Source of the DNA: Brachycybe producta
Taxonomy: Eukaryota > Arthropoda > Diplopoda > Playtdesmida > Andrognathidae
Direction of reading: 5' to 3'
Length of the DNA stretch: 64,000 nucleotides
Assembly: GCA_036925085.1 (NCBI GenBank)
Contig: JAUPFP010000010.1
Coordinates: 4,349,996-4,413,995, forward strand
In this document: positions 1 to 64,000 of the stretch, piece after piece
Layout: each line of letters starts with the position of its first letter
Numbering within the stretch: position 1 is the first letter of the stretch
Translations under genes and position numbers: made by a program
Notes under the pieces: generated by a model
Database searches by the model: none
The model's input: only the letters and a program-made list of their open reading frames with translations
Told to the model about the DNA's origin: nothing

Positions 1-230
1 ATGGAGAAGATGTATATCAGCATCAACCGGAAGAGAGAGAGATGGCCGCCACTCTCCTGCATTGATTTCACCCCCATGCAGAAGAGTGACTTCAATCTAT
101 CTCCATCCAGCTCTCTCTACAGCTCGGATCTTCTCTGTGCAGGTGTCATACTGCTCAGAGAAGAAACGAAAAGTAGAAAATGTCATCTAAAGGTTGGTAA
201 TAAAATATTGGTTGATGTCAAAAGCTCACA
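1..230 (+). repeat. Partial 5' LTR of element 1 (last 230 bp)
   Basis: Same sequence as 9585-9814, 53108-53337 and 62498-62727 with few or no changes. Ends in CA at 230, directly before a two-base spacer and the primer-binding site. The reading frame that runs through it is part of the LTR and not a gene. Confidence 0.93.
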
Positions 231-232
231 TT

Positions 233-250
233 TGGTGGAGGTGCGGGGTA
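233..250 (+). promoter_or_regulatory. tRNA-Ala-type primer-binding site, element 1
   Basis: TGGTGGAGGTGCGGGGTA begins two bases after the LTR. Known animal tRNA-Ala genes end in an acceptor strand CACCTCC plus discriminator A and CCA, whose complement is TGGTGGAGGTG, so (-)-strand priming by tRNA-Ala is likely. The same site is at 53340-53357 and, with one change, at 29716-29733. Confidence 0.8.
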
Positions 251-349
251 TAGCTCCATCTGCCTTCTCCGACCTGTAAACAGAAGCCGTCCTTTGTCCT
301 AAGTCTCGTGATTGTGCCTCACGAGGCTTCGTCCGTCCTTTCTATGTTG

Positions 350-705
350 GAGCCACGTATGGAGACCCTCGATAGCGTCAAAGTCAACCGCGTGGCGCCT
401 GTCTGTAAAACCGCGTATGGAGACCCTCGATCACGTCAAAGTCAACCGCGCGGCGTCCTTTGTGTTGGAACCACGTGTGGAGACCCTCGATAGCGTCAAA
501 GTCGACCACGTGGCGCCTTTGTAAAACCGCGTATGGAGGCCCTCGATCACGTCAAAGCCAACCGCGCGGCGTCCTTTGTGTTGGAACCACGTATGGAGGC
601 CCTCGATAGCGTCAAAGCCAACCGCGTGGCGCCTTTTTATGTTGGGATCATGTATGGAGGCCCTCGATCACGTCAAAGCCAACCGCATGGTACCGTTTTT
701 GTGGA
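350..705 (+). repeat. Tandem array of about 60-bp units in the element 1 leader
   Basis: Six imperfect units, each with a core reading TATGGAGRCCCTCGATMRCGTCAAAG followed by a CCGCG or CCACG box. The units alternate between a GATAGCGTC and a GATCACGTC version, suggesting a doubled higher-order unit. The array lies just after the primer site and is kept almost unchanged at 53457-53812 in element 2. The position fits a leader packaging or regulatory role, which is inference. Confidence 0.85.
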
Positions 706-2430
706 ATCGCGAAAGAGACTTGTGGCTACACACACCACGTGTCGACCGCACGATTCTGTGTCCTGTCCTTAGAGACACGTGGGAACGAACTTTTGTCTGC
801 TGACCGCTTAGCACTCGGAAAGTGGACAACCGTTTGGACACACGTGTTTCCGTCCGTGTTTTTGTATTTCATGTTTCCATTACAATCACCCACTGTCACC
901 TTCACTCTTCTTTAATTTTCAAAGTGAAACCCACACCACGTGGGCAACACTTTAAACAAATTCTTCTTACTCTCCGAGAGGAGTTTGCAGTCTCATTATG
1001 AGATGAGCAAACAAATCTCATCTACTAATCTATTCATCTATTAATAGGCTTTTAAAGGACGTGTGTGTCTTTTAAAATGTCCTATTATCTTCACTCTTCA
1101 TCTTTAATTTTCAAGCAAGATTCTCCCTAGCTCTATTTCATTGTTAGGGGGCTTACAAGCTTAAAACACACTTTTTCTAGCCACGTGGGACTTTCTTGTC
1201 CCCCCTTTTCTTTGTTCTTTGTTTTTACACTTGTGTTTCCCTTGGGACCCTCTATGTCCCAAGTCATGTTCTTCAATTTCTTCATCATCATCACCTCAAT
1301 GCATCATCACATGAACTTTCTCCATTGGACAACACTGAAGCCCGGCCGCCATCTTGGATCGACCGGACACTCTTCAAAAAGCGCCAACGGAGCGGTTTTT
1401 CGCTCCATGTGACTCATTGTTGTACCTTCTCTCATCTTTTTGTGTTCTCTTCTCTTCTCTTCTCTTCCAGAGGGTTGCACTCACGCGCCCCCTGGCGGAG
1501 TTCCTCTTGTTAGAGAAAACTTCTCTTTTTCTTTGAATTTTCTCTCTTTTTGTGTCTTTCTCCTGGCCACCATAAAAACGTGCCCCGGAGGAACTTTTCA
1601 ATCATCAATTTTTGGACATTGCAATAAACTGAACCGGAAGTGGCCACCTCAGCGCCACCTACGGACCTCTTCCTTCTACTCAACATAGTCCCTCACTGGG
1701 CACTGACTCTGTCTTTTCATCCAGAGCCATCCAGCAGTGAGGACCCAAAATTTCTCCAGTCTGAACATTTCTTCTGGTTCACCAAGTATTTATCTTGTTG
1801 AACACACTTCAATTTCTACACTGTTTTACTGTTTTAATAAAACTAAATTGAAACTTTTGATGTGCGGGCACCGCACCTAAGTTTTAAACTTTCAAAGTAA
1901 AACAGCTTTCTTTTCTTGCTTCTTTGGAGAGTTCAGCCATCTTGAACTTCTCCTTTGTTTGTGCATTTAAAAAAAGTTCAGCCATCTTGAACTTTTTGTT
2001 CTTTGTGTGTTCTTCACACACACACTCTTCATTCTTGTTTCTAAGTAAAACTAAAAGTGCGGGCACCGCGCTCTAGCTTTACTCTTCGTATTGCTTTCCT
2101 CTTCTTCAGGCAACTGCAATACACTTCCATTTCTAATTCACTTTCCGCAGTGCAATCTTGATTGGGTGGTGTACCACGCTCGAGGTTGTATTGTACATCT
2201 GCTGTTTCTTTATTGAGGTTTTTGGAATTCTCGTAACCTCCACGTGGTCGCCAAATACCACGTGTCGAGAGAGATCCTTCCAAAATCTGACGCTCAATAA
2301 AGAATTCACGACGCTACACCAGTTGGGAACCAAAACTCATCACACGCCCAACTGAGAACACGATCAACACGATACAACCATCACCACACTAACGGAGTGA
2401 ACGGCCACTTCGTTATACACGTCACAAGCT
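706..2430 (+). other. Long untranslated leader of element 1
   Basis: No convincing coding region. Pyrimidine-rich stretches, several CCACGTGG-type boxes and repeated GCGGGCACCGCG motifs (near 1865 and 2059). It matches element 2 (about 53800-55260) closely up to about 2150, then similarity drops. A CAGTTGGG...CCCAACTG stem at about 2320-2355 is kept in elements 2 and 3. Confidence 0.7.
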
Positions 2431-2431
2431 T

Positions 2432-2486
2432 AGGTAATCTATCGTTACTCAGTGTATAAGAGTACGATAGTGTCGGTTGCCGACAA
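2432..2486 (+). promoter_or_regulatory. Conserved splice-donor-like site and two tandem hairpins upstream of gag
   Basis: AG|GTAATC at 2432-2438 resembles a 5' splice site and recurs as AG|GTAAAC in element 2 (55517-) and element 3 (31602-). It is followed by stem CTATCGT/ACGATAG (2439-2445 with 2464-2470) and immediately by TGTCGG/CCGACA (2471-2476 with 2480-2485). The second stem is also perfect in element 3 although its loop changed. A role in splicing, dimerisation or packaging is inferred. Confidence 0.55.
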
Positions 2487-2670
2487 GCACTAAGTTACCG
2501 ACGCACAGTGACGACACCGACCTACAAACTGAACGAGTCCCATCATACTGGAACCGAAAAGTATAGCTCAGAGTGTACTCGAGAACCCTCGGAGCTGCAC
2601 ACAACGACTTGGACTTCGCCGGACTCGTTCATCACCGCACATCCACATTACACAAGCCACTTCATTAATC

Positions 2671-5052
2671 ATGGCTACCTCACACGACAATACGGGGTCC
2701 CTGTCTGATCACCAGGGTTCGCACGAAGATCTGTTGGAAGTACCCGTGACTACTGATGTGACACCACCGCCGCGGCCGACTGGGGCCGAGTTTGACCACC
2801 TGTCACAACAAGTGGCTGCACTCTCGACTCATATGTCTCAGTTCATAGACGACCGATTCACGCCGAATCGACCGACTACACCACGGCGGACAACACGCAC
2901 ACACCGACTTCGCGACGATGACTCGGACGCCTCTTCAGCCCCCTATGTTGGCTACAGAGAGCGTCACGATCGTTACGAAAGACATTACACACCGCACACA
3001 CGTCATCTACCGCGTAACCCTGACTGGCAACAACAAGGGCAGTCAGATGATCCGCGTCACAGAGATGAGCGTGCGGAAATACCGATCACGACACGTGCTG
3101 ATTCTCCTCACTCGCTTGTCCGGGTTGCACGTAGCGGTCGCCGCTCGACACCCCCGGAACAACAGCCTAGCCAAGGAGCGACACAAGGCACTTCAGTTTA
3201 CGCGCCACGTTTTCCACCTCAAGGGGTAGGTCTGATGCCGGCTGGAATGTCAAACGTCCAGGATGGCATCTATCGACCAACCCCCAGAGAACCCTCCGTG
3301 GAAGAATTCAATAAGAAATACAGCGGTCGCCACCCAGCCGACTCAATCCAAAAATTCAACGGATTGACAGGTTTCCGTCCCTTCCTGGAAGAATTCGAGG
3401 AAGTAGCACACCTGTACGGTTGGAAAGACCACCACAAGGAGGAATACATCACGGGGTGTTTCACTGGGGCCGCCCGCACGTGGCTGAGTAAACTGAGGTA
3501 TGAGCTTCAGGACATTCCTTGGCCAGCACTGAGAGTACAGATGGTAGATACGTTCGGGAAGCCGAACGAACTGGCCATCTTGGAGAAAAAGTATACAGAG
3601 ATGCTCCAGAAGGAAGGTGAGAGTACACAAGCTTTCATCTGGGAGTTTATGATACTCGGCGACCGAGTTTACCCGCAACTTGACGATCAGCTGCGTATAA
3701 GCCAGTTGCGCCGCGCTCTACATCCCACCATACAGAACGCCGCGCATCACGCATCTACGACGTCATTCAAGGACTTCGCAAACGCCGTCCTCAATATGGA
3801 GGTGGTCTTGCTGTCCTTGGATAAATGGCCGACGGAACCGAAACCCGCAGCTGATTCACAGTCGGGTAAAGGAGCATCGAAGACCGACCAGGAGCCGGCG
3901 GCAGCCGCCAGCCCTAAAGACAAAACACACCGGTCTAGGCATGATAAAAAGCCTAGTCAGACTGCTGCCACCAATTCAAACCGACACTCTGCAGCGGACA
4001 CCCAACCAGAGACCACTCGCACGTTCGACAAGAGTAAGTCGACGTGTTATAATTGTGGCAAATTGGGGCATTTCGTCCGTGAGTGTCGGCAACCAAAGAA
4101 GAAGGTTGCAATCAAGCAGTTTGGTGAGCCGGTTACCGACTATGACATCAAAGGAGAGGTGCCTGAAACGGATATCATCACCGAAGACGGCGTTGAGTTT
4201 GCTCTAATAAGAGTGGCGGGACAAATCCGCCGGATTCCTCTTCCAGCAGCAGACTCAGCCGCCGGAGCGCCTACTCCTGATAAACCCGACAACGACAGTT
4301 CTGACGACTCTGAGGATATACCAGTCAAGGTGCTCGACCGGGCTCCTGCACATAAATGGACCCCGGACGATCTAATCGTTTGGCAGGACACGCTCGACGT
4401 CCTTAAACAATCCGTCAAGGAGATTGGGTGCCGTGAAAATAAAACAATAGCCATCATGGCTCCCGGAACCCAATCGCCGACGAAGGGCCACTCCTGCTGC
4501 CGAAGACTAATGACAACGGTGTATGAGCAGCTGGTAAGCAGCTGTTCACCTCAAGAAGTCGGAGACTATGATGCCAGCGACAAGAACCCGCGCATCGCCG
4601 TCACGATCAACGGAAAGAGTATACGGATGCTCGCGGACACCGGAGCTACGGGCAGCGTTATCACCATTGAACTCGCGCAGGAACACAAGTTCGAAATCGA
4701 GCCTGTGTTAATCCCACCCAACATTCAGGGTGTGGGAGGCCAAAGGATCACCGTGGTGGGGCGACTCGCCGCGACGGTCCAGCTAGGCCCCCACGCTGTG
4801 CGAGGGCACTTACTAGTGATTACCGGCCGGCACGAAGCCATCTTAGGCCGAGATCTAGGCCGGGCTCTGCACTTAGCTGTGTCCATGACAACAAACAAAG
4901 TATACGTGGAGGACGATCTCTTCGAATCCACACTCCGACAAAAATGCATTGAAGCACACATCGGATGGGCTCTGGGAGAAACTTCCGTAGAGGCCCCTGG
5001 CAAATCTGCCAGCACCTCTAAGGAAAACCTCGAAACTCCACCCCGTAAGTGA
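2671..5052 (+). CDS. gag-pro: Gag-protease polyprotein (793 aa), intact
   Basis: Structural and processing protein of the retrotransposon particle. The N-terminal ~200 residues are polar, Arg/Pro-rich and low complexity. A retrotransposon Gag (capsid-like) domain covers about 217-375, including a GFRPFLEEF segment, W-rich helices and the FANAVLNMEV end. A CCHC zinc knuckle (CYNCGKLGHFVREC) is at 459-472. A retropepsin-type protease follows, with catalytic DTGA at 656-659 and the flap/ILGRDLG block near 725. It ends shortly after the protease at PPRK with no RT. ATG 2671 is chosen because its context aligns with the ATG at 55661 in element 2. The protease part and about 70 residues before it are homologous to element 2 but clearly diverged. 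No frameshift signal leading into pol exists because no pol follows. Confidence 0.9.
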   Translation: MATSHDNTGSLSDHQGSHEDLLEVPVTTDVTPPPRPTGAEFDHLSQQVAALSTHMSQFIDDRFTPNRPTTPRRTTRTHRLRDDDSDASSAPYVGYRERHDRYERHYTPHTRHLPRNPDWQQQGQSDDPRHRDERAEIPITTRADSPHSLVRVARSGRRSTPPEQQPSQGATQGTSVYAPRFPPQGVGLMPAGMSNVQDGIYRPTPREPSVEEFNKKYSGRHPADSIQKFNGLTGFRPFLEEFEEVAHLYGWKDHHKEEYITGCFTGAARTWLSKLRYELQDIPWPALRVQMVDTFGKPNELAILEKKYTEMLQKEGESTQAFIWEFMILGDRVYPQLDDQLRISQLRRALHPTIQNAAHHASTTSFKDFANAVLNMEVVLLSLDKWPTEPKPAADSQSGKGASKTDQEPAAAASPKDKTHRSRHDKKPSQTAATNSNRHSAADTQPETTRTFDKSKSTCYNCGKLGHFVRECRQPKKKVAIKQFGEPVTDYDIKGEVPETDIITEDGVEFALIRVAGQIRRIPLPAADSAAGAPTPDKPDNDSSDDSEDIPVKVLDRAPAHKWTPDDLIVWQDTLDVLKQSVKEIGCRENKTIAIMAPGTQSPTKGHSCCRRLMTTVYEQLVSSCSPQEVGDYDASDKNPRIAVTINGKSIRMLADTGATGSVITIELAQEHKFEIEPVLIPPNIQGVGGQRITVVGRLAATVQLGPHAVRGHLLVITGRHEAILGRDLGRALHLAVSMTTNKVYVEDDLFESTLRQKCIEAHIGWALGETSVEAPGKSASTSKENLETPPRK

Positions 5053-6546
5053 CGACGAAAGCAACGGCCACCCACGCTGTCAAGAAACCAAACGCGACGA
5101 AAATAAAACAATAATTCACCAGTGTTTATTTCATGACTATGGAAATAAACACCAGCAACCATCAAATATCAACAATAGAAGAGCGGGAGGAATTTGAGAA
5201 TTGTTGTGTTAAGAAACAACTGAGGACAGTTGTCAAGAGGTGGGGGAGGGGATAAAAGGAACCCCCCAACGAATAAACAACCCCACAGCATCAACAACCC
5301 CTCTAAACACTCTCAAATAACTCCCAAAACTCTACAAAATTCACACAACTTTAATTTTTGAAACACTTCTAAACTTTTCAACATGGCCGCCAATATTTAC
5401 ATATTGGCAACCATTTCAAACATGCAATAAACTACACCGGAACCACGTGGCCTTCACAAACAACTGTCAACCACGTGGTACACCTGGGAAAAACGCCGAA
5501 GGCTAGTCAAGGACGTTCAGAAGAAAAATCAAGAGCCATAAAAGGGTCAGCAAAAGAAAAACACCGTGCTCCCCTTTATTATGGACGAACGTCATTGACC
5601 ATGCTGTTGACAGTAGAAGGATAGAAACTTCAAAGAGACAATTGCTCTGGGGGCCAGACCAATGCACTGGGACTTCAAAGAAAAAAACAAACAACAAAAA
5701 CTGCTGGCCATAAACAAATAAAAAAAAGGAAGAAAATCAGTTTTGAAGATTTTGTGAGAGCGGACACCTTCAATTAAAAAATAAAATTGAAGAACCTGTC
5801 ACCCTCTCAATTAAGATCGAATTGTGGGACACCAACTCCTGCCCCACTCCCCCCTAAAAATAATAACAAACAGCAAGGTACATTAGTAACCTTGCTGACC
5901 TATTCTTTCCAAAAAAAAAAAGGCATTAAGGAAAAGAAGGGGAGAAAGTTAATGGGCAACTTCACACCTCGGTGTGAAATAAAATAACGGCCCTTCTCCC
6001 TCGAGATTCCTTAGTCCTTTTGTTTATCTAAAAATAATAAACAGGACCGACTCTGATAAGAATTAGATCAACACCTCTCACATCTAATATCGGTGGGACA
6101 ACCCCCACCCCCAATAAATAAAGTCGTGAAGAAACCAATTAGAGTAAGGTGTCTTATTCTAAAAGGGGCCGGCCCTTCAACTTTTAAAATTAAATAAGAA
6201 AGTGACCAAACTTGGTCAATTACCACTCGATTTGCTCTCTTCAAAGAAGCACTCGTTTTTGTTCATCTCTTTATGCTCGATCTTCTTCAATCATCAAATC
6301 TTCAATCTACTTCTGTGCCAAGTTCCAAATTTTAATTTCGAACTTCTTCAGTTTTGTTGTCAATCCAAAGCTTGAGTACCACCTTCAAGCCTTTGAACTC
6401 ACGTGCAGTGCATCAGGCCTTCAGAACTCTTTGGACCTCTTGAAATAATAACAGAGTGATCGGGGACCGATTTCTGTTATTATTTGGAAGTAACCACCAG
6501 CAGCGGGACTTTTGAAAAAGTAAGAACTTTCTAACTCTTAAGAAAT
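5053..6546 (+). other. Spacer between gag-pro and ORF3 of element 1
   Basis: No supported gene. A/T- and purine-rich. Holds a short stem ACAACTG-AGGA-CAGTTGT (5216-5233) that is also at 34429-34446 and, inside the pol coding end of element 2, at 60262-60279. It also holds a GGGATAAAAGG TATA-like box (about 5249-5260, kept in element 3) and the hairpin at 6443-6485. Element 3 has the same spacer in the same order. Confidence 0.75.
6443..6485 (+). promoter_or_regulatory. Hairpin about 60 nt upstream of ORF3, with covariation to element 3
   Basis: Thirteen-base perfect stem AAATAATAACAGA with TCTGTTATTATTT, plus an inner ATCGG/CCGAT stem. In element 3 (35561-35597) the outer stem reads TAATAGCAGA/TCTGCTATTA, an A-T to G-C double change that keeps pairing. 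The AGCAGCGGGAC motif downstream is also kept. This suggests selection on RNA structure before ORF3 translation or splicing. Confidence 0.6.
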
Positions 6547-8724
6547 ATGCCAGGTAGAGGCTCATGGAGAGGAGGCAGAATGATGTCTGCCTCTTCTAGT
6601 GAAGATGAGACGGAGAGTGGAACGGCGGGGACCGCTGAACCCCTCTCTCAATCTACCTGCCAGCTACAAAGGGCGGGCGCCGCCAGTGCGCCAATAACAA
6701 GAAGAGAGTCGCCAAACACAATAGATAGGCGCCGCACCTCCTCCGAACCGGAGAATTTTCACCGGCGTGGGGAGAAGCGCCTAAAAGCAAGCTTCAAGCG
6801 ACCTGCCAATGTCGGGCGCGAAGGGAAGCCTGCTGCTCCAAGCAGCATCGTCCCCTTCGACGTCACGACATCAAAACACTACTGGGAGGAGCGGGAAGAC
6901 CGCATCGATATTAATACAATGGCATGGGGGGTTAACCAGGCGTTCCGCGATAGCATCGCGCCTGGTCAACCCATTCCGGGTGGAGCTGAAGCAAGAGGGA
7001 AGCGTGGGGGAGGTGGATCTGTGCCCTCCCCCCTCGAAGACCTCCACTTGGAGATGCAGAGGGAGGCTGCCCTTCGCCAGGCAGCCAGAGATAAAAAGGA
7101 AGGGGAGGACAATCTGGCGTACCTCCGTGCGGTTTGCGCCCGCCTTGTCGAGCTGGGCTTACCGTGTACGGCGCAACTCCCGAAGGAGGAGCTCCTGCGA
7201 ATCGAGGCCCGACTCCAAGAAGCCGCCCCAGTTACGTCATCGGCCACGTCATCGCCTCCATCCTCAAACTCGCCAGCAACCCTGACAACTGGCCTCTCCA
7301 CATCTCCTTCTCCACCCATAACGCCACCAGAGCCTTTCCAACACTGCTCACCGGTGCCGTCAATCACTCCGCCGCCTCCTCCTCATACACCATTATCGTC
7401 ACCACCAACCTCCCGATGTGCCACGCCTCCACGCAGCGAGGCCGCCACACCAACTCCGACTCCAAAGCTACCTTCCATAGTGGTGGTTCCCCAACCTGTT
7501 CGTGTTCAGGTTCCCACTGGGGCTCGCCCCAAGGAGCCTCAACAGTCCTACAGGGGCCACCACTCTTCTCGAGACTCTCTTCAACGGCCACAACCACGTC
7601 GCTCTTCGCCACGTGGTTCCCATCTTTCGCCCCGACGCCGACCCGACGGAAGAAGTCAGCAGGAACAACGTGGTTCCTCTGGACGCGGCCCTCCGCCGCG
7701 TAATAACTTTGACCCAAGGGTCAGGCAAGACCTACAGGATCACCGAGTCCAACTGGACCGCGACCATCGCTATGAAACTCGGGGCCCTCCTACTTGGGTC
7801 CCGCGTCGCTCTCCTCCTCCGCCACCTCCGGGCCGCCCTTCTGGACAACCTACGCCCACACCTTTGATGCCGCCACCTTCCGCAGAGCGTGCCGCATTCT
7901 TGAAAAAACAGAAGGCCATCACAAACCTTCTGCAAGACGTCATGCGACAGGGAGGTGACCCCATGGAAGCACTGGGCCATGCACCAGGAAGTGCCAAGCC
8001 ACTGGAGGCGCTGAGCAGGAAGTCGGCATCGAAGCGACTACGTCAGCGGGCCCGCGATATGGCCCGGTCCGCCTTGCGCCATGCCAGGCCTATCACGGGC
8101 GCATCAGTTTCTTTGGAACCTGCGGCTCCAACACCAGCCCGACCAGCCGCACCGCCCACTGTACCCCATGCCGGGGCTACTCTGGGGCGGTTACCGCTGG
8201 ATCATCCGTTCCGTGCAGCCACCTCCGGCGAGAGGTTGCTCAACAATCGGTGGGTCACTTGGCAGCGCGAAGTGCGCTCTGCCAACACCCTTTACGTAGG
8301 ACACTTCTCTTTGGAGGAAGGGTTTCCCCGTCTGGACCTCCCTCCCCGGGAGCGATATGTCGTGGGACTCTCCCGCCTAACAAGTGTCCTCATCACCATC
8401 GTCTTCCCAAGAAGACGGATTGTTGAAACCACCAGTTTCGCCGGAGATGCCATCGATGAAGCCACGGAAGCCCTTTTGGGAGCTTTCGTCAACTCCGTCT
8501 TTAGACTGCCAGCTGGACAGACGTTCCGTACCAGTCGCCACTACATTCCGGAACCGGATCCTCGCTACCGAATCGCCGTCTTATGGGACGCCGCTTGGGC
8601 TACACTGTACAACAAGCGGTCCTCCCGTAAGATTATCGGGGACCGGGACATCTTCAATATCTTCCACCGGGATCTACCTGTCGACCAGGGACAATGGCTG
8701 TCTGCCGCATCCAGCTACCGATGA
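6547..8724 (+). CDS. ORF3 (725 aa) of element 1: disordered N-terminus + conserved C-terminal domain of unknown function
   Basis: Function not recognised. Residues 1-130 are Ser/Arg/Gly-rich. About 165-235 is charged and probably helical (EMQREAALRQAARDKKEGED region). About 240-470 is very rich in Pro, Ser, Thr and Arg. About 475-530 is a basic helical segment with many Arg and Lys. Residues 562-725 form a compact domain shared with element 2 ORF3: RLLNN-W--WQR-VR-ANT, GH--L-EGFPR, RYVVG-S, and YR-A-LWDA. There is no signal peptide, membrane span or furin-like site, so it does not look like an envelope although it lies in the env position. The basic, disordered N-terminus would suit nucleic-acid binding (inference). 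The frame is fully open. Element 3 keeps the same start, broken after about 22 codons by another repeat. Confidence 0.85.
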   Translation: MPGRGSWRGGRMMSASSSEDETESGTAGTAEPLSQSTCQLQRAGAASAPITRRESPNTIDRRRTSSEPENFHRRGEKRLKASFKRPANVGREGKPAAPSSIVPFDVTTSKHYWEEREDRIDINTMAWGVNQAFRDSIAPGQPIPGGAEARGKRGGGGSVPSPLEDLHLEMQREAALRQAARDKKEGEDNLAYLRAVCARLVELGLPCTAQLPKEELLRIEARLQEAAPVTSSATSSPPSSNSPATLTTGLSTSPSPPITPPEPFQHCSPVPSITPPPPPHTPLSSPPTSRCATPPRSEAATPTPTPKLPSIVVVPQPVRVQVPTGARPKEPQQSYRGHHSSRDSLQRPQPRRSSPRGSHLSPRRRPDGRSQQEQRGSSGRGPPPRNNFDPRVRQDLQDHRVQLDRDHRYETRGPPTWVPRRSPPPPPPGRPSGQPTPTPLMPPPSAERAAFLKKQKAITNLLQDVMRQGGDPMEALGHAPGSAKPLEALSRKSASKRLRQRARDMARSALRHARPITGASVSLEPAAPTPARPAAPPTVPHAGATLGRLPLDHPFRAATSGERLLNNRWVTWQREVRSANTLYVGHFSLEEGFPRLDLPPRERYVVGLSRLTSVLITIVFPRRRIVETTSFAGDAIDEATEALLGAFVNSVFRLPAGQTFRTSRHYIPEPDPRYRIAVLWDAAWATLYNKRSSRKIIGDRDIFNIFHRDLPVDQGQWLSAASSYR

Positions 8725-9126
8725 GGCCAGGTCCGGCGGGATTACCCCCCCGTACGGTTCATGGACCCAGGATCCTCCCCACCCTCCGCAGCAGGGATAG
8801 CTGCGCGCCACATGTACTCATGTGGTTGCCACCCATCCGGGTGGCATTATCGAAAAATTTATAAAAAATAAAATACGTTGCAACTGTTCTTTTCTTTTTA
8901 GATTTCAATAGCGGCTCGCCACTCAGCGAGCATTAATTATCTTTGTTTTATGTTTTCAGCCTTTTCCAATTTTTAAGGGCGCTGACACTTCGGTGCCAGT
9001 GCCTTTCCATAACCACCTCTGTACACGGTAAGTCCTCAGCCACCCATGTCTCCCCGCTGCGTAACTTGAAAACCTTCCACCCTTGGCTGGAGTACGAGGA
9101 CGTACTCCAAGCAAAGTTGGAGGGTA
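8725..9126 (+). promoter_or_regulatory. Structured 3' UTR of element 1
   Basis: Contains stem TGCCACCC/GGGTGGCA (8827-8846), which pairs again with different bases in element 2 (61715-61736). It also contains stem CTCGC/GCGAG (8915-8930; 61828-61843), acceptor-like pyrimidine-AG sites ending about 8902 and 8959, and a strong donor-like CACG|GTAAGT at 9024-9033 (61937-61946 in element 2). From about 8978 to 9126 the sequence is nearly the same as element 2. A weak purine-rich tract (AAAGTTGGAGGG) just before the LTR is the likely plus-strand primer site. Confidence 0.6.
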
Positions 9127-9814
9127 TGTAACACCCTGTAAATCGTGATCCCGCCAAAACCATAGCCTGGGGGGTAAACAACTCTCAACCGTCCCTCCCT
9201 CCTCTCTGACTCACCTTTCTGACTCATGCCCAAGTGGCGGATTGATACGTAAAGGACCATGGTCACTTGGACCTGGTTACACCTCGCAGGTGTACACAGG
9301 TCCAAGGTATAAAAGGACCATGTTCCTCTTTGTTCCTCAGTTCTTTCCTTTGCCTGTTTTTGCGATACATTCCAAATCATGGGCCTGAGGATTTCCAGTT
9401 AGTATTTTACTATTCACCCTTGTATCTGTACTTCTTACAAGGAATGAATAAAAGTGTTGTAATAAGAAGTAGCGTTGTCTCTATGTCTTTATGCTAATAA
9501 CTTCTCTTCAGAGGCCGGAGGTTTCATAGGGCAGGAGCTATACGATTCTCAGCAGCTACAACATCTTCTCTAGTCGGAATACCGATGGAGAAGATGTATA
9601 TCAGCATCAACCGGAAGAGAGAGAGATGGCCGCCACTCTCCTGCATTGATTTCACCCCCATGCAGAAGAGTGACTTCAATCTATCTCCATCCAGCTCTCT
9701 CTACAGCTCGGATCTTCTCTGTGCAGGTGTCATACTGCTCAGAGAAGAAACGAAAAGTAGAAAATGTCATCTAAAGGTTGGTAATAAAATATTGGTTGAT
9801 GTCAAAAGCTCACA
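9127..9814 (+). repeat. 3' LTR of element 1 (688 bp)
   Basis: Starts TGTAACACCC, ends GCTCACA. TATAAAAG at 9308-9315 is the core promoter, AATAAA near 9445 the likely poly(A) signal. A long inverted repeat (CTTGGACCTG...CAGGTCCAAG, 9266-9306) ends at the TATA box and is enclosed by GGACCATGG/GGACCATG. By eye roughly 15 substitutions separate it from the element 2 LTRs. Confidence 0.93.
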
Positions 9815-10186
9815 ATATATATATTTATAAATATTGTGATTGAAAAAAAACTGAAATTTATTTCTTGAAGCATTTCTGTTGTATGAAAAACTTAATATTG
9901 TTCGTCCAAATGTAAAAAAAAAACATTTTAGTACAGAATATACTGCTTCATCATATAAGAATATAAAACATACCGTTTTTTATACAAGATCTTCTAAATT
10001 GGAATTTTTTAATTCATTTTTATTGTGAAAAATGAATCAAAAAATTCCAATCAGAAGATCTTGGTGAATTCTCAGGTAGTACAAATTAGTTGTCCCACCG
10101 AGCATTGTCCATGGTAGCCAAAATTGGCCATAATGTTGGTTTCTACGTACCAGAGACTCGCCATCCTCTAGTTTCAAATGCTAGCA
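9815..10186. other. AT-rich stretch with a palindrome
   Basis: No gene. A near-perfect inverted repeat at about 9987-10065 (CAAGATCTTCT...AGAAGATCTTG with AT-rich inner arms) looks like a small MITE. Confidence 0.5.
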
Positions 10187-10410
10187 CCTTAAGAGGCTAC
10201 ATAACAAAATGATTTCGAAAAAATTCCGCTCGTTTTTCTATTGAGCCCATAGACCCAATGTTAAAGAAAAAATGTTAATTTATAAAATACACATAGTCGT
10301 GGCAATATGTTTATTTTTCATATTTAAAGTTGTCCATTATTAAGTTTTCACTTAAATATATGCTGATCGTGTTATAGCATGAGAAACAAATTGTTAAGTG
10401 CGGTTATATT
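10187..10410 (+). repeat. Dispersed repeat M1, copy 1
   Basis: Shares AAGAGGCTACAT...GAGCCCATAGACCCAATGTTAAAG...CAATATGTTTATTTTTCA...AAAGTTGTCC with copies near 12055-12275, 14515-14725, 20345-21245, 23408-23575, 24350-24530, 36045-36110 and 38250-38330. Non-coding; probably a MITE family ending in TTAAGAGGCTACAT. Confidence 0.65.
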
Positions 10411-10604
10411 TTTAACAAGGGATTCAAGGAACCCTACAGACCTCCATTGCTTTAATATAAGCTTTCGTATATCAAACAACCAATTTTCTTTCATTGTTAT
10501 GTGTATGCAAATGTACATGTGTGCATGTGTATGCACATGTACAAACGTTTGCACATGTGTATGCACATGTGTACGCACATGAACACACGTGTGCACATGT
10601 GTAC

Positions 10605-11329
10605 TGTGAGCTTTTGACATCGACCATCTTGTTTTACCAACCTGTAGATGACATTTTCTGTAACTCGTTGCTTCTCTGCATTGCGCGGTGCCCGCGCGGA
10701 GAAGTTCCGAGCTACAGAGAAAGAGTTGGATGGAGATGGATTGTGGTCATCCTCCTGCATGGGAGTGAAATCTATGCTGCAGAGTGGCGGCCATCTCTCT
10801 CTCTCCTCCGGTCGATGCTGATATACATCTTCCCCTTTCGGTATGCCGACAGGAGAAGATGTTGTAGCTGCTTCGGAATGGTATAACTCCTGCCTTATGC
10901 AGTCTCCGGCCTCTGAAGAGAAGTTGATTACTTAATACATTAAGACAACGCTGTTTTTTGTTATAACGCTTTATTCATCTTCGTATGGAAACACAGAATA
11001 CAAAGACGAATTATGAATACGAACGGTGTGTCCTCATGCCCATGATGTGGTACAGATAAGATCAACGTAATACAATTTAGGCAAGGACAAGAACTAGAGA
11101 CTATAAAAAGGACAAGAAGGACAAGAACTACAAAGAGGAACATGGCCCTTTTATACCTTGGACCTGTGTACACCTGCGAGGTGTAACCAGTTCCAAGTGA
11201 CCATGGTCCTACGTGTATTAATCCGCCGCTTGGGTATGAGTCAGAAAGGAGGAGGAGAGAGGGATGGTTGAGAGTTGTTTACCCCACGGGCTATGGTTTT
11301 GGTGGGATCGCGAATTACAACGTGTTACA
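10605..11329 (-). repeat. Solo LTR (family A), inserted in the left foldback arm
   Basis: On the minus strand starts TGTAACACG at 11329 and ends GCTCACA at 10605; contains the ATAAAAG promoter with flanking hairpin at about 11145-11210. Flanks GTAC and GTAT may be a worn 4-bp target duplication. It splits the minisatellite. Confidence 0.8.
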
Positions 11330-12054
11330 GTATGCGCATGAACACATGTGTGCGCATGTGTGCACATGAGTACGCACATGTTAAACAAGTATGTATTCAC
11401 ATACATGACATAGTTACATGTGATGCGCATGCGTTATTCATTTGTAATAATATGGTTTAAAATGAGAATACGTCACATGTATTTTAATATACAAAAATAA
11501 TAACATAACATATAAAAAACACCCCTCCTAAATAATAGAAAAGTCCCCCTTTCAAATGCTACAACTGAAAAGAGGAAGAATCTCGATTTTTTTAAAAAAA
11601 ATTACGATTTTGAAAAATCAAAATTTCATATATCAGATCACTCTAAAATTTCAATTTTTTCCATTAGAATGTGTACATCATTTTGTTGCAGGAGGCACCG
11701 TTTTCTAGTTGTTCGACACACAAAACATTATGAACAAAAACTCAAAATTTGTTTCTAAAAAATTCATAAAAAATAACCCCTGGGTAAAATTTTCTGAATT
11801 GTTGTCAGGAACGTCATATTGACCCCACTGAATCAAATAAAAAAAACTGCATGTCTTTATCTCATTCCGTTCTTAAGTAGTTTGACCCACAAACTCGTGG
11901 TTCCGGACATACAGACATACAGACATCCTTTTTTGCCCCTTCTCTTGCATGATCCGATACACTCCACTCTTATGTTAAACTCCATTGCAAAAAAATATCC
12001 ATTAAAATCCTCGTAAAAATACCTAAAAATAATTTTAAAAACCAAAGTAAAGCC

Positions 12055-12275
12055 AGCACATTGACGCACGTGCTGATCAGCAGATATCTAATGTGCGCAT
12101 TGCACTTTGAAAACTTAATGTTTCAATCACATTATTTAAATGTGAAAAATAAACATATTGCCGCGACTGTGTATTTTGAAAATTAACAATGTGTCTATAG
12201 GCCCAATAGAAAAACGACGCTAGCGCTCTTTGCGGAAATTTTTCAAACATAATTTTGCGATGTAGCCTCTTAAGG
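12055..12275 (-). repeat. Dispersed repeat M1, copy 2
   Basis: Reverse-oriented copy: ACGTGCTGATCAGC, GCACTTTGAAAACTTAATG, AACATATTGCCGCGAC and TAGCCTCTTAAGG blocks as in the other M1 copies. Confidence 0.6.
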
Positions 12276-12318
12276 TGGCTTTCTACATATTAATTTTACT
12301 TTTTCCCCCTTCTTATGA

Positions 12319-12512
12319 CAGGCATGTAAAGACAGTAAGATACAGCCGTTTGTCAGGTTCCTTTTATGAGGACCGGCGACTTCTAATTGGTTTGTTATGT
12401 AGTCTGACATCTCATGCCCCGCCCTTTTCGAATTTCCAATTGGTTGCTATTTGGTCTGACGCTCATAAACAGGCGATGCAAACGACTGTATCTCCCTGTC
12501 TTTACATGCCTG
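12319..12512. repeat. Small palindromic MITE
   Basis: Terminal inverted repeats GACAGGCATGTAAAGACAG at both ends, continuing into AGATACAG-CGTTTG. About 120 bp lie between the arms. Non-coding. A perfect hairpin ACCTCCATTGCTCT/AGAGCAATGGAGGT follows at 12569-12598 and marks the turn into the right foldback arm. Confidence 0.65.
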
Positions 12513-13180
12513 TCTCCTTATACAGCGCCACTGCCAGCGGCTAAAACATCAAGCAAACGTTTTTTTGACCTCCATTGCTCTTTAGAGCAATGGAGGTATA
12601 TAGGATCATGCAAGAAAAGGGGCAAAAAAGGATGTCTGTGTGTGTGTGTCCGGAACCCGATTTAGTGGGTCGAACAACTCAAGAACGGAATAAGGTAAAG
12701 ACATGCAGTATTTTTTATTTGATTCCGTGGGTCAATATGATGCTCCTGACAAAAAATTTTTTAGAAACAAATTTTGAGTTTTTGGTCATAATTTTTTGTG
12801 GGTCGAACCACTCAAAAACGGGGCCACCTACTATAAACTGTCATCAGACCTAAAATTATGTACACATTCTGGCGATGAAACTGGAAAAAAATTGAAATTT
12901 TAGAGCGATTTGATATATAATATTTCGATTTTTCAAAATCGTAATTTTTTTTTTCAAAAAATCGAGATTCTTCCTCTTTCCAGTTGTAGCATTCGAAAGG
13001 GGGGGACTTTCTATTATTTAGGAGGGGTGTTCCTTTTTATGTTCTGTTATTATTTTTGTATATTAGAATACATGTGACGTATTTTCATTTTAAACCCATA
13101 TTATTATTAATGAATGACGCATGCGCATCACATGTAACTATGTCATGTACATGAGTACATACATGTGTGTTTATCTATAT

Positions 13181-13620
13181 ACACATGCGCACACGTGTGT
13201 AAATGTGCGTACACATGCGCACACGTGTGTAAATGTGCGTACACATGCGCACACGTGTGTAAATGTGCGTACACATGCGCACACGTGTGTACATGTGCAT
13301 ACACATGCGCACAAGTGTGTACATGTGCGTAAACATGCGCACAAGTGTGTACATGTGCGTACACATGCGCACAAGTGTGTACATGTGCGTACACATGCGC
13401 ACAAGCCTGTACGTGTGCGTACACATGCGCACAAGTGTGTACGTGTGCGTACACATGCGCACAAGTGTGTACGTGTGCGTACACATGCACACAAGTGTGT
13501 ACGTGTGCGTACACATGCATACACGTGTGTAAATGTGCATATGCATGCGCACACGTGTGTAAATGTGCATATGCATGCACGCACATGTGTTCATGTGCGT
13601 ACTCATGCGCACACATGTAA
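13181..13620. repeat. 30-bp minisatellite, about 14.5 units, alternating purine-pyrimidine
   Basis: Unit begins ACACATGCGCACACGTGTGT and is exactly 30 bp. Most of the unit strictly alternates purine and pyrimidine, and the core ACACGTGTGT is self-complementary, so Z-DNA or cruciform formation is plausible. Because 30 is a multiple of three, long artefactual frames are open on both strands. A shorter related array lies at 10494-10604 and 11330-11380, split by the solo LTR. Confidence 0.9.
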
Positions 13621-13705
13621 CAATGAAAAAATTTGGTTATTTGATATATAAAAGCATATATTATAGCAATGGAGGTCTATAGGGTTCCTTGAATCCCTTG
13701 TTTAG

Positions 13706-13917
13706 AAACAATATTATGAAAAAATACTAATTATTTTCAATATCTTAAAAAAAAACATTTTTATAGCGGTTTTAAAATGACCCATTTTGTGTTTTTTTGG
13801 ATTTTCCATTCACATTTTCATTGAAAAACTACTTTCCGCTTTTTCAAACTGTCATAAAATGCTTATCGCCTTATGCTTATCGCCTTATGCCTTTCGCCTG
13901 CTAGTCGATCTATACGG
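13706..13917. other. AT-rich, nothing recognised
   Basis: Low-complexity A/T sequence with a short direct repeat of ATGCTTATCGCCTT near 13858-13880. No gene. Confidence 0.5.
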
Positions 13918-14441
13918 TTAAGAGCCTAGATACAGCGATTAGTTCAAAATCTCTCCGAATGCATGCGCTGCGATTGTTTTTGATTGTAATACGGTTTTTT
14001 AACGGTTTTTCTCCAGGTTTAAAGTCACATAATAATTAATAGAAAAATAATTTCGCGTGCTAAACTTATAAAAAGAAAACATTGTGAAGCCACTAGATTA
14101 ATGCACGTGCAAATTTTTATGTGATTGTTATATGTCGTTTTTAATGGGAGTTTTTGAAATGTTTTTGGGACGTTTTTTGATCCAATGGGATTTAACATGG
14201 GGTTAAAAAAACGAACGATTTTGAACCTTGTTTAAAAATAGAAGGACCTTTTTTCAAATATTATATAAATCGAGCACGTAAAGAACAATACTTTTTCTTA
14301 CATTTTTGCACTTTACTGTATTTTAATTGAGCGATTGTGAGGCGATTTGTTGCAGTTTTAGTAACACCATATAATAACACTCATTTGTCTCCTTGTCGCC
14401 TGCTCAAAAACAACAAGATGGACGTGTATCTAGGCTCTTAA
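13918..14441. mobile_element. MITE family M2, copy 1
   Basis: Terminal inverted repeats TTAAGAGCCTAGATAC at the left and GTATCTAGGCTCTTAA at the right, flanking about 490 bp of AT-rich non-coding DNA. A second full-length copy is at 36189-36869 and a split fragment at 38338-39090. Confidence 0.8.
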
Positions 14442-14514
14442 TCAGTTTGGTGTTTTGAAATATTTGTTTTAAAAATAGAAGCATACTTTCCAATTTTTTG
14501 ACGATCTATCACTA

Positions 14515-14725
14515 GATAAACGTATATTTAAAGTGCAAATTGCACTTAGAACAAACAAAATTGGACAACTTTAAATATAAAAAATAAACATATTGATGCC
14601 ACTGTGTATTTTAAAATCAGCGTTTTTTTTAACATCGGGTTTATGGGCTTAACATAAACATGAAGCTAACATTCTTTGTGGAGATTTATCAAAGTTATTT
14701 TGCGATGTAGCTCTTAAAAGTAATT
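14515..14725 (-). repeat. Dispersed repeat M1, copy 3
   Basis: Reverse-oriented: GTGCAAATTGCACTT, GGACAACTTTAAATAT, AAATAAACATATTG, then TTTTGCGATGTAGCTCTTAA. Confidence 0.6.
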
Positions 14726-15104
14726 AAACTATTTTATGAATACATTTTGAACAACCCTGTTCTACTTCTACAAGGTGGTTCAAAATGTTTCTGTTTACTT
14801 GAAAACAGAAAACATTTTGTAGATAAGTGGTTATACAATTTTGCATAAATGATTGGAATTTGCCTAGACCAGAAGTAGGCAACCTAACCTAATTTAAACA
14901 TCAGCACACATCAGTTTTATCAGTTTCATCACAAATAGTGTATTTTAAAAGATATGCTCTTTAAAATACAATTAGAACAATATATAATATATATTTTTGA
15001 AAAAGATTACACAAACTACAGATGAATAAGTGAATTTTAGTTTATTATATAATGAAATGACACTTTGTAAAATGGGTTTTATAGACATTTTTTTTAAAAC
15101 ATAT
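14726..15104. other. No gene seen
   Basis: AT-rich. An imperfect hairpin of CAAAATGTTTCTGTTT with its complement lies at about 14778-14822. Nothing else recognised. Confidence 0.5.
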
Positions 15105-15262
15105 GTATCAAAAAAAAACCCGTGGGGGTTGTTGGTCCCCTATCGGGTGCCTCCCCAGGTGGCGGATAGGGGAATGCCTGCCAGTTATGAAGGGTACTGA
15201 GGGCATAAAACACTCAGGGCAGACGAAAACCAAACCACGCCATTGCCGGTCCCCCAGCCCGG

Positions 15263-16456
15263 GTGCAAAAGTGGAGGGTCGACGTCAGGTTGGCTGTCAG
15301 TTGTAAAGATTTGCCAAAACATATGATCTTGGTTCTAAATAGTATTCCGAATATGTTTAGGGCGTCCCCCGCCATAAGCGACGTGCAGCTGCAACGCCCG
15401 GTGGCTGTGACAAATTGGCAAGGGCTACCCCACAGTGGATGGGTGGGGCTAAAGAAGCGAGTCCAGCATCAACAACAAGGAGGTCTTGGAAGTAGTGGTA
15501 GAAGTGGAGGTACTAAACTTAGGTTTGGCACCTGGAATATAGGGAGTTTGACAGGGAAGACTAGGGAGTTATCTAGTGTGCTAAAGGCTAGGAGGGTAAA
15601 TGTTGCATGTCTGCAGGAGACAAGATGGAAAGGTGATAAATCCAGGGACATTAGGAATGGGTATAAATTAATTTATGCAAGTAGTGAGGAGGGTAGAAAT
15701 GGAGTGGGAATCGTCCTAGATCAGGAACTCAGACATAGTGTGGTTGAGGTTAGGCGGATAAATAGTAGGCTGTTAGTAGTAAAGGTGGTTTGGGGTGGCA
15801 TTGTTATAAATGTAGTTAGTGCATATGGCCCCCAGGTTGAATTAGCTACAGCCAGGAAGCTAGCATTCTGGGAACAGTTTGATGACCTCATAGTGGGCCT
15901 GAGTAGGAAGGAACGGGTCATAATTGGTGGGGACTTTAATGGACATGAAGATAGAGGTGGGGAAGGGTATGAAGAGGTACATGGTGGGTGGGGCTATGGA
16001 GAGCTAAATAATGCAGGGGAGAGTATCCTGGAGGCAGCAGTGGCACATAAGTTAATTTTAGCAAACACACTATTCCAGAAGCGAGAGGAACATTTGATTA
16101 CTTTTAAGAGCAGGGCAGGAGAATCCCAGATTGATCTCTTCATGATTCGGAGTGAGGATAGAAACAAGTGCAAAGATTGTAAAGTGATACCGAGTGAAAA
16201 CTTAGCGGGACAACATAGGCTAGTAGTGTTAGACCTAAAACCTAGGGGTGCAAAACAGGTGGTCAGACATATAGGAGAGACAGCAATTAGGTGGTGGGCA
16301 TTACCAGACAAGGCGGAAGAGTTTAAGGAAATGGCAGGTAAGGTAGCATGGGATTTAGATGGCACTGCAGGAGAGCTGTGGACAAGGGTAGCACAACAGA
16401 TCCGTGATTGTGGAAACAAGGTACTAGGGACAGTACGAGTAGGGGGTCTCGATTAG
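15263..16456 (+). pseudogene. LINE endonuclease segment
   Basis: Frame open for about 397 codons with no convincing ATG. From about 15519 it encodes an exonuclease-endonuclease-phosphatase fold: FGTWNIGSL, QETRWKG, SAYGPQVE, IIGGDFNGHED, and a final SQIDLFM...HRLVVLDL block near 16110-16240. These correspond to the catalytic N, E, D/N and D/H motifs that nick target DNA. The preceding approximately 250 bp are not recognisable. The frame ends at 16454, after which the linker to RT has several stops. It belongs to the same element as the RT pieces downstream. Confidence 0.8.
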
Positions 16457-16772
16457 ACAGAGAAACTTGGTGGTGGGATGAGGAGGTACAGATGGCAGTT
16501 AAAAAGAAGAAAGATACTTCCAAGACTTGATGGGACAATGGAAGCAGGGAGGCCCAGATAGAGTACAAGTGTGCCAAGATAGAGGCCAAACAGCAGGTAG
16601 CCTTAGCAAAGCATAAGAAATATGAGGACATGTATGCCAAGTTAGGTACCAGAGCAGGAGAAATGTCAGTATAAAGAATAGCTAGGGCTCGGGAGAAAAA
16701 AGGCAGGGATATTGAAAAGGTGGTGAGTGTCAAGGATAGTGGGGGCAAAGTATTGTGGGGTAGGGAGCCAGT

Positions 16773-17849
16773 ATGGAACAGGTGGGGGAATATTTTAGTA
16801 AGCTTATGAATGAGGGGGTAGAGCATGAGCCTTTCACTGGAAGAAATAATGATAGAGAAGAAGTGGAGCAGGTTAGGGCTGAGGAAATTGTTCAGGCATT
16901 GCAAAAAATGAAGCTAGGGAAGGCTTTAGGGCCAGATGGGATACCAGTAGAGGTGTGGAAGGTCTTGGGGAATGTTGAAATTTCCTGGCTCACAAAGTTA
17001 TTCAATAGATTGGCTATGGGGGATAGAATGCCAGGTGCATGGCGGGACAGCTGGTTAGTGCCTATTTTCAAAGGGAAGGGTGATGTTCAGGAATGTGGGA
17101 ACTATAGAGGTATTAAATTGATGAGTCATACGATGAAGCTTTGGGAGAGAGTAATTGAAGCCCGACTACGGGGTAAAACTGCAATTGGGGGAAGTCAGTT
17201 TGGGTTTATGCCAGGAAAATCCACAATGCACCCTATTTTTGCCATAAGGCAAGTTATTCAGAAGTTTCGGGCTGCCAAGAAAGAGTTACACATGGTATTT
17301 ATAGATCTAGAGGAAGCCTATGCCAGAGTACTATGGAAGTTATTGTGGGAGGTCTTACAGAAGAATGGGGTGGGTGAGAGTTATATAGATATGGTGAGGG
17401 ACATGTATAGGGATGCACGGACAAGCGTTAAGACTGCCTGGGGGTTCTCTGACAGTTTTCGTGTTAGGATTGGTGTGCACCAGGGCCTGGATGAGTTACT
17501 GGCAGGGGTGAGGCAGGAGGTCCCCTGGTGTATGCTGTTTGCAGATGACATAGTCTTAGTTGGGGAATCTAAAATGGAACTCGAGATAAGGTTAGAGGAG
17601 ACTAGGAATGCCTTGGAATCAAAGGGGTTGAAAATAAGTAGGGCAAAAACAGAGTACATGAAATTTCAGTGGGATGGGAATAAACATTTTAATGAGGGGA
17701 TTAGACTTGGGGACAGTTTAATGCAGCAGGTGCATGACTTCAAATATTTAGGATCTGTGCTGCAAGATGATGGGAGCTTAGACTTAGACATCACAAACCG
17801 GATAAAAACAGGTTGGCATAGGTGGAGGCAGGCTAGTGGGGTTTTGTGA
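16773..17849 (+). pseudogene. LINE reverse transcriptase segment with core deletion
   Basis: Encodes RT blocks KALGPDGIPVEVWK, PIFKGKGD...NYRGI, QFGFMPGKST, HMVFIDLEEAYARV, and the catalytic FADDIVLV at about 17536-17560. Between IGVHQG and EVPWCMLFADD the usual SALSP-LF segment is missing, so the palm is incomplete. This loss, together with the frame change at about 17845, shows that the copy is dead. The family otherwise resembles RTE-type LINE RTs that are widespread in invertebrates. Confidence 0.8.
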
Positions 17850-18141
17850 CAGGAAGTTACCTATAAAATTGAAGGGAAAGTTTTATAGAACAGTAGTCAG
17901 ACCAGCTATGTTGTATGGGTCAGAATGTTGGGCAATCAAGAAGGTGCATGAGGATAGAATGCCGGTAGCTGAGATGAGAATGCTAAGGTTTATGAGTGGG
18001 GTGACCAGAAGGGATAGGATTAGAAATGATTTTATTAGGGGTAGTGTAGGGGTAACAAATATAGTAGAAAAGATGCAGGAAAATAGGCTGTGGTGGTTTG
18101 GGCATGTCCTCAGGAGCGGAGAAGATCGGCTGCTGAGGTAG
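17836..18141 (+). pseudogene. LINE C-terminal segment
   Basis: Continues the RT protein in another frame: the YRTVVRPAMLYGSECWA block, then MRMLRFMSGVTRRDRIRN and RWFGHVLR-type motifs of the LINE C-terminus. A stop interrupts it at 18139; further homologous codons run on to about 18320, as the truncated copy at 51741-52109 shows. It overlaps the preceding piece by a frameshift. Confidence 0.8.
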
Positions 18142-18396
18142 GCAATGAACTGAGACCTGGGAATAAAACGGGGTAGAGGAAGACCCAAGCAAACCTGGTA
18201 TGTGGTAGTAAAACGGAATATGGTAGCATGTGGGGTCACTGGGGGCTTGGTGCAAAATCAGAACTAGTGGAGAGTTAGAACCAGCAAGGCCGACCCTGCT
18301 GCTTGCGGGATAAGGTACAGGAAATGATGATGATGTATCCAAAAAAACGAAATAAAATGAATGCAAACAGCTTTCAAAAAAAAGCTAAATTGTATG

Positions 18397-18651
<255 letters not shown>

Positions 18652-20203
18652 TGCACCCCAAAAATGGGTTATATCTCGAGTTAAACTTGATGGATTCGCC
18701 TGAAATTTTCACCATAAACAGATCATCTTTTATTACAAACTTTCTGCTAAACAGAATTTTTTTTCTTAAAAAGGTAAAAATTAAAACAATTAAAAACTGG
18801 AAAATGACCGTTTCATAAATATAGATGCACTAATGAACTTTTCACTTTAATTAAGTATTGTGACAAAATAACATTCGGAATACAACAATAACATTAAAAT
18901 TTATAAGGTATATGACTGTCCTGATGTTTTAGACCTTAAAACATTGTTTTCTACATACTTTAAACTAGATTTATAAACATATTTACAGAAATTCTGTCCC
19001 GAAGCAGCTAAAATGGCACTTTTCAGCTTTGATATTGTAGTATAATCATGGCAATATGCTTAATAATCACGTACAATGATGTCCTAAAAGTTTTCTACAA
19101 GATTTAAGTCCATGGGACATGCCGGCCATTCAAGAGTTGTGATATTTTGGTTCCGTAACCATTCCTTCATTAGGTTAATGGAGGAAATTGGGGCATTTTC
19201 TTGCTGGGATACTAAGCTAATGCTATAGAATTGATGTTTTATGGCAGTACATACTCTCATAACAGTGTTTGATAATTGCTGATATTTCTTTTGGTTGAAA
19301 TAAAGGCTGAGCCTGCTTTTCAAAAACTAAGCTGCTCATACCAAAGGCACTAAATCTTCCCCATATTATTAGGCTCCCCCACTGCCAACATTTAGTTTAG
19401 AAAAATATTGTGGTTTTCTCCTCACATCCTTTTAATATGAAGAAAATAATAAAAACCATCAGAATCATCTTGGATGAATTTTTTACAATGGTGGTGGGAG
19501 CCTGACAATATGCGAAGCATTTAGCACCTTTGGAATGAGGAGCTTTGCCTTTATTTCAACCAAAACAAATATCAGCGATTATCAGACATTGTTACGAAAG
19601 TATGTACTGCCATAAAACTTCGATTCCATAGCATTAGCTTAGTATTCCAGCAAGAAAATTCCCCAGTTTTCTCCAATAACCTAATGAAGGAATGGTTACT
19701 TAAAATATCACCACTCTCGAAAGGCCTGCATGTCCCCCGGACTTAAATCTTGTAGAAAACTTTTAGGACATCCTTGTACGTGATTATTAAGCAGATTGCC
19801 ATGATTATACTACAATATCAAAGCTGAAAAGTGCCATTTTAGCTGCTTCGGGACAGAATTTCTGTATATGTGTTTATAAATCTAGTTTAAAGTATGTAGA
19901 AAACAATGTTTTAAGGCCTAAAACATCAGGACAGTCATATACCTTATAAATTTTAATGTTATTGTTGTAGTCCGAATGTTATTTTGTCACAATACTTAAT
20001 TAAAGTGAAAAGTTCATTAGTACATCTATATTTATGAAACGGTCATTTTCCAGTTTTTAATTTTTTTAATTTTTACCTTTTTAAGAAAAAAATTCTGTTT
20101 AGCAGAAAGTTTGTAATAAAAGATGATCTGTCTATGGTGAAAATTTCAGGCGAATCCATGAAGTTTAACTCCTGATATAACCAATTTTGGGGTGCATCTA
20201 TAC
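18652..20203. mobile_element. Giant palindrome made from a Tc1-like transposon 3' end
   Basis: Left arm 18652-about 19378 and right arm about 19494-20203 are inverted copies, both starting at the tip with TGCACCCCAAAA. Each arm carries the same transposase 3' part, read on the minus strand at left and on the plus strand at right. Inner spacer is about 115 bp. Arms differ at scattered bases, so the structure is not an assembly mirror of very recent date. Confidence 0.8.
19060..19323 (-). pseudogene. Tc1/mariner-type transposase C-terminal fragment
   Basis: Contains VSQQENAPISS...MKEWLRNQNITTLEWPACPMDLNLVENF. This corresponds to the Tc1 block around the second and third catalytic positions (normally Q-DNAP...WP-SPDLNPIEN). 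The expected D of DNAP is E here. Only the C-terminal part is present and the N-terminal DNA-binding and first catalytic parts are missing. The mirrored copy in the right arm (about 19540-19765, plus strand) has further changes. A third copy at 43012-43150 reads WPACPSDLNLLEN. Confidence 0.75.
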
Positions 20204-20344
20204 ATATAGAATGCACTGTATGTACAACTTACAAAATGAAAATCAGGAATGTGGACACACTGTTGATTAGATCTATTACTGAACACAACTGTGGATACTG
20301 TAAAAAGTGAGTGAGTGAAGAGAATTGGACAATGGATATAAAAT

Positions 20345-21245
20345 GGCCTAGATTTTAAAGTGCAAATTGCCCTTTTAAAACTTAATATTTGTAACACCCA
20401 GTAACTCCCAATCCCGCCAAAACCATAGCCTGGGGGGGTAAACAACTCCTGGTTGTCCCTCCCTCCTCTCTGACTCATACTTCTGACTCATATCGAAGTG
20501 GCGGATTGTTACTCTTAGGACCACGGTCATTTGGACCTGGTTACACCTCGTAGGTGTACACAGGTCCAAAGTACAAAAGGACCGTGTTCCTCTTTGTTCA
20601 TTGTCCTTATGTTGCTCAACTTTGTATTACGTCTGATTCTTATATCCGTACCACATCATATGGGCCTGAGGACGCACCTTTAATCAAACATTCATTCTTG
20701 TAATGTTACTGCTTTCTGTACAAGAATGAATAAAGCGTTACAAGGAGAAACTGCGTTGTCTTTTTGTCTGGAAACTAATCCTTCTCTAGGCAAGCCGGAG
20801 ACACCATAACAGACACCATACAGATCCTGGAGGAGCTACATGTTCAATTGGTAACAACAAAGGAAGATGTACATCAGCCTCGATCAGGGGAGATGGTCAC
20901 CATCCTTCTGCGAAGACTACACCCCTGCACAGAAGGATGATCACAATTGATCTCCATCCGACTATTTCTGTAACTCAAATGTTCTTAGTGCGGTCACCAC
21001 ACGATCAGGAGAAGAAACGAGTTATGGAAAACATCATCATAAGTTGGTAAAAATTATGAGGTCGATGTCAAAAGCTCACATATTGTGCAACTTTAAATAT
21101 GAAAAATAAACATATTACCGCAACTTTGTATTTTAAAAATTAACATTTTTCCTTTGACATTGGGTTCATGGGCTCAATAGAAAAATGATGCCAATGCTCT
21201 TTGCGGAAATTTTTCAAAAGTAATTTTCTGATGTAGCCTTTTAAC
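20345..21245 (-). repeat. Dispersed repeat M1, copy 4, split by a solo LTR
   Basis: Left part 20355-20389 (AGTGCAAATTGCCCTTTTAAAACTTAATATT) and right part 21081-21245 (ACTTTAAATATGAAAAATAAACATATT...GATGTAGCCTTTTAA) are continuous M1 sequence once the LTR and one TATT are removed. Confidence 0.7.
20390..21080 (+). repeat. Solo LTR (family A) with TATT target duplication
   Basis: Starts TGTAACACCCAG and ends GCTCACA. Flanked by exact TATT at 20386-20389 and 21081-21084, as expected for a Ty3/gypsy integrase cut of 4 bp. The promoter hairpin is at about 20520-20585. This family-A subtype is nearer to the element 3 LTR than to elements 1 and 2. Confidence 0.85.
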
Positions 21246-21657
21246 TGCAAAAACAAATAGTCGAAATTGACGACAAGAACGGCCTTCGTTCAAACAATAA
21301 ACTGACTTTGATAAAAAAAATACATTTGAATTACTGCGCAAACTGAAAATGATTAAAAACGCCCGCAAAGTAGTTGGAAAGTGGTCCGTGTGACAAGAAA
21401 AAGACGATGTCACTGGTTGTGAGGATCGACCACCTTCCAGCTACAGAATTTGCAAAAGACGTTGAAACGAATCTTGTCTGGTGTCTTTCCACAGAAAGAA
21501 ACATCGTAACTACATTCCAGCCATTTTAGACTTCATTTTGAAGTTGAAATGTTTTTTTTTAAAAATGGTCCGTGTGCCAAGGCCTTAAATGTTTTTCCAC
21601 GTGTACTCTCTGTTGGACAGTAGACAGGAAATGATTAACAATAGATTAAATTCTTAC
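21246..21657. other. No gene seen; neurexin intron side
   Basis: Unique-looking sequence downstream of the neurexin exon on the minus strand. No next exon found here. Confidence 0.5.
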
Positions 21658-21993
21658 CCTTGCCGCAAGTCGAGCCAATAAAGCTCGTCATCGAACAATC
21701 ACATTTGAAGCGGTTCCATCCTTCAGAGCAGAGACCTCCATTCATACATGGTTGGCTGTCACACTGTTGAGGCATGCTATGACATGCTGGCCTAATACTT
21801 CCGGAATCCTGTTTTTTTGCATAGGCGGCAATGTCTATAGCTTTACCATTGACAACGAGGTCTCGCATGCAACCCACGTAACCGTAGCTAAGAGATCCTG
21901 TCCAAAGTTCACTTGGAATGGCGATTGCATCTAGCCGAGTCCCCACGCCTCCCACAAACAGAGATCCCGTCAAATCGAGCTGACTCGATTCTC
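21658..21993 (-). CDS. nrx: Neurexin exon: end of LNS3 and EGF-like repeat 2
   Basis: Host gene exon coding for part of a presynaptic adhesion receptor. Read on the minus strand it begins after a TTAG acceptor (21994-21997) and ends at a strong GG|GTAAGA donor (21657-). It encodes SSQLDLTGSLFVGGV, the LNS signature ELWTGSLSYGYVGCMRDLVVNG, and a six-cysteine EGF repeat (QCDSQPCMNGGLCSEGWNRF through STCG). It enters with two bases of a split codon, which match the single G left by exon 24995-24695; the joined reading TPG-ESSQLDL agrees with the family. In alpha-neurexins this order is LNS3 then EGF-B. The next exon (LNS4) is not in the window. Intact and under apparent coding constraint. A neurexin paralogue cannot be excluded. 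Confidence 0.88.
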
Positions 21994-22244
21994 CTAAGTG
22001 TCCGGGAACAGACGGAAAGGGAGAGAGGGAGGGGAAATTGGCGGCAAAACAGAAACGATTTTTATTTAAAAATTAAAGAAATCAAAAGTTTGTTAAAATA
22101 AAAATAAAAAAATTGAAGGTTCAATGAAAATTTAATTAAGATGATATTAAATAAAAAAAAGAATAATATTAAATAAAAAAAAGAATGATAAAAAATGTGA
22201 AAGAAAATTAAAACGCGTTAAAGGAGAGATGGCGAATGGGAGTG

Positions 22245-22245
<1 letters not shown>

Positions 22246-22293
<48 letters not shown>

Positions 22294-22960
22294 CGAATGA
22301 GAGTGCGAGAGAATGAGAAAGAGAGAGAATGAGAAAGAGAAAGAGAGAATGAAAGGGAGGAGAGAAAGCGAGAGAGAGAGAGAGAAAGAGAGAAAGAGAG
22401 ATGGAGCGAGAAAGGGAGAGGGAGCGAGATAGAAAGTGAAAGTGTGAGAGGGAGCGATAGCGGGGGAGAGAGAAAGTGAGTGTAAGAGAGATAGAGAGTG
22501 AGAGAGAGTGAGACAGAGAGAGAGATTGAGAGAGAGACAGACAGAGAGAGAGAGAGAGAGGGAGGGAGAAAGTGAGAAGGTGCGAGGAAAGAGCACGAGA
22601 GAGCGAGAGTAAGTGTAAGAGTGTAAGAGAAAGAAAGAGCGAGAGAGTAAGTGTAAGAAAAAAAGAGAAAGAAAGAGGGAGAAAGGACGAGAGAGAGAAA
22701 GGGCGAGAGAGAGAAAGGGAGAGAGTTAGAAAGAGCGAGAGAGAAAGGGAGAAAGAGGGAGAAAGAGCGAGAGAGAAAGGGAGAGAGAGAAACGGAGAGA
22801 GAGAGGAAGAGAGTTAGAAAGAGCGAGAGAGAAAGGGAGAGAGAGGGAGAAAGAGCGAGAGAGAAAGGGAGAGAGAGAGGAAGAGAAAAAGAGGAAGAGG
22901 AAGAGACCGGGAGAAAGCAAGAGAGAGGAAGAGAAAGAGGGAGAGAGAAAGAAAAAACGG
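22246..22960. repeat. (GA)n-rich purine tract in neurexin intron
   Basis: About 700 bp of GAGAGA, GAAAGA and GAGCGAGA variants, a one-strand purine run. A second pure GA array lies at 23023-23056 and a CA array at 23331-23350. Long open frames here are by-products of the repeat. Confidence 0.95.
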
Positions 22961-23020
22961 CAAAATCGTCAGTTAAATTAGCTTAGTAAAAAAAATCTTT
23001 TTTTTTAGCAAACACATAGC

Positions 23021-23061
<41 letters not shown>

Positions 23062-23404
23062 CACGGATTGAATTTTTATGACGGTTTGTAGTTATCTCAA
23101 ATGAATGGCAAATCAGCTTTCAACATCATAATAAATAAAGAGATGGCGGTTTCACAAAAAAAAAGAGAATTAAAATAGCATGGGAATCGATTTTCTATGA
23201 ACTTTGATGTCTAGCCAATTTTTCCACCATTTTCTAAAACAAACTACAAAGTGACTCAAAAAAATGCTGAATACAAATATTTGCGAACTAAACAAAAACG
23301 AAAAATATGACGATTGTGGTCCCGCCACACACACACACACACACACACATGACCGGGCGGAGACAAGGCGGAAAAAACGGCCTTCACCTAGTGGAGGACT
23401 TACA

Positions 23405-23575
23405 ACCATTAAGAGGCTACATCACAAAATTACTTCAACAAATCTCCGTAAAGAGTGCTAGCATCGTTTTTGTATTGAGCCCATATATAGACCCAATGTT
23501 AAAGACAAAATGTTAATTTTTAAAATACACAGTTATGGCGCGACAGTATGTTTATTTTTCACATTAGTCCAGTAA
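23405..23575 (+). repeat. Dispersed repeat M1, copy 5
   Basis: TTAAGAGGCTACATCACAAAATTACTTC...TTGAGCCCATATATAGACCCAATG...CAGTATGTTTATTTTTCACATTAG. Confidence 0.65.
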
Positions 23576-23891
23576 CCTAGTACATCTTAAGTTGCATCAA
23601 GTGGAGGTAGTAGGTTTCGTTTTTTTTTTCTTGTATGGGATGTGACTGAGATGCAAAATCCAAGTTTTCGACCTCGGCAGCCCCCAGGATCACTTTTGAA
23701 TATCCCAAAAACTGCTAAACTTTTGCTATGTTTTCGGTTTTACCCATTTTGACCATGAAGGAGCACGTTCTCACCAAACCTTCCCCCTCCTTCGTCACCC
23801 CCTTCAAAATGTTAAATTGAATAAATGTTTACTTCACTGACTCATATCAGACAGGTTATTGAAGATATAAAGACAATTGCATATATGATGA

Positions 23892-23893
<2 letters not shown>
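23576..23893. other. No gene seen
   Basis: Intronic sequence with nothing recognisable apart from a T-run near 23620. Confidence 0.45.
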
Positions 23894-23936
<43 letters not shown>

Positions 23937-23950
23937 TGTATATATATATG

Positions 23951-24530
23951 CTGATCGAGTGACAGAATGACAAAAAATTGGTAAGTGCGGTCATATTTTT
24001 AAAAACTATTTCAAAATCCTGAATTTCTAACTCTTATGTTAGACTCCATTGAGTACGCACAAATAATAAGAAAAAAAACATCCATTAAAATGCTCGTAAA
24101 ATTACGTAAAAATAGTTTGAAAAAAGCAGAAAAAAAATCAGCACGTGCGCCAGTGTTGGCTTTACTGTAGTTTCTTAAATTATTTTTTATGAATTTTTAC
24201 GAGCATTTTAATGGATTTTTTTTGCTTACGAGCACTTACTCAATGGAGTTTAACACAAGAATTAGAAATTCGCGATTTTGAAATAGTTTTTAAAAATAAT
24301 GTAGAACCGCACTTACCAGTTTTTTGTCTTTCTATCGCTCGATCAGCACATATCTAAGGTGCCCATTCCACTCTGAAAACTTAATATTGGACAACTTTAA
24401 ATATGAAAACTAAACATATTGCCGCAACTATGTGTATTTTAAAAGTTAATATTTTTTCTTTAACATTGGGTCTATAGGCTCAATAGAAAAACGATGCTAG
24501 CGCTCTTTGCGGATGCGATGTAGCCTCTTA
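23951..24530. mobile_element. Foldback element M3 with M1-like right side
   Basis: Inverted arms at 23951-24140 and 24165-24355: GATCGAGTGACAGAA..., CTTATGTTAGACTCCATTGAGTACG and CATCCATTAAAATGCTCGTAAA with their complements. The 24350-24530 part is an M1 copy in reverse. The same composite is at 35715-36110 and half of it at 11960-12060. Confidence 0.7.
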
Positions 24531-24694
24531 AGAAGGTTTTGTTTATTTTCGTTTTTTTTTTTTCAACAAAGAAAAAATATGAAAATATTAAATGATATTA
24601 AAACATTAAATATATGACAGTCAAAATTTCGCAACACACAACGGCAAAACTCACGGCACACCTTTTGTGTATCACTGGTGTAATTTATATCTAC

Positions 24695-24995
24695 CTGGAG
24701 TTATGAAGTCAGCTGCTGAATCATCAACTGTAACACGACCAGACTTAGCATACCGATTGAGCGTTATAGTGTGCCATTGGCTATCGTCGACTCGCCGATT
24801 TGTCACTTTAATTTTCGTAGCACCAGAACCCAAGTTGAGTAATAAAAAAACGTGACCGTCCATCAGTTCAAAGGCGAAAAAATCATTGCCAGCTACCATC
24901 GTGCCACTGTTGTACATCAGAAGTCCGTTCGGTTCATTGGTACGGATTTTAAAAGATATCCGTCCAGTTCGGCTACTGTCCCAACTTGGAAGCAC
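24695..24995 (-). CDS. nrx: Neurexin exon: N-terminal part of LNS3
   Basis: Minus-strand exon preceded by a GTGTAG acceptor (24996-25001) and ending at CCAG|GTAGAT (donor at 24694). It has 100 codons plus one base. It encodes VLPSWDSSRTGRISFKIRTNEPNGLL, DFFAFELMDGHVFLLLNLGSG and WHTITLNR...GRVTVDD, the first beta-strands of a laminin-G/LNS fold. The phrases RTGxISFxxRTxEPNGLL and FFAxExxDGHxxLLLxxGSG are characteristic of neurexin LNS3. It is placed upstream of the exon at 21993-21658 with matching phase. No upstream exon was found on the minus strand between here and 64000, so the preceding intron is either long or the exon is unrecognised. The extracellular part would sit on the presynaptic surface and bind postsynaptic partners (family knowledge). 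Confidence 0.88.
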
Positions 24996-25035
24996 CTACA
25001 CATTTCAAAATTAATTATTCATTATTATCAATAAT

Positions 25036-25915
25036 AAATAGTGTTTTTTTAATGTTTTTTTAAACACTTATTTTTTTAAAACCGTTTTTTTTTATTTTTC
25101 TTATATTACATTTCCCAACCTTACTAGTGTTGAAAATGAACGTGTTTTTTTACTATTTTGTTTTTTTAAAGTTTTTATTTTAAAAATGTTTTTCAGATTT
25201 ACTATCAATAGTAAAGGTAATTAAAATGACTTAATTAACGAATCTGACATAATTTATATTCTTAATTCATTAATTTGCATTTCACTTCAGAACTGAAACA
25301 ATCAGGCATCAGGATTCACCACCACCATACCTAAAGAAAGGCTTTTTTTTGCATTTCCTCCCCCACCCCAGCTTTTTTTTTTTTAAATAAAACATGATTT
25401 TTTCAAAAAACGAACACTTAAATTTACATTTCTAACTGAATCATTCAGTAATCTCGGGGACACGTACTTAAAACTGATCAATTTTCTTCATTCTTAAGTT
25501 TTTCGCTTCCCGCCTTTTTTTTTTTTTTTTTAAAAAAACACGTTCTTTTTATTATGTTGTCACCGTTTTTTTTAAACACGTTAAAAAAACGAACACGGTT
25601 TATTAACGTTACAACACTAATAAAAAATTCAATTTTGTTCAATTTTGTCTTTCTGTTCACATGTAATTCAATATTTATCAAATCAACATTTCATAATTAT
25701 CATTTCAAGTTACACATTCAACAAATTTATCCAATTCAGTAAGTCAGTAAAAAAATAATGGGGTTGTATCAATAAAAAGAGCAATTGCTCATGAGTATGA
25801 GCAATGTAATAGATATATGGAGCCCTGCAGAGGACTTTTGCAAATTTTATTTGAATCTCGACATGTAAGCTTTTTTTCCAGAATCTCGACATGTCAATTT
25901 TTAATCTGTTTTATT
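25036..25915. other. AT-rich intron, no gene
   Basis: T-runs and A-runs, CACGTTC/GAACACG short inverted motifs near 25555-25600. Nothing else recognised. Confidence 0.5.
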
Positions 25916-25924
25916 CGGCCAATG

Positions 25925-26045
25925 TTAATTATGCCATGTTGTGCGCACCATACTCTATAATAATTAAATTATTGCTGCTACAAGAGGGAGCTTGCGATAA
26001 TTTAATTAGAAATTTATCAGATTATGGTGCGCACAACATTGCATA
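25925..26045. repeat. Palindromic MITE-like repeat
   Basis: Arms ATGTTGTGCGCACCATA at left (25935-25951) and its complement TATGGTGCGCACAACAT at right (about 26023-26039), with AATTAAATTAT inner pairing. Confidence 0.65.
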
Positions 26046-26589
26046 ATATGAGGTATAACATGGCATAACATGGGCGAAATTTGACGTGAAGTGGCGAAAA
26101 CAGGCCGATGCTCTGAAGTACAAGTCGGAGACATGTAGACCAAAACCGTCCCAAGGATCAAGAAATTAAAAATGCGTTGCATATCGCCGCGCAAGAACAA
26201 ATAGCTCGTGCAGCGCGCCCCAAAATAACTCCAAAAATAACAAGCTAAAATACGAGAAGTAGATCTATAATAAAAGCGCCTTATCATTTACAAATAAAAC
26301 TCACTGTGAAAATGCAAGTAGAGCTGGCCATGATGCTTTGGCCAGCTGGAAAACAAGTTTAAAATTATACAAACAAAAAGCCGCCACGTATAAAAATAGA
26401 ACACAAGTGAGTCTCTGGCTATTTTGAGGTGCGCTTTCCTTGTGCTTTTACAATTTCAGGTGTTGACTTAATCTGGGTGGAACAGGCCTAAAGCCTCATG
26501 GCGAGTGGGCCTTTAACCCGATTAGTGAGAAAATAATAGATTAGAAGCAGTGACATCATAAGGCATGATTATCACAAATTTATGATTTG
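26046..26589. other. No gene seen
   Basis: Unique-looking sequence; no supported ORF, RNA or repeat. Confidence 0.45.
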
Positions 26590-26990
26590 TTTCGGGACTG
26601 GCTCACTACAGCTACCTGGGCCACTACAGCTACCAGGGTCACTACAGCTAGCAAAAAAATATATATAGACCTTTTTTCATCAATAGGGTCACTACAGCTA
26701 CCAAGGGTCATTACAGCTACCAAAAAATATAGTCTTTCTAATCAATACGGTCACAACAGCTACTTGGCTCATTAAGTTTACGTTAGGTTAGATTCGATTA
26801 GGTTAGGTTCAGATCGGTTTCGTTAGGTTAACTTAGGGGAAAGTGTTATATTTTTTTGGTAGCCTACCTATAGTGACCCTATTGATGAAAAAAATGTCTA
26901 TAATTTTTTTGGTAGCTGTAATGACCCTTGTTAGCTGTAGTGACCCAAGTAGCTGTTCTCCCATTGGTAGCTGTAGTGAACCACAACCTT
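26590..26990. repeat. Inverted clusters of a GTCACTACAGCTACC motif
   Basis: At least six GGTCACTACAGCTACC-like units at 26605-26770 on the plus strand, then five reverse-complement units at 26862-26985. TTTTTTCATCAATAGGGTC and its complement sit inside both halves, so the whole can fold back. No coding. Confidence 0.75.
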
Positions 26991-27790
26991 TGTTTCCGTA
27001 CTGAGACTCCAAAAATATAATCACTTCTGAGCTTGAATATGGAAACTCAAAATGAGCATGAAAAGTCATCTTGAGATACTTTCCAGACAGACTGTGTAAC
27101 AATGTAACCCGTAAAACAAAAGTAGGCCGGCTTTCTCTTATATTTGACTTGTTAGTTATCTAATTACTGTTTACTCTTGCTACTTGGTTGGAAATACTTT
27201 GACTATCAATCACATCGCTTGAGAATCAATAAAACGCCTAGGCAGTAGTACATGTTTTCCAGCTAGTATACAAACGCTCGGTCACATAAAATGAAACATC
27301 TTCACCCACTTTACATTAATTGGAATGAAGTGTTTACTTTTACGAATATATTCTCATAATAGAAATCAGTTAATCTCGGTGTATTTGAGAAACAGAGAAC
27401 AATTCATTTCAATTTGTTCAGCTCGCTCCAGAACAAGTTTCAATCACATATATAGGTCTATAAACTCCAAAGCCGCATTACTAAATAGGAAATTTTACCA
27501 AAAAACAAAAATCCGATCAGGAAAAGATACCAGTTATTTAATGGTGACGGCCACTATTTTCTAGGGCTGTGGAGTCAGAGTCGGTATAAACATTAGCGTA
27601 GCTAGGGGCGGTCCGCCCCGATTTCCTGTCCAGATAGTAGAAGGAGCTTTATAAAACTCTTTTAAGATGGCCAACGAAGAAATTATAAAACAATGTTTTC
27701 ACTCGCTGCGCTCGTGGTATATATTCTGCAATCCAGCATTATGCTTTTAAGTCCGGGCACTGGTTTATTTAATAATTTTATAATTAATAT
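26991..27790. other. No gene seen
   Basis: Intron-like sequence with no recognised repeat or gene. Confidence 0.45.
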
Positions 27791-27794
27791 AAAA

Positions 27795-28358
27795 CTAGTG
27801 GGGTAAATCGTCATAAATGGCGGGAGCAAAATTCGCAGGCAATTGTGCCCAGCGTTAGAATTTTTTTTCTTCCGCCCTTTTATGACGTCAGACCAAGTAA
27901 CAAACCAATTAGAAATTGATGACGTTCATAAAAGGGCGGAGCAAAAAATAATTCTAATGCTGGGCACAATTGCCCGTGAAAAATTCGAGTTTAATTTTGC
28001 TGCTACTATTATCTCGTCCCCTTTTTTATACTTAAAAGAGAAAATGAGCTTTTCATTTTCTCTGGTATGCGCGTCGTTTGTTCCTTTTTTTTACTCCTTT
28101 CATTTCAATTTCAGTTTCCCCTCCCCTTTTTTCCCCTCCAAGTTTTTCTCTTTCCCTCTCCTCCACCCTTTCCAACCTTTTCCCCTTTCCAATTTAATAT
28201 CGTGGTGATCTTGGATGGGGAGAGGGCAACATAATGTTGACCTTGAGAAAAAAAGTGGTTCATATAAATTTAAATAAATTCCGATATGCTTACGCATTTT
28301 TGTCCTTGTTTGCACACAGGGAAGGAAACAAAGATAGATGAGGCTTAATATATATATA
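27795..28358 (-). mobile_element. Helitron-like non-autonomous element, copy H1
   Basis: On the minus strand it ends with a hairpin region (worn here) then TTTACCCCACTAG, resembling a Helitron 3' terminus. It contains a nested palindrome GGCAATTGTGCCCAGC...GCTGGGCACAATTGCC (about 27837-27976) and a pyrimidine-rich body. No Rep or helicase. It abuts H2 head to tail. Confidence 0.6.
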
Positions 28359-29030
28359 CTAGTGTGGTAACCCGTCATAAATGACGGGAGCAAAATTCAT
28401 AGGCAATTGTGCCCTGCATTAGAATTTCTTTTCCTCCGCCCTTTTATGACATCAGACCAAGTAACAAACCAATTAGAAATCGATGACGGCCATAAAAGGG
28501 CTGAGCAAAAGAAATTCTAATGCTGGGCACAATTGCCTGTGATAAACTGCAGTTTAATTTTGCTATTATTCCCGCCCCTTTTTATATTTGAAAGAGAAAA
28601 TGAGTTTTTCATTTTCTCTGGTGTGCGCATGCACGTCGTCTTTTTTTACTCCTTTCATTTCAATTTCAGTCACCCCTCCCACTTTTTCCCCTCCACATGT
28701 CTCTCTCTCTCCCCTCTACACTTTCTAACGTTTTCCCCTCTCCAATTTAATATCATGGGGTTCTTGGATGGGGACAGCACAACATAGTGTTAACATAGCG
28801 AAAAAAAATGGTCCATTTAAATTTATATAAATACCGATGTGCTTACACGTTTTTGTCCTGGTTTGCACATCGTTACACATACAGGGATACAGGGAAGTGT
28901 GCAACATATAGTTGACCTTTTGAAAAAATAGCGGTTCATTTATTCAAATTTATATAAATTCCGACGTGGTTTTTGTACAGCGTTAGATAACAGACAATAA
29001 GAAACACAGAAAGACGGGGCTTAATATATA
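28359..29030 (-). mobile_element. Helitron-like non-autonomous element, copy H2
   Basis: Minus-strand 3' end: CCCGTCA-TTTA-TGACGGG stem-loop, then TTACCACACTAG at 28362-28359, a textbook Helitron end. The body matches H1, including the nested palindrome. The 5' end is near 29030 in AT repeat, next to ATTAAGCCCCGTC. Confidence 0.65.
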
Positions 29031-29052
29031 TATAATATATATATGTATATAT

Positions 29053-29713
29053 TGTAACACCCAGTAACTCCCAATCCCGCCAAAACTATAACCTGGGGGG
29101 TAAACAACTCCTGCTCGTCCCTCCCTCCTCTCTGACTCACACTTTGACTCATATCGAAGTGGTGGATTGATACTCTTAGGACCATGGTCACTTGGACCTG
29201 GTTACACCTCGTAAGTGTACACAAGTCCAAGGTATAAAAGGACCATGTTCCTCTTTGTATTACGTAGATTCTTATCCATACCACATCAAGGGCATGAGGA
29301 TGCACCTTTAATTAACAATTTATTCTTGTAAACAAGTTTGAGTGTTTCCGTACAAGAATGAATAGTCTTTATAATGGAAATCTGCGTTGTCTTTATGTTT
29401 GGAAACTAATACTTCTCTACAGAAGCCGGAGACACCATAAGGCAAGGAGACATACAGATCCTGGAGCAACTACAACTTCAACTGGCAACAGACAAAGGTG
29501 TATGTATATCAGCGTCAACCAGGAGCGATGGCCACTATCCTTCTGCAAAGATTGCACCCCTGCACAGAAGGATGATCGCAATCGATAACCATACGACTAC
29601 TTCTGTAACTTGAATCTTCTTCGTGCGGTCACCGCACAATCAGGAGAAGAAACGAGTTGCAGAAAACATCATTATCAAGTTGGTATTTTTGAGGTCGATG
29701 TCAAAAGCTCACA
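29053..29713 (+). repeat. 5' LTR of element 3 (family A, 661 bp)
   Basis: TGTAACACCCAGTAACTCCC to GATGTCAAAAGCTCACA. TATAAAAG promoter at about 29232 with the conserved upstream hairpin. Clearly diverged from the element 1 and 2 LTRs but alignable. Confidence 0.88.
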
Positions 29714-29715
29714 TT

Positions 29716-29733
29716 TGGTGGAGGTGCGGAGTA
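29716..29733 (+). promoter_or_regulatory. Primer-binding site, element 3
   Basis: TGGTGGAGGTGCGGAGTA, one base different from elements 1 and 2; same two-base spacer after the LTR. Confidence 0.75.
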
Positions 29734-31888
29734 CGCCTCCATTTGCCTTCTCCAACCTATCTACAGAAGATGCCCATTGTCAAAAGTTTCGTGATTGTGC
29801 CTCACGATCATTCATCCATCTTTTTTATGAAGAAGCCACGTGTTGAAAGAGACCAGCAATCACATCAATGGTCGACTGCATGGCGCCGATTCTGTGGAAC
29901 CGCGTGTTGAAAGAGACTTTGTGATTACACACACATCACGGGTCGACTGCGCGATTCTGTGTCCCGTCCAGAGAGGCACGTGTAGAAAGAACTTTTGTCT
30001 GCCATCCGCTTAGCACTCGGGGGAACACGGAGTTTTTCGTGTTTCCATCCATGTTTTTGTGTTCTATGTTCTATGTTCCATCATCATCCCTGTTACCTTC
30101 AATCTTCTTTCAATTTCGAGGTGAAACCTATCTGACCCTCCTCTGTATCATTGGTTGGTAGATAGGCTAATCTCAGACAACTTCTTTTTAATCTCCGAGA
30201 TGTGTTTGCATAGTCGAAACACCGTATCATTGTGAGGTAAGCAAACAAATCTCAGCTACTTGTCTTTGCACCTATTAATAGGCCTTTAAAAGATGTGTCT
30301 TTTAAAAATCCTATTACCTTAACCCTTTATTTCACTTTTCAAGATGTGTTTTTCACCATACTCTGTAACATTGTTTGGTGATTAACAGGACTTAAAACAA
30401 ACTTTTATCTTGCCACGTGGGACTCTCTTGTCCACCCTTTTCTTTGTTCTTTTGTTCTCTCACTTGTTTCCCTTCGAATCCCAATATCCAGTCATTCATC
30501 TTCAAAAACTCACCATCATCACCTCAATGAACACTCACATGAACTATCTCCATTGGACACCATTGAAGCTGGCAGCAATCTTGGATCGACCCGAAGTTCT
30601 TCAAAAAAGCGCCAATGGAGCAGGTTTTCGCTCCATGTGAGCACATTGTTGATTCTTCTCTTCTCTTTTTGTTCTCTTCTTTCTTTTCCTCTTCCCGAGG
30701 GTCTGCACCTGTGTGCCCCTGGTAGAGTTTCTCTGGGAGAAAATTTCTTTTTTCTTTCTGAATTTTCTTTCTTTTTGTGTTCTTCCTCCTGGTGACTATA
30801 AAGTGCCAACTGGTGGATTTCTTCATTTTGGACATTACAATAACTACAACCAGAAGTGGCCACACCAGCACCACCTACAAACTTTACTCTTCACTCACCA
30901 TAGTTCCTCACTTGTAACTGACTCTGTCTTTTCATCCAGAGCCATCCACCAGTGAGAACAACTAAATTCATCTATCTAAACATTTCTTCTTGTTCAACAA
31001 GCATTTTGCATTTTTCTTCCATTTCTGCACTGAATTGCTCTGCTTTTCAATAAATCAAATTCTGGGACATGTGGTCACCACACCAGAATGTACTACACTT
31101 TGGAGCAATTTAGAGCTCTTTCCTAGAAAGTTCAGCCATCTTGGACTTTTATTCTTTTGTCTGTTCTTTTTCTGAAAGCCCAGCCATCATGGACTTTCCT
31201 CTCTTTGTGTGTTCTTTACACATAAACTCTTACTCCTTAGTTTCAAGTAAATCTAAGTGTGCGGGCACCGCGCTCTAGCTTCACTCTTCGTATTGCTTGC
31301 TAATTTTGTGCAGTACAATCTTTGATTGGGTGGTGTACCATGCTCAAAGTTGTATTGTACATCTGCTGTTTCTTGTTGAGAATTTTGGGACTCATATCCT
31401 CTACGTGGTTGCCATATACCACATGCAGAGGGAGATCCTTCCAAAATCTGACACTCAATAAAGAATTCCCAAACTTTACACCAGTTGGGAACCATCAGTC
31501 AACACAAACCCAACTGGGGACACTACAACCAACACAACACCACTGGACTGTAAAACAATGCCATCGGACTGAGACGACTCCATTACACACGTCTTAAGCA
31601 TAGGTAAACCATTGTTACTCGGTGTATAAAAGTACGAGGGTGTCGGTTACCGACAGAAATACCATTTACCAATGCACATAGACATACACCGAACTACAAA
31701 TCCACGACATTAATACAACCTCATGCTGAACGAGTCACCACATACTGGACTCCAATCCAAAATCGACAAACATCGCTCAGAGTGTACTCGAGAACCCTCG
31801 GAGCTGCACACACCAACTTCGACTTCGCCGGACTCGTCCATCACCACATAGTCACGCCACACTCACCATACATGCCGCACCACCAATA
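29734..31888 (+). other. Leader of element 3
   Basis: Non-coding. Matches the element 1 leader at intervals, but the tandem array is reduced to about two units near 29840-29930. Conserved donor-like AG|GTAAAC at 31602-31609 and perfect stem TGTCGG/CCGACA at 31641-31655. Confidence 0.65.
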
Positions 31889-33443
31889 ATGGCTGCAGCA
31901 CACAGATTCTCTGATGACCTGACAGATCACCGGGGCTCTCATGAGAATTTGCAAGACAACCCCATCATTGACGATGCGACACCAACGCCACAGCCGATCG
32001 GCCGCAGCATCGATGACATCTGGCTGTGCGTAGATGCGCTAGTGACACAAATGTCCACACTCGCCAATGCTCTGGCTGAACACAACGAACAACATGTGTG
32101 TCGATACCACGACAATTCCGACGCCTCTTCAGCTCCATATTATGGCTATGAAAAGCACCATGGACCGCATCGTGATTGACACGAGAGACATTACACACCA
32201 CACCCACGTCATCTACTGCATCACCCTGACTGGCCACAAATTTCACAGGCAACCGAACATTCGCACCAAGGGCAGTCAGATAATCCGCATCACAGAGACG
32301 AGTGTGTGGAGCCACCGACTATGACACATGCTGAATCTCAACACTCTTGTCCGGGCTGCACATAGTGGATGGCACTCGGCACCCCCAGAATGACAATGAA
32401 ACCAAGAGCTGACACGAAACACTTCAGTTTATGTGCCACAATTTCCACTGCAAGGGGCAGCACCGATGTACCCTGGGATGGCCAACGTTCAAGATGGCAT
32501 CTACAGGCCTGCCCTGAGAGAGAACTCAGTTGATGACTTCAATAAGAAGTATAGTGGTCGCCACCCAGCCGACTCAATCAAAAAATTTGATGGATTGACA
32601 GGTTTCCGTCCCTTCCTAGAAGAATTCGAGGAAGTGGCCCACCTGTACGACTGGACCGATCACCATAATGAGAAGTATCTCACTGGGTGCTTCACCTGGG
32701 CCACCCGCACGTGGCTAAGCAGACTGAGATACAAATGTCGAGGCATTCCTTGGGCTGAACTGAGAGTATCGATGGTGAACACGCTCGGGAAACCTAACGA
32801 ACTAGCCATCTTGGAGAAACAGTACACAGAAATGCTCCAGACAGATGGCAAGAGTACGGAAACCTTCATTTGGAAGTTCATGATACTCGGCGACAAAGTT
32901 TACCTGCATCTGAACGATCAGCTGCATATAAGTGAGTTGCATCGTGCTCTACATCCAACCATCCAGAGCGCCGTCCATCACGCAACAACCACATCGTTCA
33001 AGGACTTTGCAAACGCTATCAATATGGAGGTGTTCTTGCACTCCTTGAATAAATGGCCGATGGGACCTAAAACATCAGCTAATCCACATGCTGGTAAAGA
33101 AGCATCCAAGACAGACAAAAAGCAGGCGGCCACCGCCAGCTCTAAAGACAATACACATTGTTCTAGGCATGACAAAAGGCCGAACCAAACTGCAATGACC
33201 AGTCCGGGATGGCACTCTATGAAGGACACCCAACCGAACGCCACTCGCATGTATGACAAGAGCAAGTCAATGTGTTACAATTGTGGGAAGTTGGGGCATT
33301 TTCTCTGTGAGTGTGGCCAGCCGAAAAAAAAGATCACCATCAAGCAGTTTGGAGAACCGATTACGAATTACAACACCGGGAAGGAAGTGCCTGAGGTGGA
33401 TGTCATCACCAAAAAAGTACTGAATTTGCATTACTCCAACTAG
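31889..33443 (+). pseudogene. gag of element 3
   Basis: ATG at 31889 aligns with that of element 1 gag. Frame is lost by about 32179 and resumes at about 32433, running to 33443. Capsid-like domain (KYSGRHPADSIKKFDGLTGFRPFLEEFEEVAHLY onward, from about 32548) and the knuckle CYNCGKLGHFLCEC (about 33270-33311) are still readable. Compared with element 1 there are many substitutions but few breaks within the capsid part, suggesting that it was active for some time before decay. Confidence 0.85.
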
Positions 33444-33539
33444 GGGGCAAATCCATCAGATCCCTCTCCCAGCTCCAGTTTTAACCGCCAAGGCACCACC
33501 ACCTGAAAAACCCAACACAGTCCTGACGATTCTGAGAAT

Positions 33540-34260
33540 GTACCGATTCATGTAATCAACCGAGCTCCCATACGAGCATGGACCTCGGACGAGTTGATCA
33601 CCTGGCAGGACACGCTCGACGTCCTTTCAACATCTGTGGAAGTCCAAGAGTGCTGTGAAAACAAAATGGTAGCCGTCATGGCTCCCGGCACCCAACCACC
33701 GACGAAAGGCCACTCCTGCTGCCGAAAACTCAATAAAGACAGTATACCAACAGCTAGTAGACAGCTGTTCACCTCAGGAAGTCGGAGAGTATGATGCTAG
33801 CGATAGGAATCCGTGCATCACCGTCAATCACGATTAACAGAAAAGTTATATGATAGCTTGCAGACACCAGAGCTATGGGCAGCGTCATCTCACCCGCACT
33901 TGCACAGGAACACGAGTTCAAGATCGAGCCTGTGCTCATCCCACCTGATGTTCAGGGTGTGGGAGGCCTGAAGATCAATGTGGTGGGCCGACTTGCCACA
34001 GTAGTCCAGCTAGGCACTCACAATGTGCGAGGGCATCTGCTGGTGAATGCTAGCCAGCCTGAGGCTATCTTAGGCTGAGATCTGGGCCAAGCTCTACACC
34101 GCTGTGTCCATGGCAACAAATAAAGTATACTTAGGAGACGACCTCTTCGAGTCCATACTCTGACAGAAATGCATCGAAGCACACATCGGATGGACACTAG
34201 GAGAGACTTCATTAGAGGCTCCTGATACATCTGTCAGACCCTCTGGGGAAATCTAAGACC
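33540..34260 (+). pseudogene. protease region of element 3
   Basis: Readable in several frames: the WQDTLDVLSTSVE block (33600-), GHSCCRKL, QGVGGLKINVVGRLAT (about 33951-), then ILG with a stop in place of R in ILGRDLG. The catalytic triplet region reads DTRA instead of DTGA at about 33863, which would abolish activity. After about 34260 the sequence continues into the same spacer as element 1, not into RT. Confidence 0.8.
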
Positions 34261-35647
34261 TCTGCTCCGGAAGTGATGACAATCTGTCGTTGGTCACCAA
34301 CGCTAGCAAGAACCCAAATGCGACAAAGTAAACAATAATCCATTAGTGTTTAATCTATGGCCATAGACATAAACACTACAAATCAACAAGTAAAAACAAT
34401 AGAAAACTGACAGAGGAATTTGAGAGGAACAACTGAGGACAGTTGTCAAACGCCATGGAGGGGATAAAAGGAACCCCAACGAATAAATAACCCACAACAT
34501 CAACAACTCCTCTAAAACCAACTCTCAAATACCATCAAAACTCTATACAACTTTAATTTTTTTAACAACTTTAAACTTTTCAACATGGCCACAAATATTT
34601 GCATATTGGCAACCGCTCCAATAACTTCACCAGGACCACGTGGCCTTATAAAAACAACTGTCAACCACGTGGTACACCTGAGACAACATTGTAACGAGTC
34701 AAGGATGTCCAAAAGAACAAGCAACAAAAATAAAGTACCATAAAAGGGACATTCAAAAATAAAAAAGAACACCATGTTCCCTTATTATGGATGGATGTCA
34801 ATGACCCTGACAGTTGATAAGGAAAATAAACTTCAAAGAGAAAATTATGTATGGGGACCAAATCGATGCACACCTCACAGACTTCAAAAAAAAAAACACA
34901 CAAGAGAACAAGAAAAGAAAACGAAAAACTGAAGATAGTTTTGAGGGATCAATTAAATCAAAAAATTCGAAACCTGTCAACCTCAATTAAATAATTTTTT
35001 TGGGAAATCAACCCCCAAAGAAAAAAAGAAAAATCATAACAAACAGTGAGGTACACTAGTGACGTTATTGACCAGTCTATTTTCTTTCCAAAAAGACATT
35101 AAAGAGAGGGAGAGAATTAACGGCCCTTATAACCCAGGACTCTTTATTTTCTTTTGTTTGCTTAAAATAATAAACTCTAATAAGAATTGGATCAACACCT
35201 CTCGATATTTGATATTGGTGGGACAACCCCCACCCTCAATAAATAGAAGTATGAAAAAAAAATTAGAGCAAGATGTCCTATTCCAAAGGGGCCGGCCCTT
35301 CTATCTTCCAAATTCTTCTAAAAAATATATAAAAATAGGAACAAAAACGTGGTCAATTATCACTCAACTTGTTTCTTCTTCAAAAGAACACTTGCTAAAG
35401 ACCACCAACATTTATTTTTCAAACTCTTCAGTTTATAAAGTTTTATTTTTTTTTCTAGTTTGTGTAATTCCATCTTGTGCTACGATCATTGAACATTTTG
35501 TGTGTGTTTGTGTCCAACTGTGTATACCGGACCTTCCAGACTTTCTTAATCTCTTTTAATTAATAGCAGAGTGACCGGTCACCGATTTCTGCTATTATTA
35601 AGAAGTATAACCAGCAGCGGGACAATCAAAAAATAAGAACATTAACT
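34261..35647 (+). other. Spacer of element 3
   Basis: Matches element 1 positions 5053-6546 in order, including the ACAACTG-AGGA-CAGTTGT stem (34429-34446), the GGGGATAAAAGGAACCCC box (about 34453) and the covarying hairpin at 35561-35597. No gene. Confidence 0.75.
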
Positions 35648-35714
35648 ATGTCAGGTAGAGGATCCTGGAGAGGAAGTAGAAGGATGTCTACCTCCTCCAG
35701 CGATGACGACATCC
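35648..35714 (+). pseudogene. Start of ORF3 of element 3, truncated
   Basis: ATG at 35648 begins MSGRGSWRGSRRMSTSSSDDD, matching the first residues of element 1 ORF3 (MPGRGSWRGGRMMSASSSEDE). The match stops at about 35714 where foldback M3 begins, so the conserved C-terminal domain is lost. Confidence 0.8.
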
Positions 35715-36110
35715 ACAATCGCGAACTTCTAACTCTTATGTTACGCTCGATTGAGTACGCGCTCATAAGCAAATAAACATCCATTAAAATACTTGTAAAA
35801 ATACGTAAAAATAATTTTAAAAAACTACAATTAAACCACAGTGAAGCCAACACATTGGCGCACGTGCTGATTTTTTTTCTGTTTTTTTTTTAATTATTTT
35901 TATGAGCATTTTAATTAATGGTTTTTGCTTACGAGCGCGTACTCAATGGAGTTTAACATAAGAGTTAGAAATTCGCCATTTTGAAATTGTTTTTAAAAAT
36001 ATAACCGCACTTACCAATTTTTTATCATTCTATCACTTGATCAGCATATATTTAAAGTCGCAGCAATATGTTTATTTTGCATGTTTAAAGTTTTCCAATT
36101 TTGATGGTTT
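35715..36110. mobile_element. Foldback element M3, second copy
   Basis: Arms TTCTAACTCTTATGTTACGCTCGATTGAGTACGCGCTC and complement at 35940-35990, and CATCCATTAAAAT with complement. Right side continues into an M1-like tail (CAGCAATATGTTTATTTTGCATG). Interrupts ORF3 of element 3. Confidence 0.7.
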
Positions 36111-36188
36111 GAAATGCAACATGCACTTTAAATATTATGTTTAGCTAGTGATAGATCGTGAAAAAATCCGAAAGTGTGCTTCTATTTT

Positions 36189-36869
36189 TTAAGAGCCTAG
36201 ATACAGAGTTTAGCTCAAATTTTCTTCGAATGTAGGCGCTGCGATCGTTTTTGATTGAAAAACGGTTTTTTAACATTTTTTCTCCAGGTTTCAAGTCACA
36301 TAATAATAGAAAAATAATTTCGCGTGTTAAGCTTACAAAAAGAAAACACCGTGAAGCAAATATATTAATGCACATGCTAATTTTAATGTGACTGTTTTTT
36401 TAATGTGACTGTCGTTCGTTTTTAAGGGAGTTCATCAAATGTTTGGATGACGGTTTTTGGTCCTAAAAAATGTTAGATAATTAGAAGGACCTTTTCAAAA
36501 TTTATAAAAAGGAAACATAGTGAAGCCAATACATGAAAGTACGTACTAATTATTTTGTTATTGATCTAAATCGTTTTTAACGACTTTTTCAAATGTTTGT
36601 GGGCCGGTTTTTGATCCAATGGGATTTAACATGCGTTAAAAAAAACGAACGATTTTGAGCCTTGTTTAAAAATGGAAGGACTTTTTTGAAAATTATGTAA
36701 ATCGAGCACTTAAAGAACAATAAATTTTATTGCATTTTGCACTTTACCGTATTTTAATTGAGTGATTGTGAGGCAATTTCTTGCAGTTTAATAACACCAT
36801 ATAAGAACAGTCATTTGTCTCTGCCGTCTGCTCAAAACAACAAGATGGACGTGTATCTAGGCTCTTAAC
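36189..36869. mobile_element. MITE family M2, copy 2
   Basis: TTAAGAGCCTAGATAC at 36189 and GTATCTAGGCTCTTAA ending at about 36869; interior resembles 13918-14441 with an extra internal duplication (two GTGAAGC(C)A..AT.AATG-CAC/GTAC blocks). Confidence 0.8.
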
Positions 36870-36980
36870 ATGGGTGAATAGATATTTATTTTGTTTTGTC
36901 GTGCGACTAGATGGCGCTTTTGAGAAAATTTACATTTTTCAAGTGAGCGTTTTTCAATAGAAATATGAAAAATTTAAAAG

Positions 36981-37512
36981 TGTAACACCTTGTATTTCGA
37001 CTTCCTTATATTACCATAGCCTTGGGTTCCCTCGTACCTCAAGTGCCGCATTTCCGTCCCTTTTGTTACCCTCTAAGACACCCAAAGTATAAAGCCACAT
37101 CCTAGTTCCGGTATCAGCGGATGGATACACATCAAGGCACGGTCCTAAAGGTCCGTGTCTCGGTTGATTAGGGGTCCATTTCCTGATATCGAAATATGAA
37201 ATAACTCATTCAATAGTCCGGTGGCTAAGCAACGCCACAGTTGTAACTTTTCTCTGCTTTTAAGTATCTAGCCGTTGAGTATATTAAAGTTCGTAACTTC
37301 GTCAACCTGGATTCGTCTCGCCTGTTATCATTCTTTCTCTTCTCGCCAATTATGTTCGAAGGAAATACCAAAGGAAATGACCCCGGCGCCATTCGGAATC
37401 AGGCCTAAATCACTTGCACTCTCAGCGTAAGGCGGTATCCTCCCCAAACTAACAGGGGATCTAGACCCGAGTCCCATAACAGGGGCGAAAAACCGCTTTG
37501 TTTTGGTTTACA
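36981..37512 (+). repeat. Solo LTR, family C (approximate 3' edge)
   Basis: Starts TGTAACACCTTG. Has GTATAAAGCC promoter-like box near 37087 and the CTCAGCGTAAGGCGGTATCC...CCCATAACA block shared with 42245-42808 (reverse) and 44928-45150. The 3' edge at GGTTTACA is my best guess; no clear target duplication. Confidence 0.6.
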
Positions 37513-38245
37513 TTCGTATATATTTGTAGATGTTGCATTTGTTCAATTCATAAAATATTCTTTTAACTAGGAATTGCCATATTGACTCAGTGGAACGTTT
37601 TGCTGTCTGCTCTTTTTTTGGGGTTTTTTCTTTGTGTGCTCGAACGTTAATACCTACCACCTTCTTTTGTTTTATGCATGAAACTCTCCTTATATCCAAT
37701 ACGGAGGATATATATATAAAGGGAGAGAGTGAATGAACATACATATGTAAAGAACAATGAGCATGTGCAATCTCTTGTTGCCTTTTAGTCTATTCTATCT
37801 CAATAATAAGTTTCAGTCTTTCTCTTATCTTGACTAACCAGCTGCGGCTTTGTCGATATTCGAAGTCAGAAAAAGTATGTACTGTGTATAGTAGTGTATA
37901 CTATAATATGTGAAGCATATATACTGTATATATCTAATCAGTAATATATCTCTCTCTTTCTCTCTCTCTCTCTCTCAAAACTTCAATTCAATCTTTTCAA
38001 AGAGTTCGGGAAAGCAAAAGTCAGCAAATAAACGAATGGGAATCAAAATAAGAGAAACACTTGCCAAAACATGCTAAAGAATTTATTTCAAGTTGCCTTT
38101 CAAGTATATATTCCTCCTTTTATTTGACACAGTCCTTCAATTTAAAACTCTTTCTTCACACATAGGACATATCGCACCTCGGCTGGAAGAGTGGCAAAAT
38201 TAAAACAAAAACCGCTTTTTTGGGGGTGGGGGGGATGGGAATCAA
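37513..38245. other. No gene seen
   Basis: Contains a short (TC)n at 37950-37977 and G-run at 38222. A stretch of the minus strand is open for about 78 codons but lacks coding character. Confidence 0.45.
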
Positions 38246-38249
38246 TTTA

Positions 38250-39090
38250 AAAGACTAAATCACAAAATTACTTCGAAAAATCTCCGCAAAGAGCGCTAGC
38301 ATCGTTTTTCAATTGCGCCCATATATATAGCATTTAATGCAAAAATTTCTCCGAATGTAGGCGCTGCAATCGTTTTTGACGTTTTTTTTTTCAGGTTTGA
38401 AGTGTAACACCTAGTGAATGTTAGCCAGGGGGTGCGTGACTCATCTCTGTCCCTCCCTCTCTCTATATTTAGACCTAAGTGGCAGAGTGATACCTTTAGG
38501 TCCATGGTCACTTGGACCTGGTTACACCTTGTAGGTGTACATAGGTCCAAGGTATAAAAGGACCATGTTCCTCTTTGTTCCTCATCCATTCTTTCACTTA
38601 ACATTTTGTACTACGTCGATTCTATCCGTATCACATCATGGGCACGTAGATGCACCATTAATTATGAATATTTATTATTGTATCTCTTCATGTTTATAGA
38701 CAAGGATGAATAAAAAGTGTTTATAATGAGAAACTGCGTTGTCTTTATGTTTGGAAACTAACCCTTCTCTGAACAAGCCAACAAGCCGTAGACACCATAG
38801 GGCAAGAAGACATAGTATGACATACGGATCTCTTACGGAGAACGTCTTCAGACGGAAGAAGAAAGAAGAAACACCGGCGATCAGAAGTGGATGGTAACCA
38901 TCCTTCTGCGAGATGTCACCCCCTACTCAGAAGGACGACTACGATCCATCACCATCCGCCTACTTTGGTGACTCCAATCTTCCTCGTGTGGTTACCAAAC
39001 AATGAAGGGAAGGTACAAGCTACAAATTTAAAGGTCAAAATCGCCGTTCCGCTCACAGACGTCACATAATAATAAAAAAATAATTTTACG
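38250..39090. repeat. M1 fragment and M2 fragment, the latter split by a solo LTR
   Basis: 38250-38330 matches M1 (ACTAAATCACAAAATTACTTCG...GCTAGCATCG). 38338-38402 plus 39058-39090 form M2 sequence (CTCCGAATGTAGGCGCTGC...CAGGTTTGAAG / TCACATAATAATA) once the LTR is removed. Confidence 0.65.
38403..39057 (+). repeat. Solo LTR (family A, diverged) in an M2 MITE
   Basis: TGTAACACCTAGTG to CCGCTCACA. Flanks GAAG (38399-38402) and GACG (39058-39061) look like a 4-bp target duplication with one mutation. Promoter hairpin and TATAAAAG near 38550. Confidence 0.8.
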
Positions 39091-39710
39091 TACTAAGCTT
39101 ATTGCAAAAAAATATATCAGTAAATATTGGTGTAAATATTGTACACATTGTGAACATGGCTTTAGCAGTGTACATTTCATTAGTTAATTACTATGTTTAA
39201 CTACGAGCAACAACTATTGTCAATTGTAGAATTTATAATACATTTTTAAACACATTTTTAATATGCCAGACTAAGTTAGTTTGGCTGTCATGTAATAAAA
39301 ACATTATAAAATAAACGGGGTTTGCTCCACATCCATATATCCCTTTGCCATAGTCAATAAGTGAGCACTATGAACATGGCCACTAGATTTGAATATGTAT
39401 ACTAATATTTCCATATGTTAATTAATTTTTTTATGTCGCGAGAATTGGATCCCTTTTATGATATGCTCATAACATATATATATGTATGCATATATATATG
39501 TATATATAAATAAAATTCTAACAATAAATTTCTGGTAGTAATTATCTCTTTAAGAAATAATTGAAAAAATGTTATGAGCATATCATATATGCATAACATA
39601 AATAAATATATATGTATTCATGTATATATTTATATATTTATATAATATATATATATATATATTTATACATATATACGTGTATATATACATATATATATAT
39701 ATACATATAT

Positions 39711-39771
<61 letters not shown>

Positions 39772-39803
39772 TATAAATATACATGTATATTTATATATAC
39801 ATA
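39091..39803. other. AT-rich, small palindrome and TA array
   Basis: Inverted repeat TATGATATGCTCATAACATAT with complement at 39457-39478 and 39570-39592. TA array from about 39640. No gene. Confidence 0.6.
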
Positions 39804-40868
39804 TTAGGGTTGTTCAAAACACAGGGGTGGAGAAAATTATGCATAGTGTTTTATTTTGTAGCACTTGGTGTACACACAAAATGTGCAAAAAAGTTTTGCA
39901 GTCAAATAACATTTAAAGGTTGCTCAAGGACCTTGAATTTTTGTCTGACACCTATATGTGTTGATGCTAAGGATTTATAAATATCGATTGCCTAATTTGT
40001 CTTGTATGTTTTCAGACACTTATACTTTAAAAAATATGACTACGAGCAAGTGCAGAGCTACTGCCACACAGCTTCAAACCAGCAAATGGTTACTTGGACA
40101 TCCAGAGCCAGTATTACCTGGAAATGTTTTGCCGACAAAGTCTGATGTTTTAAAAACATTTTCTTGCCATCATACTCAGCAGAAAAAATTGTCCCTGAAA
40201 GTCTAAAGGTCACTGCCGAGGAGCTGATGAATATCTAGGACAAAGCTCGTGTTCCGACAGCATTCAAGCCAAATATCATTTCTAAAATGAAACCTCTAGT
40301 TGAAGAATACAATTTGCTGAAGAAGAACAAATCACGAGCATCAGAAACTCAAAAATGTAGAGAAGTAGCATTTACAACTAAATTACAACTGTTGTTTGAT
40401 ATTTCACACAAAAGTTCGGAAAACCTGATTAAAATAACAGAGGATCTACAATTTTTGAGGGATCAGCAAGGACCTCTGAAAATGAAGGTGGCTGAAGTGG
40501 ACTTAGAATTGTCTACACAAAAACAGCGAGCCAATGAATGGAAAAAGGCAGAAGAAGAACGGAAGCGACATGAAGAGCAACGGGTTGTAGCAAGTACATC
40601 TGGTGCTAACAGTATACGTGACTACCTCGATGATGCAAGTGAGAAAGAATGTTCTGAAAAAGATCCTGAAGTGGATGCTTATGAAATTGAAATTCCGACA
40701 TACTACAGAAAACAACTGAGCAAAGCTGCAATGGATTCGGGAGAATCATGTTTAGCTAGTCCTCCACGTATATCACGCATTCTTCAGAACATGTTCTGTT
40801 TCCCTGATGTATCGTCGGCCTTAGACCGTATCAATCTATATGTTGAACTCTTCCTTTGGAAAGTGTAG
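39804..40868 (+). mobile_element. DNA transposon copy D2, truncated
   Basis: Left end TTAGGGTTGTTCAAAA resembles the D1 terminus TTAGGGTGGGTC. Followed by coding remains homologous in layout to the D1 N-terminal ORF. The right end is replaced by a Helitron fragment from about 40856. Confidence 0.6.
40030..40868 (+). pseudogene. D2 N-terminal transposase-associated protein fragment
   Basis: Open from 40036 to about 40206 (LPTKSDVLKTFSC region) and, after one stop and a frame change, from 40287 to 40868 (193 aa). It reads ...NIWDKARVPTAF, KPLVEEYNLLKKNKSRASETQK, LLFDISHKSSENLIKITEDLQFLRDQQGP, then a Glu/Lys-rich coiled-coil-like segment. The same order (WxxAxIP, NxLKK-type helix, FDIA-C/H, LxxExxFLxDQR) appears in the D1 ORF at 49510-50475. 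This suggests a shared N-terminal domain of a transposase family which I cannot name. The last codons run into Helitron sequence, so the natural C-terminus is lost. Confidence 0.6.
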
Positions 40869-40870
40869 AA

Positions 40871-40907
<37 letters not shown>

Positions 40908-41079
40908 TGGGAGGGGGTGAGGGGAAAAGGTTGGAAAGTGTAGAAGTGGGAAAGAGAGAGAAAAGTGGGCGGGGTGACTGAATTGAAATAAAAGGAGTAA
41001 AAAAAGAAAAAAACAATGCGCATGCACACAAATGCCTGTGAATTTTGCTCCCGTTATTTATGACGGGTTACCCCACTAG
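40856..41079 (+). mobile_element. Helitron-like 3' end fragment H3
   Basis: Plus orientation. GA-rich body, then CCCGTTA-TT-TATGACGGG hairpin and TTACCCCACTAG at 41068-41079, the same terminus as H1 and H2. 5' truncated. Confidence 0.65.
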
Positions 41080-41193
41080 TACATATATATTTATTTATAT
41101 ATACATATACATATATATATATATGTATATGTACATATACATATATATTTATACATATATGTATGTATAAATACATATACATATACTTATATA

Positions 41194-41241
<48 letters not shown>

Positions 41242-41264
41242 TATATATATACATATATATATAC

Positions 41265-41295
<31 letters not shown>

Positions 41296-41373
41296 CATTA
41301 TATACATATATGTATACATATATAGATGTATTCATATATATATATATATATATGAATATATATATATATATTT

Positions 41374-41999
41374 TGTAACACCCAGGAACTCCCGTTCCTG
41401 CCAAAACCATAGCCCGGGGGTAAACAACTCTCGCTTGTCCCTCCCTCCTCTCTGACTCACACTTCTGATGCACATCGAAGTGGCGGAATGATACACTTAG
41501 GACCATGGTCACTTGGACCTGGTTACACCTCATAGGTTTACACAGGTCCAAGATATAAAAGGACCATGTTCCTCTTTGTTCCTTGTCCTTGTCTTTGCTC
41601 TCTTTTGAACTACATTTGATCTTTATCCGTATCACATCATGGGCATGAGGAAGCACCTTTAATAATGAATATTCATCCTTGTAAACTAAGTGTTTCCGTA
41701 TAAGGATGAATAAAAGTGTCTATAATGGAAAACAGCGTTGTCTCTATGTTCGGTAACTAATCACTCCTATACAGAGGCCGGAGACATCATAAGGCAGGAG
41801 ACATACGATCCTGAAGAAGCTACAACATCTTCTACCGGTAACAACAACAGAAGAAGATATACATCATCATCGACCGAGAGAAGGATGGCCACCATCCTTC
41901 TGCATCGACTTCACCCCCATGCAGGAGGATGATCGTAATCCAACTCCATACAGCTATTTCTGTAACTCGGAAATATAAGGTCGATGTTAAAAGCTCACA
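41374..41999 (+). repeat. Solo LTR (family A)
   Basis: TGTAACACCCAGGAAC to AAAAGCTCACA, 626 bp, with promoter hairpin and ATATAAAAGG near 41552. Sits between TA arrays, so target duplication cannot be judged. Confidence 0.85.
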
Positions 42000-42023
42000 A
42001 TATATATATATAATTCATATATA

Positions 42024-43160
42024 TAGACGCACCCCAAAAATGGGTTACATCTAGAGCTAAACTTGATGGACTCGCCTGAAATTTTAACCATAAACAGATC
42101 ATCTTTCTTTTCTGCTAAACATATTTTTTTTTCTTAAAAGGTAAAAATTAAAAACTGGAAAATGGCCATTTCATAATTATAGATGCACTAATGAACTTTT
42201 CACTTTAATTAATTATTGTGACAAAATAACATTCGGAACACAACTGTAACAATGTAGAGCTCTTGTTACAGGGCTCAGGTTGTAGATCCTCCTGACTAAA
42301 GCGGATACCGCTTTTTGTTAGGAGAATGTTTGTTATACTACCTGAGTCCTACTGGTCCCGGGGTTGTTCTCTCAGATGTTCCGTTGTATCATAGCTGCAC
42401 TGAAAAGAATAGTTAAGACAGGCGAGATGGATGCAGGTTCGACGTTTTACTTAGTTTATTATGCACAACCATTAAAACATAATAAAGCAGAGAATAGTTA
42501 TGGGTGTGGCGTGCTTTCGCCACTGGACCATTATATGAATAGTTTCATAGTTTCGATATCAGAGAATGAACCACGAGTGTCTCGAAACATGGTCTTTTAT
42601 ACTTAGGGCCTGTGTACACTTCTGTAGGTGTAACCATGCCCTAGAGACTATGCTTCTGCGTGTAGCCATCTGCCGATACCGGAACCAGGATGTGTCAGTG
42701 AGCTGTGGGGTCTTCCATAGGGAGGGAAGGGGCGGAAATACGTCCCTTGCATCCCCAGGGACCCCCAGGCTATGGGAAGGGCAAAACAGTAAAATACAGA
42801 GTGTTACACAACAGTAACATAAAAATTTATAAGGCATATGACTGTCCTGATGTTTTAGACCTTAAAACATTGTTTTCTACATAATTTAAACTATATTCAT
42901 AAACATATTTACAGAAATTCTGTCCCAAAGCAGCTAAAATGGCACTTTTCAGCTTTGATATTGTAGTATAATCATGGAAATCTGCTTAATAATCACGTAC
43001 AATGATGTCACAAAAGTTTTCTAGAAGATTTAAGTCCGAGGGACATGCCGGCCATTCGAGAGTTGTGATATTTTGGTTCCGTAACCATTCCTTCATTAGG
43101 TTATTGGAGAAAATTGGGGCATTTTCTTGCTGAGATACTAAGCTAATATATATATAATAT
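42024..43160 (-). mobile_element. Tc1-like element, second copy, split by a solo LTR
   Basis: Matches the left arm of the 18652-20203 palindrome: CGCACCCCAAAAATGGGTTA tip at 42027, transposase 3' end (WPACPSDLNLLENF, minus strand) at 43012-43150. Only one arm is present. The solo LTR at 42245-42808 lies inside. Confidence 0.75.
42245..42808 (-). repeat. Solo LTR, family C, with CAAC target duplication
   Basis: Plus-strand ends TGTAACAATG and GTGTTACA. CAAC at 42241-42244 and 42809-42812 is an exact 4-bp duplication. On the minus strand it has GTATAAAAG (about 42602) preceded by an inverted repeat AGGGC...GCCCT, the counterpart of the family A promoter hairpin with different bases. Confidence 0.8.
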
Positions 43161-43254
43161 ATATATATAATGTATATATGTACACCGTGAGTCAGTGAAT
43201 CTGGCACCCTTTTTAAAAATTTAAATATTATTTTATATATTACATTATATATTA

Positions 43255-44757
43255 TTTATATATATTTATATATTTGAATTTGAATTTGAATTTGAAAAAT
43301 TACTCTGCAAGCAGCCATAAAGGCCTATGGCAGAGGGACAAGAGTCCAAGTGCAGCATAGAAAATGCATTGTCAAAACCAGAAAATATAAAACCCTAATG
43401 ATATAAACCCAACAATTTCAATATTTTTTAATGCTGCAAATATATGCATTGTCAAAACAAAACAACACTATGACTCCCATAAAATACGTTTTTCCTGCAC
43501 AAAATCCCCAGCAAGCGAGTTCCATTGTCGAATCGCCCTCGGGACAAATGACCAGTAATAAAAATCTGTTCGTGCAAAAATCTCTCCAACTTTGTTAGAG
43601 TGGTCACCCCTACCCAAATATAATGCCCTGCAAAGTTTACTTGAAGTAGGTTTAGGGCAAGAGCCTTCTTGCATTCGATTAAAGATATTAAGATTAAAAT
43701 CTGAACGTCTTGCAAGTAAACTATCCCAACCAAGCTCTGAAAGCATTTTAGTTACACTGTCGGCATATCCATATTTACCACAAACAAACCTAGCAGCCCT
43801 GCGTTGGACCATTTCTATAGAGTGAGCTAAGTCCTCAGTGTGGGGATTCCACACGGAGCTGCAGTATTCTAGATGGGGACGTACTAATGATTGATATGCT
43901 ATACATTTTACCTCCCTGGGACACCTTCTTAGAACGCGTTGACTAAACCTAAGCATCTGCATAGACTTGGAAATAATCTGTTCGACATGCAGCTTCCAAG
44001 AAAGTTTAGCTGTAATTGTTACCCCCAAATATTTATAAGAATTTACGTTATTAAGTGGAATGGCCCCTATTCTATATGGAAATATTATTGGATTTTTTCC
44101 CCTAGCTACCCTCATTACACAACATTTTCTCTTATTAAGTTGAAGTTGCCATTTAGAACACCATGCCTCTATTGCTTTCAAGTCACTATCAATAATATGG
44201 CAATCATTGTCAGAGGTAATCTCACGATAAATTATTGTATCATCTGCAAATAGCCGGCAATTGCTGCTAACTTGACTGTTGAGGTCATTGATATACAAAA
44301 GAAACAGAAGTGGACCCAACACACTACCCTGAGGAACCCCTGATGTAACCCCTATCCAGTCAGATTCAGACCCACCTGCAAGAACCCTTTGTTTCCTATC
44401 ACTCAAAAAAGAATGCACCCATTTATACACCTGTTCACCCAATCCATACCCACTAATTTTTGTCATTAGTTTTGAGTGAGAAACTGTGTCAAATGCCTTG
44501 CAGAGATCAAGAAAAACCAAATCTATCTGACTGCCTTTGTCTAAAATTTTCTGAAGGTCATCAACTAAAAGAATAAGCTGGGTTTCACATGAACGCCCCC
44601 TAAGAAACCCATGCTGGTTATCACACAAAAGATTGTTTTCCATAAGAAAATTCATTGAGGAGGAATATATAATATGTTCAAGGACCTTGCAAACTATCGA
44701 GGTTAAAGACGCGGGTCTGTAATTAGTTACCTGAGACTTGTCTCCTGATTTAAAAAT
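43255..44757 (-). mobile_element. 5'-truncated CR1/Jockey-type LINE
   Basis: Minus-strand non-LTR element with RT and C-terminal region. 3' tail is a short (ATTCAA)n-like array at 43272-43297. Its 3' UTR (GCACTTGGACTCTTGTCCCTCTGCCATAGGCC on the minus strand) is shared with 45430-45510. 5' end falls in a TA array. Confidence 0.8.
43468..44757 (-). pseudogene. LINE reverse transcriptase, 5' truncated but otherwise open
   Basis: About 428 codons in one open frame on the minus strand. RT blocks: NYRPASLTSIVCKVLEHI, QHGFLRGRSCETQL, VFLDLCKAFDTVSH, SGVPQGSVLGPLLFLLYINDL, catalytic RLFADDTIIY, then LQLNKRKC, YKYLGVTI and the C-terminal RRAARFVCGKY and FVPRAIRQWNSL segments. Motif spelling fits the CR1/Jockey group. 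The N-terminal endonuclease and first RT block are missing, so this copy cannot move alone. The leading codons of the open frame upstream of 44757 come from a TA repeat and are not part of the protein. Confidence 0.82.
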
Positions 44758-44786
44758 ATTTATATATACGTATATATATATACACT

Positions 44787-44867
<81 letters not shown>

Positions 44868-44868
<1 letters not shown>

Positions 44869-45150
44869 GAGTTGTTTACCCCCCCCCCCCCCAGGTTTTG
44901 GTGGGATCATGAGTTACTGGGTGTTACAATACTATATAATCAAGCAAGTATAATCAACAATCTGCATTTGTCTCGCCTGTAACCATATTTCTCATCTATT
45001 CAATTGTGTCTACAGCAGATACCAAAGAGAACGACCCTGGCACCGTATGGACTCATCTAAATCATCCACTCTCTCAGCGTAAGGCGGTATCCGCCACAAA
45101 CTAAAAGGGTTCAGACCAGAGCCCCATAACAAAAGCTGTTCACTGTTACA
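44868..45150. repeat. LTR fragments: family A (minus, 44868-44927) and family C (plus, 44928-45150)
   Basis: 44868-44927 is the first about 60 bp of a family A LTR on the minus strand, with a 15-base C run. 44928-45150 is the last part of a family C LTR (CGTAAGGCGGTATCC, CCCATAACA, ending CACTGTTACA). Confidence 0.7.
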
Positions 45151-45530
45151 TAGATCAGAAATTAGTTTATGTAAGTTTAAGGAAATTGTATGTGGTCAAT
45201 GTCCCAAACCACAGTCTAGTGATATATGTAAAACATTGTTTATGGGAAAGGGTAACCCCACTCAAGGAAAATTAGAGTTTTTTTGCCAAGACGTTTTTCC
45301 AAGGCTTATAACGACAATGGAATTATCTTCCTAAACAGGCTATTGATGATGTCATTAGTGAATTGTTGGTTTAATTTTCATGACTGCATTTATATTTTTT
45401 TGTATTTCCAATGCAGGTTATTTTTTGTAATTATATATTGACAATGCATCTTGCAGCACTTGGATCTTAAGATCCCTCTGTCATAGGCCAACCGGCTGCC
45501 TGCAGAGTATTTTTTTTGTAATTGTAACTG
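45151..45530 (+). pseudogene. 3' end of a CR1/Jockey-type LINE
   Basis: Plus-strand remains: QWNYLPKQAIDDVISELL near 45314-45370 corresponds to the LINE C-terminal RQWNSL region, and GCACTTGGATCTTAAGATCCCTCTGTCATAGGCC matches the 3' UTR of the LINE at 43255-44757. Confidence 0.6.
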
Positions 45531-46421
<891 letters not shown>

Positions 46422-46426
46422 TATAG

Positions 46427-46718
46427 GGCTCGGATTCTGATGCAATATCAACCGGAATGTTTCTCAATTTGTGGCCCAAAAGCCAATTGTGAAGTAATCA
46501 TCATCATTTGAGCAACTGTAATTATGTCTTTTCTAATCAAAAAACCTGGGTAGAGAGGCTAGATGTCTTGTTACTATCAGTTTTCAACTAGAGTTCTCGC
46601 CTCTAACCATTGTTTTTAATCATCTATTATCATCTAAACGAAATTGTCACTTCACAATTGGCACTTGGGCCACATATTGGAAAACATTCCGGTTGTTATT
46701 GCATCAAAATCCGAGCAG

Positions 46719-46722
<4 letters not shown>
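46427..46722. mobile_element. Foldback MITE of about 295 bp
   Basis: Left arm GGGCTCGGATTCTGATGCAAT...GCCAATTGTGAAGT and right arm with its complement ending ATTGCATCAAAATCCGAGC. Non-coding. Confidence 0.75.
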
Positions 46723-46788
<66 letters not shown>

Positions 46789-46797
46789 CATATATAT

Positions 46798-46858
<61 letters not shown>

Positions 46859-46859
<1 letters not shown>

Positions 46860-47035
46860 TAGGGTGGGTCGACAAAATTTTTTTTCCAAATACGAAAATG
46901 CCTGGGTTACTAACAGCCACGTTTACATTTTAAAAATCTAATTTCAAAAGTTATAGTCATTTCAAAACACCTGCAATAAACTAAAAAGCCATGTGGCCGG
47001 GGGGGGGGGGGGGAAATTGCTCCCGATCACAAATG
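46859..47035 (+). mobile_element. DNA transposon fragment D3 (left terminus)
   Basis: TTAGGGTGGGTCGACAAAATTTTTTTTCCAAATACGAAAATGCCTGGG matches the D1 terminal repeat for about 60 bp, then diverges. G-run at 46998-47013. Confidence 0.6.
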
Positions 47036-47159
47036 ATTGTCATTCAGGTAAAACAAGACATCATTGTTAAATTGAAATCGTCCTCACAAAGAACTATCAA
47101 CAGGAAGAGTATTTCATTGTCTAATAACATTCGCGGAAAAAAGACCAAAGATATGCATC

Positions 47160-47460
47160 AGTTCTAGCCATTAATTCTTTGAATGCCCGTGTCTTCCCTT
47201 ACAAGGATGTATATTTAATAAGTCATTAAGTAGGGAAATATTATCATCTGTCAGTAAACGTCTGAAAAGGTCAAGGCTTTGGTCATTTCTTCGGCTTGCT
47301 AATGATTCCCATTTTAGGTCTTTAAGTATAGAAGTTACACTGTCAGTATACACGTATCTTCCTTTCACAAATCTTGCGCCATATGCTGTACCATTTCTAT
47401 TTTGTGCTAAAGATTGGATATAAAACTTTACATATTGTATGTTTAATTGATGCATTATTT
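47160..47460 (-). pseudogene. LINE C-terminal fragment
   Basis: Minus strand reads ARFVKGRYVYTDSVTSILKDLKWESLASRRNDQSLDLFRRLL, homologous to ARFVCGKYGYADSVTKMLSELGWDSLLARRSDFNLNIFNRM in the LINE at 43255-44757. Separate, older copy. Confidence 0.7.
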
Positions 47461-47523
47461 CAAGTTTTCAAAATATCCTCCTTTCTTATCAAGACATTGC
47501 AGACATTTGTAAGAAACTGGATC

Positions 47524-48184
47524 AGCAACTCCTGCTCCCACCAAAACTATAGCCTGGGGGGTAAACAACTCCTGTTTGTTCCTCCCTCCTTTCCCAATTA
47601 ATATTCTGATGGCGGAGTGATACACTTAGGACCTTGGTCACTTGGACCTGGTTACACCTCGTAGGTGTACACAGGTCCAAGGTATAAAAGGACCATGTTC
47701 CTCTTTGTTCCTGGTCCTTGTCTTTGCTCTAAATATGTATTACGTAGATATTATTCCGTACCACATCATGGGCATGAGGACGCACCTTTAATGAAACAAT
47801 TCATCTTTGTATTCTTAGTGTTTCTATATGAAGATGAATAAAAGTGTTACAATAAGAAACTGCATTGTCTCTATGTTTGGAAACTAATAACTTCTCTTCA
47901 GAGGCCAGAGACACCATAAGATAAAGAGCGCATACCAATCCTGATACTGATGGTAAATATCAACAGGAGGAGATGTATATCAGTGTCGCTGGAGAGCAGC
48001 ATGGCCACCGTCCTTCTGCACAGATTTCACCCCCATGCAGGAGGACAATAGCAATCCATCGCCATCCAACTCTTTCTGTAGCTCGAATCTTCTCCGTGCG
48101 GGCACCGCGCGATGCAGAAAAGGGACGAGTTACAGAAAACATCATCTACAAGTTGGTCAGAAAAATAGTTGACGTCCAAAGCTC

Positions 48185-48187
<3 letters not shown>
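47524..48187 (+). repeat. Solo LTR (family A), first ~10 bp missing
   Basis: AGCAACTCCTGCTCCCACC to AAAGCTCACA. Promoter hairpin and GGTATAAAAGG near 47680. Followed by a TA array. Confidence 0.8.
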
Positions 48188-48226
<39 letters not shown>

Positions 48227-49081
48227 TGTGAGGTCATGATTTGACTTTGTCATGTGTCATGAATAACTATGACATAATCAAATTCCAGTGAGGTAATAAT
48301 AATTTAATTTGTAACCTTTGAATATTTTACTTTTGTAATGTTTTTTCTGTTGGTCACATGGTAACATTCTTGGTTAGTTCCACTGTATATAAAGAGCTGG
48401 GATTTTCTTCTTGTTACTCATTCTTGCTTCTGGAAGTCTGTGAGTGTGCCAGTTAAATTGTGGGCCAGATTCATCCTTTTAAAACCATCAGTGCAGGAAC
48501 TATTTACTGCTTTTGTTTCATCATGGTGTACGTCATTATGCCATCATTATTGTGTAGCCTTTTGTGCTTTATAATAGTCATCAATGAGTGAACTATATTT
48601 TCAACTGTTTCATCATTTTTGTGTAGCCTTTTGTGCTTTATAATAGTCATCAATGAGTGAACTATATTTTCAACTGTTTCATCTATGTTAGCATAGTATG
48701 AACTATTTTCAACTACATCTTATCATAATCTTCACCTCTCGATCTAACTTCAAATCATCTGGTATTGCATGAAATCCACTCCAGCAAGAAACAACACTGG
48801 TTTGCATGAACACCCTAACTTCATGTTTAACTTCATTTCGGAGTTGAAGTTGTACTTCCTCTTGACCATGTGCAAGAACTTCCATTTGTATTTTGTGGGT
48901 TATTTAATCATATTTTTAAATGCCATTATTTATTCATATTTTGTAAACTAAACAGCTATTGTTATTAATTTATTTAAGTCTGTCTTATTATATTAAATTA
49001 TATTTAAATCATAATTATCTCACTGGAGTTTTCTTAGGTAAGGGAATTAATTAATTATACAAACACCAACTAACCCTTACA
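48227..49081 (+). repeat. Candidate solo LTR of another family (D)
   Basis: TGTGAGGTCA start and CTAACCCTTACA end give short inverted termini; TATATAAAGAGC near 48386 could be a promoter. Holds two tandem copies of a 71-bp unit (TTGTGTAGCCTTTTGTGCTTTATAATAG..., about 48549-48690). LTR identity is inferred from the ends only. Confidence 0.45.
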
Positions 49082-49509
49082 TATATATATATACATATAT
49101 ATATATATACATATATATAATTAAACATACATATTTATATACATTAGGGTGGGTCAAAAAAAAAATTTTCAAAGTACAAAAATGCCTGGGGTGGCAAAAG
49201 TTGACTATTAGAACCTATAATTATCATGCAAAATTTGGACAAAATCGGTCAACATCTTCTGCCCCCACCGACGCCATCTTGGTTCCACTGCGATTTTAAT
49301 AGGCATTTTGCCTGTTTTTTTGTTTGGAGGACTACAGGTATCTTTAATAGGTCCAAATCCTTGTATTTAAATGCTCTATAAGGTGTCAGAAAGAGGAAGA
49401 AGGAATTCCTAATCCTTCATCGGATTTATGGCAAAAATTGTTTTTTTTTTGTTTCAGGAAGATTGAACCTGAGCGAATAGCGGAAAACTCATTGACGAAC
49501 TTTTAAGAA

Positions 49510-50475
49510 ATGGAATCAGGTTCGAACTCAAAATGTAGCTCGAAATACATAACAAGAGCAATAACAATATGTCCTATATTCGGGCATCCATGTGATTTCA
49601 AGCAGAATATTCTAGCGACTCATGCTGATCTGATGAGATGCTGCCAATGGGTGCGTTACAATAAAAAAAATATCGCAAAAGAACCTTCATTTAAAGAAAT
49701 CAGCGAAGAAGTGGCACAGAAAATCGAGTGCATCTGGAACACTGCCTCCATTCCCGTCATATCTCACCAGAGGATTCTAGAACTGTTAAGGCGCTATCAC
49801 GAGCAATACATGAAATTGCTGAAGATACCTAAGAAGAGACAAAATCAAGAAGCATCCCAACAGAAACAAGCAGAATTCCAAAAAAGGGAATACAAGCTGT
49901 TCGACATCGCGGCATGCAAATGTGACTTGCTAGTGGAGACGGATAGATGCAGCTGCACGAAAGAACAAAAGATTCCCTTGCATGAGGTCAAGTTTTTATT
50001 GGATCAAAGAACTGACAGGAAAATGGCAATTGGCTCCTGTGATGTTCAAACTACACGAACATTGGGACGGAGGGCTTTGAGAAGAGCAGATGAAAATCGA
50101 CGTCTTTGCCAGTCTGATGCAGACCAGACCACTGCCTCCAACACTGCTCAAGACGATGACAATCACAGTTCGATGTCATCAACTGCTAAGCCGAATAGTG
50201 AGTCTGATTCTCATTCGGATGATGTTCCCGACTCAAATCAACCTTCCACTTCCTATCAAACTCAGATTCCCGGCAAGCGAAAGCAAATGAGACTCCATCT
50301 GAAAACTTTTTCCACCACTGCTGACAGATACGGTGTCTCTGATCGGGCTGCCGCTTCCCTTACCTCAGCTATGCTTCAAGATATTGGATTAATCACACTT
50401 GATGACACATCAAACGTAATCGACAAAAGTAAAATCAGAAGAGAGCGGCAAAAGTCGACAGCTCAATGTTGGTGA
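49510..50475 (+). pseudogene. D1 transposase, N-terminal part
   Basis: ATG 49510, 321 codons. Cys-rich segments (CPIFGHPCDF; FDIAACKCDLLVETDRCSC) suggest zinc binding. A WNTASIPVISHQRILELL helix and a LLDQRTDRKMAIG block parallel the D2 fragment. A Ser/Asp-rich linker (about 200-255) follows, then a second helical part (RAAASLTSAMLQDIGLI). The frame stops at 50473; the homologous protein continues in the next frame (NVGELYSMQLLGLFF), so one frameshift lies near 50465. Left TIR ends about 55 bp upstream of the ATG. Confidence 0.7.
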
Positions 50476-51100
50476 ATTGTATTCAATGCAGCTACTTGGC
50501 CTCTTTTTTGACAGTAAAAAAGACAGCACCCTTGTTCAAGTCAAGAAAGATGATAAATATTACAGAGAGAAACAGACCCAAGAGCATGTAATGCTTGTCC
50601 GACAACCAGAAAATGAATACTTGGGTCATGTGACACCTGAAACAAGCACTGCACGGAGAATCACAGAAGCCATTGTTGATTTTTGGGAGGAGAATGCCAT
50701 TGATAGGTCGAAGTTGTCTGTCGTTGGATGCGAAGGCACCGTGACGAACACTGGCAGCAAAGGGGGTGTTGTACGCTTATTAGAGAAAGAGCTAGGAAGG
50801 CCTTTGCAGTGGCTGGTATGTTTGCTACATGCCAACGAACTGCCACTTCGCCATCTATTCCAGCACTTAGATGGTGCCACAACTGGCCCACGCGGTTATT
50901 TCAGAATAATCGAGAAGCAACTTAACACCTGCAAAAACTTACCATTGGCATCATTCGCTCCAATTGACAGCATTGTGCCAACTCTGCCACAGGAAATCAT
51001 TCAAGATTTAAGCACCGACCAGAAATATCTGTACAAGATTTGTGCAGCAGTTCGTCGTGGGGATTGTTCCATAGACTTGTTCTGGAGTACCTGGAGCGGT
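50466..51100 (+). pseudogene. D1 transposase, middle part
   Basis: Frame from about 50466 reads LYSMQLLGLFFDSKKD, ...TARRITEAIVDFWEENAIDRSKLSVVGCEGTVTNTGSKGGVVRLLEKELGRPLQWLVCLLHANELPLRHLFQ, LDGATTGPRGYF and STDQKYLYKICAAV. VGCEGTVTNTG looks like the first catalytic strand of an RNase H-like (DDE) transposase; I recall relatives with D where E stands here, which would make this copy inactive. A second frameshift lies at about 51090. Confidence 0.65.
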
Positions 51101-51722
51101 ATCGCACTCACATTGGATTACGATGGCAAACAGACTATTCAGATTATATGTTGGCACGGAAAACCCATCTGAAGAGCTATGCTCCATTGTTGAGTACGTC
51201 TTGCACGTATATGCACCGATGTGGTTTACCATTAAGTGGAACCCACCCTGCAAAGATGGTTCAAAACATCTTTGGAAAACAATCGCTTTTGCTCGATACC
51301 TGCTGCGAGAACTCAATGAAGTTGTTTTCCATAGTATCCAGAGAAATGCATATTTCGCCAGTCCGGAGAATATGCTACTGGCAGACCAACAGAATTTCAG
51401 GGAATTCATAATTCCAATTCTGAACTTCGATTCCGAGGATTACGTGAACCTCATTTGGTGGCAAGACTGCGATATCACAGAGCCTCCTGTCACTACTGGA
51501 CTGTTAGAAGCAGAAATATGGCTGTTCGTGAGTGAAAGGCAGGAGGTTCCAAAATTTCCTTGCCATAATCAGAGCGTCGAAAGGAATGTGAAATTAGTGA
51601 CCGAAGCTTCCGGTTCGGTTTGTGGGGCTGAAGCAAGAGAGGGATTTATTCGGAACAAGATTTATTCAAGAAGTGTCATGCCAGATTTCACAATGAAAGC
51701 CGCGTATAAGGCCATCAAGTAA
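51099..51722 (+). pseudogene. D1 transposase, C-terminal part
   Basis: Third frame: AVSHSHWITMANRLFRLYVGT, VLHVYAPMWFTIKWNPPCKDGSKHLWKTI, RYLLRELNEVVFHSIQRNAYFASPENMLLA, ending with ...RSVMPDFTMKAAYKAIK and a stop at 51720. Aromatic- and Trp-rich helices fit the C-terminal part of a cut-and-paste transposase. The LINE insertion begins six bases after the stop. Confidence 0.7.
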
Positions 51723-51726
51723 TTAC

Positions 51727-52120
51727 TGCATGAGGATAGAATGCAGGTAGCTGAGATGAGAATGCTAAGGTTTATGAGTGGGGTGACCAGAAGGGATAGG
51801 ATCAGAAATGATTTTATTAGGGGTAGTGTAGGGGTAACAAATATAGTAGAAAAGATGCAGGAAAATAGGCTGCGGTGGTTTGGGCATGTCCTCAGGAGTG
51901 GAGAAGATGGGCTGCTGAGACAGGCAATGAACTTAGACCGGGGAATAAAACGGGGTAGAGGAAGACCCAAGCAAACCTGGGATGTGGTAGTAAAACGGGA
52001 TATGGTGGCATGTGGGGTCACTGGGGGCTTGGTGCAAAATCGGAACGAGTGGAGAGTTAGAACCAGCAAGGCCGACCCTGCTGCTTGCGGGATAAGGTAC
52101 AGGAAATGATGATGATGATG
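51727..52120 (+). mobile_element. 5'-truncated RTE-like LINE nested in D1
   Basis: Nearly the same as 17947-18330: codons MRMLRFMSGVTRRDRIRNDF, RWFGHVLRSGEDGLLRQAMNLDRG, RGRPKQTWDVVVKRDM and [13 protein letters not shown] are open (51741-52109), followed by a GATGATGATGATGA tail. Better preserved than the long copy at 15105-18335. Confidence 0.85.
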
Positions 52121-52534
52121 AGTTTTGCAAAATATGATTTTAAGTAACGCACGGCATTATGTTTCAAACTCTATATTGTAGTGCGTCTGCATTTTTACTT
52201 AGATAATTAAAATTTTGCCATGAAACCGATGAAAGATTAGGTAATAGGTATTCCTTCTTCCTCTTTCTGACACCTTATAGATACATAGAGCATTTAAATA
52301 CAAGGATTTGGACCTATTAAAGATACCTGTAGTACTCCAAACAAAAAAGTTATATCCGAAAACAGGCAAAATGCCTATTAAAATCGTAGTGAAACCAAAA
52401 TGGCAATCGTGGGGGCAGAAGATGTTGACCAATTTTGTCAAAATTTTGCATGATAATTATAGGGTATAATAGTCTACTTTTGCCACCCCAGGCATTTTCG
52501 TATTTGGAAAAAAAAATTTTTCGACCACCCAAAT

Positions 52535-52608
<74 letters not shown>

Positions 52609-52649
52609 GTACATATATATATACATACATATATATATACATACATATA

Positions 52650-53337
52650 TGTAACACCCTGTAAATCGTGATCCCGCCAAAACCATAGCCTGGGGGGTAA
52701 ACAACTCTCAACCGTCCCTCCCTCCTCTCTGACTCACCTTTCTGACTCATGCCCAAGCGGCGGATTGATACATAAAGGACCATGGTCACTTGGACCTGGT
52801 TACACCTCGCAGGTGTACACGGGTCCAAGGTATAAAAGGACCATGTTCCTCTTTGTTAAGTAGTTCTTTCCTTTGCCTGTTTTTGAGATAAATTCCAAAT
52901 CATGGGCCTGAGGATTCACCGTTAGTATTTTACTATTCACCCTTGTATCTGTACTTCTTACAAGGAATGAATAAAAGTGTTGTAACAAGAAGTAGCGTTG
53001 TCTCTATGTCTTTATGTTAATAACTTCTCTTCAGAGGCCGGAGGTTTCATAGGGCAGGAGCTATACGATTCTCAGCAGCTACAACATCTTCTCTAGTCGG
53101 AATACCGATGGAGAAGATGTATATCAGCATCAACCGGAAGAGAGAGAGATGGCCGCCACTCTCCTGCATCGATTACACCCCCATGCAGAAGAGTGACTAC
53201 AATCTATCTCCATCCAGCTCTCTCTACAGCTCGGATCTTCTCTGGGCAGGTGTCATACTGCTCAGAGAAGAAACGAAAAGTAGAAAATGTCATCTAAAGG
53301 TTGGTAATAAAATATTGGTTGATGTCAAAAGCTCACA
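52650..53337 (+). repeat. 5' LTR of element 2
   Basis: TGTAACACCC to GCTCACA, 688 bp. Promoter TATAAAAG at about 52831 with inverted repeat CTTGGACC...GGTCCAAG upstream. AATAAA at about 52968. Confidence 0.95.
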
Positions 53338-53339
53338 TT

Positions 53340-53357
53340 TGGTGGAGGTGCGGGGTA
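53340..53357 (+). promoter_or_regulatory. tRNA-Ala-type primer-binding site, element 2
   Basis: TGGTGGAGGTGCGGGGTA, same as at 233-250. Confidence 0.8.
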
Positions 53358-53456
53358 TAGCTCCATCTGCCTTCTCCGACCTGTAAACAGAAGCCGTCCT
53401 TTGTCCTAAGTCTCGTGATTGTGCCTCACGAGGCTTCGTCCGTCCTTTCTATGTTG

Positions 53457-53812
53457 GAGCCACGTATGGAGACCCTCGATAGCGTCAAAGTCAACCGCGT
53501 GGCGCCTGTCTGTAAAACCGCGTATGGAGACCCTCGATCACGTCAAAGTCAACCGCGCGGCGTCCTTTGTGTTGGAACCACGTGTGGAGACCCTCGATAG
53601 CGTCAAAGTCGACCACGTGGCGCCTTTGTAAAACCGCGTATGGAGGCCCTCGATCACGTCAAAGCCAACCGCGCGGCGTCCTTTGTGTTGGAACCACGTA
53701 TGGAGGCCCTCGATAGCGTCAAAGCCAACCGCGTGGCGCCTTTTTATGTTGGGACCATGTATGGAGGCCCTCGATCACGTCAAAGCCAACCGCATGGTAC
53801 CGTTTTTGTGGA
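53457..53812 (+). repeat. Tandem ~60-bp leader array, element 2
   Basis: Same six units as 350-705 with one or two base changes. Confidence 0.85.
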
Positions 53813-55516
53813 ATCGCGAAAGAGACTTGTGGCTACACACACCACGTGTCGACCGCGCGATTCTGTGTCCTGTCCTTAGAGACACATGTTAAAGGAACTG
53901 CTGCATCGACATCCATCAAGCACGTGGGCAACACCTTGGTAGTAGTTCTTTGACACATGTGTTTCCGTCCGTGTTTTTGTATTTTATGTTTCCATTATCG
54001 TCACCCACTTTCACCTTTGTTCTTCTTTAATTTTCAAAGTGAAACCCACACTCCGTGGGCAACACTTTAAACAAATTCTTCTTACTCTCCGAGAGGAGTT
54101 TGCAGTCTCATTATGAGATGAGCAAACAAATCTCATCTACTAATCTATTCACCTATTAATAGGCTTTTAAAGGACGTGTGTGTCTTTTAAAATGTCCTAT
54201 CATCTTCACTCTTCATCTTTAATTTTCAAGCAAGATTCTCCCTAACTCTATTTCATTGTTAGGGGGCTTACAAGCTTAAAACACACTTTTTCTAGCCACG
54301 TGGGACTTTCTTGTCCCCGCTTTTCTTTGTTCTTTGTTTTTACACTTGTGTTTCCCTTGGGACCCTCTATGTCCCAAGTCATGTTCTTCAGTTTCTTCAT
54401 CATCATCACCTCAATGCATCATCACATGAACTTTCTCCATTGGACAGCACTGAAGCCTGGCCGCCATCTTGGATCGACCGGACACTCTTCAAAAAGTGCC
54501 AACGGAGCGGTTTTTCGCTCCATGTGACTCATTGTTGTACCTTCTCTCATCTTTTTGTGTTCTCTTCTCTTCTCTTCTCTTCCAGAGGGTTGCACTCACG
54601 CGCCCCCTGGCGGAGTTCCTCTTGTTAGAGAAAACTTCTCTTTTTCTTTGAATTTTCTCTTTTTGTGTCTTTCTCCTGGCCACCATAAAAACGTGCCCCG
54701 GAGGAACTTTTCAATCATCAATTTTTGGACATTGCAATAAACTGACCGGAAGTGGCCACCACAGCGCCACCTACGGACTTCTTCATTCTACTCAACATAG
54801 TCCCTCACTGGGCACTGACTCTGTCTTTTTCATCCAGAGCCATCCAGCAGTGAGGACTCAAAATTTCTACAGTCTGAACATTTCTTCTGGTTCACCAAGC
54901 ATTTAGCTTGTTGAACACACTTCAATTTCTACACTGTTTTACTTTTTTAATAAAACTAAATTAAAACTTTTGATGTGCGGGCACCGCACCTAAGTTTTAA
55001 ACTTTCCAAGTAAAACAGCTTTCTTCTCTTGCTTTCAGGAGAGTTCAGCCATCTTGAACTTCTCCTTTGTTTGTGCATTTAAAAAGTTCAGCCATCTTGA
55101 ACTTTTTGTTCTTTGTGTGTTCTTTACACACACACTCTTCATTCTTGTTTCCAAGTAAAACTAAAAGTGCGGGCACCGCGCTCTAGCTTTACTCTTCGTA
55201 TTGCTTGCCTCTTCTTCAGGCAACTGCAATACACTTTCATTTCTAATTCACTTTCCGCAGTGCAATTTCGATTGGGTGGTGTACCACGCTCGCAATTGCA
55301 TTGTACATCTGTTGTTTCTTCATCGAGACTTTAGGGGATTCGTATAACCTCCACGTGGTCACCAAATACCACGTGTAGAGAGAGATCTTACCAAAATTGA
55401 TACTCAATAAAGAATTTACAAACACACTGTACCAGTTGGGATCGTCACACCCAACTGAAGAACAACGCCAACACCAACACAGCCACTTAAACAACGGTAC
55501 CATCTTTATTAAACGT
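53813..55516 (+). other. Long untranslated leader of element 2
   Basis: Close match to 706-2430 of element 1 apart from a replaced patch at about 53885-53945. No gene. Similarity falls after about 55260. Confidence 0.7.
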
Positions 55517-55570
55517 AGGTAAACTATCGTCACTCAGTGTATAAGGGTACGATAGTGTCGGTTGCCGACG
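55517..55570 (+). promoter_or_regulatory. Donor-like site and tandem hairpins, element 2
   Basis: AG|GTAAAC at 55517-55524, stem CTATCGT/ACGATAG (55524-55530 with 55549-55555) and GTCGG/CCGAC (55557-55569), as in element 1. Confidence 0.55.
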
Positions 55571-55660
55571 GAAAGACCGCGATCTACAGCGGGATCAACG
55601 GCCAAACCTACAAAACACCGACTTACATTGACCACTACGTGTTGCACAAGCCTTAATACA

Positions 55661-58600
55661 ATGGATGCTCACCCACGACTAACTGGGACCGCCCGGAGGG
55701 CTCTTCTGCACTCCAGGGGAAGCATATATCCATCAGCATTGTGGAGGGCCTATGCAACATCACAGACATACGATCCACAATACGCCGCATCATCACGTGT
55801 GGCTGTCCCACTCGGACCCACCATGGATCCAGTTATTCAACCTGGGACCTGGTGGGTGCCACGAAGTGGCGGCACCCAAAGTAATGATGTGCATCAACAG
55901 TCTACACGGCGCACGGCTCGGTCCACAAACAATAGTACATTTCGACGCCTAATGTCGTCCACATGTTACTCCAGATATCAACAGGAGCGATCTCCGCTAC
56001 TACCAGATCCACTTCCCACACAGTCGTGTGATGGTTGCAAACTCAACACCATCATGCATCAACTTAATGAATTAAAAATACAGATCACTCACATGATGAT
56101 TATTCATAATGACACCCAACTGTCGCCTGCGCCACCACTACCGACTACATGTACTACAACACCACAATATCGCCAATATCGTAGCGAATCAGACAATTCT
56201 CCGCCGTACGCTGTCGGGAACCGAGAGCCGTACGAGCCCTGCTACGATTCATACTACAGACGACATGTACCAGGTCCATATACGATACCTGAAGAGCGCG
56301 CGTACTATGTACCGCGCTATACAAACTATGAGCGTACAGAACATCAGTACGCGCACCCGACCTACGATTTCACAAGGGAGGCCTCCGATACGGACCACCG
56401 TAGTGTGGTCATGGTACTGGACATGCCTCCTGAGACAACCAATTATGACAGAGCACCGGCCGGCATGCCAATAATGATGGTCGACTACATCCCGGAGTTA
56501 ACTTGGGGAATGGATGACCTAACTACCTGGCATGGTACCCTTGAGGTCATCAACCTCGCCACCGCCGCCTTGGGTTGCACCGCCAATGAGGTGGTCGCCA
56601 TCTTGGCTCCAGGTGGTGGGACTTCACTCCAAGGGCGCCCTTGTTGCCGCCGGATGCTGAAAGACCTATATAGACAACTGAAGAATACTTGCATGCCTCA
56701 AGAGATCGGAGATCATAGTGTCAGTGATGACAGTCCGAAGATCACTGTCACTATCAATGGCAAAGAGGTCCGCATGCTCGTAGACACCGGAGCTCATGGT
56801 AGTGTAATATCCAAGGCACTTGCCAAGCAGCTCCAACTCAACATCAAGCCTATGGCTCATCCGCCAAGGATTGAGGGAGTTGGAGGAAACACCATCGCCG
56901 TGGCAGGGCAAGTCTCCGCTACAGTGGAAATTGCCAAACAATCCGCCACGGGCCGCCTGCTGGTTATCACTGGCCCACCCGACGCCATCTTAGGCCGAGA
57001 CCTGGGTAGGGCACTGAAGCTCCTTGTGTCTATGCAGACCAATAAAGTTTACTTAGAGGACGACCTCTTTGAATCAGCACTCCGAAGGCAGAGTATTCAG
57101 GCGTACGTCAAGAGTGCTCTGGAAGAAATCACGCCAGCCACTCTTGGGGAGTCGGACACCGCTCCCATTGAAGTCAAGCTTATGCAGCAACCAAACGAAT
57201 ACCTAGTAGTCAAAGGGCTAACGCAGCTCACTGGCCATGGGACAACACTAGTGGAGGTAGAGGCCTCTGGGATCCTCACAGATCAGGATCTTTTCGTGGT
57301 CTCTCCTGACGAGAAGCTACGTGCCTCGAGGGGGGTCTGGGTGGCCCCCGGCATTATGCAAGGCCGTAATAGCAACAGCTTCCTAGTCGAGGTCCTGAAC
57401 ACCACTATGGGGCCATTGACCCTGGCCTCCGGCGAAGTGATAGCCCATGTACAAAAAGACTACTGTTGCGAAACGGTTGAAGTAAAGACCACTTCAAACG
57501 CTGACCCGATCATGACAAAAGAGTCAGGCGCTAAATTCGATGAAGCAATGCAACTCGGGCCTCGATTACGTAATGGCCAGAGGCGCATTCTAATGGATCT
57601 TTTGAGATCCTATCGAGATGTCTTCGCGCTAGAAACGTCGGAACTTGGATGTACCAACCTCACGGAACACCGAATCGATACTGGCGATCATGTACCCGTG
57701 CGGGAACCCCTCCGAAGGAGTGGCCCCGAGCAGCGGGAGATCATCCGGAAGACAGTTGAGGAGATGCTCAAATCCGGAGTAGCCAGCGAATCCAAGTCTC
57801 CTTATGCTTCAGCAGTAGTCCTGGTGAAGAAGAAGGATGGACAATGGCGTTTCTGCGTTGACTATAGACGCCTGAACGATATCACCAAACCAGACAATTA
57901 CCCACTACCCCGAATCGATGATGCTTTAGACTCGCTTCGTGGGTCGAGAATCTTCGCGACCCTCGACATGATCTCCGGCTATTGGCAATTTGAGGTCGCC
58001 AAAGAGGATAGGGAGAAGACCGCGTTCATCACACCAGGTGGGCTGTTCGAATTCAATCGGATGCCCTTTGGTCTGCGTAACGCTCCTGCTACCATGCAGC
58101 GTGCCCTGGATATCCTTTTGGCTGGCCACAAATGGGAGACTTGTCTAGTCTACCTAGACGACATCATCGTATTCGGCGCGACTTTTGAACAATTTATGGA
58201 AAGGCTGGACTGCGTCCTAGGACTCCTAAGAGAGGCGGGGTTGAAGCTTCACCCCGAAAAGAGCTTCTTCGGCTACGACGAAGTCCTCTACCTGGGACAC
58301 ATCATCTCCAAAGACGGAGTGCGTCCAGACCCGAGGAAAGTGGTTGCCATCTCCGACTTAGCGGCGCCTACTAATGTCAAGGAGGTGAAGCGATTTCTGG
58401 GCATGGCCGGTTTCTACCGGCGATTTATTGTTAACTTTGCCCACATCGCTAAACCACTCACGGATATGACCAAAAAGGGGCTGCCCTTTTTATGGACGAT
58501 CGACAGAGAGGCAGCATTTACTCTGTTAAAGACTAAACTTGTCACCGCGCCAATATTGGCCATTTACGACCCGGATGCCGAAATCAAAATGCACACCGAC

Positions 58601-60349
58601 GCCTCTGCTTACGGCATCGGAGCTATCCTCTACCAACAGTCACCATCTAAGGAACTGCAGATCCTGGGTGGTGTCTCTCGAGTGCTCCGAGACGCCGAAT
58701 TAAACTATTCAACAACAGATAAAGAGTGCCTCGCAGTGGTGTATGGCATCGTCAAGTTTAGACCTTATCTCTTTAACAAAGCCTTTGTCATCGTCACCGA
58801 CCATCATGCACTGTGCTACTTAAAAACCGCACAGCGACTCCAGGGACGCCTGGGCCGCTGGCAGCTACTGCTCCAGGAATACGACTACACCGTAGTCTAC
58901 AAAGCCGGCATCACTCACGTGGATGCAGATTGCATTTCACGGAGTCCGGTGGACGTTCCTGAGGACTGGAAGCTGCAGGCTACCCCAGATGACCTCGACG
59001 ACAGCGTGGTTTACGCAGTCACTTTGCGTTGGGATTGGTCGGTTGAACAGACAAGAGACCCGAACGTGACACAGATTAAGACCGAACTTCGCAACAATCC
59101 AAGTACCGAGCTTCACCATACCTATGTCATCATAGACGAGGTTTTGTGTGCCCTTGTCTACCAGGGCAGCGTCACACCCAAGCTCGTGACGGTGGTACCC
59201 AAACATCTGGTACCCGAAGTTCTGAGACTTCTACACGATAGTCCTGAAGCCGGACATTTCGGCCAGGATAAGACATTAGAAAAGGTGTGCCAACGGTTCT
59301 TTTGGCCAACCTGGAAGCAGGATACCATCGAGTATGTGCGCACGTGCGAGATATGCCAAAAGTGCAAGACACCACAGTCCAAGCTGCCCGGGTTCCTCCA
59401 TGAAATGGAAGTTGGAGACCCAGGTGAATGCTGGGGAATCGATTACATCGGTCCCCTGCCAAAGTCACTGGGTGGTGTCAAGCATATCATCCTGGCAGTG
59501 GATTACGCCACCAGATTCTGTTTCGCACGAGCTGTGCACAGCCAGTCGGCCAAAACAACTAAGAATTTCCTCCAAGATACGATCGTGTATCTTATCGGGA
59601 TGCCCAGGAGGATAATCACCGACCGGGGAACACCTTTTACAGCTAAAGACACACAAGCGCTGTGTGACGAGCTAGGAATAAAGCACGCCACCACGACAGC
59701 GTACTTTCCGCAAGGAGACGGTCTTGCGGAAAGGACCAACAAAACTATAATGCAGACCGTCAAGAGACTCCTGACGCCTGAAAAAGGACAGCGGGATTGG
59801 TATTTCCATCTCCAAGCCGCCACCTTCGCTTACAACACCGCGACCCATACGTCGACGAAGTTCTCGCCATACCGCTTAATGTTTGGAAGAGAGGCCCGAC
59901 TACGAATCGACAACCGGGCACCTCTCCTACCGAAGGTTATGGATTCAAACCCTGCAGCACCTTCTGTGGTTGCCACGGAAGAGGTCGAAATCGCAAGGGC
60001 CAACCTGCACGAGGCCCATTTGCGACAGAAGAAGTACTATGACGCAAGACGAAAAACTCCACACACGTATAAAATCGGAGACCCAGTACTCGTTCGAGAT
60101 CAACGCATCGTGCCTGATGAGACCAAGAAACTACGTTACTCGTACAGGGATGGTTACACGGTAACCAAAATCATCAGCGACACGGTGCTCGAGCTGGAGC
60201 ACGAAGATACGTTTGGAAGATTGATTCGAGACACGGTGAACATTGTACATATCAAGCCAAAACAACTGAGGACAGTTGTTCAAGGGTTGGAGGGGGAAGA
60301 CAAATCCAGCTCCCCACAACAAGAGGAACCTACCTCCTCACCACAATAA
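55661..60349 (+). CDS. pol: Pol polyprotein: PR-RT-RNase H-integrase (1562 aa), intact
   Basis: Copies RNA to DNA and integrates it. The frame is open from 55562, but ATG 55661 aligns with the gag ATG of element 1 and is preferred. Residues 1 to about 300 are Tyr/Arg/Pro-rich, vaguely like the start of element 1 Gag, but without capsid domain or CCHC. Protease catalytic DTGAH begins at 375, ILGRDLG near 448. RT is at about 690-870 with LDMISGYWQFEV, MPFGLRNAPATMQR and catalytic YLDD at 831-834. RNase H follows with HTDAS (Asp 980) and DKECLAVVYG. Integrase has HHCC zinc residues H1192, H1199, C1229, C1232 and catalytic D1261, D1321, E1357 (35 residues between the last two). The C-terminus is basic. 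This domain order defines Ty3/gypsy. It stops 325 bp before the first recognisable start region of ORF3. Confidence 0.93.
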   Translation: MDAHPRLTGTARRALLHSRGSIYPSALWRAYATSQTYDPQYAASSRVAVPLGPTMDPVIQPGTWWVPRSGGTQSNDVHQQSTRRTARSTNNSTFRRLMSSTCYSRYQQERSPLLPDPLPTQSCDGCKLNTIMHQLNELKIQITHMMIIHNDTQLSPAPPLPTTCTTTPQYRQYRSESDNSPPYAVGNREPYEPCYDSYYRRHVPGPYTIPEERAYYVPRYTNYERTEHQYAHPTYDFTREASDTDHRSVVMVLDMPPETTNYDRAPAGMPIMMVDYIPELTWGMDDLTTWHGTLEVINLATAALGCTANEVVAILAPGGGTSLQGRPCCRRMLKDLYRQLKNTCMPQEIGDHSVSDDSPKITVTINGKEVRMLVDTGAHGSVISKALAKQLQLNIKPMAHPPRIEGVGGNTIAVAGQVSATVEIAKQSATGRLLVITGPPDAILGRDLGRALKLLVSMQTNKVYLEDDLFESALRRQSIQAYVKSALEEITPATLGESDTAPIEVKLMQQPNEYLVVKGLTQLTGHGTTLVEVEASGILTDQDLFVVSPDEKLRASRGVWVAPGIMQGRNSNSFLVEVLNTTMGPLTLASGEVIAHVQKDYCCETVEVKTTSNADPIMTKESGAKFDEAMQLGPRLRNGQRRILMDLLRSYRDVFALETSELGCTNLTEHRIDTGDHVPVREPLRRSGPEQREIIRKTVEEMLKSGVASESKSPYASAVVLVKKKDGQWRFCVDYRRLNDITKPDNYPLPRIDDALDSLRGSRIFATLDMISGYWQFEVAKEDREKTAFITPGGLFEFNRMPFGLRNAPATMQRALDILLAGHKWETCLVYLDDIIVFGATFEQFMERLDCVLGLLREAGLKLHPEKSFFGYDEVLYLGHIISKDGVRPDPRKVVAISDLAAPTNVKEVKRFLGMAGFYRRFIVNFAHIAKPLTDMTKKGLPFLWTIDREAAFTLLKTKLVTAPILAIYDPDAEIKMHTDASAYGIGAILYQQSPSKELQILGGVSRVLRDAELNYSTTDKECLAVVYGIVKFRPYLFNKAFVIVTDHHALCYLKTAQRLQGRLGRWQLLLQEYDYTVVYKAGITHVDADCISRSPVDVPEDWKLQATPDDLDDSVVYAVTLRWDWSVEQTRDPNVTQIKTELRNNPSTELHHTYVIIDEVLCALVYQGSVTPKLVTVVPKHLVPEVLRLLHDSPEAGHFGQDKTLEKVCQRFFWPTWKQDTIEYVRTCEICQKCKTPQSKLPGFLHEMEVGDPGECWGIDYIGPLPKSLGGVKHIILAVDYATRFCFARAVHSQSAKTTKNFLQDTIVYLIGMPRRIITDRGTPFTAKDTQALCDELGIKHATTTAYFPQGDGLAERTNKTIMQTVKRLLTPEKGQRDWYFHLQAATFAYNTATHTSTKFSPYRLMFGREARLRIDNRAPLLPKVMDSNPAAPSVVATEEVEIARANLHEAHLRQKKYYDARRKTPHTYKIGDPVLVRDQRIVPDETKKLRYSYRDGYTVTKIISDTVLELEHEDTFGRLIRDTVNIVHIKPKQLRTVVQGLEGEDKSSSPQQEEPTSSPQ

Positions 60350-60719
60350 ACCAATAACCCTATCAACAACCCATACAACCTAAATTTTTTCTTTTGGTTG
60401 TTTATATCATCACATTGGTCACTTGCTGACACACACCAATATAAACAAACAACAACGTGTGTGACCACAAACATTCACACACCCCTGCTCACATTTCACC
60501 ACTCGAATCTGATTCCAATGGGGAAACTTTCGTACACTGCGTTTGGGGACCAGGTCGTCTGACAACAATAACAAACAATAGTGGAAGAACGGCGTTTAAT
60601 ACTCAGAAACCGACACCCCGCGAGCCTCCAATAACAAACAAATTGGGTGGCTTATTGGAGTTCCAGCCAGCTTCGTGGAATTATATGATTTCCATGGGAC
60701 CCTGGAATTTCACACCTCG
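60350..60719 (+). other. Spacer between pol and ORF3
   Basis: Overlapping short open frames in two registers, none with family support. The element 1 and 3 pre-ORF3 hairpin is not found here. Confidence 0.5.
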
Positions 60720-61697
60720 ATGGGGAAGTCGGGAAACACACAAGTATATAGCCAACGCCAGGCTGGTCACCAGCACTTCGGAAACAATTCTGGAAGAACA
60801 AGGATGTCACAGTGCAACGAAACAACGGGAAGCCAGGACGATGCCATCCCTGACCCATCTACTAGGATGGACTCGGATGACACGACAACGCAGCAACTCG
60901 GCATCGAGGAAGTCGGGGACGACACAGCGCGCGCCGTCGACCTAACGACGTCAACTGCCTCGTCTCGCCATATCGCCGCAGCCTCAGCAACCCCCGTACT
61001 AACTTTGCCGCAAGTGACACAACCTTTTCGCATACCAACAGTCACTACCAGGAGACTACCGGTATATCGACCGCTTCGTCAGGAAGCACGATGTGAAAGA
61101 CTGCTAAATAATTGCTGGGCACTCTGGCAACGACAGGTGCGGCCCGCGAACACCTATTACATCGGTCACTATGACCTGATGGAGGGATTTCCGCGCATCT
61201 ACATACCGGAGGAAGGGCGCTACGTTGTAGGAATGTCATACTACCTGCAACTCTCTATGGCCGTCTTAACTCCGTCCACCCGGTACATCGAAATATACCA
61301 GTTTGCCGAGCAGCCCATCACTCCAGCATTGGGCGCCCTTCAGCAGGCTTTCTTTAACAGTCTCCTGGGAGTCCCACTTAACGGAGCATACAGCATTGCC
61401 CGAATGATCGTTTGGAGGACCCGCGCCACTTACCAGGCCGCCATCCTGTGGGACGCCGTTTACGGTGTCCTCACCGGGCAACCACCGGCCCGACTGATCA
61501 CCGCCGACGCCACCGTCCACCGAAGTTTCATGGAAAGTCTCCGGGGCTTCGACAACGGATGGATCGTCGCCGCCTGGGAATCCTATCATCCCTGGCTGCG
61601 GAGCCACCTCCTCCACTCACCGTCAGACCCCCTACAAGCACTTCACGGATATGTCTCTGCATGTACATGTGCATGCAATCAACCGACGTGGGTATAG
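60720..61697 (+). CDS. ORF3 of element 2 (325 aa from ATG 60720), conserved domain of unknown function
   Basis: The frame is open from 60675 with no ATG before 60720; ATG 60804 is another possible start. Residues 1-110 are Ser/Thr/Asp-rich and disordered-looking, much shorter than in element 1 and without the long Pro-rich part. From about 126 to 300 it matches the element 1 ORF3 C-terminal domain: RLLNN-W--WQR-VR-ANT-Y-GH, EGFPR, RYVVGMS, AILWDAVYGVLTG. No membrane span or signal peptide. It lies where env would be in an errantivirus-like element but shows no envelope feature. Presence in both partner elements, with the domain kept and the N-terminus swapped, indicates a needed role for the family. 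Function unknown. Confidence 0.8.
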   Translation: MGKSGNTQVYSQRQAGHQHFGNNSGRTRMSQCNETTGSQDDAIPDPSTRMDSDDTTTQQLGIEEVGDDTARAVDLTTSTASSRHIAAASATPVLTLPQVTQPFRIPTVTTRRLPVYRPLRQEARCERLLNNCWALWQRQVRPANTYYIGHYDLMEGFPRIYIPEEGRYVVGMSYYLQLSMAVLTPSTRYIEIYQFAEQPITPALGALQQAFFNSLLGVPLNGAYSIARMIVWRTRATYQAAILWDAVYGVLTGQPPARLITADATVHRSFMESLRGFDNGWIVAAWESYHPWLRSHLLHSPSDPLQALHGYVSACTCACNQPTWV

Positions 61698-62039
61698 ATT
61701 AGAAAACCGTGTGGTCACCGCCCATTGGGGTGGTGAGCTCGAAAAATATAAAAAAAAAAAAAAGAAAAGAATTCTGTTATAACTGCTTTATGTATAAATA
61801 AGTATTTCTTGTAAATTTCCATAGGAACTCGCCACTCAGCGAGTATTAATTGTGTTTGCCTTTTTATTTTCAGAATTTGCATTTTCAAAGGGCGCTGACA
61901 CTTCGGTGCCAGTGCCTTTCCATAACCACCTCTGTACACGGTAAGTCCTCAGCCACCCATGTCTCCCCGCTGCGTAACTTGAAAACCTTCCACCCTTGGC
62001 TGGAGTACGAGGACGTACTCCAAGCAAAGTTGGAGGGTA
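61698..62039 (+). promoter_or_regulatory. Structured 3' UTR of element 2
   Basis: Stem TCACCGCCC/GGGTGGTGA with an ATTG loop (61715-61736), stem CTCGC/GCGAG (61828-61843), acceptor-like TTTATTTTCAG ending 61874, and donor-like CACG|GTAAGT at 61937-61946. From about 61888 on nearly the same as element 1. Confidence 0.6.
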
Positions 62040-62727
62040 TGTAACACCCTGTAAATCGTGATCCCGCCAAAACCATAGCCTGGGGGGTAAACAACTCTCA
62101 ACCGTCCCTCCCTCCTCTCTGACTCACCTTTCTGACTCATGCCCAAGTGGCGGATTGATACATAAAGGACCATGGTCACTTGGACCTGGTTACACCTCGC
62201 AGGTGTACACGGGTCCAAGGTATAAAAGGACCATGTTCCTCTTTGTTAAGTAGTTCTTTCCTTTGCCTGTTTTTGAGATAAATTCCAAATCATGGGCCTG
62301 AGGATTCACCGTTAGTATTTTACTATTCACCCTTGTATCTGTACTTCTTACAAGGAATGAATAAAAGTGTTGTAACAAGAAGTAGCGTTGTCTCTATGTC
62401 TTTATGTTAATAACTTCTCTTCAGAGGCCGGAGGTTTCATAGGGCAGGAGCTATACGATTCTCAGCAGCTACAACATCTTCTCTAGTCGGAATACCGATG
62501 GAGAAGATGTATATCAGCATCAACCGGAAGAGAGAGAGATGGCCGCCACTCTCCTGCATCGATTACACCCCCATGCAGAAGAGTGACTACAATCTATCTC
62601 CATCCAGCTCTCTCTACAGCTCGGATCTTCTCTGTGCAGGTGTCATACTGCTCAGAGAAGAAACGAAAAGTAGAAAATGTCATCTAAAGGTTGGTAATAA
62701 AATATTGGTTGATGTCAAAAGCTCACA
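62040..62727 (+). repeat. 3' LTR of element 2
   Basis: 688 bp, TGTAACACCC to GCTCACA; differs from the 5' LTR at about 62147 (T against C) and about 62635 (T against G). Confidence 0.95.
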
Positions 62728-62776
62728 ATATATATAATTATATATACATATATATTATATTTATATATATAATATC

Positions 62777-63190
62777 CCAGGTCTGTGTATCTGTCTGTCT
62801 GTCTGAAATAACGCTGTACAACCATTGAAGCACATCGGAATTTATATAAATTTAAATAAATGAAGAAATGAACAGCTTTTTTTTTTCTCAAGGTCAACTA
62901 TATGTTGCACCCTTCCCATCCAAGAACCCCATGATATTAAATTGGAGAGGGGGAAAGGTTGGATGGAAAGTGTAGAAGGGGGGGGGGGGGGGGCGAGAGA
63001 GAAACGTGGAGGGAGGAAAAGTGGGAGGGGGTGACTGAAATTGAAATGAAATTAGTAAAAAAAAAAAAAAAACGACGCGCATGCGCACATCAGAGAAAAT
63101 GAAAAACACATTTTCTATTTCAAATATAAAAAGGGGAGGGGATAATAGTTGCAAAATTAAACTACAGTTTATCACAGGCAATTGTGCCAT
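62777..63190 (+). mobile_element. Helitron-like fragment H4
   Basis: Plus-orientation 5' part: TCTGTCTGTCTG..., ACGCTGTACAACCATTGAAGCACATCGG, CCAAGAACCCCATGATATTAAATTGGAGAGG, GA/G-rich body, then AGTTTATCACAGGCAATTGTGCC. Same family as H1-H3; lacks the CTAG end. Confidence 0.55.
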
Positions 63191-64000
63191 AAAAACAATT
63201 AACCCTAATGGAACATTTTCCTTAAAACCATTTACCCTAATAGAACATTTGCCCTAAAACCATTGCCCTAAAACTATTTGCCCTCAAGGAACACTTGCCC
63301 TAAAACCATTTACCCTAAAACTATTTACTCTAATAGAACATTTGCTCTAAAACAACTTGCCCTAAAACCACTTGCCCTTAAAAACATTTGCCCTAAAACT
63401 ATTTGCCCTCAAAGAACATATGCCCTAAAACCAATTACTGTATATTTAGACTACTCATTAGGGGAACATCTCCTTAGGGCAAATGTTTTTTTAGGGCAAA
63501 TGTCCCTTTAGGGCAAATGTCCCTTTAGGGCAAATGTCCCTTTAGGGCAAATGTCTTTTTAGGGCAAATGTCTTTTTAGGGCAAATGTCTTTTTAGGGCA
63601 AATGTCTTTTTAGGGCAAATGTCTTTTTAGGGCAAATGTCTTTTTAGGGCAAATGTCTTTTTAGGGCAAATGTCTTTTTAGGGCAAATGTCTTTTTAGGG
63701 CAAAATGTCTTTTTAGGGCAAAATGTCTTTTTAGGGCAAATGTCTTTTTAGGGCAATATCTCCCTTTAGGGCAATATCTCCCTTTAGGGCAATATCTCCC
63801 TTTAGGGCAATATCTCCCTTTAGGGCAATATCTCCCTTTAGGGCAATATCTCCCTTTAGGGCAATATCTCCCTTTAGGGCAATATCTCCCTTTAGGGCAT
63901 TATCTCCCTTTAGGGCAATATCTCCCTTTAGGGCAATATCTCCCTTTAGGGCAATATCTCCCTTTAGGGCAATATCTCCCTTTAGGGCAATATCTCCCTT
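63191..64000. repeat. TTTAGGGCAA minisatellite with inverted leader
   Basis: 63191-63440 has about 14 irregular units on the opposite strand (TTTGCCCTAAAACCA type). From about 63473 to the end: a 17-bp unit (TTTTTAGGGCAAATGTC) then an 18-bp unit (TTTAGGGCAATATCTCCC) in tandem. The array runs beyond the window. Confidence 0.92.

What the first reader, a model, noticed from the sequence alone, without database searches (positions are those of the whole stretch)
1..62727. A split-genome (two-component) LTR retrotransposon: Gag-PR on one element, PR-RT-RNase H-IN on another
Seen: element 1 has intact Gag-PR and ORF3 but no RT/RH/IN; element 2 has intact PR-RT-RH-IN and ORF3 but no capsid or CCHC. 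Each supplies what the other lacks, each has full cis signals, and both look young (element 2 LTRs differ at two sites; element 1's 230 bp of 5' LTR match the 3' LTR). Known: Ty3/gypsy elements normally carry gag and pol on one RNA. Inference: the two RNAs are co-packaged and the pair forms a mutual, bipartite element. Alternative: both are deletion derivatives of an autonomous master.
Basis: partly seen in the sequence, partly recalled or inferred. Interest (0 to 1): 0.92.

Follow-up and report, generated by a model that had tools for sequence, protein, structure and literature searches.

The report
LTR retrotransposon split in two halves
In this eukaryotic genome one retrotransposon appears to have divided its essential genes between two kinds of element, one carrying the capsid and one carrying the copying and integrating enzymes, with ends alike in both, so each kind seems to need the other to spread.

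Summary
The window has a Gag-PR-ORF3 element (E1) and a PR-RT-RH-IN-ORF3 element (E2) with the same 688-bp LTRs. The host genome (295 Mb) holds many of both. Of 138 scored gag loci, 92 keep the Gag-PR frame and 35 a PR-less one; of 97 scored RT loci, 71 keep the gag-less pol frame. No scored gag locus starts within 13.7 kb of a scored RT locus. Of 24 elements reached through their LTRs, 14 are gag type, 7 pol type, 1 a third type, 1 without gag or pol in the part read, 1 unresolved, none with both. They are not recent deletions of one master: coding cores differ (PR region 50% aa, ORF3 ends 36% aa), while LTRs and most of the leader are nearly identical and show no structure by type (permutation p 0.29 or more). 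Co-packaging with template switching would produce this. Gag-without-RT copies exist at about 72% identity, so that half of the split is old. Both frames evolve under purifying selection. Limits: only the most similar copies were scored, so a diverged gag-pol element is not excluded; no RNA or particle data.

The parts
1..230 (+). Element 1 (gag type), 3' part of its 5' LTR; the rest lies before the window (starts G000:C10:4349538)
   Evidence: identical to 9585-9814; 223 bp of the upstream part fetched as L086, 0 differences
231..250 (+). Element 1 primer-binding region just inside the 5' LTR, same as in E2 (tRNA not identified)
   Evidence: sequence; same motif downstream of other 5' LTRs
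231..2484 (+). Element 1 leader shared with E2; 95-100% alike in most 100-bp steps up to about 2100 (dip at 701-900), falling off just before the coding frame
2671..5052 (+). Element 1 ORF1: Gag (capsid, CCHC nucleocapsid) and aspartic protease, 793 aa, no RT
   Evidence: Pfam hits; 138 scored copies
4371..5065 (+). 695-bp stretch holding the protease, missing in the PR-less gag subclass
   Evidence: L038, L041, L058; 35 of 138 loci have the 629-codon frame
6547..8724 (+). Element 1 ORF3, 725 aa; its last about 220 aa are 36% identical to E2's ORF3
   Evidence: open over its whole length in L083
9117..9126 (+). Element 1 purine-rich stretch before the 3' LTR
   Evidence: sequence; same in other copies
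9127..9814 (+). Element 1 3' LTR, 688 bp
29053..35709 (+). Element 3: old broken gag-type copy, about 71% to E1 from LTR through Gag-PR to the start of ORF3; no match to E2's RT, RNase H or IN
   Evidence: LTR fragment also at 38474-38750
52650..53337 (+). Element 2 (pol type) 5' LTR
   Evidence: 2 of 688 differences to 62040-62727
53338..55561 (+). Element 2 leader, shared with E1
55562..60349 (+). Element 2 ORF: PR-RT-RNase H-IN, 1595 aa, no capsid or CCHC match
   Evidence: Pfam; 97 scored copies
60675..61697 (+). Element 2 ORF3, 340 aa; core tentatively resembles the CE-clan (Ulp1/adenain) protease fold, catalytic residues apparently missing
   Evidence: not reproduced with the ORF3 of E1
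62030..62039 (+). Element 2 purine-rich stretch before the 3' LTR
   Evidence: sequence
62040..62727 (+). Element 2 3' LTR

Best explanation
This is a Ty3/gypsy-type LTR retrotransposon whose genome is split over two element types. The gag type (G) makes the particle shell and nucleocapsid. The pol type (P) makes protease, reverse transcriptase, RNase H and integrase. Both RNAs carry the same LTRs, primer site, leader and 3' end. Shown: anatomy, copy numbers, absence of an element with gag and RT together among scored copies, purifying selection on both, and exchange of the ends between types. Inferred: both RNAs enter particles built from G's Gag; P's Pol enters the particle without a Gag fusion; template switching between co-packaged RNAs keeps the ends alike; each type spreads only where the other is active. 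The ORFs probably come from one ancestral Gag-PR-RT-IN frame by complementary losses, since both keep the post-nucleocapsid linker and protease in the same order.
For: Census: 92 of 138 gag loci with the 839-846-codon frame, 35 PR-less; 71 of 97 RT loci with a 1570-1600-codon frame; nearest scored gag-RT pair 13.7 kb apart and on opposite strands. LTR-based sample of 24 elements: 14 G, 7 P, 1 third type, 1 without gag or pol in the part read, 1 unresolved, 0 with both. E1 against E2: 93.6% over 1-2484 and 95.9% over 8891-9833, but 49.6% aa over 230 residues around PR and 36% aa in ORF3. LTRs of 8 G and 7 P copies, local duplicates and doubtful rows left out: within minus between identity -0.03, exact p 0.67, closest cross-type pair 99.85%; at E1 8600-8799, 330-530 bp inside the LTR, the same copies separate fully (59 points; within 98-99%, between 38-40%). 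Leaders of 5 G and 6 P copies: exact p 0.65, 0.29, 0.71 for three stretches; a variable patch at 801-900 varies as much within types (86.5, 86.9%) as between (87.3%). pN/pS 0.09 for ORF1 (20 distinct copies), 0.09 / 0.17 / 0.11 for PR, RT-RH, IN (7 P copies). Gag-without-RT at about 72% identity in element 3, L084 and L085.
Against: Only the best-scoring copies were compared (138 of 2693, 97 of 3360, 40 of 1914 first-look candidates), so a diverged gag-pol element could exist unscored. At C60 a gag element (L075) and an RT locus (C60:206126) lie 10.6 kb apart on one strand: two adjacent elements that share one LTR, not one element, but the closest thing seen to a linked pair. The LTR sample was drawn by likeness to E2's LTR and holds local duplicates. 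The capsid query itself selected near-identical capsids, so pN = 0 there means nothing. No old pol-only copy was found, as the search cannot reach past the young ones. Exchange of ends could in part be genomic gene conversion. No RNA or particle data.
Confidence: 0.8

Rival explanations
1. A hidden autonomous gag-pol master (diverged, or outside the assembly) supplies everything; both types are parasites that happen to keep their frames.
For: Known pairs such as Cereba/Quinta and BARE1/BARE2 have an autonomous partner. Only top-scoring copies were examined.
Against: No element with both among 138 gag and 97 RT loci or among 24 sampled through LTRs; both frames under purifying selection, which parasites need not show; the P frame has the gag-less length in 71 of 97 loci.
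Confidence: 0.13
2. Deletion derivatives: E1 and E2 are recent complementary deletions of one young element.
For: Same LTRs and leader; PR present in both.
Against: PR region 49.6% aa identical and ORF3 ends 36% against 96-100% in most 100-bp steps of the shared ends; many copies of each; gag-only copies already at about 72% identity.
Confidence: 0.02
3. Pol and gag types share ends through gene conversion among genomic copies, without co-packaging.
For: Many near-identical copies give conversion many chances; conversion also gives patchy identity. An LTR shared by a G and a P element at C60 shows that recombination between genomic LTRs happens or that paired insertions occur.
Against: Similarity covers the non-coding ends and stops near the coding frames on both sides in the copies compared; P cannot be packaged without some Gag, and G cannot be copied without some RT.
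Confidence: 0.05

Closest known systems
RLG_Cereba / RLG_Quinta of wheat centromeres (PMC11302176; abstract and 12 passages seen)
   Same: Partner elements with shared LTR ends, PBS and PPT; Quinta carries gag and an unknown domain but no RT or IN; template switching is proposed there between Quinta lineages.
   Different: Cereba is described as autonomous, with all proteins needed. Here the pol partner has no capsid or nucleocapsid match and no autonomous partner was found.
BARE1 / BARE2 of barley (PMC3735527; 12 passages seen)
   Same: BARE2 cannot make Gag and its RNA is packaged in BARE1 particles, so a gag-less element can use another's Gag.
   Different: BARE1 is complete, so BARE2 is described as a parasite; the dependence here looks mutual. 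BARE is a Copia element.
Athila of Arabidopsis (PMC2410132; abstract and 12 passages seen)
   Same: Whole families with gag (and env-like) but no pol, under purifying selection, recombining with others.
   Different: All potentially autonomous, pol-bearing Athilas there also carry gag; here no scored RT locus sits in an element with a scored gag.
HeT-A / TART / TAHRE telomeric non-LTR elements of Drosophila (PMC5537684; 4 passages seen)
   Same: An abundant element with Gag but no pol probably relies on RT from another element.
   Different: Non-LTR mechanism; TAHRE combines Gag and Pol.
Foamy viruses (recalled, no call)
   Same: Pol is made apart from Gag and packaged without a Gag-Pol fusion.
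   Different: Gag and Pol come from one genome.

Membership tests
Ty3/gypsy LTR retrotransposon (Metaviridae) | pol order PR-RT-RNase H-IN | tested here: met
   E2 ORF
Ty3/gypsy LTR retrotransposon (Metaviridae) | LTRs with TG...CA ends, primer site and purine tract | tested here: met
   primer tRNA not identified
Ty3/gypsy LTR retrotransposon (Metaviridae) | short target-site duplication | tested here: met
   4 bp in four other copies by eye (L005/L003, L009/L004, L010/L006, L021/L017); E1 only consistent, inside AT repeats; E2 not exact
Ty3/gypsy LTR retrotransposon (Metaviridae) | gag and pol on the same element | tested here: not met
   no such element among 138 gag and 97 RT loci; limited to scored copies
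Autonomous / non-autonomous LTR pair (Quinta, BARE2 kind) | one partner carries both gag and pol | tested here: not met
   and the LTR sample of 24; limited to scored copies
Autonomous / non-autonomous LTR pair (Quinta, BARE2 kind) | partners share LTR ends, primer site and purine tract | tested here: met
Multipartite genome (works like one) | segments with common non-coding ends and different coding cores | tested here: met
Multipartite genome (works like one) | segments packaged together | not testable with these tools
   only inferred from exchange of ends
CE-clan cysteine protease (ORF3 core) | fold | tested here: inconclusive
   model of E2's ORF3 (pLDDT 48) matched mainly entries named as SENP/Ulp1, adenovirus or poxvirus proteases and similar bacterial effectors; model of E1's ORF3 did not
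CE-clan cysteine protease (ORF3 core) | catalytic His, Asp/Glu and Cys | tested here: inconclusive
   no His and Cys conserved between the two at the places expected by eye in alignment A1

The most novel reading that the evidence does not exclude
A multipartite retrotransposon: an LTR element with no full-length form, whose genome is at least two obligate segments (Gag-PR and PR-RT-RH-IN) plus a low-copy third (nucleocapsid plus an integrase-like core without the catalytic residues) and satellites, all with interchangeable ends, replicating like a segmented virus inside a genome.
Probability: 0.6. Interest if true: 0.95.

Novelty: new variant of a known kind. Interest (0 to 1): 0.87.

Why it matters
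Trans-complementation between retroelements is known, but in each set I read about some element carries both genes. A reciprocal split at high copy number, without a complete partner in sight, would make cooperation between selfish elements a lasting way of life. It makes testable how Pol enters particles without a Gag fusion, how selection keeps trans-acting genes intact, and whether genome segmentation can arise inside a host genome.

Tried and rejected
Recent deletion from one master: rejected. Hidden capsid in the pol frame: no Pfam match in residues 1-393 of the E2 frame; not modelled. Literature: nine answered searches listed no reciprocal gag/pol split that I recognised from titles and abstracts; many journals are not held. 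PMC3485330 and PMC5014426 (passages) were not relevant. Protein database: pol found 4388 relatives among 7975 scored, the 120 listed being 31-50% identical, many from a pseudoscorpion; gag one weak hit; ORF3 none. ORF3 of E2 against PDB sequences: one hit at E 1.1. Mended on re-check: the leader next to L012 was labelled gag, but the element it opens holds RT (C60:206126), so it is pol; one search repeats the test with that label (p 0.65, 0.29, 0.71) and without the row (p 0.25, 0.33, 0.75). In one search one of the 8 'pol' rows (L028) is the third type and L012's LTR is shared by both types, so its identity with L015 is no clean evidence; one search drops these and local duplicates L014, L023, L024 (p 0.67). 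The pN/pS row for the PR-less class is not used, as one of its four rows (L037) is a gag copy with an early stop. An old pol-only partner was not found; a search with element 3's gag, for more of the old gag type, did not complete.

Full report
What is there. The window lies at G000:C10:4349996-4413995 in a 295.3-Mb assembly of 442 contigs. Element 1 (E1) carries Gag with capsid, CCHC knuckle and protease (2671-5052) and ORF3 (6547-8724); element 2 (E2) carries PR-RT-RNase H-IN in one frame (55562-60349) and a shorter ORF3 (60675-61697). Searched with the pol protein, the window shows E2's RT, RNase H and IN only in E2; the protease region recurs in E1 and element 3. LTRs are 688 bp; E2's pair differs at 2 sites and E1's at none of 453 compared. 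Both look like young insertions with full ends.

Ends alike, cores different. E1 and E2 are 93.6% alike over 1-2484 (2507 columns, last 230 bp of LTR included) and 95.9% over 8891-9833 (944 columns, LTR included). In 100-bp steps the 5' block is 96-100% alike up to about 2100, apart from a dip at 701-1000 (86, 73, 95%), then falls to 93, 84, 68, 80 and 56% as the coding frame nears; the 3' end rises from about 40% near the end of ORF3 to 100% about 125 bp before the LTR and stays at 91-100% through it. The protease region is 49.6% identical in protein over 230 residues and the ORF3 ends 36%. A recent deletion from one master cannot give this.

Census. A capsid-nucleocapsid query scored 138 of 2693 first-look places, listed at 99-100% identity: 92 sit in an 839-846-codon frame (Gag-PR), 35 in a 629-codon frame, 11 in other frames. 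The 629 class lacks 695 bp holding the protease in the three copies read. Of 30 gag loci with flanks, all 30 continue into the E1-type non-coding stretch after the frame, with no RT there, and 23 (E1's own among them) keep exactly 793 aa. An RT-RNase H query scored 97 of 3360 places, 98-100% identical: 71 in a 1570-1600-codon frame, 25 shorter, one of 5498 unexplained. Among scored loci the closest gag-RT pair is 13.7 kb apart on opposite strands, the closest with RT downstream on the same strand 17.2 kb. One closer pair lies outside the scored gag list: at C60 the gag element read at L075 ends in an LTR (L012) that is followed at once by a primer site and leader, with RT at C60:206126, 10.6 kb from the gag stretch. 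That is a G element and a P element joined by one shared LTR, each gene set still between its own LTRs.

Sample through LTRs. The best 40 LTR matches contain 24 3' ends whose element I classed: 14 gag (L003, L006, L011-L014, L016, L018, L023, L024, L027 and those read at L069, L071, L072), 7 pol (E2 and those read at L062-L066, L068), one third type (L067), one with ORF3 but no gag or pol in the part read (L073, L083), one unresolved with a foreign RT fragment (L070), none with both. The other 16 matches: nine 5' LTRs of elements already counted, four that look solitary (L007, L008, L022, L030), three not examined. The sample is by likeness to E2's LTR; L013, L014, L024 share flanks, as do L011 and L023, so independent insertions are fewer. 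Among the seven pol copies no frameshift shows in E2, L063 and L066 (stops in L066 not checked); L062, L064, L065 and L068 are frameshifted. The gag frame read at L061 is broken by a stop.

Exchange of ends. For 8 gag and 7 pol 3' ends (duplicates and doubtful rows left out), LTR identity within types minus between types is -0.03 points (exact p 0.67), and the closest cross-type pair is 99.85% alike; at E1 8600-8799 the same copies separate by 59 points. One search, with all 20 rows, gave p 0.65. For the leader, 5 gag and 6 pol copies give exact p 0.65 (231-700), 0.29 (701-900) and 0.71 (901-1700). From about 2100 E1 differs from the five pol copies (91, then 84%) while those stay 96% alike; no second gag copy covers that stretch in this set. 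Ends thus move between types and coding cores do not. Template switching between two RNAs in one particle is the simplest cause; conversion or crossing-over between genomic copies is the other.

Selection and age. pN/pS is 0.09 over ORF1 in 20 distinct copies (capsid part biased by the query; also 0.09 for residues 481-793, outside the query) and 0.09, 0.17, 0.11 for PR, RT-RNase H and IN in 7 pol copies; the first 300 codons of the pol frame are loose at 0.76. Element 3 and two outside copies (L084, L085), at about 71-72% DNA identity to E1, also pass from Gag-PR into the E1-type non-coding stretch without RT. Gag-without-RT is therefore old. No equally old pol-only copy was reached.

A third type. 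L067 (C5) has one open frame of 655 codons: gag N-terminus (44%), CCHC (53%), no capsid, no PR or RT, a stretch 29% identical to the integrase core of E2, then the last 50 residues of the pol frame at 96%, followed by E2-type ORF3 at 97%. Pfam sees only the knuckle. By eye the integrase catalytic acids are replaced. Three copies have the 655-codon frame (95-100% to L067), one more is split, and older pieces lie at 66-82%. Its N-terminus also matches residues 205-282 of the pol frame at 34%, which hints that all three frames go back to one Gag-Pol.

How it likely works. G makes Gag, P makes Pol, both RNAs use the same signals in leader and LTR and are packed into G's particles, and P's integrase inserts both. 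The PR-less gag subclass spreads too, so protease can come from elsewhere. Gag is needed in large amounts, and gag elements outnumber pol elements two to one in the LTR sample (14 to 7), which fits but is a small, biased count.

Compared with print. Cereba/Quinta, BARE1/BARE2, Athila and HeT-A/TART/TAHRE (passages) each show part of this; in each, some element is described with both gag and pol. I found no reciprocal split in the searches named under Tried and rejected.

Noticed in passing
L067 (G000:C5:1064900-1070500): Third element type with these LTRs: nucleocapsid plus integrase-like core lacking the catalytic residues, one open 655-codon frame, three such copies in the genome.
   Followed up: partly
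G000:C60:191838-207427 (L012, L020, L075): A gag element and an RT-bearing element in tandem, joined by one shared LTR.
   Followed up: partly
L073, L083 (G000:C12:2107740-2114250): Short element with E1-type 3' end and an open 725-aa ORF3; no gag or pol in the parts read, interior about 5.5 kb.
   Followed up: partly
G000:C11:3206426-3207727: RT copy in an open frame reported as 5498 codons; may be masked letters or something else; not read.
   Followed up: no
window 10605-11333 (-), 20385-21085, 41374-41971, 47523-48227: Old diverged copies of this LTR family, roughly 70-80% alike, with no matches to the four element proteins beside them.
   Followed up: partly
window 15263-17849 and 43468-44910 (-): Pieces that look like non-LTR elements: endonuclease plus RT, and an RT alone.
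   Followed up: no
window 18758-20092: Inverted repeat with 391-nt arms, 96% complementary, 553 nt apart; a related stretch at 42808-43147.
   Followed up: no
window 63418-64000: Minisatellite of 17- and 18-bp units.
   Followed up: no
window 49510-51722: Three successive frames of 199-321 aa without a Pfam match above cut-off.
   Followed up: no
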